A DNA stretch of 64,000 nt. Origin: Opeltia flavorubescens (taxonomy: Eukaryota; Ascomycota; Lecanoromycetes; Teloschistales; Teloschistaceae). Location: contig KE546985.1 of NCBI GenBank assembly GCA_000442125.1, positions 1-64,000 of the forward strand, written 5' to 3'. Both the position numbers and the translations under genes were made by a program. The notes below the pieces were generated by a model that worked only from the letters and a program-made list of their open reading frames with translations, did no database searches and was not told where the DNA came from. Positions 1-64,000 of this stretch are shown here, one piece after another (positions within the stretch are counted from its first letter, which is position 1; each line of letters begins with the position of its first letter).

Positions 1-44
1 AACCCTAACCCTAACCCTAACCCTAACCCTAACCCTAACCCTAA
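1..44. repeat. Telomere, seven CCCTAA units
   Basis: The window opens with AA followed by seven perfect CCCTAA units ending at base 44. This is the C-rich strand of the TTAGGG telomere used by most filamentous fungi, so the window starts at a left chromosome end. The array is short, probably because assembly stopped inside it. The next bases (TCAAAATAAT) begin unique subtelomeric sequence. Confidence 0.97.
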
Positions 45-175
45 TCAAAATAATTATACTTATTCCAGCGCGCTATATCACTTTAAGCTTCTAGAAGTCA
101 GTTCAACTCCGATATTATCAGGTGGTAATATTATAGCTTTTCTATCGCGTATATAGGAATAGCTACTATACTTTT
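45..175. other. Less mutated subtelomeric cap
   Basis: This stretch between telomere and AT-rich desert still contains CA and TG dinucleotides (for example in TATCACTT, AAGTCAGTTCAACTCC and TCAGGTGG), which are almost absent further in. It includes a copy of the interspersed palindrome at 111-134 in what looks like its unmutated form. I see no gene. The loss of CA/TG begins at about base 175. Confidence 0.6.
111..134 (+). repeat. Interspersed palindrome, telomere-proximal copy
   Basis: The copy reads GATATTATCAGGTGGTAATA and then TTAT. It keeps TCA and GGTGG where copies further in have TTA and GGTAA or GATAA. The differences are C to T and G to A in CA/TG contexts, as RIP would produce. It is the best single guide to the ancestral sequence, whose core I infer as ATTATCAGGTGATAAT, two ATTATC/GATAAT arms around AGGT. 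Confidence 0.75.
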
Positions 176-1430
176 TATTATCTAATAAAATTCGATAAAA
201 ACTAATTTATAAATTTTTATAAAATTAGGTAAATAAATTAAAAATAATTATAAAATAATAAATATTTTTTTATTTCTATAATCGATTGAACGCGTATAAT
301 ATATAAATATAAATTATATATTTTAAACTTTTATATAATAGCAACGCGAAAAAAATCAAATAATAATATTTATTTTATTATTATTAGGCTAATATTTTAT
401 TTATACGCGGGAAATTTTATTAATCGAAATATTCGAAAATTAAAAAATTATATATAATTAATAAAAATTATATAAAATAATTAAATCGATAATAAAATTA
501 TATTATAAACTAATAATATTGTAAAATTTTAAGTTATATATATATAATTATTTATATATTTTATAGTTATATAATTTTTTTTTATAATTTTATAAATTTA
601 TATAAACCGTTTATTTATTTAAATTTTTTTTTAAATAAATTCTATTTATTTTACTTTAATTTAATTTTATAAATTAAATAAACCTATTTAAATTTATTAT
701 AATATTTAAAATATAGATTTAATAGTTTTAATATCGAATAAATTTAATTTTATTTAAAGTTTTATTAAAAACTTCGCTTATTTTTAAAAAAAAACCTTCG
801 ATTTATAAAATTAACTAATTTTATATAATAAAAGTCGAGGTTTTATAATTTTATTTTTTATAACCGGTATATATAAATAAGTATAAAATTTAAATAAAAT
901 TATCGATTTTTATTAAAAAAATATTATCGAATAATAATATTAAAATTATTATATATACCTCGATAAAAGCTAAATAATAGGAAATCGGGTAGATTTTATT
1001 TTTTACGCTATCCAACTTTTATAAAATTATTTATAACGAGTTTAATTATTTTTTTAATTTTTAACTAAATAATATTATATTATCTAATTATTATTATAAT
1101 TATTATTAAGTATATTTAAATAAACTACGCGAGATTTAAATATAGACCGATAATATCGAATATAATAATAGAAAAAAGTAAAATTAATTTTTAAACCGGT
1201 CTAACCGGGGTTTTTTTTTTTTATTTCGAGTATAAAAAATACTTTATTAGTTTTTATAAATATTTAAATTTTTTTTTTAACCAATTTTTCTTTTTAAAAT
1301 AAAAAAAAAAAAAAATATATTTATTATTAAATAATAAAATTAGCCTATAGCTATTTAAATATATAATAAAATAAAAGCGTCGATAATATTAAATAATTAT
1401 ATTTATTATATAACTCGGGGGAGTTAATAT
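176..1430. other. AT-rich RIP desert, no gene seen
   Basis: This is almost pure A/T with short homopolymer runs and occasional CG. No reading frame of note, RNA gene or repeat boundary was found on either strand. A degenerate palindrome-like string (ATAATATTAAATAATTA, about 1,382-1,398) lies at the inner edge. Confidence 0.6.
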
Positions 1431-1435
1431 ATTAA

Positions 1436-1458
1436 ATTCCGTTATTCGGGCGAGTAGA
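1436..1458 (+). repeat. Conserved 18-bp repeat, copy 1
   Basis: ATTCCGTTATTCGGGCGA begins here and recurs almost unchanged at 13,893 and 16,583 although flanking DNA has diverged. It contains no CA or TG, which would protect it from RIP. Its centre CCGTTATTCGG can form a small hairpin. It may mark the start of a duplication unit. Confidence 0.7.
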
Positions 1459-4400
1459 TATTTCTCGACTTATTATAAAAGGTTATAGATTAGGAAAATA
1501 ACAAAAAAATAAAAAATAAAATATTTATTATTATTATTAATTTTTTTAAAATTTATAAAGATTTATAAAAATCCAAGTCTATTATTTTTAAAATAGATAT
1601 ATTTTTATTAGATAGATTAACCGTTCGAGGACCTAAATTAGTTTTATATAAATTTTAATACAAATAATAAAAAGGATTAGTTTAATAATTATATATTATT
1701 ATCTCGGTTAAAAATTATAATTAGATTTTTTACAATTTTCTATCCTCTTTTAAACCGCGGCGGGATTTTTTTATAAACGAAAATAAATATTATTAACTCT
1801 CGAATCTTTTTAATACCGCGTTTAAAAATATAATAAATTTAAAAATATAAATTTTTAACTAATAATTTAATTTTACCGCGCGGTATTAAATTTCGATATT
1901 TTTGCTAATTTATTAAACGGCGGTTTATAATTTATTTTTTTATTAATATTTTATTTTTATTAAAAAAAATAAAAAAATTATTTTTAACCGCGGATTTATT
2001 AAATATAATTTAATTTTTAATATCTTTTCCCGCAAATAATAATAATTTTAAGCGGAAATATTTTTTTAATAATATATTTTTAATAATAAACTATTTTAAT
2101 TATAATAATTTCCTTTTTTAATATAATTTTAAATTGACCTTTTAATATTTTATAAAGAAATTACTTTAATAAATATAACGAGTTTTTTTTTATTTATTTA
2201 ATTTATACTATCGCTTTAATAAAAATAAACTTTATTTTATTCAACCGATAATTAGAAGTATAATAAAGCTGGGCTTTTTTATATATAATTAAAAAGTTTA
2301 TTATAACCGCTAGAATTTTTTCGATAAAATAATAGAGTTAAAAATCCAAAAAGCCGTTTTATATTAATACTAATTTTAGAATTTCAATATATATTTCTAG
2401 TAGTAAAATAAAGAAGCGTAATATTTAAATTAACTGGGAACCTATTTTAATATTAGAGGTTATAAATATAAAAAACTCGAACTAATTAGCTAATCTATCA
2501 GCGTATAAAAAACGCTAAAAATAGCGAAAAGGGTAAATAGCCCCGATATTATTAAATAATAATATCTACTATCGCTGTATAAATATATAAAGCTATTAAT
2601 TAAAGAAAAAAAATAATCGAATTGCTATAATAAATAATATAAGGTATTAGAGAGCGGAAAAAAAGTAAAATAGTATAAAAATTAATAAACCGAATTTAAA
2701 TATTTCGATATAATAATATATCGTCTTATTTTAATTAAAACGCTAAATAAAGTAGTTTATATTATAATTAATAGCGGTCCCTATAATTCTATAATTAGGG
2801 CGGATTATATAACTAATACTATTATATTATTATAAATATTCCTCGGGGTAAAACTTTCCGTAAATATTTATATACTCGATTTTTTATACTATTTAATAAT
2901 CTAATTTTAAACGGTAAATTTTATATTAGAAACTCCCTTTTATAAATTAAAGATAGGCTATATTTTATTAATATATTCGTTATTATCTAATTACTTTAAT
3001 CTATTAAACTAGAATTGTTTAATAATTTAGAATATAACTATCTTTTTAAAGGCTTTTATATTATTTAAAAATATTTTTTAAATTAAATTTTTAAAAATCG
3101 AATATAGCTATTTTTAAAAATAATACTTTATAGTTATAAATAGCCCTAATATTATTAGATAATAAAATCGGGGATAAAAAAAGGAAATAATAAAATACGG
3201 GCTATATATACCCTAAATTAATAAAAAAATATTCTAAAAAAATTCAAAAGCTTAAAAATAACTAAATAATTAATTTAATAAAAGTCGAAATAAATTTTCG
3301 GGATAAAAAAATCCGGTTTTTAGGAAAGGCCTATTTTTTTAAAATAGATAGAATATAAATTAAAAATTATTAAATTTTTATTTAAAACTTTAATATAATA
3401 GATTTCGATTTATAATTTATATTCGAAAAAGTAAAATAATATAAATATTTTATATATTATAATTATTATCTATAATATAATTTCTTTTAAATAAATTTTT
3501 AGGGTAGTTATATTTATAAATAAAATATTACTAAAATATTTTTATTTACAATTATATAATTTTATTATTTCGATTTTATAGCTAATTGAATTTCTAATTA
3601 TAAAAGGCTGCCGACGAAATAAAAAAAAAAAAATAGCCTTAATATTATTAGGTAATAACGTTTTTAATTTATAAATAGCGCGAATTATTATAATCAAAAC
3701 TTTTTAACTAGAAAATTCTAAATAATAATAAAACTAGTCTTTATTTTTAGAAGTAGAAAAGAACTAATAACATTTAACCGAGTATTCTCGAAGTAATTTT
3801 TTCTATATTTTTACCTTTTAGTATATCGTTTATTATATCTAGAAAAAAAAAAATTATATATTCGATCTTTATTATACCCGCTAGTAACTAGGCTTTATTT
3901 AGCTTATAATAGTTTATAAATCGAATTTTTACTATTTTAACTAGTTTTATAGGCCGGATTTAACTAAATATTTCGTAGATATTCGGATTTTAACCTTTTT
4001 ATATATTTAAAAAAAATTATTATATAATAATTACAAGGACTTTTTAATCGCTTAAAATTAATAAAATAATACCTATTAGAATTTATAGTAGAGATTAAAA
4101 TATTAGAATATTTTATTATATACATTTTATTTATTCTAATTTTTTTTATATATTTTACTAAAAGCGGGAAACTGGTTTAAAAAAAAATTATAAAGGTTTT
4201 ATAAAATTTTTTAATTATTAGAATATTATTAAAGGTTTTTAGTTATATAATATTTAAAAAAATTCGAGGTTTGTAAAAAATTTTTACTAGTAAAAGATCT
4301 TTATACGGCTATTTAGCCGATAAAAATAAAAAAAATCCAATATTATTAGCTAATAAAATTGCTGGTCGCTAGAATATATAATATTTTAATATTATAAAAG

Positions 4401-7400
4401 TAGTAATTTTTAATAAATAACTAATCCTTGAATCTATTTAAAACCGCGACTAGAAATATTATAGATTTTAGTACTATAATCTTCTAAAATTAATAATTCG
4501 AACTTAACTATTCGATCTATAAATTTTACTTTTTTCTTGAAATCTAATTAAATAGCGGTTTATACTTTATTTTTCTATTAATATCTCGTTTTTACTAGAA
4601 AAAACAAAAAAGTTTTCTAATAATTCGGATTTATCGAAAACTATTATACCGCGTTTTATAATAACTATTATAAATTCTATAAAAACGAGTTAAAATAGGC
4701 TTTTATTTTATACTATATATTTCGCTTATTTTAAATTCACGTAATAATTAAAGTAATAAATATTTACGAGTTTATTTATATAAAAAAAAGTATTTTTATA
4801 AAAAAAAGTTTTAATTTATTAAATAGTAGGACCTATTATAATTTTAGTATTTACAGCTAGCCGCGAAAATAGGTAATAGCGATATTTTAATTTTAAAAAA
4901 TAGATTTTATAAAGTTTAAAGGATAAATTTAAAAAAAATTTAAAGGTAAACTTTAATTTAAATTTTTAAAAATAGAAAATAATATAATTTAAAAATATCG
5001 ATTCTAATTTTAAAATTATTTATAAAGTAGAACTATAATTTAATTTTATTTTTATTAATTAAACTCTCCGTTTAAATTATTACTATATTTAATTAGATAG
5101 TAGGTATTATAATAATATATTCGATAAATATAACCTTTTAAAGGCTCGAACTGCTAAATATTTTAAATTTTTCTATATTATAATAGCTTTTTATATTAGC
5201 TATAGCTGTATTAGACTAGACTATAAATATTATAATAATATACTCGATTAATAAAATTCCGGAAAAACGGTTAGAAAAGGTTTTATCCCTAAAAAAAATA
5301 TCGGTTAGTAAAGTATAATAAGGAGTTTCCTTTAATTTCTTGCTTATAAAAATTAAAAAATATTTTTTTAAAAAAGTTTTAATTATTTACTAATTAAATA
5401 AAGGATATATCGATATTATTAAATAATAAAATTATAAAAGCGTTTAACTATAACGGGTATAAAATTATTTAATAATATATTATAATTTTTTTAAATTATA
5501 TTTAAATTTTAAATATAGTATTGAAAATTATTTAAATAACCGCTTTTTATTTTTTTTTTATAAATTTTTATACGTTTTTTATTTTTTTCTAAAATTATTC
5601 TTTATAATCTAACTTTATTTTATTTAATATAAAAATCTAGTATAATATTATTATAACCTTTTTAAGCTATATTTAAAATTCGAAAAAAAATATTAAAAGT
5701 TATTTAAGCGGTAATTATTATAATATTATCTAATATAGTATTTTTTAAAGGCCGATTATTTTTATCGATATTATAGAATTAGATTTAATTAATATTTTCC
5801 TACTTTTTACATTTTATTATCTTATATACAAGTATTACTACCGGGTCGCTAGAATATATAAAATATATATATATATATAAAATCGGAAAAAACGCGATAT
5901 TATTAGATAATAATATTATAATAAAGCGATATTTTAACGGAAACGAATAATAGTAGAATAGGTACTAAAAATTAATAGTAATCGCGACTAGTAATAAAAT
6001 ATTAATAAGATTAATTAGAATTTAATATCGACTATTATATATTTAAAGTATTTATATATTAAAATAAATATCTAATATTTTTTCCGGACTTTTTTATTTA
6101 ATTTTAAACGATTTAGCTAATTGCTATTAGCTATTTAAAAGCTATACCTGCTTTATAATTCGTATACTACTAGCTACCGGGCTGAAAGTTTTAACTTTAG
6201 AAATAAAATTAGTGGTAGGTTTTAGTAAATCCTAATCAGGGGTTATATTATAAAATAATTTAAAGTTAATATTTTTCCGGATACCTAGTTTAATATATAT
6301 AATATCGAGGAAAAAAAGTTTTTTAAATTTACCCGGATTGTAGTATAGTAAATTAGGGTATAAAAAAAAAATTTATTATATTTTTATATCCCTGCTATTA
6401 AAGCTAGCTAATTAAAAAATTTTTTATATATTTATATTAATTATAATATACCTTTCGAATTTAATATATTTTTATACTAATATTATTAACTATTTAAACT
6501 CGATTAATATATTTTCGAAATTATAAATAACCGATAATATTTTAAAATTAATCGTTAGAAGATTTAAATTCCGGTTAATTAGATTTTATATCGAGTAAAT
6601 ATAATAATCTTCGATATTTATTTAAATATCGATTTAAAAAGGTTTAAAATAATAAAAAAACTCTTGTAATTTATCTAAACTAGATTATTAAAAGGTAACA
6701 GCCTGATAAAATCTAAATATAAAAGAATTAAAAAAAGATCGAAATTGGATATTTATAAATATATCTTTAACCGTTATAACCGAGACGGAAGCTATATATA
6801 AAAGCTAGCTAAATAATAAAGGTTGCCCCTAAATATAGATAGATTAATAGAATCGAGGAAATAGTAAAATTAAACTATAAAATCGGTATTAGAAATTAGA
6901 ATAAAAAGATAGGGAAAGAATATCTACTACCGAAAAAGCTTTTATATTATTAGCTAACGATATTTTAAATAATAAGCGGCTGCTAATTAAAAAAAAGGAG
7001 AATAAGCCTAATATTATTAGATAATAATATTTTTTATACTAGGTTTAAAAATTTAAAATAAAAGTTTATTCGGTAAATAATATTAGAGTAATTTTATTAG
7101 GATTTCTTTTTATTAACTGTAGTTAACTAAATTTTAATAGTTTAAAAAATAAAAAAAAAATAATAATAAACCGAAGTTATAAAATAATAGAATTAATATT
7201 ATTTAGAAATTATAATTATTAATTTTTTTAAAGTTATTTAAAAAAGATAAAATCGATATTTAAATTAAAATAAAAAACGGATTATCGGTTAATAAAATTA
7301 TATAAATATTAGAATTCTAGAATCAGCTTTATTTAAAATAATAGTAACTTTATTAGAATCCTTTTATATAGGTTTTAATAAGTTGAAATTTATAAAATAA

Positions 7401-10249
7401 CGAATTATATATAAATAACCGTATAATAGAATCGACGGTTTTTTAAAAAATAATAGAATTAAATTTAATAAATATTTTAAATAGACCTCGAATCTTATAA
7501 TAAATAATTAATAGAAATTAAAAATTAACCAGAATAGATTTAAAAAAAATAGAAAACTTATATAAAATAAATATTCGATTTCTTCGAATAAATTATAGTA
7601 TACTAAATTAGTATAATAGACGAAATAGTATAATAATAATAAAATCTATAATATTAATATAATCTATTTATTTATTATTTATATAAATATATTATCTATA
7701 GTTTTAAATTTATCTATAGCTCTTTTTTATAAATATTTCTTAAAATTTTTGTATTTAATAAATAGCTTATATATTTTAAAAAATAATTTTTTATTATTTA
7801 TTAGTATTTCTAGGAGAATTGGGTTATTTAAGAAAATACTATTATTATAATTTATAAATAGTATAACTATAAAAATTTTAAAAAAGATAATAATATATAT
7901 ATTATAAATAGACTATTTATTATTATAGAATTTAGGAGAAAAGAGTTTTAAAAATCTAATAGTAGATCGGAAGTAGAAAAAAAAAAAAGCCCGATATTAT
8001 TAGATAATAATATTTATCGCGGAACTAAAAGGTATTATATTAAGTAAATAAAATATTCAAAAAAATGGTATATATTAGCGATAAGAACGGTTTATCTCTA
8101 GCTAGATAAATAAGTACGTATTAATTTTATAACTAATTACTATTACTTTACTTTACTTTTTTATTTTAAAAAAAATTATTTTTTAATCGAGCTAATAAGT
8201 TATTTATAAATTTAAATTTATTTATTATTTTTTTCCGTAAACGTTTCTTTAATCTTTTAAATTTAAAAAATTTCTTAATAAATTTAGGGAATTGATATCG
8301 CTTTTATATTTTCAGGGAATCCTAGATATTTAAAGAAATAGTATCGTTATTATTTCCGGGTAGTACTATCCGATAGACGGAGAATAAAATAACCCCTCGT
8401 TTAATATATAAATAAGTAGAATTAATTATTATAAATCTAAAAAAATAGTTTTTTAAAGATATAATAGTAGATTAAAATAATATTTAAAAAAAAAATTTAA
8501 ATTTACGGGATTTATAATATAATATTAGATTATTTAAAAATTCAGGCGTATAAATAATATTATATTTCTTTTTATCGCGTATTAAAATTATATTTAAAGT
8601 AGCAAGTTATAGATATTTATATATATTAGCGTTCGTATAAAAATATATTATACCGTTAATAATAAGAGAAATAGGCAGAAACGCTATAATTATAGGCGAA
8701 AATAATAATAATTAGTATTTAAATAGAAATTAAGCCTAATATTATTAGATAATAAAGTCTTTTATTTAGCTAGAAGGTATTATTCTAGATAAATTTATTT
8801 TTTTAACGATTTCGCTATATATTTTAATAATAACTGGATTATTATCGATTTTAACGATTTCGGTTTAAATTATTAAAATTCCTATCTCTTTAATATTTTT
8901 ATAAAAAAAAATAAAGTTATTTTTCGAAATTCGATTCTTTAACGGCCGATAGCCTTATATAAAAATATAAAAAATAAAAAAGTCTATAATAACTATTTTA
9001 TAATTGCAAAATATATCGAGCGGATAAAAATTAATATAATAAATATAAAAAAAGGCGATAAATTTACTTTAAATATATATAAATTCGATATAATTTAGCG
9101 TTATATTCTATTATAGATATAGTTTTAATAGTATAAAAAATAGCTATAAGCGAAATATTATTATACGGGCTATTAACCCTCTTTATATTATTAGATAATC
9201 GTGCCTGTTTTCCTACGAAGATTATAATATAATATTAGATCGTTTAAAAGTTTAGCCGTTCGATTATTATCGAAATTATTTATAATCTAGAAAACAATAT
9301 ATATTTAAAAGATAATATATTATTTATTTAAATTTTTTTAAATTTATATCCCTATATTAAATAAAGTTTTAATTATATTTATTAAACCGATAAACTTTAA
9401 ATACCCGTTTATATTCAATTTCTTTATAACCGGATAAAATTAAATCCTATTCTTTTTTTATTATAATAATAATACTATTATATAGTTAGTAACTTCTATT
9501 CTAATTAGAAGCGGTAGATATACTAGTATACCCTAGTAGTACTAATTTAAAAGGAAGCCCCGATATTATTAAATAATAATTAATTGTTAGTAAAAATAAA
9601 TATATATAGATTTTTGTATTAAAGTACTTTTAATATAATTTCTTTTATATTTAACCCGCCGTATAAACTATTTAATATAATTTTGGTAATCTAATTTATA
9701 TATATAATTAAGGGGCAGTATTTTCTATACTTTAATTTCAAAAGGTCTAATTATAGATACTAGTACCTAGTAATATACTAGATATAGCCAGTTTTAAAGA
9801 CTATATTATAAATTTAGGTAAATTTTTAAAGTTACTGATTTTATTATATTTTATAATTATTATTTTATTATCGTACTATAATAGGTTTAAAAAAATTATT
9901 CCGCTATTATAATTAGTTATAAATATTCGAATATTTATATAAAAAGATTTACTAATTAATAGTTATAATAATTTTATTATTCGCTAATATAACTATTATT
10001 ACCGCTTTAATAGACTTCTTTCTATTTAATATATAGATAAACCCAATTTATAAATTATCTTTATACTTATATAAGATAAATAAATCCTTTATTTTATATT
10101 TAACCGGTAATTTCCGGTAGCTATTACTAGTTAAAATTACTAATATATATTCTAGTTTTAACCGAAGCCTCCTATTATAATTAATAAATAATAATACCTT
10201 TAATTATTATTAGAATTCGGGAAGATTATAAAAGAGTATTAGTTTTATA

Positions 10250-10860
10250 TAATAATAAAACCTACTAATCGTTTATCGAATAAATTATAGGCTGTAGCTA
10301 TAGGTAATATTAAAAGAAAACCCCCGGTTATTATTAAATAATAACTAACCTATATATTAATATCTATAACGGTAGGTATTTATTTATTTCTAGTCTAGTA
10401 TTTATAGTATAATTTCTTCTACGATCTCTTTAATCTACAAATACCTAAACTATTCTATTTATTTAACTATAGGTAATATCTAGAAAAAAATATTTTATAT
10501 ACCCCCCTTTTAATTAAAGTTATAGATAGTAAAAATATTTTTAGAATCTGGTTATCCTAAGTCGGCGATATCTTTACCGTTGCAGTATATCGGATATAAT
10601 AAAAAGGGTATAAAGGCACTTTTTAATACCCGGATATAATAATTATATTTAGCCCGAGGGATATTTTAATATAATAATCGAACTTAACCCTATTATAAAC
10701 TATTATTTAATATAACGATTAAAAAACCTTTAATTTAAAGATTTTATATATTATTAATTAATATAAACTATTTTAATCTAAAAATAGGAGGATATATTCT
10801 ATTTAAACCCGTTTATTATAATAATTTTATAGTAGAAAAGTAGATTTAAACTATCGGGTA
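10250..10860 (-). pseudogene. RIP-broken reading frame, unknown product
   Basis: Read on the minus strand from about 10,860 down to 10,250, one frame stays open apart from TAA/TAG codons that RIP can make from Gln or Trp. It has good local composition, for example the peptides KISLGLNIIIISGY and VPLYPFYYIRYTATVKISP near 10,570-10,690. It passes through the palindrome at 10,327 without a stop, there reading SYYLIITGG. I recognise no family. A related minus-strand stretch lies at about 19,440-19,560 in unit 2, so the gene belonged to the duplicated block. Ends are uncertain because ATG is lost; introns cannot be excluded. Whether it was ever a gene is inferred from the frame alone. Confidence 0.4.
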
Positions 10861-11275
10861 AGGTTTTAATATAATAACGCTTACTTTATATAATAATATT
10901 TAAATAATACCGAGTATAAAAATTTATATAATATAAAGTTAGTATAAACTTTATACTTAACGATATATTTAAAATTAACCGAAATTTTTATATAAATTTA
11001 GGAAATATATAGGGTTTAAAAATTAATAAAGGTCGAATAATAAAAAAAAAATTAAAAAAATAAAAGTAAAAAAAAAAAATTAAGTCGAAGATATTAAAAA
11101 GGATATATATAGTTAAAATATAATATTAAAAGAATAAAATTATATATTTACTAATCGAAAAGTTATATAAAAACGCTAGTTATAAAAAATTAAATATTAT
11201 TAAAAGTTTATATAGAGCGTATTAAAGTTATAATAAAATTATAAAATAAATATAGAATTTAATATACTAAAGCTT

Positions 11276-13860
11276 CTATATTATTAAATAATAATAACCT
11301 AAAATAGTAAATACGTTTGAAATAACCGCTAAAAGAACCGTTTCTAGAATTAGCGCCGATAGAGATATATATATAAGAGAGAAAGTTTTAATAAATAACT
11401 ATAAAAGGCTAATAATAAATTAAATTATATATATAATAGCGTTAGTATTAAATAGATAAGTATATATATTAAAAAATTTCTTTTTATAAAGATTATATTC
11501 TAGAAGGTAGTTTATTAAATATAAAGCCTAGTACTATCTATAAATAAACCTATAGCTGTAGATAATAAATAGAATATAGATAAAGCGAATATATAAGAAC
11601 GACCNTCTCTTTTAATAATAGTAATTTTTTAAAAAAAGCTATATAAACCTATATAATTTAGTTTAATAACTCGAAAAATCGAAAAAAATATTTAATAGAT
11701 TAGTAGTAGAAAAAACGAATTATATAAAAAAAAAAAAATAGCTTTAAAGCGCGGATATTAATAATCTCGAGTTATAATTTAAACCAGGACGTAAATAATA
11801 TAAAAAAGATTTTATATAAGCGGAGTATCGATAAATATTATATCCGAGTAGGAATACTATATATTAGCTAATATTTTTAAAATTCGAATATTTACTAATA
11901 TAATTATAATAGGGTCGTCCGGGTTATTAAAGCGGTTTATTATTTATTTTTTTTTAGTATTATTATAGTTTAATCGAATTGTTAAAAAGGGGAAGTTTAA
12001 ATATACTAGCTAAATTTTTATAAGCTAATATATTAAAGGCCGTTTATAGAGTATTAATAGTTTATATTTATTTTTAATATAGATATTATAGGCGATTTCA
12101 GCTAGTATATATAATTTACGAGATTTACCGTTTAGATATAACGCCTGGCTTAATTAATTTTATACGCAGTTAGTTAAAACTAGTAAAAGGCGGATATTAT
12201 TAAATAATAATATAGGGTTTAAAAGCGACTAAAAGTAATAGAGAATTTTACCGCGTGCGTAGGATATAGTATATTATATCTGATTAGATTGGAAAATAAA
12301 GAAGCGCTGTAGTTATAGGTCTGAAATTATTTATAAATATTTTAGGTTATATTCGGCTAGGTACTTGTAATAGAGTTAAAGTTTAGGTAGAAATTAATAT
12401 ATACGAGGCGGTAAAGTAGAGCGAGGTTATAAAGCGCCTTATAGGCTTTAACGTCCTTATTTTTACTAAAAATTACTATAGATATATAGTAGATTAGAAT
12501 ATTAATACTTTTAATTTTAATTAAAATTTTTTTTAAACGATTAGCTATTAAGTTAATTAAAATAAATAATTTTGAAATTTAAACGTTTAATTAGCGTTAA
12601 AGAAAGTACCGGTTTATTAAAAGCCCGATTTTATTAGATAATAATATAGTAAAAAAGATAATATATTTACTATAATATATACGTAGCTTTTAATTAAAAT
12701 TCTATATAATAAGCTAAGTAGCTAATATTATAAGAATAATAGATATAGCCTTTAAAAAATTTAAAAATAGTTAAAAGTTTTTATTAACGCGATTTTATTA
12801 AATAACGATATTATAATTAAAGGATAACTACTTACCTAAATTATTCTACAAAAAATAAAGTATTATTAGTAAAACCGAAATCTATAAGATTAATAACTAG
12901 TATATTATAGTAATAGGATAATTTATTAATAGCTATTAAAGCGATTAAAGCTTTTAAATAGCCGATATTATTAAATAACGTTTTTTTTAAGAGCTTGGAT
13001 ATAATATACTGCAGGATTGAATTACTAGTAGAAGAAAAAAAAGAAAATATATAGGGTATATAGAAAAAAATAAAAGATTCCGACGCCGTTATTAATATAT
13101 AAATAGATATAGAAATCGGTAAATATAAAAAAAAAGAAGTAGGAGAAAGAAAAAAAATTTATATATTTCTAATTTAATTAATAATCGCGCTAGTAAACGC
13201 TATATAATATAATATTTATTTAAAAAAAATAATAAATAAAAAAAATAATATTTAAATAAGTACTAAATAAATTAAAGGAAAAAGCTTATATTAACTAGTA
13301 AATACCGCGGTAAAGTAAAAGTTAAAATAAAGTAAAAATAAAAATAATACGAAAAATTAATATATCTCGCTCTATATAAAAATCGGATAAAATATTACTA
13401 AAATTAGATTAAAATAATATAAAGTTTAAACGAAACGGAATAAATATAATATAAAATTTAAATAATTACCGAGTAAATTATTATTAAAAACAGCTATAAA
13501 ATTATCTAGTAATAATATTAGCGATTATTAAAATATTTATAACTGTATTTTTTACAATATTTTAATCTATATTTTTATAAAAAATTATTTAGATATTATT
13601 GGATAATAGGACCTACTCCTATAATAATATTTATAGCTAGTTATAGAGGCAGACTATACCGCCGCTCAGGCCCTAAAAAAAGTATTTTATAAGGTTCGGG
13701 AAAAGAATTTAAAATAGCGTTAGAAATAAAAGCCAACTAAAACTTTAAAAAATATAAAAGATATAATTTAAAAATATTATTTTTAGAATTAAAATTATCT
13801 ATAAAGTAGAGTTATAAAATAGAGTTATTTTAAAAAATATCGATATTATTAAATAATAAG
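11276..13860. repeat. Three-copy module, copy A
   Basis: This is the best conserved part of unit 1, matched at 20,540-27,015 (copy B) and about 30,190-33,030 (copy C). Palindromes at 12,627, 12,790, 12,963 and 13,501 have partners at 25,903, 26,069, 26,242 and 26,823 in B and at 31,496, 31,660, 31,833 and 32,399 in C, with nearly the same internal spacing (166-176 bases between consecutive members of the first three). A and C lack the helicase relic that splits copy B. I identified no gene inside copy A. Confidence 0.7.
11605..11605. other. Ambiguous base (N)
   Basis: A single N interrupts the sequence in GACCNTCTC. Nothing around it suggests a gap of known size. It is probably an unresolved base call in the assembly. 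Confidence 0.9.
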
Positions 13861-13892
13861 ATCTAGTTAAAAAGGAAGAGGGAAATATATTA

Positions 13893-13915
13893 TATTCCGT
13901 TATTCGGGCGAATAG
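13893..13915 (+). repeat. Conserved 18-bp repeat, copy 2
   Basis: ATTCCGTTATTCGGGCGA is identical to copies at 1,436 and 16,583. It lies about 30 bases after the palindrome copy ending at 13,860, and I use it as the approximate border between unit 1 and unit 2. Confidence 0.7.
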
Positions 13916-16582
13916 AAGTTTTTTAATTAATAATAAATAGTTATAAATTCGGTTAATAGCGAGTAAATAAAAAGTAAATATCGGCTTTTACTACTAGGAT
14001 TTTAAAGGATCGAACCCTAATAAAAAAAAAATTAATTTATTTAATAGATTAATCGTTAGAATATATAATATAGCTTTATATTAAATTAAATATAGGTAAT
14101 CTAAATCTAGGATTTAATTTAACTAGTTATTAATCGGGGTTTATAACTATTATTAAAGATTTATAATTAAAGGAGCTTATATAATAATAACCTTTTAATA
14201 TTAAAATTAAAGAAATAAAATACCGGAACTATTATAATATTAGAATTTTAACTTAAATCTATACTAATATAAAATTAAGAGTTAATTTAAAATTCTAGTC
14301 GGTTTATATAAAATTTATTTAGCTTTTATATAAGTCTTATAATAATAATTAAATATTATACCGATTATCTAATATATAACCACGTTTTTATAAAAGTCGA
14401 AAGTAAAGAAATTATAACGTCTTTTATTAAGCTATATCGCCGGATTGAAAAAATAAGGGAAAAAAGAAAATAAAATAGCGATAATATAATATAATAAAAT
14501 TAAACTATAATAGATTAAATTAACGGCGGGTATAAAAAAAATAAAGCGATATCTATATAAAAGCCTATATATCGACGGTTTTAAAAGGCCGTTTTAAAGT
14601 TAATCGAGTTTAATTAATTTTATATCTATAAATATAGAAATAAACTATATATCTTCTATATTTTAGTTATAATATTATCTACTAGATAAAAAACTCTAAC
14701 GATTTTTATCGCTAATATAGTAATATTTTAGATAAGGCCTACGTTTAGATTATTTATAACCTCCTGTTTTTATATAAAATACGGTTTTAATTTCTTATAA
14801 TAGAATAATATAAAGGAAAATTAAGTATAATTAATATTTTAACTATATTACTCGATATTTTAGTTTTAAAATCTTTTTTTTTTTTAAATTAAGCGGCGGC
14901 TTATATTTTAGTTTCTATATAATACGTTATTTTTCTATTTAAAAAAAAAAAAAAAATTATTTAAAAACTTAAATTTATCGAATATTATTATACTATATTT
15001 TTTAGTAGCTTTTTTATACTTTTTTTTAATAGTTCCGCCCGGTTTAATAATATATTTAGAACCTTTAAATCTACTATTACTACTATTTTAATATTAAAAT
15101 CTAATTTAATACCCTTTTTAAAATTAATTTAAAAATATAAAATATCCGTTAATAGCCTAGTTTTAAATCCGGTAAAAAATTTAATTATTACTACTATATT
15201 TTTTTTACTTTCTAGATTTTTTAAATCCTTTTTTTTAATAATATCGAAACGATTTTTTATATATTTACTCTAAACTATAATACTAGTAAAGATTATTTAT
15301 CTATTTATTATATTAATAATATAAATACTACTAAAAAAAATATTAGTTTACAGCGCCGATATTATTAGATAATAAAAACCGTCTATATTATTATAAATAG
15401 AGCCGTTAATAGTAATAAAAGCTATTACTACTATTTTAGTAGGCTGAAATTAGATAATCTATAATCGGATATTTATCTAGCGGTACTATATTATAAAAAG
15501 GCGGGTATATAATCTAGGAATATACTATATACTATCGATTTAGGCTATTTTAACTAAAAAGAATTACTTTTTTTCGCGAAACCCTAGTATTTCTAGGTCT
15601 AATATTTTTATACTTTATCGAACGATTTTTTTTTAATCGAATTAAAGGTTAAAATAGTTTATATAAAGGTTAATAAAAAGTTTTATAGTTTTATATCTAG
15701 GGCGGGTTAAAAAGCTAATATTCTCGTTAAAGCTAATAGCCGTTAGACTAGTTATAATAATTCCTATATTCGATTTTTTACACTTTTTTATTATAGTATC
15801 CTTTAAAGTAGTAATTTTTCTATTTAGAATTTTATTCTATAGGCTTTAGGATAATATTAGTATATACGATACTATATATTATAAAATATTATTTAATTAA
15901 AGATAGACTGCGTTTTATTAATATATTTATTATTATTAAACTAACCTCCTTTATTTTTTTTATTCGACCTTTCTTGTATTATTTTTTAAAAGATATAGAA
16001 TTCTTTTAAAATATATTATTATATCGATATTTTATAATATAAATCTAGTTTAATATTTTCTATTAGTATTAAAAGAATATAAATAACCGCTAGCGAAGTC
16101 CCGGGTTTATATATCGAATAATAGGCGTGTTTATAGCTAGTATTATTTTTTTAATACAGATAATACTATAATAGCCGCGTATAAAATATTAAATAACTTT
16201 TATAATTTCGAGTAGAATAATAAAGGATTTTAGCGCCTTTTATTTTTATAAAAAAAGTTTTATTAATTAATAGTAAATTTTCGAATTATAAACGGAAGGT
16301 AGAATAAAAAAACTCGTTATTAATACTCGGATATTTTATACTTTATTAATATTAGTAAACTCGAACGTTTTAGTTTAAAAAAAAAAACGAGCTTAATATA
16401 ATACTTTAATATATATATATAGCTTTTTTCTAAAATACCTAAACCTTTTATTAATAAAATTTAAAAAGCTTTAATATTATTAAGTAATAAGATCCGTTTC
16501 TATTTAAAGTAATATATAACTTTTATTATAAATAGACTAAAAGTATTTTTAGTTAAGTATACCTGCTAAAAATAATATATTA

Positions 16583-16605
16583 TATTCCGTTATTCGGGCG
16601 AGTAG
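16583..16605 (+). repeat. Conserved 18-bp repeat, copy 3
   Basis: This third copy of ATTCCGTTATTCGGGCGA lies about 110 bases after the palindrome at 16,470. Copies 1 and 3 also share the next bases (GTAGRTATTTCT), closer to each other than to copy 2. Confidence 0.7.
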
Positions 16606-19439
16606 GTATTTCTAAACCTATTGTAAAAGGGTATATAAAAGGTAATCTATATAAAAAAACGTATTAATAGAATATAAGGTTATTTAAAATTATAAAAGAT
16701 AAAAGTTAGTATTTCGTTTTAATAATATTTAAGTAAAATTAAATATTTATATTCTAATAATTAAAATAGCGTATAAAGTACTTAAAAGTATTTAAATTAC
16801 TTAAAAATATTAAAGAACTATTAGAATATTAAATTACCGCGCTTTTAATCCTTTTTAAAACTAAAAATATTATATTTAAATAAAATTTATAAAGTATTTA
16901 ATAAACCTTTAAATAATAGTAGTAAAAAACCGCCCTAATTTTTTCAATTTAATATAAGTAATAAAGGAGAGAGAAAATTTTTCTAAAACCGTAGTATAGT
17001 ATTTTTATAGTATATAAAAACGATTTTTCTTTAATCCTACCCACTTATATATTTATAAAATCGGAAATAGCCCGATATTATTAAATAATAAAAAAGTCGG
17101 GTTAAAAGAATAAAAGTAATAGGAAATCTATATAATTAAAATAATTATAATATCTCTTTTTTAAAATCTATAAATAAACTTTTAGTATATTATTTTTTTA
17201 AAAGCTCGCGTTATTTTAATTTTTAGATTAGATTTTTTAATTTTAGAGCCGCCGCTATAATTTATAATTATTTTAAATATTCCGGTATTATATAGAATAT
17301 ATCGGTCTAGAATCTTTTAATCCTATAATTCAACGTATATAATATTAAAGACGAGTCGTTTTTTTATTTTTCTAGAATCTAGGTATAATAAACCAGGCGA
17401 TATAAAAAAAATTTATTCTATTATTATAGTACTATTATTAAAGCTAGACGCTTTAAAGGTTTATTAGATATTAATATTAATTATTTAAAACCTATCGAGT
17501 TTATAATTAATAGGGTATATATTTACTAATAAATAAGAGGATAAATAAAAAACCTTTATTATAGATTTTATAGGTTATATATAGCCGTTTATATAAACTC
17601 GAGTGCTTTTAATATAATCTTTTTTAAAATTCCGGCCTTTAATATATTATTTACTATATTTTAATAAAAAGAATTTATATATATTCGATTTTTTTTAAGC
17701 TTGGTAGTAAGTAAATCTTTTTTAACTTATAGTTTAACCCACTTTTTGACGTTTATTAGTAGCTAGTAGATTATAAATAAAATCGTCGAATTTTATCCTT
17801 TTATATTATAATTAGGTGTAATAATTTAAAAATATATAATTTTAGCTTTTTAAAATACCTATCGCTCCAGGAATAACTACTATTAAAAAGAGTACCTACT
17901 TTTATATAGTACTATTTATAGTATATATACTAGAATTTTTATTACTAACCTTTTTTCTTTTTTATAGTACCGATCTCTATTTATAAATCGAGCTTTTTAA
18001 TTTAAAACGATAGTTTTATCTAATATCCTCCTATATATAATTAACTATATACTTCCGTATTAACTACTTAATCGAAAAAAGCCTAAAGATATATTATAAA
18101 TATTAGAAAATATATTAGTAAAAAATTAACCCGATATTATTAAATAATAAGAATTCTAAAAAAATAATATATTATTAAATATAATACTAGTACTATATAT
18201 ATATATATTTTATTTAGCGGTAAATAATTATAAAGGAAATAAATAATCTATAAAAGTATTAAAATAAAAGCGCGAGTAGAATTACTACTTATTAAACTAT
18301 TTAAAGCGCTTTTTATAAAAGGATTTTTCTAGCAGTTAATTTAACGCCTATCCGCTTTATAATTTAACGCCGTCGTTTTACTTCTTTACCTCGAAAAGCG
18401 TCGTCTTCTAAATACGCTAATAGGTTATCTATAAGTTTAAACTCGTCTTTTATTCCTTTTTATAGGTATCGCTTTAGATTTTAAAGCTAGATAATTATTT
18501 TAAATTTCCTGAATAATTTAGAAAAAGCTTCTTCCCGGGCTATTAGTATTTATAGAGAGTTCCGGGTGTATAAAAAAATAGTACTTTTGTTATATCTAAA
18601 TAGTATATTATAAAAATACTAGAATAAGATAATAATATATACGTATTATAAATAGGTTATCCTATTATAATAAAAAAAAGGCTTAATATTATTAGGTAAT
18701 AAGGTTTTTTATAAACCGGAGGGTATTATTTTAAATAAATAAACCTTTTTTATAAAAGTATATATAGGCAATAAGTAAGGTTAGTCTTTAAAAAAAAAAT
18801 TGATAGATAACTATCTATTATATTTTAAAGGAAGAACTTTGTATCGCCGATCTATAGTTTTAATAGCGTAAAAAATAGATAGTTATAAAATAAATATTTT
18901 CCTATAGGCTATAGAAATTCTTTTATAAAGCCGGATAATTATATTTATTTTTTTATAAAGATTATAATATAAAATTAGATTATTTAAAAATTAAACCGTT
19001 CGATTATTATTAAAATTATTATAATTTAAAAAGGGATATATATTAAAGAAGCGATCTACTATTTTATTCAAGCTTTTAAATATTAATAATATCTTTTTAG
19101 AGAAATTTTTTACTATATTTATCTAGTTTAATAATACCGAACCTTTTTTTATATTTAACTTCTTTACGAGCGGACGGGATAAAAATCTAATTTTACTCCT
19201 TTAAAATAGTAATACTGCTATATAATTAATACCCTTTAGTTTAATTAAAGGAGGTTAGTATATTAATATAATCCTTAACGGTATTAAATAAAAGGAAGTT
19301 TTAATATTATTAGGTAATAATTAACCCGTTAAATAATTACTCTATTAGTAGGCGAGTATTTATTTCTAGCCAGCGTTATTTTTACTATTATTATATATTA
19401 GCTATAGTTAAAAGTTTTAAAAACTATAGTATTTAATTA

Positions 19440-19600
19440 CTAAGGGTATAGGGGTATTTCCTAGTACCCTAATATAATAATCGAGTTTAGCCCTATTATA
19501 AACTACCGTTTAATATATTTTATCTAATAGTAATAGCCTTTTTAACCTAAAATAAGGAGAATATAATAACCCCGAATCTTTTTTCTATAATATATAAAAT
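19440..19600 (-). pseudogene. Partial copy of the 10.25-10.86 kb relic
   Basis: The stretch around 19,470-19,560 matches 10,640-10,730 (both contain AATATAATAATCGA, TTAACCCTATTATAAACTA or a close variant, and TAAAATAAGGAGAATAT-like sequence). It is the unit 2 counterpart of the minus-strand frame described there, more decayed. No function is assigned. Confidence 0.35.
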
Positions 19601-22600
19601 AAAAGGATTAATTATAAATAGTATCTATATTTAAATATTATATTATTGAAAGTATTTATAGCGGCCGAAACTTTAAAATATATAGTTAATTTAATAACTG
19701 GCCTAATTATTTATTAATTTAGTCTTTTTAGCTTATTTAAAATTATTAGAAAATTATAGAATATAGAACGGGTAATTAAAAATATTTTTTTATTTTTATC
19801 GGGTTAGGGATATTTATATAGTTAAAGGCTTCTAATATAATAAAACCTTTTAAAACTTTAAACTTTAGATATTCTATTATTAAAAAATTTATAATAATTA
19901 ATTAAATATTAAATATCGGATTTTATATCGATAGTATTTTTTAGAGGAATTTATATAGCTCGAGCCCTTTATAATATTTTATAGAAAAGATATTTAAATA
20001 GGATTAAACGCGAATAAAATTATTTTTAAATCGAATAAACGCTTATAAAGTTTAATGTATATAATACTAGTAATTAGATTATTATAGCCCGGGTTATATT
20101 TAATTATAAGCGGGTTATTATACTCTCGAAAACTATTATATTTAAATAATACAGGCTTTAAATATTTTTAATAAGGTCCGGGCTATTTAAATTTTAAAGT
20201 TCGTATTTTTATATTCGCCTATATTAAAATATTTTAATAAATATACTCCTTTATTTTAATAATCTTTAAATTTATAATCTAATAGGGCAAGGCTCTAGTA
20301 TAGTAACGCTGGCCGTATACGATAGCGGCGGAGCTAAAAAAAAATAAATTAATAGAAAAATTGAAAAAGATATAAAGTTAAAATTTAAAAAAAATAAAAT
20401 ACTATAAATACTAATTAAAAAATTATATAGAAATACTTATAATAAAAGGAAAAGTAATTCGAGAGTATTATATAAAAAGTACTAAAATATCTATAAGAAT
20501 ATTATATTATAAAGCTACGGTTAGGTACGCTAAAACTCCTATATTATTAGATAATAATAACGCGGAGCTGTAAATACGTCTGGTATAATTAGGAGAGGAA
20601 TAATCTTTAAAATTAATACTAATAGTAGCTTTTATACGAAGATAATTTTAATAACTTATTATAAAAGGCTAATACTTATTTAATTATATATATAATAGCG
20701 TTAGTACTATAAAGATAAAATATATATATAATAAAAATTCCTTTTTTTAAAAACCGCGTTCTTAATATTAAAAGAATCTATTTAATATAAAACCTAGTTC
20801 TATTTATAAATAAACCAATAACCGTAGCAAATAATTAAAATATTAATAAAATAAATATATAAAGGTAAATATACTTTTAAATAATAGTTACCCTTTAATA
20901 AATACCGTATAAATTTATACGGCTTATTTAAAAGATTCGAAAAATAGAAAAAAGCTTTTATTATATTAGTAGAAGAAACCGTAAATTATATAAAAAGGGA
21001 GAAGAAATTTATAAACGCGGATATTATTAGATAATAATAACTAATAGGAATATAAAAAAAGATTTTAGTATAAATTTAATAATATAGTATATTCTAAATA
21101 ATAATAATAAATAAAAGTAATAAAAGGAATTAGAATTACTTACTTTATACTCGCGAAAGTACGGTAGCTAGGTATTTATAGCTACCTCTATAGTAGTATA
21201 AAATAAACCGAATTTAAAAAGAAGTATAAGAGTATTTAATAAAATATTGAATATATTTAATAAATAATAATTATTTATTAAAATATCTACTTTATTATTT
21301 CGAACTGCGAAAAAGATAATTATTTTATTTTTCTAGCTAGTTTAAGTCACGTCCTTTATAATAATATCCCGCTCGTTAATATCTATATTAACTATAAAAT
21401 CGGTATTATTTCTAGTAAAAAAGCTATAGTCTCTATTTTCGTCTCTAGTAGACTTATCGTTACTATTATTATCTATATATTTACCCGTTTCTATTTTATT
21501 ACTCGGGCGAGTACTATTTTTATTATCTATATTATTATTATCTATAACGTTCGATTATACCTTTAAAATAGATTTTAAAGCTAGTTTAGCTAGTTTAATA
21601 AAGTTTTTTACAGGTATAATCTATACGGCCTAAAGAGTATTAAGGGTGCTATTTTTATAAAAGTAGGAACTAGAGCTAATTAAAATAATAGTTAGTAAAA
21701 AAAAGCCCGAAGTTATTAGGTAATAATATTAGCGAAATCGATTTATAGAGTAGATTATATAGTTTATTTAAAATAGTAAAAGGATTTATTTAAAGCGTAT
21801 TATAGATATTAGATATATATATAAATTTAAAAAGGAGGCGGATCGAGTAAAAACGAAGGAAATCTATTTCCGCGGGAAGTATATCTTTATAGGTAATATT
21901 TTTAGCTAAAGTCTATTAAACTCGCGTTAAACGCTAGTTAAAGAGCTTATAATATAGTATTTCCGCTTTTAAATTAATGTATTTATTAATACGGCTATTC
22001 TATTCCGCTTTAATAATATTAAGGTACTTTTTATCGAAGTCTACGCGGAATTATAATAATAAGACGATTCTAATATACCCTGCGATAATAGGGATGTACT
22101 TTTTCGTTACCCGGGCCGAATAGATTTAATTATAGAAGTAATTATTATAAAAGTAGTAGATATATATTTAGTAAATTTAATTAATTTATAAAATACGATT
22201 AGCGTATTAAATAGCTAATTAAATATTAATAAAAGAATTAACGAAGAGTATATCCAAATAGAAATATTATATATTAACTGCTATTTCTAAAATTTAAGTA
22301 TTTATTAATATAATTATCGCGGGGTCTTTTAAATTATTAAAGCGGTCTATAGTTTTTTTTTTTTTAATATAACTATAGTTCGAGCGAATTAATAGAAAAA
22401 AAAGGTCTAAAAACGCTAGCTAAACCTCTACAAGTTACTACGTTATAGGCTATTTATAGAATATTAGTATCTTATATTTATTTTTAATATAGACGTTATA
22501 AATAAATTTAGTTACTATACGCAGCTTAATAAAATTATAGTCGATATATTTAATTATACTAAATCGATCCTATAAAAAATTAGCCAAGGCTAGCGGCAGT

Positions 22601-23199
22601 AGATATTATTAGATAATAATATAGAGTTCTAGAAAAGTAAAAGGTATTAGAAAATCTTATTATATATATTAGATAACTTTTATTATCTTTAATTACTCTA
22701 AATAATATAGAAGCGCTATAGTTATTATAGGTTTAATACTACTTCTGGATATTTTTAATCAAATTAAATAAACAATATATAATCTGGTTAAATCCGGAAT
22801 AGAGACTAGTATATATAAAGCGGCGGTATACAGTAAAATTATAGTATACTTCGCCGGTTTTAGAATTTTTCCCTTTACCGAGGATTACTATATAGGTATA
22901 ATAAATCGAGGTAAACTTTTATATCTCGGCGTTATTACGCTAAAATTTAATTAAAATCTATTTTATCTACGGAATTTTAATTTTAATACGGATATCTTTA
23001 CTATTAATATTAGAAATAATAGTAGCCGCAGTCCGCCGAAGGTAGATAATAAAAAAAATAAGAGGCAGTAGTTTATAGGCCTTATTTATATTTAATAGAA
23101 TATTTTTAACCTTCTTTATAATTTTATAGAAATTATTCGGATTTAGAAGCCAGCGGAATTAGTATAAATTATTAGGTAATAGGGGTTACTTAATAATAT

Positions 23200-25905
23200 A
23201 CGATTTAGCAGCTATATAGGCCTCGATACTTCTAAATATATTATTTTTATCGGCGTTAGGATAAAAGAAAAGCGAGAGGGTACTATATAAATTCGTCGAT
23301 TTATTTATTATAAGCGTAGTAGTTAACTAGGTTATTTTATTTACGCCGAATCGAGCGATAAATTTATAAACTTCCGTATCTTTTAAACGGAGGCGTTATA
23401 TTTTATCTACTATACTAGGTCTTATATTAGTTACGCCGCTAAACGGGAAGAATTTATTTTTTATACTCTTTTAAAAATTCTATAGTATAAGCTATAAAGG
23501 TCCTTTTTAGGTATAATAGGGTAGATCGGGCCGGTAACCTCTTTACTACCCTTATTAGGGATAGAAGCGGGGTTAATACCTTTTATTATAGAGCGGGTGC
23601 TCTAAATATTATACGTGGTAAGAATCGTAACTAGATATATAATAAAGGTATTAGGCTGCAATTATAGAAAGCGAAGGAAATAAATAGAATAAAAGCTTAA
23701 AGTCTTTTTATACGTATAATTAAATATTATATTAATAGAATTATTATAGAAATATTTAACGCGCGATTTTATATACGGAATATTATTAATTTCTTACTTC
23801 TAAATATTAATACCGCTGGAAAGAAAAAGAATAAGGTTCGGTTTATTTTTACGCTAAAATAGCTCCTCGGCTATATATAAGTACTAGGCGTGCTAGAAAT
23901 CGGTAATACTACTAATACGCGGAGATATCTTAATTAAATCTCGGCTATATAAAGTTTCGGAACCGCGTTAAATATATAATTCGCCTTTAAAATTAAACTT
24001 AAAATTAGTACTATAGTTACAAGTAATATTCGAGGCTATTAATATTTAATTTTAAGCTTTTATTAGGGTATTAAAGGCTTTAAATTAATCGACGACTAGA
24101 TTATCGGAATCTAAATATTATTAGCTACTATATTTAAGCTAAAAGGGTAGAAAGCGCCTATATTATCAGGTAACAACTTGAAATTAAAAGGAAAGGGTTA
24201 GATATATATATAGAGCTTATATTACTATTTAATATTATTAAAAATAGATATAGAATTAAATAAATATTATTATTTAATAATATTTATCTAGTTTATATAA
24301 AAAAAAAAGTAATTTATTAATTGCTTAAAACGCGCCTACCCGTATTACCGCTAGTATAATTAAAGAAAAAACCGATCTAGTTTTACCTAAACCTATATTA
24401 TCCGCTAATAGGCAATCTAGGTAGACGGATTCTACTATTAATACCTATACTAAAAACTATATTTACTAGGGGTTAAGCTTTTAAAGGGAGCTATAGGGGA
24501 GTATAAGTTCTAAAGGGTTTAATTATAGCGTCTCGCAAGTATTTATATATAAAGGGGGTATCGCGTTAATATTATTTAGTCGCCCGCGATTTAATTAATA
24601 GCTCTTTTTATCGATTTAATCTAAATTATTATAAATATCGCTAAATATTTTATCGGCTATAGCTTATTTTATAACTCGATCCTATAGTTTCGGATTAAAG
24701 CGCCGCTTAATAGTTTATTTAAAACTTTTATAGATTACTTTTTCTATAGTAGAAACGATATCCTAAACGTTAGGTAATTAAAATACCGTAGTACCTCTAT
24801 AGAGTTTATTTATAAGATATTCTTTAATAAAAGCTATTAAAAGTTTATAAAAGTTTTATTTATTTATAATTATATAGTTTTAAATTATATTTTTTATAGT
24901 TTTTTTAAATTTATTAAAAGCGGCTTTAATTTTTATATTCTAATTTTTAAAAAATAGCTTTAGATTTTTATTTTCGCTTATAGAATCGTTTAGCGTCTCG
25001 GCTTATTTAAAGCGCTCGAGTTTTTTATCGATATTATTATCTAATAATATAATTAATATTAAAACGCGCGAGTACGCCTAAATTTTATCTTCTTTTATAA
25101 TATAAGTAGAGGTAATAATATAATTACGCTGCGATCTTTTTAACTTATTTTTATATTTTTTTTAGGTATTCTAGCGCTATACGTGCTTAAATATAAAAAA
25201 AACCCGATTTTAATCTTTAATAATATACTCTAGACGTTTAAGCGCCGAGGAATTACTATATTAATCTAGAGCAATTTTATTAAAAGCCTCTAGTAATATT
25301 TAGATATAATAAATATATTATAAATACTTTAAATCGTCTGAATTAATCCCTTCTAGATTCTAAAGATTTTTTTATATAATAAACTATTCTTTATTAAGTA
25401 CTAAATAGGTTTTTAAGACTCGATATACTTTAGATAGTATCTATTTATATAAGCTGTCTTTACTTAAAACACTAAACTTTAAACGCTTCGACTTAATAAA
25501 AGCCGCGATAAGTCCCGCGATATTTTTATCTAAATATATTTCGCGTAGATTCTAAGTCGTCTCGAAGTTTAAATAATTTATAAAAAGTTATTAATTAGAT
25601 TTAAGGTCGACCTCTACTATATATATACTCTTCGGGTTGCTTTTAGTAGCTTTATCTTTATATTTCTAGAAAAGAACCTCGAGTAGCTTTTAAAGCGCGT
25701 AATTTACTCGCTTTTTTAACGGTTTTTTAATTTTAGAGTTTATAACGGCTGGTCGCTTCCCGGATTACTTTTTAAACCGTTTTTTAGATTATTTTTCGAA
25801 TAATTTACCTTTTAATAACTTAAATATTAGATCGATATAATAAAAGATATTTTAATTTAAAATTCTAGTTTTTACTAAAAATAGTACTAACTTTTAAAAG
25901 GCCGA
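23200..25905 (-). pseudogene. SNF2-family helicase relic
   Basis: Read from about 25,905 leftwards, one minus-strand frame runs for more than 500 codons with only RIP-type TAA/TAG stops. About 490 codons in, at 24,405-24,379, it reads LLADNIGLGKT, the Walker A motif I of SNF2/SWI2 ATPases (family form DDMGLGKT), followed by a SLIILAV-type helix. After a poorly coding gap (about 24,320-24,150, perhaps an intron) come motif Ia, PNLILFLSSGINIWKQEI (about 23,841-23,788, RIP-corrected CP for FL likely), and a LTTYNIWSTR stretch near 23,634-23,585. I did not find a clear DEAH box or the C-terminal helicase motifs, so the gene is truncated or frameshifted left of about 23,200. SNF2 enzymes are ATP-driven DNA translocases; telomere-linked helicases of fungi are usually RecQ type, which this is not. 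It carries palindromes at 25,029 (in frame) and 24,160 (placing TGA TAA in frame). Confidence 0.8.
24160..24180 (+). repeat. Lightly mutated palindrome inside helicase relic
   Basis: TATATTATCAGGTAACAACTT keeps CA and TCA that most copies have lost. On the helicase (minus) strand it reads GTT GTT ACC TGA TAA, adding tandem stops, one of them TGA, which RIP of Gln/Trp codons would not give. It lies in the gap between helicase motifs I and Ia, which suggests insertion into the gene or position in an intron. Confidence 0.7.
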
Positions 25906-26989
25906 TCTTATTAGATAATAATATAGCTAGGAATATAGCGTACTTACCGTAGTATATATATAAAATTCAGCTAAACGATTATAGAATAGATTAGGTAAGT
26001 AATATTATAAGGATAATAGATATAAAATTTAAAAAAAATAGAATAAATTAAAGATCCGTTATAACCGCGATATTATTAAATAATAACGTCGTGATAAAAA
26101 GGTTTTATTTATTTATACTAGTCTATAAAAAGCGTGCTATAATTAATAATATAAAAGTTTTATAAAATTAGTAATTGCTGCGCTAGAAAAAAAAAGTAAT
26201 AAGCTGGCTGCCGCTGAGATAATTAAAACTTCTAGAAGGCCGATATTATTAGGTAATAACTTAATTAAGGGGATAGATTATTAATTTACCACGGATTTAC
26301 TAACCAGCTAGTAAAAGAAATAGTATAAAAGAATTAATTTAGTAGTAAAAGAAAAAAAAAGAAGTATATAGAATATAAAAAAGGAATAGAAAATTTTAAG
26401 GTAGTTATTAACGTATAAACTAATATAAGAATCGATAAATATAGGAAAAATAAAGTAAAAAGAAGAAAAAAAATTTATATACCCTCGATTTAATAGGTAA
26501 TCGCGCTAGTTAGCGTTATAATATACGCTGCTTATTTTAAAAGAATAATAAATAAAAGAAGTAAGATTTAAATAAGTAATAAGAGGTAAAAGCTTATTTT
26601 AACTAGTAAAAGCCGCGGTAAAATAAAGTTTAAAGTAAAATAAAAAAGAAAAAAAAAAAATAAATTAATATATTTTGTTTAATAAAGCTACTATAAAATA
26701 ATATTTAAATTAAATAAAGTAAAATTCGAAAATATAAAGTTTATATAAAGGAAAATAAGTATAAAGTAAAGTTTAAATAAAGCGAGGTAAATTAAAAATA
26801 AAATATTATTAGAAATAGCTAAAATATTATCTAGTAATAATATCGGCGATAGTTAGGGTATATAAAATTATATTTTCTAGATTTAAGGCTCCTTTAAATA
26901 ATATCCGCTAGTTGCGAGGCTATAATTATTTACCTATATTATAGTTTACTAGTATTTAGCTAACGAGTATTATAATTAGATTAAATCCG

Positions 26990-27015
26990 CCGATATTATT
27001 ATATAATAATATCGG
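26990..27015. repeat. Perfect 26-bp palindrome
   Basis: From CCGATATTATTA across a central TA to TAATAATATCGG the sequence is a perfect 26-bp inverted repeat, the most symmetric copy of the family. It shows that the conserved GCC/CCG shoulder seen on the left of most copies can be matched by CGG on the right. It sits at the right end of unit 2. Confidence 0.85.
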
Positions 27016-27640
27016 TATAGATAGAAGAGATTAGGTAAAAGGCTATAGATTTCAATAGTTTTTATAGGGCTGGTTATAGAATACCTATAATATATAAACG
27101 CTATTATACCTGGGTTTATACTTTTAAAAGGTATTTTTTATAATTTAACTATAGCCTAGGTACGGATAAATAAATATTATAGCTTTTAATAGTCTTCGAC
27201 TACTATATATAAATCGACCGCGGTTGGTTAATAACCGCGTTTATATATACCTATATAATAGTATTTATATTAAAATAACTTTAATTAATTTTTAAGTCTA
27301 AGCTTTTTTTTAAATTAAAAAAGGTACCTATTAAGCGTTTATAGTAAAAAGCGAACTTTAATATCTATTTTAAATAGGATAATAGTAATATATATTATAT
27401 ATTTTAAGGTATAGAAGTATAGTAGTATTAGTATAAAAGAAAAAAAAATCTAGAATAAAATAGTAGATAGGATATAGCGGGAAAAAAAACATCGGAAGTA
27501 TAATTTACTTATATTATTACTCGTCTACTAACCTTTATATATATAAAACCTTTAATAGCTATAAATATTATTATTTAATAATATCCTTTTGGTTCTATTT
27601 ATAGATAGTCGCTTTACTATTTTAAAGTAGTTTTACTTTT
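27016..27640. repeat. Duplicated stretch, pair of 32.5-32.8 kb
   Basis: About 27,380-27,640 (with GTATAGTAGTATTAGTATA, ACTTATATTATTACTCG and the palindrome at 27,563) matches about 32,540-32,800 in the same order. No gene is recognised. The intervening part, 27,016-27,380, holds only short frames; a string with both arms of CGCGGTTGGTTAATAACCGCG at 27,218-27,238 is a potential hairpin. Confidence 0.55.
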
Positions 27641-28290
27641 TTATAATTATTTAACTTTTTAGAAATAGTTATTTAATAAAATCCTTATTTTATTTTCTAG
27701 TAACCTTTTATCTACTTTTTATACGGGATCGCGCTAGTAGGATATAAATAGTAAAGTTTAGCGCGATAAAATTAATCTAATAGCTTTATTTAACCGTAAA
27801 AAGTTGGATAAAAAGTAGAAGTAAAAATTTTAAAACTTTAATATAATAAAGACTCCGGGTTTTAGTTATATATTCTCTCGATTCTTTTAAATTTTACGGC
27901 TAGACCGCGTAAATATATACCTATAATACCTATATAGTACTTTATTATATAAATAGCCTAGTTAAAATATTATATAGTAGATTTTTAGCGCTAAATTCTA
28001 GTAGGATTTAAATATTCGATAAAAGTTAATATATACCGTTTTAATAATATAGAGTCCTAATATCGCTATTAGTTTTTACGCTTATTTAAAGTTCTATTTA
28101 TTTTTCGGGTGGATTATAGTATATTAAGTTTATATAATAATTCTATTAAAACGAAGCTCTAACTCGGTAAATAGCTTGGTAATATTATCTCTGGTTTTTC
28201 CTTATAAATTCCTAATAATTTCTATATAAATTAGGTTATAGAACTTGAAATAATTTATAATTTTACTAATATTGCTGTTTAAAGGCTTAG
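27640..28290 (-). pseudogene. RIP-broken reading frame, unknown product
   Basis: From about 28,290 down to 27,640 a minus-strand frame stays open except for RIP-type stops, with protein-like composition: for example NISKIINYFKFYNLIYIEI, then GKTRDNITKLFTELELRFN (about 28,210-28,150) and KLIAILGLYIIKTVYINFYR (about 28,075-28,015), ending in a Lys/Arg-rich tail near 27,650. The aromatic-rich character could be a helical enzyme or membrane protein, but I recognise no family. The start is not found; upstream exons are possible. It lies between the unit 2 end and the poly-T tract, tail towards the palindrome at 27,563, and has no obvious second copy in unit 3. Confidence 0.5.
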
Positions 28291-29380
28291 AGGGTATATA
28301 TATTTATTATTATAGCTTCTAGTAGCTAGATAAATAAGGAAAATTAATAACGGCTAAATTAATTAAATATATATATATATAAATAAATTAATTGTAAAGA
28401 AAAATCTATAGAGAAATATTAAATAGCCTAGTATTTAGTATAATAGAGCTGATTTCCTAATTAAATTAATACTATTGGGTTAATAGATTTTAGTTTAATA
28501 TACGCCTATAATTCGCTTAAATAATATAAAGATAAAACTATTTATAAATATATAAATTCAAGTTTTATAGGAATATTAATAGGTAAACTACCTAATTATA
28601 TATATAGCTAGCTTATAGCTATATATTGGAATTAATTATATCTAGATATATATTATTTATATAGATTACGCTTGGAATTTATAGATAGCCTATATAATAT
28701 ATTTATTGCGGAAGTTTCCGGCGTTAAATAATACTTTTAGTATACTATTTATTAAATTGCCTAAAGGGATAAATAGTAGTTATAGACTTTATTATATTAT
28801 TATCTACTTATATATAGTTAAATATCTGGTTATTAACGGTAGTAAAAGTTTTAAACCTCGATTTTTTTTATTTTAAAATAATACTACGGAGAGTAAAAAG
28901 AATCCAGGTTCTTTTATATAAGTACCTAACGTTTTAATATTTAGTTATTAAAATACGCCGGTAAGCCTTGTATATATAAAAATAATCTAATATAGATTAT
29001 AGGTATATTATTAATAGGTAGCTGTTTTACTAGCCGAGTTACTATACGATATATAGGCGAAATCTTTTAATTTAATATTAGAAACCTAAGTTTTAATTAA
29101 AATTTTACTTTTTAAACTTGTATTATTTAATAAATTTTAAAAGAATTAATAGTAGTTGTTATAGGAGTTGCCCGAGATACTTTATAGGTAGAAAGGTTAA
29201 TTTATAGATATACGCTAAAATATAGGCTATAATTTTTAAACTTTATTCCTACTTCTTTAACGTTAATTATTATAAAATATTTAGAATAGTTTTTAAACTT
29301 TATTAGTTGTTTATTAATAATAATACTAAATATTGGTTATATCTAGCCTTTTAACGCGGCACGAATATAGTTAGTATAGA

Positions 29381-29382
<2 letters not shown>
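28291..29382. other. No gene assigned
   Basis: This is AT-rich sequence with somewhat more CG, CA and TG than its surroundings (for example near 28,660-28,730 and 29,150-29,170). Short frames exist on both strands but none is long enough or protein-like enough to support. It may hold upstream exons of the 27.6-28.3 kb relic. Confidence 0.4.

Positions 29383-29428
<46 letters not shown>
29383..29428. repeat. Poly-T tract, 46 bases
   Basis: This is an uninterrupted run of T, flanked by GTATAGATC and AGAAGTATTT. A run of this length is rare even here. It may be the poly(A) end of a LINE/SINE-like insertion on the minus strand or slippage; the flanks show no clear target duplication by eye. Confidence 0.85.
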
Positions 29429-29429
<1 letters not shown>

Positions 29430-29432
<3 letters not shown>

Positions 29433-30188
29433 GTATTTACCGTATTCTAAATACTTTAGCTCGTTTATTATACTAGAAGACTTAAAACTCATTAAAGCTG
29501 CGCGAAATAATTAAAAGAAATAGTCTTTAAAATAAGTAAAGTAGTATATATATACCGGTAACGTTTTTACTAGAATAGAATATAAATACGCCTTTCAACT
29601 AATTAATACTATCCTTAATAGGAGATTTTAAAGACTGTTTTCTACTAAAATAGAACTTTTAAATCTAGATCTACTTTTCCGCTAGATATAGGCCTCTAAG
29701 AATAAAAAGATCGCTTATTTTTATATTATTTCTACGCGATAATATATCTTATAAATTCGTTAGTATATACGGCTAAATATATTATAAGATTATTAGAAAA
29801 AAAGACTTTAAAATACTTTAAAGGGCTAGTAATTTATATTTATATTAAAGTTAATCCGGCTTTAGATAATCGCAGCTCCCTATTAGAAATAATAAAAGAT
29901 TTATATATATTCGAAAGTAGTAGTAGCTTTTTAATAATTTACTTTTTAGTAAACTATTTTTTATAATATATAAATACGGCTTTTTATTTATATAATTCGT
30001 TTAGAATACAAGAAATTATTTATTTATTAACCTGTATTTTTTTAAAGGACTTTCTATTTTATTATAATTATTATAGTAGTATAAAAAATAAAGGTAGCGG
30101 ATAAAAAATTAGGATCTACTTATCCTTCGGGATTTATAATCCCGCGATATCTTTTTTTTATTTATAAATAGCTTCTATATTTACTTAA
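29430..30188. other. No gene assigned
   Basis: This is RIP-degraded sequence between the poly-T tract and module copy C. I see no supported frame, RNA gene or repeat apart from AT-rich runs. Confidence 0.4.
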
Positions 30189-30189
30189 A

Positions 30190-33030
30190 TTATTATCTAA
30201 TAAGATTTATATTATTCTATATCGCGGCTTAAAATCCACCTATTTTTATACTTAAATATTTATACTTATTAATTTATATATATAATAGCGTTACTATTAA
30301 ATAAATAGATATATATAATAAAAGTATTCTTCCTTTAAAGAATATATACTTTAAGAATCTACTTAAAATAAAACCTGGTTTCTATTTATAAAAAAACCGA
30401 TAACCGCGGCTAGTAGTTAAAATATAGATAAAGCGAATATATAAAAATAACTATACCTTTAAATACTACTAACCTATTAGAGAATATTATATAAATTTGT
30501 ACGACTTTTTTTAAAAATTTAAAAAATTAAAAAAAAAAAGATCTTTAGCGTATTAATAGTAGAAATCGTAAGTTAGGTAGAAAAAAAAAAGTAATTTAGA
30601 GACGTAGTTATCGATTAAATAAAATATAATCTAAACTAGTATTTAAATAGTATAAAAGATATTTTAGATAAAGGTAAAATCGATAAATAATATATATAGG
30701 TATAAATTTTATAAATTAACGGACGTTTTTAAAATCCGAATACTTGCTAGTATAATTATAATAAAGTTATCTAGATTATTAAAGCCTTCTATTATATTAA
30801 ATTTTTTAGCGTGATTTTAGCGCGACCGAATCGCTTAAAAAGGAAAGTCTAGAAGCTTTAGCTAACTTTATATAAGCTAATATATTAAGGGCGATTTATA
30901 GACTATTAGTATTTTATATTAATATTTAATATATATAAAATAGATAATCGCGGCTATTATATATAACTTTATAAATTTACCGTTTAAATAGTATAAAAGG
31001 TTAAATAAATATTATAAAAAGTTAGCCGAGGCTAGCTTTAGTAGATATTATTAAATAATAAGGTCGGGTTTTATAAAAACGAATAGATATAAGGAGTTTT
31101 ATTAGATATATAAAACCCGGTATATCGGATCCCGTTACTTTAAAATATAAAAAACCGCTATAATTATAGTTTTTAAATTAATTATAAATATCTTTAGCTA
31201 TATTTGATAGAATAGCCGTAATTTAATTAAGTTTAAGGTAGAAATAAATATATATACGATAATAGAGCCCGGCGAGAATATAGCGCGCTTCGCTTATTTT
31301 ATTATTTTTATTACCGCCGGAGGTTGCTATATATAGATAAAAAATAGGAATATTTTTTCTAATCGCTCTATTTACGCTTTTAAGCTCGATTAAAATATAT
31401 TTCGATTAATTAACTATTAAGTTTATTTAAATAGATAATATTAAAAATAAAAATTTTAATTAATATTAAAAGTAGTACTATTATTCTAGTAGGCCGATCT
31501 TATTAAGTAATAATATAATAAAAAAGATAATATATTTATTATAGCGTATATAGAAAGTTTAGCTGAATATTAATATAGTAAACTAGGTAGGTAATATAAT
31601 AATAATAATAGATATATTTTTCGACGAGTTTAATAGGAATAAAAGGTCTTTATTAACGCGATATTATTAGGTGACGATATTATAATTAGGGGGTAGCTAT
31701 TTACCTAAGTTATTTATAAGATATAAAGTGTTATTAGTAATATCGGAATCTATAGAATTAGTAGTTAATATACTATAGTAATAAAATAATCGGTCGGATA
31801 TAATTAGAGCGATTAAAACTTCTAGAAAACTAATAAAGTCAGGTAATAAATTATTAAGGAAGCTGGATATTAAGCTACTATAGGTCTATAGACCAGCTAG
31901 TAATAGATATAATAAATAGTAGAATTGGATTAGTAGTATAAGAAAGAAAAAAAAAAAGTATATAAGGTATATAAAGAAAACAGAAGATTCCGACGCAGTT
32001 ATTAATGTACAAGTAGATATAAAGATTAATAAATATAGAAGGAAAGAAGTAAAAGTAGAAGAAGAAGTTTATATATCTTTAGATTAATAGATAATCGCGC
32101 TAATAGACGCTATAATATATAATACTTATTTAAAGAGGATAGTAAATAGAAAAAATAAAATTTAAATAAATAATAAATAGGTTAAAGGGAAATATTTATT
32201 TTAGTTAATAAATACTATAATAGAATAAGGATTAGAGTAAAGTTAAAGTTAAAAAAATAAAAAGAATTAATATATCTCGCTTAAGATAAAGCTTAAATAA
32301 AGCGACGCTAAAATTAAATTAGGTAAAATTAAAAATAACGAGATTTATAACTTTAAAAAATAATTATTAAATAAAGTACTATTATAAATAGCCACGAAGT
32401 TATCTAGTAATAATATTAGCGATTATTAGGTACGATAGTATATACGCCGAAGTAACCTAAATTAGTTTTTAAACCTAATCCCTACCTAGAGTCTTTAAAT
32501 ATAACTATCGACTATAAAAAACCGAAAGCGAGTTTTAATATATATTCTAATATTTTAATATATAGAGGTATAGTAGCGTTAGTATAGAAAAAGAAAAATA
32601 GTAAAATAGTAGATAGAGTAAAAAGAGTAAAATAGGAGGAATAGCTTACTTATATTATTACTCGCTTATAAATCCTATTCTTTATAAATAAAACCTCCGG
32701 TAGTTATAAATATTATTAATTAATAATATCCTCTAGGTCCTATTTATAAATAGTTGCTTTACTCCTTTAAAAGGGTTTTATTTTCTAGAAGTTACGTTTT
32801 TTTATAGTATTTTCACTCCTTTAAAGTTATTATCTACCGAAATTTTTATTCTATCTTTTATTATAGAAACTATCTGTTTTTTATTAATATTTATATCTTT
32901 ATATTTTCCTTTTATTTCTATAGGGCTTCTTTACTTATTTTAGTTATTATCTAGTAGGATTTTTATTCTACTGCGCTTCGCTATTAAATTTATTAAGGCT
33001 CTACCGAGGTTATTATCTAATAATATCCGC
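30190..33030. repeat. Three-copy module, copy C (unit 3)
   Basis: This third, shorter copy of the module matches 11,400-13,520 and the outer parts of 20,700-26,850. Recognisable shared strings are TATATATAATAGCGTTA (30,277; also 11,432 and 20,686), GCCGAGGCTAGC (31,025; GCCAAGGCTAGC at 22,583) and ATTCCGACGC (31,988; also 13,078). No helicase block is present. No gene is recognised within it. Confidence 0.65.
31660..31681 (+). repeat. Palindrome copy retaining GGTGAC
   Basis: GATATTATTAGGTGACGATA keeps the GGTGA centre that is AGATAA or AAATAA in most copies. With the copies at 111 and 24,160 it supports an ancestral CAGGTGAT centre. Confidence 0.7.
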
Positions 33031-33289
33031 GGGCCTTACTACTTTTTATTTATTATCTTTTTACTATTATTATTAATTATAAATAATAAAAAACTTATCT
33101 TTTAAGCTCTAATTAATTATTTAGCGAGATACTGCGTTTTACCCTAGAGATTCTTAACTCGGATTAATATAGAGGGGGGTGTGTATTAATTTTACTAACT
33201 TCGCTAATTAGAATATATACCGAGGTCTTAGATTTATTACTAATTCTATATATATATACCCTCTATTATCTACGCTAGTAGCGAACTAA

Positions 33290-34908
33290 CTATCTATTTC
33301 GCTGTTATTATTTTCTTTTTACGACCTATAATCGCTACTATAAAGAGGAGTATCTATAGTATTAGTAGGTGTATTATTATTAATAGACCCCTTTATAAAA
33401 TCGATATTATATCTATTTAAAAACTTTTTTACTCTAGTTAAATTATTATCGAGTTGTACGTGGTTAAAGGCGAGAATATAGAGGTACTTATTACCGGTAT
33501 CTATATATAGGATATTATTCTAAACGAGTTTAAATAGGATTTACCGGGTTTTATTATAATTTTTATATAACCTTCGAAGTTCTTTAATCTTTCCTCCTAT
33601 ACTATCTTCTATTTAAATATAATATATAACGGTTTCTATATATATAGTATTAAGGACTACCGGTATAAACTATTTAATATAAATAAAAACAAGCTATATA
33701 CTTCTACTACGGACTTGTATAAAGATCTTTTATTTAATACGGTTAGAATACTCCGTATTAATATTAGCGTTATTATATATAAAGATAATCAGCAGTTTAT
33801 AGAATACGATTTTAGTAAAAGTATTTAGCTATAAGCCCGCTCGATAACTATTAATAGTTTTTTTAATAAAAATAAAGATATACCGAATAAACTAGTAATA
33901 AAATTATTACTTCTAAATATACGGCTTCTTATTATTCTCGCGGTCGAAGATATAAAATAAAACTTTTATATAATTTAGCTAAAGTCTATTAAAGTAGTAA
34001 TTATTAAAGTAATAGCCTCGGTTAAAATCTAGGTTTAGAATTATTAAATAGAAAATTATAATATATAGTTTAAAACTAATAACCCTTTTAATAATTTTAT
34101 AGAAGAGCCCTTTTAAATTATATTTTTACGATTTAGAAATAAAGTATAGGAATAGTCGACGCTCTTCTATAGCCTTCTCGCGAGAAAAATATCATATAAC
34201 GCGATCCGCGAGGATTTTCTATACGCGTTAAATATAAATATAAATTATTATTTTAGTAGCGTTTTTTAAGACTTTAAAAATAGCGAAATTATATTTTTTA
34301 AAGCCGGGTATTAAAGGGGTATTTTTAATTTTAAAGAGGTCGATTTATAATTAAACGAGGATATAATTATAGTAGGTAAAATATTTAGTAATATCGCGGC
34401 GGATTTTAAACTATTATTAAAAGGCGTTAATAAAATAAAAAATATAAAGAGTACCGGGCTTTATATAAAAAAGACCCTTCTAGAGGAACTTATTATAAAA
34501 AAACGAAATTATCCCGGTAAACTACTAGATAGCTTGATATCTAAACCCGTAGCGCGGTTTATTTTTAAATCTAGCCTATATTCGCTACTATAGCTTCTAT
34601 TAGAGTAGTTATAAAATAAGGAATTAAATAAACTTAATCCCTTTAAAAATAAAATAAATAAAACGTATAAAAATAGAAACGGCTACGTTATTAAAGCTTT
34701 ATTATTCGAAAAAAGCGACTTTTAGCTCCGGGGTAGCTTTTATTTAGGCGATTAAAGTTTCTAAAAAAAAAAACTATTAATTAAGTTAAACGCCTATAAA
34801 TTCTATTATTTTTATAGTATTAAGGATTTAAAAGTAACGATAGGCGCTAAAGATTATACTATTAGAATTAGTATTAAGGGTATCGATATAACGGAAGTTA
34901 TTAGCTAA
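33290..34908 (+). pseudogene. Large RIP-broken frame, unknown product
   Basis: A plus-strand frame of about 540 codons runs from near 33,290 to a natural-looking end at 34,905-34,908. It contains about 23 TAA/TAG codons, roughly the Gln plus Trp content of a protein and fewer than random AT-rich DNA would give. Protein-like stretches include IELYVVKGENIEVLITGIY (about 33,450-33,505), ARKISYNAIREDFLYALNI near 34,170-34,230, and KLLDSLISKPVARFIFKSS near 34,520-34,575. I recognise no family and see no catalytic motif. It ends EVIS then TAA TAA inside the palindrome at 34,897, the last four codons being part of it. The opposite frame is also partly open but less natural. It converges with the relic to its right. 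Confidence 0.5.
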
Positions 34909-34919
34909 TAATATCGGGC
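34897..34919 (-). repeat. Palindrome at a convergent gene junction
   Basis: This inverted copy (GTTATTAGCTAATAATATCG then GGC) supplies the last codons and tandem stops of the plus-strand relic on its left. On the minus strand it is read in frame as KSPILLANN by the relic arriving from the right. It is the clearest case of the element lying exactly between two genes. Confidence 0.7.
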
Positions 34920-36714
34920 TTTTTATAAGCGTGGTAAAGCGTAAAGGTTATAGACCGGTAAGTTTATTCTAAATTTCTAATAAGAAGTTAACGAATACCG
35001 CGAGGCTAATATAATACTTTTAGCGTACTATAAAGTTATATAAAACTTCGATAATTAACTTCTAGAAGCTATAGGCTATAGCTAAAGCTTAATACTACTT
35101 CTCTAATATTAATCTATCTAATATACGTAATTTATCCTAAGCCTAAAATAGCTTATACTCGCTATTAAAATTATAGAAGGCATCTAGATCTCTAGTATAA
35201 ATTTTCTATTAACGACTGATTTTATTTTAACTATAGCCTAGAGCTTTATAGTAATCTTTATTAGCTAGAAAACCGTTTTTAACTAGAAAAGCGAAAGCGT
35301 TAAAAATAATATTATATAACTTACTATCTACTAACTCGTTATATATCTAAAAGTTGTTCTATTTATCTAAATATACGAATATAAAAGCTGCGTTTTATAT
35401 TAATTAAAACGGGAAGGAATCTATACGGGTACGCTTAACGGATAAAGTAGGATAAATAAAAATCTCCTTTTAATTATCTAGATAATATATTTTATTTAAT
35501 AGGATAATACTATATAGCTTATTATTAATAAATTACTCGTTGAAGCTAAAGTTTATATATATCTCGCGCGGAAGTAAAATATACTTTAATATATTGAAAA
35601 GCTCGCTTAAATAATAAAAGAAGTTTTCGTATATAATAGCTAAATAGTTATTATATATTTTGAGTTTAAACTTTAGGCCGTAGCTAATAATAATTAAGGT
35701 CGATTATTTATAGCCCGGTATTATTTCAGTAAGACGCGTGACCTTTTACTAGAATAGTATAAGGTAATAGACCGGAATAGGGTAAGAAACGTTTATTAGT
35801 TTCCTCTCGCCTATATTAGCTTTACTATAGATATCTATATAGGAAATAGAATAATATTATAAGATTTTATCGCTATAAATAATATTTAAAGCGGGGCGGA
35901 TAATTTAATTAATCTATAATATTTATTATTTTTTAGTAAGATAGTAGCGGCTTGTTTTTAACTTCTTCTATAGTATATATATAGTCCCTCCTAATATTAG
36001 TAGTTTAAAGAAGAGAATATATATAAAATATTTTTTACTTTTACTCTCGATACTATATTCGATACGGAGTTATATATATAGATCTAATTCTAGGTTCTTA
36101 ATTTTTACCTTTTGGTTTTATATAATAGTTTCTAAATAGAGCGGGGTATAGCTAAATATAAAGGTGGACCTATAGATAGCTAGAGTAGTAATATAGGCGA
36201 TAAAACTATTAACGTCTTATTACTATTAGATTCGAATATTTATTCTAGATATATAATAAAAATACTTTGCTTCGAATTAAGTATAATTTAAAACGGGTAA
36301 TATCTTTTACCCGGCTAGTAATTCTTTCTAAAGTACTTTATAAAAGTTATTATACGTATTTTTATATTTTTAGAATCCTTTTATAAATAGAGGAGAAAGG
36401 AACCGCTATTATTTTAATTTATTCTAATAAAATAATAGATTAATAGAATTCCACTTCTAGGCTAAAGTTAAAAGGCTATTATTAGAGTATATCGATTATT
36501 TTAAAAAGGATTAAACTAGATAAAAGTAATAGATACAGGAACGAACTTATTATAGTAGTAGATAGCTTTTATTCTTTATATAAGTCTATTATTTAAAATA
36601 TAATACCTTTAAAAGTTAAAAAGGAAATCTAGAATATACTATATACGTGGATCCTAATATTATAGTAGGGTTATAGGCTTTATATCCTCCTTTAAATATT
36701 AGCCTGCGGGTTTT

Positions 36715-36795
36715 TTCTACTTTTCCTATTCTTTCTACTCTTCCTGCTCTTCCTACGCTTCCTGCGCTTCCTATTTTTCCTACTCCCTCTTTTTT
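36715..36795 (-). repeat. 9-bp minisatellite coding EAQ/EEQ
   Basis: On the plus strand this is CTTCCTGCG/CTTCCTACT-type nonamers. On the minus strand the units are GAAGCGCAG, GAAGCGTAG, GAAGAGCAG and GAAGAGTAG: a Glu-Ala/Glu-Gln tripeptide repeat in which the TAG units are best explained as RIP-mutated CAG. Confidence 0.8.
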
Positions 36796-37036
36796 AGCTT
36801 TTTATCGTCGCCTTTAAACTTTTTAATGTTACTATTAAAAAATTTATCGTCGCTATTAAAATCCTTTTTAATCGTTTAAGACTCGTTAGGCCTATATTTC
36901 TATTTAGATTCCTCTCCTTCTATAAAAGAAAGAAGGGCGGCCCTACTATTTTTAGTAGTATAGACTCTACTATTAATAGTAGCTTAAAAGTAGCGGAAGG
37001 GATTATATATAAAAGGGAAGGCTATTTCTTTTTTAT

Positions 37037-37120
37037 AATTACTATCTTCTTTATTATTACTATCTTCTTTATTATTACTATCTTCTTCGTTATTACTATC
37101 TTTTTTGTTATTACTATCTA
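37037..37120 (-). repeat. 18-bp tandem repeat coding DSNN(E/K)E
   Basis: About 4.6 units of ATTACTATCTTCTTTATT on the plus strand. The minus strand reads GATAGTAATAAC/TAAA/GAAGAA, an acidic hexapeptide repeat. Unit length is a multiple of three and variation keeps the frame, as expected in a former coding region. Confidence 0.85.
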
Positions 37121-37525
37121 GATCGTTAGTAACCAGGGGAAAAGAATTGGTATAGGGGTTTCGGTTATATATAAAAGAGGCTAGTAAAGGATTTCTTACT
37201 CGTAAGACCTGGCTACTAGCTCGCGTTAAGATAAGCAGACTTAGAAAACTAGAGAGAATATACCCGATCTATATTTGGAACCAGGAACGACCCGGGGTAA
37301 TAAAAGCTATAAGATAGACTATAATATCGTTTATAATATTAAATTCCTCGCTTTCGGTTTTAAATTAAAAAAGATTAAAAGGTAAAATTATAGTCGTTTA
37401 ATTTAAATTTATAGATAATTATTATAAAAAAGAAAGAATTATAGTAGATATAAAAGGCTCCTTAAATATTTAAAATATATCTATAAAAATTAGTATATCG
37501 TTTAATAATTAAATTATTTTTAACG

Positions 37526-37604
37526 GATATTATTAATTAATAATATAGTAAGGCGGTATAGATTAGAGGTGGATATTAACCTAATATTATTAGGTAATAA
37601 TAAT
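37526..37604. repeat. Last two palindromes before the desert
   Basis: Copies at 37,526-37,547 (GATATTATTAATTAATAATA) and 37,582-37,604 (TAATATTATTAGGTAATAAT) lie 35 bases apart and are the rightmost members of the family. They mark the end of the palindrome-bearing block. Confidence 0.75.
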
Positions 37605-40600
37605 AGAGTCGCTTATAATTATTCTAATAGAAAATTAAAGATAAATAAAAGGGTTAAATAGGTTTTAAGTTTTAAAAGTTAAATAAAATTATTTTACTCT
37701 ATTTTAAAATTATAATATTAAATATTTAAATACTTTAAACTAATATATCTTTTAATAGTACTAATACCGGCGGTTATAATATATCTAGAGTATTTTCCGT
37801 AGGAGTAATAGTAGCCGGGTTGAATATATTAGGATTATACTATATTTTATAATATACGATATAGTTCGTATAATAGATTTACTTTTATTTAACGTCGAAC
37901 TAGTAATATTCCTCGAGGTTAATAAAGACTTTTTTCTTTTAACGGGGTATAAAAGGTAAAGAAAAAAAAGTAAAGTAAAGGTAATAAGTAGGAAAGAGAT
38001 AGTAAAATAAAAAAGAAAATAGGTTAGAGTATAGAATAGAAAAGGAGTTAAAGAAGGAAAATATTAATAAACAACGTTTTTTCTTTTAATTAAATCGATA
38101 AAAATTACTCTAGCGTAATTAAATTAATAATAGATATTATAGTAAGCTATACTAATACTTTTAACGATATATAATTAGTTTACCTACTTTTAATAATATT
38201 AATTACCCGTAATCCTTCGAACGAGGACGAATATTAAAATAAAATAAAGTTTATAACGCGTATAATTAATAAACGATATAGATAAAATAATTAAAAATAG
38301 GTTTAAATTAAAAAAAAGAACTATTTATAGAGATTTATAACCGGAAGTTTTTTAGTTAGATAAATTTAGAATATAGTAATATAGTAGGAAAGTTTTAGTA
38401 ATAAAAGGTCGAAAACTTCTAAATCCCCACGATTATACCTTAAAGTTAACAAATCCGTTTTTATAATAATATTTATTTTTAAAATTTATAGATAACGAAT
38501 TAAAATAAAAAATAAAAGTAATTCTAGATAAGCGTATTAAAAAATCGAAAAATAAAACGAAATAGTATTTAATTAATTAAATAAGTTAATTAAAGAAGTA
38601 TAATTTATAATAACCGAAATTAAATCTAGTAAATATTAAAAACCTAATAAAAAAGTTTAATTAAAGTTATAAGGAACCGTTAAAGAAATATAAAAGAAAA
38701 AGCTAAATATTTTAATTATATTAGCTGCTATTTCTTTTAAAGCCTTTAATAGGCCTTTTATAAATTTAAATAATATTATATCTAGATAAAAAATAAAAAT
38801 AGAAAAAAATAACGTAAATAATAAAGTTTATATTTAATTTTTAAAAGCTAATTAGTTTATTTAAAAAGAATTTATTAAATATAAATTAAAAATAAATTTA
38901 AAATAGTAAATAGAATTTATTAAATTAAAATTTAAATCTATTTAATAAAATAAATATTTATTAATAATTATATCCTATTTAATTTTTTTATATTATATTT
39001 TTATATATTATTTTATAATTTACTATACTTCTTTATTTTATAACTCGCTATATTTTCTCGTTTTATAATTTACCGCGCTTTTTTATATTAATAAGCTTTT
39101 AATCTATTTTTTTATATTAATTCTATTAATTAATAAGACTTTATTAATAACCTTATTAATATTTATACGGCGATAAAAAATAGTATTATTTTTTAAAGTC
39201 TTCGGTATTTTAGAAATTTTAGATATTTTTAGAATTTTTAAAATTTAAAAGTTTTAAAGCCTTTTTTATAATACCGAATTATTTTATTTAATTAGTAAAA
39301 TAGATAATTTAAAAAATAAAAATTCTATATTAAAAATAGTTTCTTTCTTTCTATTATATATATCTTTCTTTAATTTTTTTCGTTAGTATTTCTATTAATA
39401 GTTCCTTTTATTAGTATTTTTATTAGTAATTTACTGCTAGTTTAATATAGAAAAGAATTAGTAATTATAAAGATATTATTAACGTTAAAAACTTAAGGAA
39501 ACTAGTAATTAAAGCGGTATTATTCGATTAAAAAAGTATTATTTAATTTATTTCTTCCTTTTTAAAAATATTATTTAATTTATTCCTCTTTTTTTTAAAA
39601 TATTATAGCCGAAATTTTATCTAAAATATTATAACTAAAGTTATTCTCTATTATTATACTAATTTTTATATATCTTAAATTAATTTAAAGGCGATAAAGC
39701 GGAATATAAATCTATAGTTTAAAATATTGAAATAAATTATAGATTTATATTTACCTTTTATTAAATTATATTTTTAAGTTAGCCGTTTTTTATTATATTC
39801 TCTCTACTTATTAATATAATTATTATTTCTATTTTTTTATTTAATTTAAAGTCGTTTTTAGTTCTAATAAATTATTTAACTAGATAAATAATAAAGAATA
39901 ATCTATAATAATCGGCGTTTTAATATTTAATTTTAGGGGCTTTAATAAAACCGAGTTTTATAACCGTTAAAAAAAATTAATAAAAAAATATAAAGTTTAA
40001 TATAATAAAAATAAATATATTAAATTTAATAAGCTAGCCGGCCTTTTTATAAAAATAGACTATTTTTAATTAGTCTAGCTACTATTTAAAACTTTTTTTA
40101 GATTATTATTTAAAACCGACTATTATTTCAAATTTAAATAAAGTTTTTACTAAAATTAAATAATATAACGGGTTATTATTTTATATTATTTAGCTATCAA
40201 TTGGTTTAAAGCGAAAATATTAAAAAAATCGACTTTTAAAAATATATAAAATAATATTAAAAGCTTTAATATAAATTTAATAATAAATCTAATAGAAAAA
40301 TTAATTAATTTTAAATCCGGGTAGATTATTATTAAAAATTATATAAAGGATAATAAAAGCTATATTAAATTTTATTAATTAAATTACTAATTATTAAATA
40401 CCGCTTTTATTATAAAAAGTATTTTATCTAAAAGTAATTAATTAAAATTTAATAGTAAAATTTTATTATACTAGCTATAAATCGATAACAAACGAGTTAA
40501 AAATAAAAAACTTAATAATAATTTATTATAATATAGTAAAGGTTCGTTTTTATTATTATTAAATATTATAGATTTAAATTTTCCTTTTTTCTTTTTATTT

Positions 40601-43600
40601 TTTCTATTTATATTATTTAAACGGACCTTCTTTTTTTATAAAAAAATATTTATTATATAAAAGCTATTAAAGCGAACGGGACTAAATATATAAATTTATT
40701 TATAAAATTCCTAATTTTATAAAAGCTTCTAAAATCTATTATTAAATTATTCGAAATTTTAGGATAAAGCCTCTCTTATTAAAAAATCTAAAAAAAAAAT
40801 TTTACTTTAATTTATAAATAAACCTTAATCGCGAGAGAATAAATTTAAATTTAAATAGAGAAAATAATAAACTTTTATAAATATAGATAATTAATAATTT
40901 ATATATAATATATTATTTTTTTATTTTAATTTATATATTTATTATTTAAAATTATAGATTTTCTAGTAAAAGTTTTCCTATTTAATAAAATCCCGGCGGG
41001 TCTCGCGTAAAAGCTCGTTATTATAAACTAGTAGTAAATTAATCTAATTATTAATTAAATTTACGCTTTAACTATAAATCTAAAAATTTTAAACTATTTT
41101 TACTAATTTTTTATTTATTAGAAATATAAGATTTTATTTCTAAATAATATTTAAATATTTTTAAATATATTTAAAATATTTTTATACTATTAGTTATATA
41201 AAATAAAAAATCTAAATAGAATTAATATAAAATAACCGATATATTAGTAAACTTATTACTAAATAACCTCGAATATTTTTATAATTCTAGCGGTATATAT
41301 AATATAAAAGCCCTGTATACTCCTTTTAATATAATATATATAGAATTTTATAATTAAAAAATATAGCTTTTAATAGTATTTAAAAGCAACGGCTATATAA
41401 TAAAAACCTTATATTAGATTAAATTTACAACTTAAATAATTATTTAAATTTTAAATTATTATATAAAGACTTTATTTATCGAGAAGTAAATATAAAAAAA
41501 AAAGAAACTTATTATTAATATCTTTAAAAGCTTCGCTATTAATAAATTTATTATTATTAAATAAACTATTAAATATTATAATATTTATAATAACTAGTAA
41601 AAAAAAAAAAAGGGAAAATTTTTATAAAAGCTTATATTTATTTATTAATACAATTACTAGTCTTTTTTATATTATATTAAAATAAAGTTTATATATTAAA
41701 TAAAAAAAAGTTTTTAACCCTTTTAACTATAATAATAATATAATATTATTTCTACTTTTTTTCTATTTATAAAGGCGTATATAATATTATAAACCTTTAA
41801 TAGGCTTTTAACGAAATTTTAGTAGTAAAAAAATAATAGAAACTAGTAACAATTTTTATATTAATAGTTTTATTATTTATAATTAACTTTTTTTTTCCTT
41901 TTTTCTATTAAATTTTAAACGGTTTTTTATAAATATATTTAAATATTTTAAATAGCTTAAATTACTTTTAAACTTTAATACTAAAGTTAATATTTTAAAG
42001 AAAAGGTAATTATTATTATTGAACTATAAAAGAAGTTAGTATTTAAATTCTAGATAGAAATTATATAATAGAGATAATATATTAAATTACTAATATAGTA
42101 GGCTTTTTAAAAAACTTGAATAAAGTTATTTAAATATTTACTATTTAGTATAAAATAAATAAATTTTTAAATATATAGCAATCTTTTTTATTTTTTATTA
42201 AAAAATAAAAGTTAGTTTTTTAATATATCTGAATATATACGCTATAAACCGTTCTTTTATAATAGTTTACGCTTCTAAATTGGTTTGATTGCACCTAGTA
42301 TATTATAACAATTATAGGAACTTTATAATATAAATTTTTATTTAATATAACTAAAATTTAAAATCGTTTAATAGCAATTAATATAAGATTTTTCTTTTAA
42401 ATCGTCTAATAATTTAAGTATTATCTAACGTATTAGCTAAATATAATAGATTTTTTTAGAACTCGGAACGACTAAATTATAAGCCGGATTATAAATCGCC
42501 GGCAATTATAATAAAATTATAAAATCTATAGGTTTTTATAATAACTCCTATTATAGTTAATAACTATTTCGTTTTATCTTTTATATAATTATAATATATT
42601 TTTATATTTAAAGTTTTTAAACTACTAATTTTAAATATATTTAACTTATTATTATTTAAATTATTGTTTTTATTATATAAAAATACAGGAATTATAGTAT
42701 AATATTATATAATAGGAATTTATATTATAGATCGTTATTTATAGTAAATTCCAAATTTAAATTTAAAAATTCAACTATTTAAAAAACTATAATATTAATT
42801 ATTTTTATTTTAGTTTCAATTTTTTATATAGCTATATTAACTAATTTAATTAATATTTAAATTATTTATAATTAATTATTTAAAGTATATAATATATTTT
42901 TAAAAGTTATTAAAATCGTTTTAATTAATTTTTATCTTTAAATTAAAATTTAAATTAAAATAAAAATTTAATTAATTTTAATATATAATATATAAACTAA
43001 TTAAATTTTTAAATTAATAGTTATAGGCTTTATATCGGCGGTTCTAGAAATAGTATTAGAAATTATAGTATTTATAAAAATAGAAATTGTAACCGCTATA
43101 AATATTATTAGAGAAATTACTAAAAGGGAAATAGTAATAAATAATTAATTTATTATAATAAACGAATTAATAAATAGTTTTAAATTTAATTATTTTATAT
43201 TTATAAGTAATACGGGCTAATTTATATTAAATAAAATTAATAAAATATTATTTATAATTTAATTAGTTATAAATAATTATAAAAAAAGTATTAAATTTCT
43301 AAAAAAACTTATAAATAATTAAAAAAAAAAAAAAAAAAGAGTTTATTATATAGATTTTAGTTTATACTAGCTTAAAGCTAATTTAAGCGCGCGAAATAAA
43401 TTATTTAGCGCTATATAAACTTTTAAAAAGTATTAAATTAATATTTAATTAATATTAATCGATTATTTAAAAAACGATAAATATTATTTTATAATATTTT
43501 ATAATAATTATAATAATTATTATTGTTTTTTTAAAATTAGTTTTAATTCTATTAATAAATTATATAATCTATTACTGTAATTTATATCTATATATTAATA

Positions 43601-43911
43601 ATACGAGAATATTACTATTTTATCGAAGGGTAACTTTAAATATTTTAGTATTTATTAAATTAAATTTATTAAAATTTCGATAATTTTAATTTATTTATTA
43701 CTTTAATAAATTTAATACTATTTAAATCGAAATAATAATTCGATACTAGTTATTTATAATATTAAATTAAATAGTAACCTTTTTATTATTTATATAAAGC
43801 TTTATAGTTAATATTTAATTTAATAAAACTATTTTATATATTTATAATCGATTTTTTTTTTATTTTACTAAAATTGTATATAAAATAAAATTATTATATA
43901 TTATTAATAAA
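37605..43911. other. RIP desert, probable transposon debris
   Basis: These 6.3 kb hold no palindromes of the 1-37 kb family, no supported gene and no RNA gene. Lysine- and asparagine-rich frames appear on both strands, as expected in very AT-rich DNA. A few CA/TG-bearing bases survive near 42,280-42,330 (TTGGTTTGATTGCACC). The extreme mutation level implies former repeated DNA, but I could not recognise reverse transcriptase, transposase or LTR ends. Confidence 0.5.
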
Positions 43912-44300
43912 CTAGTACTGGGCTATCGTTCCAGTAAAATTTTGCTGCTGGCAGCTGGCAGCTGGTAGGACTGGCAACTGATAGAGCTGGCAACTAGTAG
44001 GGCTGCCAGCCAATATAGTGCAGCCAGAGTTTCTACGCGCTATAACGCCACCAATTTTGATCCGATTTTCAAAATTTTTATAGTATTAGAATACGCTTAT
44101 CAAGCGCTTCAAAATGGGCTACTATATATACTGCTGTGCACGAAAGCAACGAAGTTATTTAACTGTAAAAAAACCAGCTATTTTAGTAGTTGATAGGGGT
44201 AAAAATAGTCTAACCGAAATAGAATCTGCAAACGTTTAATACCAACCGATAAGGTTTATATTTATTTCGGGTCGGGAAGTCAATAAAAAACGTTTTCCAA
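43912..44300. other. Island that escaped RIP
   Basis: About 390 bases rich in CA and TG sit abruptly between mutated flanks. The left part has a hairpin (TACTGG ... CCAGTA, 43,916-43,936) followed by imperfect tandem units based on CTGGCAACTGATAGAG and GCTGGCAGCTGG up to about 44,010. The rest is unique, with no frame long enough to call. Its length is near the reported lower limit for efficient RIP, so it may be single-copy DNA, a short non-autonomous element, or an insertion later than RIP. Its right edge lies about 70 bases from the LTR retrotransposon. Confidence 0.75.
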
Positions 44301-44365
44301 TATATATATAATAAATTTATTAAAAAAATTATCTATATATTTAAAAAGATTATTTTAAACGGTAA

Positions 44366-44370
44366 ATAAT
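44366..44370 (+). repeat. Target-site duplication, left copy (ATAAT)
   Basis: ATAAT directly precedes the 5' LTR and recurs at 51,758-51,762 directly after the 3' LTR. Five bases is the usual duplication made by Ty3/gypsy integrase. Confidence 0.85.
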
Positions 44371-44583
44371 TATAAAATCGGAAATCTAACGGGTATAAAA
44401 TTCGCAGAAGGTAGGGCTATATCTAATACGGGTAGCGTTTATATTTAATAAAAATCTTACGGGCTTTAAACTACTAATTTTTTAGTAATTAATTCTATTA
44501 TTATTTAAATAAACGTCTTTTATATTCTATTATATAGCTCCGTTAACCTAAAGTTTGTAGGCTATTTATTTAGCGATCTTATA
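44371..44583 (+). repeat. 5' LTR, 213 bp
   Basis: It starts TATAAAATCGG (ancestral TGTAAAG inferred) and ends GATCTTATA (ancestral CTTTACA, preserved in the 3' copy). The LTR thus had TGTAAAG...CTTTACA inverted ends, with TG...CA termini. It is identical in length to 51,545-51,757. Confidence 0.93.
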
Positions 44584-44829
44584 ATTTTAATTACTTTTTA
44601 ATTACGAGGAGCTGTTTAGTAAAATAACAAGAGGAGCCCGAGGAGAAAAGCCTCGCGTATAGGCTTTAGAATAGCCGAAAGCTTTATAAAAGAATCGAAT
44701 TATAGAGTTTAGTAATAATAAGTAAAATTTATTTAAAAATTTAAACAGAAATAATAAAAATAACCTAACGAACGAATTTTCGTTCGGTAAAAAAAATATT
44801 AAAATAATAAGCGATTAAATAGGCGGAAT
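44584..44829 (+). promoter_or_regulatory. Retrotransposon leader with perfect hairpin
   Basis: This untranslated leader lies between the 5' LTR and gag. It should hold the primer-binding site just after 44,583, but RIP has removed any recognisable tRNA complement. At 44,769-44,786 CGAACGAATTTTCGTTCG forms a perfect 8-bp stem with two unpaired bases. It has no CA/TG and so would be immune to RIP. In retroelements such hairpins can serve in dimerisation or packaging; that role is inference. Confidence 0.6.
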
Positions 44830-45850
44830 CTTTAGCGAATTAATTTTATTAAAAGAAAAAACTAGGGTATAAATACTATAAATTTAGTTTTATACCTAGA
44901 AACTAGAGTTAAAAAATAAATTATTAGAAATTTATTTATAAATCGTCGAATTAAAAGCTAGCGCGGGTTATTAAAAGTAGTATAGCGATAATTATTATCA
45001 GTCTTCTTTAAATACTAGGAAAAAAGCTAGTAGGCCGAAAATATCTAGCGAATAGCTATATACTAAATACGAGGATTTAGTATAATAGCTTACTAATTAT
45101 AAAAAATATATTAATATCTCGCAGGAGGATTTTTCTATAGAAAAGGAAAAGATTTATTAAATAGCTTCTAGGTTTAGTAGTAAATCTAAAGTTTAATAAC
45201 GCGATTATATTAAATTATTAAACGCTAAAAATAAATTATTTATCTAAAATAATTTTACTAAATATTATAAAAATATATTTAATAATCTAATAATTCGAAA
45301 TATATAAATAAAAGTCCGGCTAGAATTTATAAAGTAGCTAGAATTATAGTTAGTATTTATATTCGATTAGTATTTATAATAATAATATAGCGATTTAAAT
45401 TATTTAATAGACGAGTTTATAAAGATTTTTTATTTATAAATTAAAATAAATAAATAAATTAGTAATAAGGCGCTATAAAATTTTAAAAAATTAAAAACCT
45501 ATTAAACCTTTTTAATATAATATATTATACTAGAGTAATATTTATAAAAAATAGATATTATAATTAAATTAGAGTATAAAATATTTAATAAAAATATTTA
45601 ATCTTTTAAATAAAATAGTTGAGGAAAAAGTTTATAAAAAAAAAAAGGTTTAAATCGCGGTAAAAATAATAATTAAAATTTAACTAAATATTTAAAAGAA
45701 TATAAAAAGGTAGTATTTAAAATAAAATATTAGATCTATAAAGCTAAAAAGTATAAAACGGATAATTTTATATACTTTAAATTTATAAAAAAGTAGGAAA
45801 AATATAATAAAAAGAAAGGAATATAGAAAAAAAATAAATTCTAATATATA
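44830..45850 (+). pseudogene. gag: gag relic
   Basis: The region between leader and protease, of the right length (about 340 codons) for a chromovirus capsid/nucleocapsid. It is Lys/Glu-rich and heavily interrupted. A possible degraded zinc knuckle lies near 45,845-45,890, where a frame reads RYYTRIIYN and RIP-corrected cysteines are possible, but no intact CCHC remains. The call rests mainly on position. Confidence 0.45.
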
Positions 45851-45939
45851 TCGCTACTATACTAGGATTATCTATAACTAGGCGGTAAATACCTACTATA
45901 ATAGTTTTTTTATATATTAATATTCCTATAGGGCCCTAA

Positions 45940-46020
45940 ATAGCTTATTATTTAGTTAATTCTAGTATAAAAAGAAATTTTATTTTATAAATATTCGTTA
46001 AAAAATTTTTTTTATTTAAA
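45940..46020 (+). pseudogene. Aspartic protease relic
   Basis: At 45,955-45,987 the frame reads VNSSIKRNFIL, which corresponds to the retroelement protease active site V-D-S-G-A-(x)-R-N-F-I after G to A changes (D to N, G to S, A to I). Its place between gag and RT fits. The catalytic Asp is lost, so the product would be inactive. Confidence 0.6.
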
Positions 46021-46599
46021 AATCGAATAGCTTTAAAGTAAATTAAAGCGATAAATAGCCGTTAGATTCTATCCTATAATTTCTATCTATTAGGTACGAA
46101 TTTAATAGATAATAATAGAGTAAAAAGGTATTAGAAAAATAACTACTATATAATAGATATATATAGGTTCAATACGATTTTAGGCTACTTTTAGCTAGTA
46201 AAAATAGACTTTAATATTCGCTAGCGAGATTAGAAATAGACTTATAAAAATACTTTTACTATTTATAAAATAGTATTAAACCAGGTCGGTATTTATATTA
46301 TAAAAGGATTTACTAAATTAGTAATACTAGTAGTAAATAAAAAGGATAATATATAAATTATATATCTTTATTAATTAATATCTAATTTAAAAATAGAAAT
46401 AGCTATTTTAAAAGTAATAAGATACGGTATAATATAGATTAAAGATTCTAAAATTCCGCCGGCCTTATAAAACTTAGTAGAGTTCTTTTAAAAAAAATTT
46501 ATTAATAGTTTAAATATATATAATTAAATAGAATATCCTATAAATTTAAAGTTAGATAAATAGTTAAAAATAGGCCTAATCTATAATATATTACTAGAC

Positions 46600-47070
46600 G
46601 AATTAGTAGTAATTTAAAATTACTTCGCTAATATATAAGCTAAAAACTAGATAAAATTTTCGAGTAGTTTAACTAGAGTACTAGTACTATTTATTAAAAA
46701 AATAGATAATAATTTATAATTATATATAAATTATAAAGGTTTTAATCAAATTACTATTAAAAATAAATATTTTTTATTCCTATTATCAGAAACTTTAAAT
46801 AGGTTTATATATATAAAGTAATTTATTAAAATCGATATTTATAATACTTATTATCGTATTTAAATTAAGTAGAAAGATAAATAGAAAACTATATTTTAAA
46901 CTCGCTATAAATAGTTTAAATATTAAATTATACTATTTAGTTTTACGAATACTTCTATTATATTTTAGTTATATATTAATAAAGCGTTATAATTTTATTT
47001 AAATATATTTTATATAATTTATCTAGATAATATACTAATCTATTCTAAAAATAAAAAAAAGTACTAAAAG
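46600..47070 (+). pseudogene. Reverse transcriptase relic (Ty3/gypsy)
   Basis: One plus-strand frame from about 46,660 reads, in order, VLFIKKIDNNL (family form V.F.KKKDG.LR), YINYKGFNQITIKNKYFLF (family YRGLN..T.KNRYPLP), IKIDIYNTYYRI (family .K.D...AY..I), LFSFTNTSIIF (family PFGLTNAPATF) and IIYLDNILIYSK at about 47,014-47,049, the YLDDILIYS catalytic box with one Asp turned to Asn. Stops fall at W/Q positions. RT copies the element RNA into DNA in cytoplasmic particles; here both frame and active site are destroyed. Confidence 0.93.
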
Positions 47071-47439
47071 TATATTTATATAGTTATTAAAGCTTAACTA
47101 GAGTATTATTTATATATAAAACTATTAAAATATACTTTTAATTATACCGAAATTATATTTTTAGACTTTATAATAGGTTAGTAAAGAATTTGTATAAAAT
47201 TTTTAAAAATTAAAACTATAAATAAATAACTAGTACTAGAAAATACGAAAGATATCCTAGTATTTTTAAAGTTCGCAGAATTTTATAGGCGATTTATAAA
47301 AGGCTTTTTATAAATAGCTACCTCTTTAACCGACCTAATACGAGGTATAAAAAAAAATAAACTAGATTTAAATTTATTTAATTTAAAAAAGTATAAAAAA
47401 CTTTTAAAAAGCTATAAAGATTTTTTACTTTAATTTTTA

Positions 47440-47840
47440 TTTTATAATATTATAATATAAATATTAAAATTCGTATAGAAATAGATACGTTAAAATATAG
47501 AATAGGGGGGATTTTTAGTTAAAAACTAGAAGAGAGTTTATATTAGTATTTAATAGCCTTCTTTAGCTATAAATTTAAAGGCGTAGAATTCCATTAGAAT
47601 ATATTTAATAAGGAGTTTTATACTATAATACTAGGTTTTAAAAATTAGCGGTATTATTTATAAAGAGCTAAAAAAGTAATTTATATAATTATAGATTATA
47701 ATAACTTTAAATACTTTATAACTATAAAAGAGCTTATTATAAAATAAATATAGTAGATCAAAAAACTAACTATATTTAATTTCTATATAGAGTTCTAGAA
47801 AAGTTCGCTAAATCTAGTTAATATACTATCTAAGAAGGCC
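47440..47840 (+). pseudogene. RNase H relic and connection
   Basis: Near 47,470 the frame reads IEIDTLKYRIGGIFSQK (Q from TAA), matching the gypsy RNase H start TDAS..GIGGVLSQ. It continues to YLIAFFSYKFKGVEFH (HPIAF.S.K....E.NY), NKEF (DKELLAI box) and, near 47,690, IIDYNNFKYF (TDH.NL.YF). It ends at a degraded ...LVNILSKKA (...ADALSR) by 47,840. It belongs to the same polyprotein as the RT. Confidence 0.87.
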
Positions 47841-48239
47841 TAATATTATAAAATCTAATAATAGCGAGGATAATAATAATAACTTCCTGCTTATTTTATA
47901 AAATAAACTTTGTAATAAAAACTATTAATTTAAATTATAGAAAAAAAATAAAGTACCTATAATAATTAAATTTATAATAATTTTAATAATATAATTAAAT
48001 AGTATAATTACTATAAATACCCTCGCTACTTATAAGAATAAAAAAAAATTCAAGAAAATTTATAGGTTTCTAAACTTTATAAATTCCCGGTTTTTAATTT
48101 AATAGGTTATTAAATTAAAAAAATCCTTTTTAAATATATAATTATTTATAATAGAATAACTTTTTAAACTTTAATAAAGGAACGCTTTTATTATAAAAAA
48201 AGGATAGTATTAAAAATTTACTATTAATTAAAAAGAAGT

Positions 48240-49060
48240 TTTAAAATAAAAGGTTAAAGAGAATAAACTATTTTAAAAAATTCTAATAGTTTATATATCT
48301 AATAATCCAGCAATAAAAGAAAAAATTTTTTATATAAATTATAATAATTTTAAAATAAATTATTTTATAAAAAAAAAATAAAGGATTCGGTTTATAAAAA
48401 ATATTATTAGCTAAATATAATTAAAGAAATAGAAAATTATTATAAAATATACTCTAACTATTAAAGAGTACAAATCTACTATTATAGGTTTTATAATTAA
48501 TTAGAATTAATTCTACTAGAAGGTATAAAGCTATTTTATATAGTAATAATAAGTTTTATTATTAATTTATTACCTATAACTAACCTTTATATAGAAAAGA
48601 CCTGCGATTTTATTCTTATATTAGTAGATAAGTTAATTAAATATATAATTTATATTTTTACTATAAAAAATATTAATATAGAAAAATTTATAGAACTATT
48701 ATAACGCGAATTTATTAAATATTATAGAATTATATAGGAAATTATTAGTAATAAAAGGTCGCTTTTTATAAATAAATTTTAAAGTATTTTTTATTATTAT
48801 TTAAGTATTAAAAAAAAATTTAATATTATATTTTATTTTTAAATTAATAGTTAAACGGAATATTAAAACTAAATTTTAGAATATTATCTATAAATTTATT
48901 ATAATTATAAGTAGGATAATTAATTAAAATTATTATCTTTAACGGAGTTTATTTATAATAATAATATATATATAAATACTAGTAAGCCATTTAATAAATT
49001 ATTTAAAAAATATATTATTATTTTAAGAATTAAATTTAAGAATATAGTTTTTAAAAAAAA
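48240..49060 (+). pseudogene. Integrase relic (zinc-binding and DDE core)
   Basis: The zinc-binding region lies at about 48,330-48,570, with decayed His/Cys. The core follows: CDFILILVDKLIKYIIYIF at about 48,602-48,659, the gypsy form D.I.VVVDRLTK...F; then WEIISNKRSLFINKFW near 48,737-48,784 (ISDRG..F.S.FW, D to N); FYFWINSWTEYWN (YHPQTDGQTER.N) near 48,832-48,870; and YNNNIYININTSKPF (YN...H.S...SP) near 48,953. Integrase inserts the cDNA and makes the 5-bp duplication seen at the ends. Confidence 0.87.
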
Positions 49061-49418
49061 AGCGCCCTTAATATTTAAAAAAATAAATTAGTTAAAAGAT
49101 TGAAAAAAATATTTAATTAAATTTTATAAAAAAATTTTCAAGTAGTAGATAAAATATTATAATATCTATTATAAAGCTATAAACTTTTAAAAAAACAATA
49201 AAATACTATTATAAAATATTAATATCCGTATTTTAAGGCTTAAAAAAAATCTAGATTATAAATAATTAGGGCCTTTTAAAATCCTAAAAGAAATTAATAA
49301 GTAAACTTATTTTTTTAAGCTATTTAAGTAATATAAAAGGATCTACCTTATATTTTATATTAGTTTACTTAAACTATAGTATTCTCGTAGTAAAAACCCT
49401 CAGCTTTAGCCTATTCTA

Positions 49419-49587
49419 GTAGAAGGTAAAAAAGAATAGGAGGTAGAACAAATACTCGATAAATATATAGTTAAAAGCAAGCTTTAGTATTTAATTTATT
49501 AGATTAATATTATACCTTTTAAAAAATTTTAGGAGCTAGTTAATAACCTAGATAATATAAAGGAATCTATTAGAAATTTCGAATAGA
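49419..49587 (+). pseudogene. Chromodomain relic
   Basis: After the integrase the frame reads EVEQILDKYIVKSKLQYLI, then YWINIIPFKKFWELVNNL and IKESIRNFEW, the chromodomain pattern E.E.ILD.R...G...YLVKW.GY...E.TWE....L.NA.E....F. Trp codons are TAG. In chromoviruses this domain reads histone H3K9 methylation and steers integration into heterochromatin. Most aromatic-cage positions are still inferable. Confidence 0.8.
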
Positions 49588-51544
49588 TAAAACTAAAGGT
49601 AAATACGCTAAAAAAAACAAGAGCTAGAATAAAAAGTATATTTAAAAGTAAAAAAAAAAGGGGTAAGCTATATAAAACCTATTAATTACTTAAAAACTTA
49701 TTATTAAGAATTATATATAAATTAAAAAATTTATATTATTATACTAGTTTAAATAATTATTATTTCTATAAATTAGTCTATAATATACTCGTATTTTTAA
49801 ATAAAACTACTAACTATTATATTTAAAAATAATTTATTAATAAAGGTTTTTAAATAAATAATTAAAGGAATAATTACTAATATATATTTTTTTAGCGATT
49901 TATTAAATATTATTTATTATATTTTATAATAAAATAAAAGCTTTCTTTATTATAAAAATAGGGGATTTAAACTATATCTATTACTATTAAAATAGTAGTA
50001 TTAACGGGCTCGCGTTCTATAGAAAACTTTACTTTAAATTCCCGAAAATATCGTTATTAGAAAATAAAGATAACCTCGAAATTCGCTTCTAGATAGGGGT
50101 ACTAGTAAAAATTCCTAAATATATATTACCTTTTTAGGGGGTAAATATCCTACTTATATTAATAGTTAATAAAAGAATAGTAACTATATTTAATAGCCTT
50201 TTTTATAAACGTATAATAAATATATATAAAGTTTATTATAAGGCGTTTAATATATTATATATATAAAATAAAACTTCTATTAGCTATAAAATATTATATT
50301 AGTATTTAACTAAAAAAATTTAAAAATTTAAATAATTATTTAAAAGTATTATTAAAACTTTAAATTATAAAATTATAATTTAAATATTTAAAAAATCTAT
50401 TTTCTATATATTTTTAAACTATAACTCCTTCTTATAATCTTTTTTAAATAGGGGGGCTATAGTAAAGGTTACGTAGAAAGTTTAAAAAAATTAGTTTTAG
50501 ACCTATTCACCTACTAGATTAACTAGAATTTATAAAATTAGACGAAAATTTTAAGGAAATAAAGGGAATTTATAGTTCTAGCGCTATAGCTTAATAAGTA
50601 AATTATAATAGTAGCTAAAAATTATATTTATATAATAGACTATAACTCTAAGCGTAAAGTAAAAAAAAAAATTATAAAAAATTTATAGTTTAGCGAGAAA
50701 TAAAAATCTAGAAAAAAATATAATTATCTAAATATTTTAAGGAATATTCGCTAGAAAAATACTATAAAAGTAAAAAAAAACTCGGTAAATAGTAGCTAAA
50801 TAGAAAAGTAATTATTTACTTTTTTAATATATTTATAGCTTATTAAAGAATATAATTCTAAAAGGAATTCTAGCCTATTCTATACCTACTACTATATATT
50901 TTTTAAAAGTAAATTAAAGCCGAAAATCAAGCTTTAAGCGACCCTATATAGTAAAAAATAGCCTAATACTACTAAAGTAAACTTAAAACGTTTTATCGCT
51001 ATATAATAAATAAAATAATATTCTAGAAAGGGAAATTATATAGTAAAAATACTATTTATTTATAAATTTAATATTTAAAAATAACTTAATATAGTTAAAG
51101 GCCGAGGTTTATAGATTTTATCTTTTAAAGGAGTTTTAAAAGAGTTTTATACTATTTTAAATTATTTTATAATAAATAAAAAAATAAAATTTTAGTATAT
51201 TTATTTACAAATTTAATTTTTTAAACTTTATAAAATAATATTAAATAGATATTATAAATAAAAAGCTTATAATTTATAAGTATTTAAGTAAAGTTAAAAT
51301 AATTAATTTAATCTATTTAAATTAGTTAAATAAATTAAACGGATAATTACATTTTTAACTAAATTATAAGGTATTTAAATTTTATAATTATATATAAAGT
51401 CCGTTTATCTATAACTTATAAGGTTAACTCTTATAAATTCTAATATAGCCGTATACCGGTTAATAGAAGGTAGAAGTATATTATATAAATTTATTACCTA
51501 CTAATAGAACTTAAAGGACTAAATTTAATTAGAAAAAATATAGT
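49588..51544 (+). other. Unexplained 3' tail of the retrotransposon
   Basis: These 1.95 kb lie between the chromodomain and the 3' LTR, longer than usual for the group. The polypurine tract should end at 51,544 but has decayed to something like AGAAAAAATATAGT. I found no further conserved domain. Stretches at 49,990-50,210 and 50,440-50,620 are less AT-rich and could have been an additional ORF, or sequence captured by or inserted in the element. Confidence 0.5.
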
Positions 51545-51757
51545 TATAAAGCCGGAGGCCTAGCGGGTATAAAGTTTATAAAAAGTAGAGCTATACCTAA
51601 TACGGGTAGCGCCTATATTTAGTAAAAATTCTATAGATTTTAGGCTACTAACTTTTTAGTAATTAGTTCTACTATTATTTAGATAAGCGTCTTTTATATT
51701 CTACTATACAGCTTTATTAACTCAAGGTTCGCAGGCTGCTTATCTAACGACTTTACA
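51545..51757 (+). repeat. 3' LTR, 213 bp
   Basis: Starts TATAAAGCCGG and ends CTTTACA, with ATAAT (51,758-51,762) directly after. By hand alignment to the 5' LTR there are about 47 differences, every one a transition (C/T or A/G), and no gaps. This copy is slightly less mutated (keeps CTTTACA, TTCGCAGGCTGC). Confidence 0.93.
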
Positions 51758-51762
51758 ATAAT

Positions 51763-53007
51763 AGAGTAAATAATTATTAAATAAACTAATAAAACTAAAT
51801 TAAAGTATACTATAAATATTAATTTTAAATCGCGATAAAAAGTCTATTAGATAGATATAGCGCTAGATATTTCAAATTTTAAAGGTAGATTTATAGTATT
51901 CTATTATTTAATATTTACATATAAGTTATATTTTAAAATAATCTAATTAAATTATTATAATCGCTATATACTATTTTATTATTATATTAGATAATTTTAG
52001 ATTATAGTCTACTATTTTTTTATAAATATTAATAGCCTTTAATAATTCTACTAATTGTAGTTCTATATTTAAAATATTTAATTAAGTACTATTTAAATTT
52101 AAAATTCGCGAAATACTAAATCTTCTATATTTACTAGATCCTAAATAAATTATTTAGCTAGAAGAAATATCGGGTTTTCAAACTTCTACTAGAATATCTA
52201 TTAATAAACCAGCTGCTTTTCTAGTTATAATATAGATAGCTTATCGTTATAAATTTATTATTTTAAAACCATTAAACCTATAAATAAAAATATAGAATAA
52301 AAAGTAATAGTATTAGAATTTATAAAAAAATACCGGTTTATATATATTAATATTAAAAATATTATTACTTTTATTATAATAAAGATAAAAAAATATAATA
52401 ATATATACTACTAACTAGTCTATTTTAAAGTTAGCGAATTTATAAAAATATATTTATACTCAGGCTATAATATATTAAAGCTTATTTTTAAAAAGATTAA
52501 ATAATAGCTAATAGACTATTTTAAAATTATTAAATATATTAAACTATTAATTTATTATTTAAAGCGATTATTTATAATAAAAATATATAATATAATATTT
52601 ATAGTATATTTAGAGACTACTTCGAATTTTAGTAATAATATTAACTAGCGCTATTATATATTTATACCTGTAATTATTGCTAATAATAATAAAAAGTATA
52701 AAATTAAATAAATTCTTTATAAATACTATATCTATAAAGATAAAAGCTAGTCTACTTAATTTTTTATTTATTAGATTATTTATAGGTTTAAAGATAATTA
52801 ATAAAAATTCGAATACTATTTAAATAGAATTAAAATACTAATTAAAAAATATAAATATTATTTTAGCTTAAAATTAGTTTTAAACTATAATAAAACGTCT
52901 AATAATACTAATATTAATTCTAAATAATAGGAATAAATTAAAGAGCCGTTTATTAGTAAAAAAAAGCCTATTATTAAAGGCTAATGGTTTTTTTTATTAC
53001 CGGTATC
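51763..53007 (+). pseudogene. Possible transposase fragment (hAT-like?)
   Basis: A plus-strand frame at about 52,600-52,990 has only RIP-type stops. It includes ILYKYYIYKDKS followed by W/T, FFIYWIIYRF and FEYYLNRIKILIKKYKYYF. If Tyr here is RIP-mutated Cys/His, the first part would resemble a BED zinc finger (C-x2-C ... H-x3-H), the N-terminal DNA-binding finger of hAT transposases. I see no dimerisation domain or terminal inverted repeats. The frame runs into the LTR-like repeat at 53,008. Weak call; it could equally be gag of another retroelement. Confidence 0.25.
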
Positions 53008-53206
53008 TATTACAGCTATATTATATATATAGAAAACTAATAGGACTAATAGGGCTAAATAATTAATATAACCCGAAGGAGGCCTTTTAAATAAGTTTAT
53101 CTAGTTAAATTTAACGCCTTTTAACGCCTATTTTATTTAGTTGCGGATTCTATAAATAAATAAATTTTTACCTTTAATATAATACTATTACCTTATATCT
53201 ACTATA
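53008..53206 (+). repeat. LTR-like direct repeat, left copy
   Basis: Aligned with 55,823-56,024 at a constant offset of 2,815-2,818 bases. Shared landmarks are TATTACAGCTATA versus TATTGCGGCTATA at the start, TTAACGCCTTTTAACGCCTA in the middle (53,111 and 55,926) and TTTAATATAATACTATTACC near the end. Differences are mostly transitions. The start suggests TGTTGCGGC before RIP. No target duplication was found, so these may be the LTRs of a short element or two solo LTRs. Confidence 0.7.
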
Positions 53207-55822
53207 AAATAATATATTATAAACTATATATTAAAATATATAAATATTTATAATAATTCGCTATTTTTTATTTATTTAACTGTAAAAATTTAATTAAATA
53301 TTTTTTTAAAAATAAAAAATTAATAAATACTATTAAATAAGTTTAAAAAGTACTAAACTGATTATTAAATTATAAAAATCAAAGTAAAATTAGTTTTTAA
53401 AAAAATATTAAACGCTTTATAATAGTATTTAAAATAGCTATTAGAATTTTAAATACCGTTTTTATATTATTTATTAATATAAATTATTTAAAAAAAGTAA
53501 TTTATTTTAAAAAAATAATAATTATTATATAGTTAGTATAGAGGAACAATATATATTAAAGAAAAAAAGTTTTTTATTAATAGAATCTAGAACTAAATAA
53601 ATATAGGCGTTAAAAAATATAAAGCCTAATTTAATAAATATATTTAAAAGGCTTTTTTTAGATTATAATAGCTATTAAGTTCTATTTATTTTTAAAATTA
53701 TTATTTATACGGTATATTTATATTAAATACCAGTAATAAATAAAACTATTAATTTTTAATAATAGATTTCTTTATAGTAATAAGCGGCTTTTTAGTTTAT
53801 TTTTATTATTTAGTACTGGTATTGATATTATAATTAGTTTATTTATTATTTAAAGCTGATTTTTAATAAAAATAATATTTAATTTTATAATAAATATTTT
53901 TTTATTTTTTAAAAAATGATTAAATATTTATAAATTGTTTTTAAATTTATAATTAATCTAATTAATAAGATTTTTAAAAGAAAAGGTTTTATATTTATTA
54001 TTATAAAATTTATAAAAAATTTATTTAAAATTAAATACTATATTTTTATTGATTCTAAATAATATTATAAATATATAATTATATTAGTTTAAAATAATTT
54101 TAATATTAATAGTAGATATTAAATATATTATCGATCTTATATAATAACTTTTTATAATATACAAAAAGTAGTTTTAAAAAATAAACTAATAATTTAATTT
54201 ATTTAACAAATTTAAAAAAATTTATTAAATTTTATTAAAATTTTTAAAAAAAACTTAAATAAATTATAGTTTTAATATAAATAGATTTTTATTATTTTAC
54301 AAATTTTTATATAAATTAATTAATAATATATATTATACTATTTTTTATTTTTTATTATATCAAAAAACGAGGATTATTAATACTAATATTTAGAAAATAT
54401 TATTCTTTTATAGATAATAGTATTTTAGTATTCTATATTATAGATATATCTATAAATTTTCTAATTATTAAAAAAAATTATATATAGTAATAAGCTATCT
54501 ATATTATAATTAAAAAAGATAGCCAGTTTTTTAATAAAAGTTTTAGCGGGAGTTAAAATCTAGATATTTTTTAGTTAAATAGTTTATTTAGAGGTTAATA
54601 AATATAAAAAATTAAATAATTTATAAATTTCAAATTTAAATAGTATTTAATCAAATATTTTAAATTTAGAATTATAATTTATAAAATTATTAAAAATTTT
54701 TAATATTAGTAAAGTATTTATTATAATATAAAATTATTTAATATAATAATCAAAAATTATATAATAATTTCAATAATAGAATTTAATATTTTAATATCTT
54801 AATAACTTTCAAATATTAGGTAATAGAGTATTATATATTTTTTTTGGAATATTTCAAATATTTAACTCTAGAGTTATTTAATAATTTTATTATTATAGAT
54901 TATAATAAATATTTATACTATATTTTAACCTAAATTTAATAATTTATTTTATAATTATTTAATTTTTCTTATATTACTTCTAATAGTATTTTTAAATATA
55001 AAATTAATTATATTAATTAATCTATCTATTATTAATATATAAAAATTTTATTTTTAATATAATTTTGATAAAAGTAAATAAAATTAATAATAAATATTTA
55101 AAACGGTTTTATAAAATAAAATAATAATTATAAAACTTTATATTAATAATATTAAAATTTATAATTAATTTATTACTAAAAGTAGTAGTATATAAAATTA
55201 AATAGTTTTATTAAATAATTATAAATATAAAATCCTTTTATTAAATATTTATATATATAATATTTATTTTTTATTATTAAAATCGCGAAGCGCGTTAATA
55301 GTATAAAATAATAATCTATTAATATTAGTATTTAACTTTTTATTAAATTTAATAAATTTCGTAAAATTTAGATTAATAATTCTTTCTAATATATTTATCG
55401 ACTAGCTATTAATAGAAATTAATTAATATTTTTTTTAAATTTATTAAAGAATTTTTTGTTTAAAAGTATTTATATTTAATAATTTATTTATTTTTAAATA
55501 GAATTAATAATTAGAAAGCGTTAATAATATATTTAGAGTTATATTAATTATTTTTTTTATAATAAATATAAGATTTATAATATTATAAATATTTAAAAAT
55601 TTATTTAAAATAAATATTAAACGATTTTCTAAATTTTTTTTAAATAAATCGAACTTAAAATACTAATTGCAATTAACTATTTAATATTAATAATTATAAT
55701 ATATTTTTGTATTTTAATTTTATTTTAGATTTTTTATAAATTTTTAGAAAAATATTTATAACCTTTATTTTTAAAAATTAATAATATATTTTAGCGTTTT
55801 ATAATAAACGTTTATAAAATAG
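53207..55822. other. Sequence between LTR-like repeats, no gene seen
   Basis: 2.6 kb of extreme AT content. It is too short for an autonomous LTR retrotransposon and shows none of the RT, RNase H or integrase motifs found in the element to its left. It could be a deleted or non-autonomous retrotransposon interior. Keeps a few CA (for example near 54,640-54,840) suggesting slightly lower RIP. Confidence 0.45.
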
Positions 55823-56024
55823 TATTGCGGCTATACCGTATTAATAGAAGGCTAATTAGATAAATAAGGCTGAATAGCTATTATAGCTCGAAGAAGCCTT
55901 TATAAATACATTTACCTAATTAAATTTAACGCCTTTTAACGCCTAGATTTATTTAGTAATAGAGGATTTATAGATAAATAGTTTTATACTTTTAATATAA
56001 TACTATTACCCTATATTTATTATA
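55823..56024 (+). repeat. LTR-like direct repeat, right copy
   Basis: Partner of 53,008-53,206; see there. It reads TATTGCGGCTATACCGTATT at its start, with AGCTCGAAGAAGCC where the left copy has ACCCGAAGGAGGCC. Right boundary is uncertain within about 10 bases. Confidence 0.7.
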
Positions 56025-56379
56025 TAATAAATAGTAGTAATTAAAGGTAATCTATATATAATATAATATTATAAACTTCCGTATATTTATACTTTTAATT
56101 ATTATATAATGCTAAATATTTAAATAGATCTAGTATTTTTTCGTTTATTAAACTACTACTTTTATATTAACACTCGATTAATAGAATTAATTAAAATATA
56201 TTTTAGTTTTTAATTTTTTTAATAAAATTCTAAATATTTTTTATAATAATTTAAATAATTTAACCTATTTTATTATTATACCAGCTTTTATTATAATAAT
56301 CTATTATATTAAAATATTTTAAAAGTTTATTAAATAATCTTTAAAATAAAAATAAATTTTTTTAATAATTTATAAAATC

Positions 56380-58340
56380 TATACCGACTATATTTATAAA
56401 AAAAGTTTAAATTTAAATATAGAAAATCTTTTTAATAGCTAGATAATTTAATCTAATATAGCTTTTATTACCGCTTATTTTTTATTAAAGCAAATACCTA
56501 TATATTTTTATTAAAATAATAAGCGATTTTATAATAATATTACTATAATTTTTAAAAATAAAAACTTTTAAATTTATATTTGAAAATTTATAATAAAATT
56601 TATCTAAATAAAATAATTTAAATTTATATTTTTATTTTTTAATTTTACTAAAAAACTTATAATAATTTAATAAATTTTTAAAAATTGTTAATTTTATTAA
56701 TATATTTAAATAACAAAATATTAACCTATTAATATTAAAACTAGTCTATTTTATTTAAAAAAATTAAAAGTAAGTAGTATACCGTTATAAAATATAATAA
56801 AACTTCTATTAAAATAATAATAATAAAGTAAAATTATATATAATTATAATCCGTTATAATAATAATAGGCTTTTTAAATAAATAATATTTATAAACGCTA
56901 ATTTAGTTTAATTATTAGAATTATTTTTTTAAAACTCTAAAAATTATTTAATTATTATATTGAAAAATTTATTAATTATACTAAAAATTATTTAATTATA
57001 ATATTAGGTTTATTATATCAATTTATTTTAATAAAATAACGATAGATCGTTTACAGAATTTATAAAATTATATAATATTTATTATAATATATACGTTTTA
57101 ATATAATATATAAGATTTAAATATAAAATAATAAATATATTATTAATATATTATAGTCTTAATTTTTATTTATAGAGCGAAATAGTTATATAATCGACTA
57201 TAATAATTAATAAACCTATTTATTAATCGCTTTAATTAGATAAAAATATAAAATTATAATATATATTTTTTAAAAACTATTTTAATAAATTATTATCTAT
57301 AATACTAATATAATTAAAGTAAATATACTATATTTTCAATAATATTTAAAATTTATATTAACTATATTTATAAAAAAAGTCCGAGTTTATACTATTTTTC
57401 AATATAGGAATTTTTTAATAGCCGTATAATTTAAACTAGTATAATTTTTATTATTATTTATTCTACCGTTTAAAACGAATATTTATATATTTTTATTAAA
57501 ATAATAAGCAATTTTTATAATAATATTATTATAATTTTTAAAAATAAAAGCTTTTAAATTTATATTTAAAAATTAGTAATAAATTTTACCTAGAATAATT
57601 TAAGCTTATATTTCTATCTTTTAAATTTATTAAAAAACTTATAATAATTTAACGAATTTATAAATATTATTAAATTTGTTAATATATTTAGATAGTAAAA
57701 CTATATTTTTAGTATTAAATCTAGCCTATTTTATTTAGTAAAATTAAAAGAAAGTATTATATAACTATTAGATATAATAGGACTCCTATTATAATAATAA
57801 TAGTAGAGTGGATTTATAGATTAAAATAATCTATTAAAATAATAGTAAATCTTTTTAAATAGATAATTATTTATAAACGCCCGTCTAGTTTAACTACTAG
57901 AATTTTTAAAAAAAATTCCTAAAATTAACTGGTTACCGTATTATTAAATTTAATAACTATATTAATAGTTATTAAATTATAATAAAGGGCTTATAATATT
58001 AATCTATTTTAATTAAATAGTAATAAATAGCTTATAAGGTTTTTAAAATCGTATAATATCTATTATAATATATATATTTTTATATAATAGGTAAAGATTA
58101 AATATAAAACGATAAATATATTATTAATATATTATAACTTAGATTTTTATTTATAAAGCGAAGTAGTTATATAATATACTATTATAATTAGCGAGCTTAT
58201 TTATAAATCTATATAATTAAGCGAAGATATTAAACTATAGTATATATTTTTTAAAAATCGTTTTAGCGAGCTATTATTTACTTCGCTAGCGTGGCTAAAA
58301 TAAATATATTATATTTTTAATAATATATAAATTTTAAAAA
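56380..58340. repeat. Tandem duplication, two units of about 0.98 kb
   Basis: Unit one (about 56,380-57,350) and unit two (about 57,355-58,340) align in order: ACTATATTTATAAAAAAAGT at 56,387 and 57,361 (offset 974), AAAACTTATAATAATTTAA near 56,650 and 57,633, ATAAATATATTATTAATATA at 57,131 and 58,112 (offset 981). Differences are largely transitions plus small gaps. No reading frame is recognised. A direct tandem copy of this length is itself a target for RIP. Confidence 0.75.
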
Positions 58341-60358
58341 GACTTTTTAAAATATCTTAATAATATTATTTTTAAAATAAAAAATATAAAAATAGCGTTT
58401 ATTAAAAATCTTTAAAGAATAATTAGTATCAAATATTTTAATACTCGGTTATAAATATTAATTTTAAATAAAACTATAATAATTACTATTAAAGCTTTTT
58501 ATAAATTTTTATAAAATAAAAAAAATAATTAATTTAATATTTATAGTAGTAATAAAAGTTATAAAATCTTAAAATTAAATCCTATATAAAAAGATAAAGA
58601 TAAATAATATAAAGGAGTAGTAGTATATTAGCTTTTATAAAATAACCCTTTTTATACGCCTAAATATTTATCTATATATCCCAATTATATATAAAAAAAC
58701 TGACTAAATATATTATTTATTAGTTATTAATACTAGAATTTTTTTATAGCTCCGTAAACTTTATTAATAAAAAATAAACCTAATATATAAAATAATTAAC
58801 GTATTATTTAATATAATTATTAGTAGTTTCTATTTAAAGCTAATACTCTACTATAATAAAATTAAACCGGAAACTAGTAAAACTATAGTTATAATTAGTA
58901 TAATAATAGCTAGAATCCTTATAAAAGCTGCTTGTAAGATAATTAATAAGTTTATTTTTAATAAAAAGCTTCTAGCGATTAGGTTCCCGATAATAAAATA
59001 AAATAATATTAGAATTATAAGAACGGCTTCTATTAGTTAATAGATTTTATTAAAGTTAAATATATAGTAGATAAAAAACTTAATAAAACTCTATATATTA
59101 TTATTAAAAATTCTAATTAATATAATAATATAATAGAATTTTATATTATTATAATAAAATATATAGTATTTAAATTTAAACTAGTAAAAATATACTAATA
59201 TAATAAATATAATAAAATTTTTAAGTTAAATAACGCTTTATATTATTATCTATACTTTAGCTATAATAGAAAACTACTTCTAGTTATAGCTATTATAGTT
59301 AAATTAACTATTAAATTTAATATTCTAGTAATACTAATATAAATTTATTTAAAACTAGCTAAATTATTTATAAATATATTAAAGGTTATTGAATTAGAAG
59401 TTAATAAATAATTACCGCTATAAATACTCTAAATAATTCGTTTAACTATAAAAGATATATTAATAATAGGCTTTATTTTCTAAAAATATTATTATATAAC
59501 TATAAATATTCGTTTATAATTTAATATAAAGAATTATAGCTTTTATTAAAATATATACTATATAATAAACTTAATTAATTAAAAGTTTTTATTAGAATAA
59601 CTACCGTATACTATAATTTAAAAAATACTAGTTTTTATAAATATTAAAAGTATTAGCGATAAATAATATAATACTATTATTAAATTTATAACTATTAAAA
59701 TTTTTATATTTAATAAAAAGGCTATAAAGTTTATTATTATTATATATAAGTTTTATTTAATAGATATTTTAAGTATTAATATACTTATTAATATTAATAT
59801 TATAAAGTTTAAAAATATTACCTTTGGGCTCGTTTTTATTAGTCTGATAATATACTAAATCGCTGCTAATAGGAGTATATTATAGGTTGTATCTGAGTAG
59901 ACCGTGTTTTTAAATTATCTATACGTATACTATAAATAAATAGTTAGAGAATATATTTATTCAAAATAGTATTATATTAAATTTTAATATAGTACTAATA
60001 TTTATAGCGCGTAATATTTAGCTTTTAATAACTTTATTATAATATACTACTAACGATATAATACTAGATATTCTAGATTAAGATTTCGCCTTTATAAATT
60101 GTATATAAATATTATATAAAGTATTATAATTAGTAATATTAAGCTAATAGATAATTATATAAAGTTATATTTATTCTATTATATTTCGGAAAAACCTCTT
60201 ATAAAAAGAATATTAAAGATCCGTTAATAGTATTAGTTAAAAAATATTAAGTAAACCTATAAATATTATATAATATTGTAAATAACTAGAATATAATATT
60301 TCCACCGAACTTTCCTATCGTATTAGTATAATAAAATAAATATAGTATTTATTTTTAT
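58341..60358. other. RIP desert with one less mutated patch
   Basis: No gene, RNA or repeat is supported. At 59,821-59,930 CA/TG-containing words survive (CCTTTGGGCTCG, GTCTGATAAT, TAGGTTGTATCTGAGTAGACCGTG), a short patch of lower RIP with no visible frame. The rest is Lys/Asn-rich in all frames as expected of this composition. Confidence 0.45.
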
Positions 60359-60700
60359 ATTAAAGCCGATATTATCGTTATAATATCTATTACTTTTTAT
60401 ACTAAAGCCGATATTATTATTATAATCCTTTTTAGTACCTATTATATTAAAGCTTATATTATCGTTATAATACTTTTTAGTACCTATTATACTAAAATCT
60501 ATTTTATTATTATAGATATCAGCGTATTCCGTAGTCTTTTTATAATATAGGTCTAGATATTTAATACCTTCCAGTTACGACTTCGAACTATAGGCGAAAA
60601 TATTCCGTAGTATCGTAGTATAATATTTTAGTATTATCGAGATATAATTAGCTATATATTCCGTATCTAACCTAGGGCTTTATAATATACCTACCTATTT
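60310..60700 (-). pseudogene. Minus-strand relic with 15-residue repeats
   Basis: Minus-strand frame open from about 60,540 to 60,340: KTTEYADIYNNKIDFS, then repeats of the form IGTKKYYNDNIGFSI without any internal stop. Bases 60,540-60,700 hold another open minus-strand stretch (LYLDNTKILYYDTTEYFRL) in a shifted frame, perhaps an upstream exon. Family unknown. The repeat periodicity in multiples of three and absence of stops support former coding, but the region is short. Confidence 0.4.
60359..60525 (-). repeat. 45-bp tandem repeat, about four units
   Basis: Units begin near 60,359, 60,401, 60,446 and 60,491 (spacing 42, 45, 45), each starting A(C/T)TAAAGCCGATATTAT on the plus strand. Fifteen codons per unit in the minus-strand frame. 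The string CCGATATTATCG resembles half of the left-arm palindrome but the right half does not match, so I do not count it in that family. Confidence 0.8.
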
Positions 60701-63700
60701 TTTTATCCTTTTTTATCTATTACTCTATTCTATAGTTTATTCGTTATAACTATAGGTCTATAGCTTTAATATCTTTTAGGGCTTTAAAAGGGTAAAGAAT
60801 ATCTAGTTAAATTACTAAAAATTAGGATATATAAATTCTAATATTAGTCTAGTATCTTCTCTAGAATTTAGAGGAGTATACTATTAATACTAGACCTCTA
60901 AAATTCGGTTTTTAAATATATACGCAATCGTCGACGATAAGATTAAATTATAAAAATTTATTATTTAAATATATATATACTAGTATTTTATAGTAGTAAA
61001 TATTAATTATAGGATTATACCTTTAATAGAAAATTTCCGGTATTATTAATTCTATTTTAAAGTTTAATAGCTATATATATAAATTAAGAAATATATATAA
61101 ACTAAATTAATATTTAAAAGAAAAAAAATAGTATTAAACTATATATATACTATACCTTTTATTTTCCTACCCTATATAATACAAATAGAATCTTTCCTAT
61201 AGATAAGCTAAATTATTATTATACTGTTATTGAACGAAAAAAACCTCGAGAAACTATAAAAAAAAGGAGAAAAAATCTGAAAAAGCTATAAAATAGGGTA
61301 TAAGGAAGTATTAAAGAAGCTATAAAAAAAAAGAAAAACCTAAACTATTAAATAGAATGGCTTTAGAATAGTATAAATAGCTATAGGGTTCGTATAAATA
61401 TAGTAGGTATCGAATGGATATTATAAACATTGGATAGGTATTATTAAATACTCTAGAAAAAAAAAAAAANAAAAAAAAAAAAAAAAAAAAAGCGTAAAAA
61501 AGAGAAAAAACGAAAGCTCGCTTATAAATTTAGAATTTTTCGCTTTTTTAGTACTTTTACTATTAGTTAGCTTTTATTATATCTAGTATTTATTATATCC
61601 AGCTTATTACTTCGATACGCTCCTAATAACGCGTTTAAAGCTTTTTTAACGCGCTAAAAACCGTATTTTAACGCGAACTGAATATATATAGAATATTAAA
61701 TAAAAAGGGTTGATAGAGGGATATATAGTATAATATATTAATAAAACGCGAAAAACGCGCCTATACTTCCTTTAATATATAAAAACGTGTATTTTAAATT
61801 TATTACAATTTATAGTAATATATAAAAAGGAAATAATATTATAAATTTTCTATTTATTAGGGTTTCTAGATAGTATATTATAGTACTTTTTTTTTAATAG
61901 AGAAAGAATACCGTATAGAATAATTTTCTAAATATAAGGCTATTAATCGTAGGTAAGTATATTATAAATCTTTATATATATAACCTATTACTTAATTAGA
62001 TCTATTTAAATAATTTTAAAAATCGATATATATTAGTTAAAGAATTAAGTTTTATTAGTCGAATTTAAAAAGAAAATACTTTTATTTTACGCTTAATATA
62101 TAATTTAATTATACCTATAAAATACTTCTAGTTATTTATATTTTATTACTTATTTTTTTTATACTTAGAAGTAGTATATTAAAGGATAATATCGTATTAC
62201 GTAAAATTAACGGTTTTAGAGATTATATAAATTAAATTTTCTATTAGCTTTAAATACTACTAGAATAAAATATATCTAGTTTTAATATTAAGGATATAGA
62301 TAATAAAGCTATAGATTAAATATTTTAAAAAATATTTATAGGTAATAAATAAAAAGAAAGACGATAAAAGGAAAGAAGTATAAAATAGGTAGGTAAAGAT
62401 TTAGATTTTTATATATCTAGTATATATATTTCTAATATATAAACCACTATTCTTTTTTTACTAAATTAGAAGAAATAGAATTTTATTATAATATTTTCTA
62501 TATAAATTGAATATTATAATTATAATATAATAAAAGAAAGTTTTTTTTATACTTTAAAAAAACCGCTCTAGTTTTTTACTCCCGATATACGTAAAGAATA
62601 TAATATTTTTTAATTTTAATAGTAGGTAAGCCTATAATATCTATAATTTTAGAAAGCTTTTAGTATAATATATTTAATACCGAATTATAAAAATCGGCTA
62701 CCTTATTTAAAGCCTCGATTATAGTAACCCTTATAAAAAGTATTCTTCGATAAGTAGTAAATTTATATAAAAATATCCTATTAATTCTTCCTAGATATCG
62801 TTTATAAATAATTATAAAATTTTTAATTTTAAAAGTTATACGATACTTTAATACTTTAAATATTTATAGTTAGTATATTAGAAAAATAATAGCGTAAAAT
62901 ATAGATAATAGATATTAAAATCTATACTAGGGGATAGGAAAAAATATTAAGAATAATACGGATTTACGGATTAATAAAGCTAAATTTGCTATATTATTAG
63001 ATATAAATTTAGTATAGAGTAATATTCGGTTTATAGTAATTCTATTTATAGGTATTACGTAATATAATAGAAAAAAAACAAACTTTTATAACCGGTATAA
63101 TAAGTATAAGCTATCCGAAAGCTTATTTAATAAAATTTACTTTAAAATATCTAATCGCTATTAAATACGAGTATTAAAGATTATTAACAATAATAATTTT
63201 AGATTTATTATAATCTCCGTCTCCGGTATTTAAATTATATTTTAATTAAAGTAATAAGTTTATAAAAAGTAATAGGTATATACGATAGATTAATAAAATA
63301 CGTTATAATAGGATTAATTCGTTCTCTAGATACAAACCAGCTAAAATAAACCGTAGGTATTACTAGAGGCTTTCTTTTTAAAAAAGCGGCTTAATAATAT
63401 TATATTTATTAATTTTTAGTATAATAAGTTTATATTCTTTTTAAAGGATTAGTAAAAATAATATTAAAATAGTATAAAACAGGGGAAATCTATTTACCAA
63501 TACTTATCTTTATCTATAAAAGTAGTGTAGTTATTTAGTATAGTATATTCGCTTGCGATATCAGTAAAATAGAGTATAGTATAAATATTTAGCCTGGATT
63601 ATATGCTATAATATAGAAAAGTTTTTTTTATATAGTTTTTATCGACTATAAAGATTTCTGCTAGCTAATCTATTTTAGAGAAACTAATATCTGATTTATT

Positions 63701-64000
63701 ATTAGCGGTATCGATAGAAAGTTTATTTTTAAAGTCGATCGAATTTTATTAAAAAAAAATAACTAGGATAATAGGCCTTTAAAAGCTTAAGCTTTTTTTA
63801 TAATAAAAATTTAGTATAAATAATAATAACGTGTATTTATATAGATATTAAAAGGCTTTTTTATTTTATTTAAGATACTAATCTATTTTAATCCTATTTT
63901 TAGATATTATTTAAAGCGCTAGAACTATTATATTATTTTTTATAATATTTATAGAGTATTAAACGATATAATCGATTAGATTTATTTTTAAATAATAAGC
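60701..64000. other. RIP-degraded sequence, no gene assigned
   Basis: Apart from the poly-A tract, I see no supported gene, RNA or LTR. Between 61,628 and 61,762 ACGCG occurs five times in AT-rich surroundings, three of them at about 20-base steps (61,629, 61,649, 61,670). A patch at 63,535-63,605 (GTAGTGTAG, CTTGCGATATCAG, CTGGATTATATGC) keeps some CA/TG. The region runs off the window end. Confidence 0.4.
61455..61491. repeat. Poly-A tract with ambiguous base
   Basis: A run of about 36 A broken by one N at 61,470, followed by AGCGTAAAAAAGAG. Together with the poly-T at 29,383 this may mark a LINE/SINE-like tail; equally it may be polymerase slippage. The true length is unknown because of the N. 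Confidence 0.75.

Follow-up and report, generated by a model that had tools for sequence, protein, structure and literature searches.

Short palindromes recur within a RIP-mutated, telomere-attached element of Opeltia flavorubescens

The window analysed here, a stretch of 64,000 nucleotides of Opeltia flavorubescens (contig KE546985.1 of assembly GCA_000442125.1), carries about 50 copies of a short palindrome, and we find that their host is a single RIP-mutated element of at least 38.4 kb whose inner boundary is exact at W38,469 (W denotes a window coordinate, and C followed by a number denotes a contig). The element is very large and mutated, looks mobile and occurs solely at the chromosome ends of this lichen-type fungus, and the palindrome array looks like a fossil set of its putative protein-binding sites. 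The interpretation that we favour, while holding it tentatively, is that a giant mobile element, attached to telomeres and since mutated by RIP, carried the palindromes as sites repeated along its interior, putatively for a dimer. The parts of the element referred to below are as follows (coordinates, strand, feature).

1..44,., telomere repeats (AACCCT)n
45..38469,., RIP-mutated telomere-attached element; one or more diverged layers; single inner end found in the window
38440..38469, +, exact inner end of the element; 13 genome copies at ≤1 mismatch, all centromere-facing
33260..37362, -, coding-like stretch, 3-periodic purine pattern, two frames
11050..13900, +, module A
20370..22970, +, module B (diverged copy)
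25840..27700, +, module C (diverged copy)
30100..32840, +, module D (diverged copy)

The element and its inner end

The inner end is present genome-wide in 13 copies at no more than one mismatch (control, 0/2). All 13 face the centromere and lie within 38.5 kb of a contig end, and they are spread over 10 chromosome ends, three of which carry two copies each. Seven copies (one each on C5, C8 and C21, two each on C10 and C15) agree at 59–60 of 60 purine/pyrimidine positions up to W38,469, and the 80 bp past it are unrelated among them, with agreement of 0.40–0.57 apart from a single pair at 0.69. The element is stacked head to tail: two joins read at the base level, at W~20,622 (C10) and W~32,749 (C15), place the fixed end on inner parts of a truncated copy of the same element. 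An earlier reading of the C10 join as a tandem unit of ~18 kb was ruled out by this fixed end on a truncated copy. Among candidate interior homologues of the element's conserved part, the one on C6 is low-complexity AT and the one on C3 a 50-bp match, and both were rejected. The stretch W~1–20 kb may consist of older layers of the element.

Orientation alone is no proof of movement because end-to-end exchange likewise preserves it; we consider it likely that the element moves onto chromosome ends rather than copying by such exchange. New copies would join chromosome ends via the one fixed, centromere-facing end, the distal side would be worn or capped by telomerase, and later copies would stack onto worn ones.

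The coding-like stretch at 33260..37362 is probably what remains of a gene that has decayed; it is read inwards, away from the inner end, starting ~1.1 kb behind that end, and no homologue of it was found. Starship elements carry a DUF3435 captain gene at one end, read inwards; PF11917 matched nothing here, but it also matched nothing in the control genomes. Trained on 32 ORFs, a purine-pattern coding model gives the conserved part of modules A, C and D a weak coding signal on the - strand. A Pfam scan of both strands of W1,001–36,001, with stops read as X, returned no family, a weak negative because a stretch outside the element also gave none. Reverse transcriptase (PF00078) has 40 matches in the genome, 38 of them with stops, and 0 in C21:1–38,510, where the element may lack its distal part. 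Helicase_C (PF00271) has 83 and 0, respectively, in the same comparison, where a helicase domain would be expected of a telomere-linked helicase repeat; both genome searches do recover stop-bearing copies elsewhere. No transposase was found in the element, and Rfam and tRNA scans of the window gave no hits.

The palindromes: form, number and distribution

The motif is ~22–30 bp long and mostly has one strong shoulder, the stronger being on the left in 32, on the right in 13 and equal in 3 of the 48 sites listed below, which span W114–37,601. A matrix grown from the core given in the preliminary description found 50 places above a score of 13 (0, 0 and 1 in three simulated sequences), and the two weakest (1338 and 6946) are omitted from the 48. 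Strand is that of the stronger arm.

114..129, +, palindrome core, CA and TG kept
2548..2563, +, palindrome core
3151..3166, -, palindrome core
3644..3659, +, palindrome core
4342..4357, +, palindrome core
5415..5430, +, palindrome core
5899..5914, +, palindrome core, same place on C1 and C4
7013..7028, +, palindrome core
7996..8011, +, palindrome core
8741..8756, +, palindrome core
9565..9580, +, palindrome core
10330..10345, +, palindrome core
11280..11295, +, palindrome core, module A
12196..12211, -, palindrome core, module A
12630..12645, +, palindrome core, module A
12794..12809, +, palindrome core, module A
12967..12982, +, weaker palindrome, homologue of 26245; outside the 48
13501..13516, -, palindrome core, module A
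13845..13860, -, palindrome core
15361..15376, +, palindrome core
16476..16491, -, palindrome core
17077..17092, +, palindrome core
18136..18151, +, palindrome core
18688..18703, +, palindrome core
19306..19321, +, palindrome core
20543..20558, +, palindrome core, module B
21023..21038, +, palindrome core, module B; eroded in A and D
21712..21727, +, palindrome core
22605..22620, -, palindrome core, module B
24162..24177, +, palindrome core, CA kept; tandem 57-bp unit here at other ends
24266..24281,., palindrome core
25033..25048, +, palindrome core
25209..25224, +, weaker palindrome
25907..25922, +, palindrome core, module C
26072..26087, +, palindrome core, module C
26245..26260, +, palindrome core, module C
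26826..26841, -, palindrome core, module C
26995..27010,., most symmetric palindrome copy, CGATATTATTATATAATAATATCG
27567..27582,., palindrome core, module C
30189..30204,., weak palindrome
31047..31062, -, palindrome core, module D
31499..31514, +, palindrome core, module D
31663..31678, +, palindrome core, module D, TG kept
32399..32414,., palindrome core, module D
32712..32727,., palindrome core, module D
33009..33024,., palindrome core
34897..34912, -, palindrome core, within coding-like stretch
37529..37544, +, palindrome core, 167 bp beyond coding-like stretch
37586..37601, +, palindrome core, last

Twelve core columns are identical in 44–48 of the 48 sites, and across 1045 pairs of unrelated sites the flanks are not similar past ~20 bp, save two columns at -26/-27. 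The flanks had been described as differing from copy to copy, which holds between unrelated sites and fails for about a dozen sites copied through duplicated modules; roughly three dozen independent palindrome places lie inside the element. The first copy, 70 bp from the telomere repeats, retains both CA and TG (ATTATCAGGTGGTAAT), and CA and/or TG is also retained at 24162 and 31663, whose homologous copies read TA, in keeping with the proposed RIP-corrected core, a CAG.TG form since collapsed. That the palindrome survives RIP, as had been said, is partly trivial: it would stay palindromic because CA..TG becomes TA..TA on both arms, and the shoulder appears to offer no CA/TG for RIP to lose.

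The preliminary count of about 50 stands up to simulation and shuffling. With up to three mismatches ATTATCAGGTGATAAT has 20 matches in the window, whereas 100 dinucleotide shuffles gave a mean of 2.73 (sd 1.81) and never more than 9. A symmetric 30-column matrix, built from 47 of the listed sites and used at a threshold of ≥12, finds 51 places in W1–38,510, a count that is not independent because the matrix was trained on these sites; the zero region and the other chromosomes are independent. It finds 0 places in W38,511–64,000 and 0–3 in each of 20 first-order Markov sequences. The palindrome had been placed in the first 37.6 kb only, which is right as to the inner limit; at the outer side the first copy is already at 114.

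Across the whole genome CGATATTATTAGNTAATAATATCG at ≤3 mismatches gives 54/55 matches against 1/2 for the reversed pattern. The exact core with one CGG shoulder has 42 genome matches (41 places, 11 ends), none of them farther than 35 kb from a contig end, and the 38.5-kb contig ends together make up 5% of the genome; the motif is subtelomeric, as the preliminary description had it. The bare 16-base form ATTATYAGRTRATAAT is less specific (16/17 against 8/10) and interior in 4 of 33 places, and with one mismatch the shouldered form also has a few interior places, at a high control rate (167/170 against 61/54 at ≤2 mismatches). Nor are the sites spread evenly through AT-rich DNA: 66.6 kb of it on nine other contig starts without long element matches holds 3 sites scoring ≥12, although these controls keep some similarity to the element (two ~150 bp matches on C14; 100–116 bp on C7, C19 and C20), and 25.5 kb of AT-rich window DNA holds none. 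RIP does drive sequence towards TTATTA/TAATAA strings, but with the simulations, the AT-rich controls and the reversed pattern all against it, the idea that the array is chance or a RIP artefact of AT-rich DNA is refuted, and we give it next to no weight. The motif is confined because the carrier element sits only at chromosome ends, which disposes of the suggestion that it was recruited to subtelomeres independently. A search of IMG/VR finds no match to the full palindrome; a CAG form of reduced length occurs once in each of 8 IMG/VR contigs, which we take as chance rather than as viral relatives. At the level of titles and abstract openings, no description of the motif was found in the literature; its short letter forms matched only for two 11-base forms, and among the matches listed the subjects are unrelated by title.

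The array and its symmetry are older than the divergence of the modules, and the palindromes hold position across modules A–D. Sites are eroded in a sister module in 2 of 8 site groups, and there are no clean empty sites in modules A–D. For sites picked from one module, mismatches (transversions and gaps) over the surrounding 22 bp numbered 24/396 against 51.5 ± 10.8 in shifted windows (2/5000 as low, with overlapping pairs); in a non-overlapping subset they numbered 9/154 against 20.2 ± 6.2 (112/5000 as low), a modest constraint (P about 0.02). A 57-bp palindrome-bearing unit varies in number (2 on C11, 3 on C10 and C6), and gaps of 164–176 bp between palindromes recur; except between modules, the sequences of these intervals are unrelated, so they are not tandem copies. 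A fixed reading frame through the palindromes was ruled out by flat codon-position purine frequencies.

Explanations for the array

In the interpretation that we favour, the element would have carried a double-stranded DNA site of 22–30 bp about every 0.8 kb, each with two inverted half-sites (CCGATATTATCA) around two free bases for a putative dimeric protein, one half-site usually being strong and the other half tolerated, and RIP would later have converted the central CA/TG to TA. For a dimeric protein as the putative reader we put the chances at about even. In favour of double-stranded sites are the positions held across diverged modules, the lowered mismatch count around the sites, the lack of compensatory change between the arms and the scarcity of sites in the coding-like 4.1 kb. 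As a guess, the sites might serve, for instance, to silence the element, to pack it or to keep it at chromosome ends. The E-box, CANNTG, is the site of bHLH dimers; the RIP-corrected centre here is similar, being CAGGTG-like with free middle bases inside a palindrome, but conservation extends 8–12 bp further on each side. Against a dimer site, 22–30 bp of near-identity is long for an ordinary regulatory protein, the CAG.TG form has no genome excess (8 on each strand, where the reversed pattern has 15), and one site (34897) lies within the coding-like stretch. A bolder version, which we regard as unlikely, would have a giant fungal telomere-attaching element without recognisable reverse transcriptase carry a palindromic code (one site per ~0.8 kb, with the nucleosome-like 164–176 bp gaps) by which a putative dimer targets, holds or silences it.

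A somewhat unlikely alternative, but the strongest rival, is that the palindrome is itself a mobile micro-element, REP- or MITE-like, of 22–30 bp with a one-sided tag (GCCCGAT), which multiplied in the ancestral element ahead of the divergence of the modules and was then frozen by RIP. The same short sequence does stand in about three dozen unrelated contexts, its strong shoulder is one-sided as is the one-end tag of prokaryotic REPs (PMC3733652), one copy lies within a coding-like stretch and the 57-bp unit varies in number; yet missing copies in the modules look eroded rather than cleanly empty, the core changes less than adjacent DNA, and exact shouldered copies are restricted to chromosome ends. 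Improbable in our judgement is that the palindromes are break or attachment sites, cut or opened so that ends break or receive new copies there. The joins at W~20,622 and W~32,748 lie 64 bp and about 21 bp to the inner side of palindromes 20543 and 32712, both missing from the receiving copies, but these are two joins only, and telomere additions at W~27.4, 34.8 and 37.1 kb lie ~160, 100 and 390 bp from their nearest palindromes, which is chance-like. We think it more improbable still that they mark gene ends, either as bidirectional transcription terminators or as RNA hairpins, as the end signal of the preliminary description would. The palindromic form, the scarcity of copies in the coding-like 4.1 kb (one against 5.1 expected, P about 0.04) and a coding-like stretch that stops 28 bp short of a palindrome would fit; arm covariation, however, is absent, with 441 Watson-Crick cells between arms against 453 ± 7.5 for shuffled arms and thus no compensatory excess, and the outer core pair is changed on one side in 26/48 sites and on both in 0/48. 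As borders of 3-periodic intervals the palindromes do no better than shifted positions (89.3 against 86.3 ± 11.1; 38% of shifts as high), and several palindrome pairs are merely 57–176 bp apart.

Comparison with known systems

As described in passages of PMC5537684, HeT-A/TART/TAHRE of Drosophila and the Terminons of bdelloid rotifers, the latter up to 40 kb with extra ORFs, resemble our element in having one fixed centromere-ward end, head-to-tail stacking and distal wear. Unlike it, they carry reverse transcriptase, of which none was found here, and the host here has telomerase-type repeats; those passages describe no palindrome array for the Drosophila or rotifer telomere elements. Unlike Athena elements as covered there, the joins read here contain no telomere repeats. 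The SPE2 arrays bound by PfSIP2 in Plasmodium falciparum (PMC2829057) are likewise a two-part motif array confined to subtelomeric repeat DNA, but organism and motif differ, and for those arrays binding and the link to heterochromatin were measured. Bacterial REPs (PMC3733652) are also many-copy palindromes of 20–40 bp with an unpaired one-end tag, some within genes; they differ in being genome-wide, often RNA hairpins and in some cases accompanied by a RAYT transposase, whereas the palindromes here belong to a single element family and show no covariation.

RIP can thus leave a palindrome legible while stripping its central CA/TG. Should the palindrome turn out to be a micro-element, then a fungus would have a REP-like element. 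The internal array offers a ready probe for the putative reading protein. Few organisms are known to carry very large elements of the kind that attach to chromosome ends, and a fungal one of at least 38 kb beside telomerase repeats would lengthen the list.

Palindrome copies and their distribution

The assembly comprises 34,397,415 bases in 23 contigs, of which C21 supplies the window (its bases 1–64,000), and AACCCT occurs at least twice within the first 300 bases of 18 of the 20 contig starts fetched; the window itself opens with (AACCCT)n, and the starts of contigs C2 and C7 are N. Among named relatives, a gene in the GC-rich start of C9 is closest to a protein from a Gyalolechia MAG (71% identity), which places the host probably among lichen-forming fungi near Teloschistaceae. 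CA+TG falls to 6–34 per 2 kb in the window, as after heavy RIP.

At up to three mismatches, the core pattern matches the window 20 times, compared with 2.73 ± 1.81 in dinucleotide shuffles, and an iterated matrix yields 50 places, of which the two weakest were dropped to give a list of 48. A symmetric matrix built from the window sites finds 51 places scoring at least 12 in positions 1–38,510, none in 38,511–64,000, and 0–3 in 20 Markov sequences. Across the genome, a 24-base form gives 54/55 matches versus 1/2 for the same pattern read backwards, and the core with one CGG shoulder (up to two mismatches) gives 167/170 versus 61/54. None of the 42 exact matches to this shouldered core (41 places, 14 matches in the window) lies more than 35 kb from a contig end, and 11 ends carry them. 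A weaker 16-base form gives 16/17 versus 8/10, with 4/33 places interior. We conclude that the palindrome array is real, and the preliminary description was right that some 50 copies exceed chance, cease beyond about 37.6 kb and are subtelomeric. They are not spread evenly over AT-rich DNA, as nine AT-rich contig starts without long matches to 1–38,600 (L026, L027, L031, L032, L034, L035, L037, L039 and L040) hold 3 sites scoring at least 12 in 66.6 kb of AT-rich DNA.

Sites on the remaining contig starts
L021 (C1) and L024 (C4): about 2.5 kb of the element (5.5–9.6 kb of the window); 2 and 1 sites, respectively, one on each being place 5899
L030 (C10): more of the element; 17 sites in 9.9 kb
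L036 (C16): more of the element; 8 sites in 9.4 kb
L025 (C5): more of the element; 2 sites
L028 (C8): more of the element; 4 sites, one in GC-rich DNA
L022: N
L023, L029, L033: not AT-rich; 0 sites
L038: not AT-rich; 1 site

Age, form and possible role of the palindrome

Modules A–D (starts 11,050, 20,370, 25,840 and 30,100) are diverged direct copies within the element. Groups 12196, 12630, 12794, 13501 and 27567, with their partners, keep the site in every module clearly covering the place, and group 11280/20543 has it in two modules; the site is eroded in module D for group 12967/26245 and in modules A and D for site 21023. Sites chosen in one module show 24/396 mismatches in the partner, versus 51.5 ± 10.8 in shifted windows (9/154 versus 20.2 ± 6.2 for a non-overlapping subset); counted per site in both directions with bad rows kept, the figure is 39/748. 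The palindromes are old. Differing flanks had been reported, and this holds for unrelated sites, which share nothing past about 20 bp except columns −26/−27 (0.63–0.71), but fails for the module copies, estimated at about a dozen of the 48, so that some three dozen places count as independent. The most conserved module part lies between palindromes (13,023–13,442, 26,313–26,607 and 31,907–32,352 in modules A, C and D), with windows 97–98% alike in purine/pyrimidine letters and A versus D ungapped over 420 bp.

The stronger shoulder is on the left at 32 sites, on the right at 13 and equal at 3, and no covariation between the palindrome arms was found. Because places 114, 24162 and 31663 keep CA and/or TG, a CAGGTG-like centre before RIP is probable. 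Four independent intervals of 164–176 bp separate palindromes where about 0.5 are expected, a range chosen after the fact. The palindrome is probably recognised as double-stranded DNA and not as a hairpin, with a micro-element as a serious rival.

An element with a fixed inner end

Written in a purine/pyrimidine alphabet, and so insensitive to transitions, the window shares long runs with C5, C6, C8, C10, C11, C15 and C16, in identical orientation to the telomere. In every copy read base by base, the shared sequence ends at 38,469. Over the last 60 positions, 59–60 agree in seven copies (C5, C8, two on C10, two on C15, C21), beyond which these diverge (80-bp similarities of 0.40–0.57, one 0.69). 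Past the inner end, the sequence resumes at about 20,622 on C10 and about 32,749 on C15, each a second, truncated copy. The element's last 30 bases occur at 13 places with at most one mismatch, 11 of them exact, all 13 facing the centromere and at most 38.4 kb from a contig end; five further matches at three mismatches, four interior, are at control level (0/2).

Inner-end places (at most one mismatch)
Left ends: C5 (2), C8, C10 (2), C16, C21
Right ends: C3, C6, C10, C11, C15 (2)

On C3, the inner end lies just 671 bp from the right contig end, so that copy is almost wholly worn away. Telomere repeats are joined directly to the element at differing points, near 37.14 kb (C8), 37.12 kb (C10), 27.4 kb (C16) and 34.8 kb (C5). 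Receiving ends at the two stacked joins lie 64 bp and about 21 bp inward of a palindrome, whereas the three telomere joins are not so placed. Since a 24-base search finds no second inner end in 1–38,469, the first 20 kb may belong to this element too, or else to older layers.

A purine-phase HMM calls only 21,171–21,692 and 33,260–37,362 coding-like. Read on the − strand, the latter starts some 1.1 kb behind the end of the element, and a five-end RIP-corrected consensus leaves two of its frames mostly open. Neither Pfam nor protein searches gave it a homologue, and it contains 1 palindrome where 5.1 are expected.

Other sequence observations
33,260–37,362 (−): decayed gene-like stretch whose N/K/E/D/S repeat is an array of 18-bp tandem units (37,027–37,119)
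30,163–37,433 against four other ends: among 885 mixed C/T columns, T follows at 490 and A at 182; with CA exhausted, C-to-T change seems to turn to CpT next
43,954–44,005: tandem GCTGGCAACTGGTAGG, unusually GC-rich with CA/TG kept, within a RIPped region
51,749–55,985: large diverged inverted repeats (51,998–52,195 with 54,537–54,734, and others), probably a RIPped transposon
C5, 1,949,944–1,950,126: match to a helicase C-terminal domain, interrupted by stops and 1.6 kb short of the contig's right end, possibly a RIPped telomere-linked helicase

Exchange between chromosome ends could have copied the element and would likewise preserve its orientation, but seven different flanks meet it at one common base, and this favours movement onto the ends. 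Elements known to attach to chromosome ends share four marks (PMC5537684): their inner end is fixed, they keep a single orientation, copies stack, and the distal side wears away. The window element is like them, as described there, in all four. The confinement of palindromes to the subtelomeric 37 kb is real, but is better put as an array bound to one telomere-attached element ending at 38,469. Because its inner end is fixed and oriented, what would otherwise pass for a duplicated block is likely a giant telomere-attaching element.
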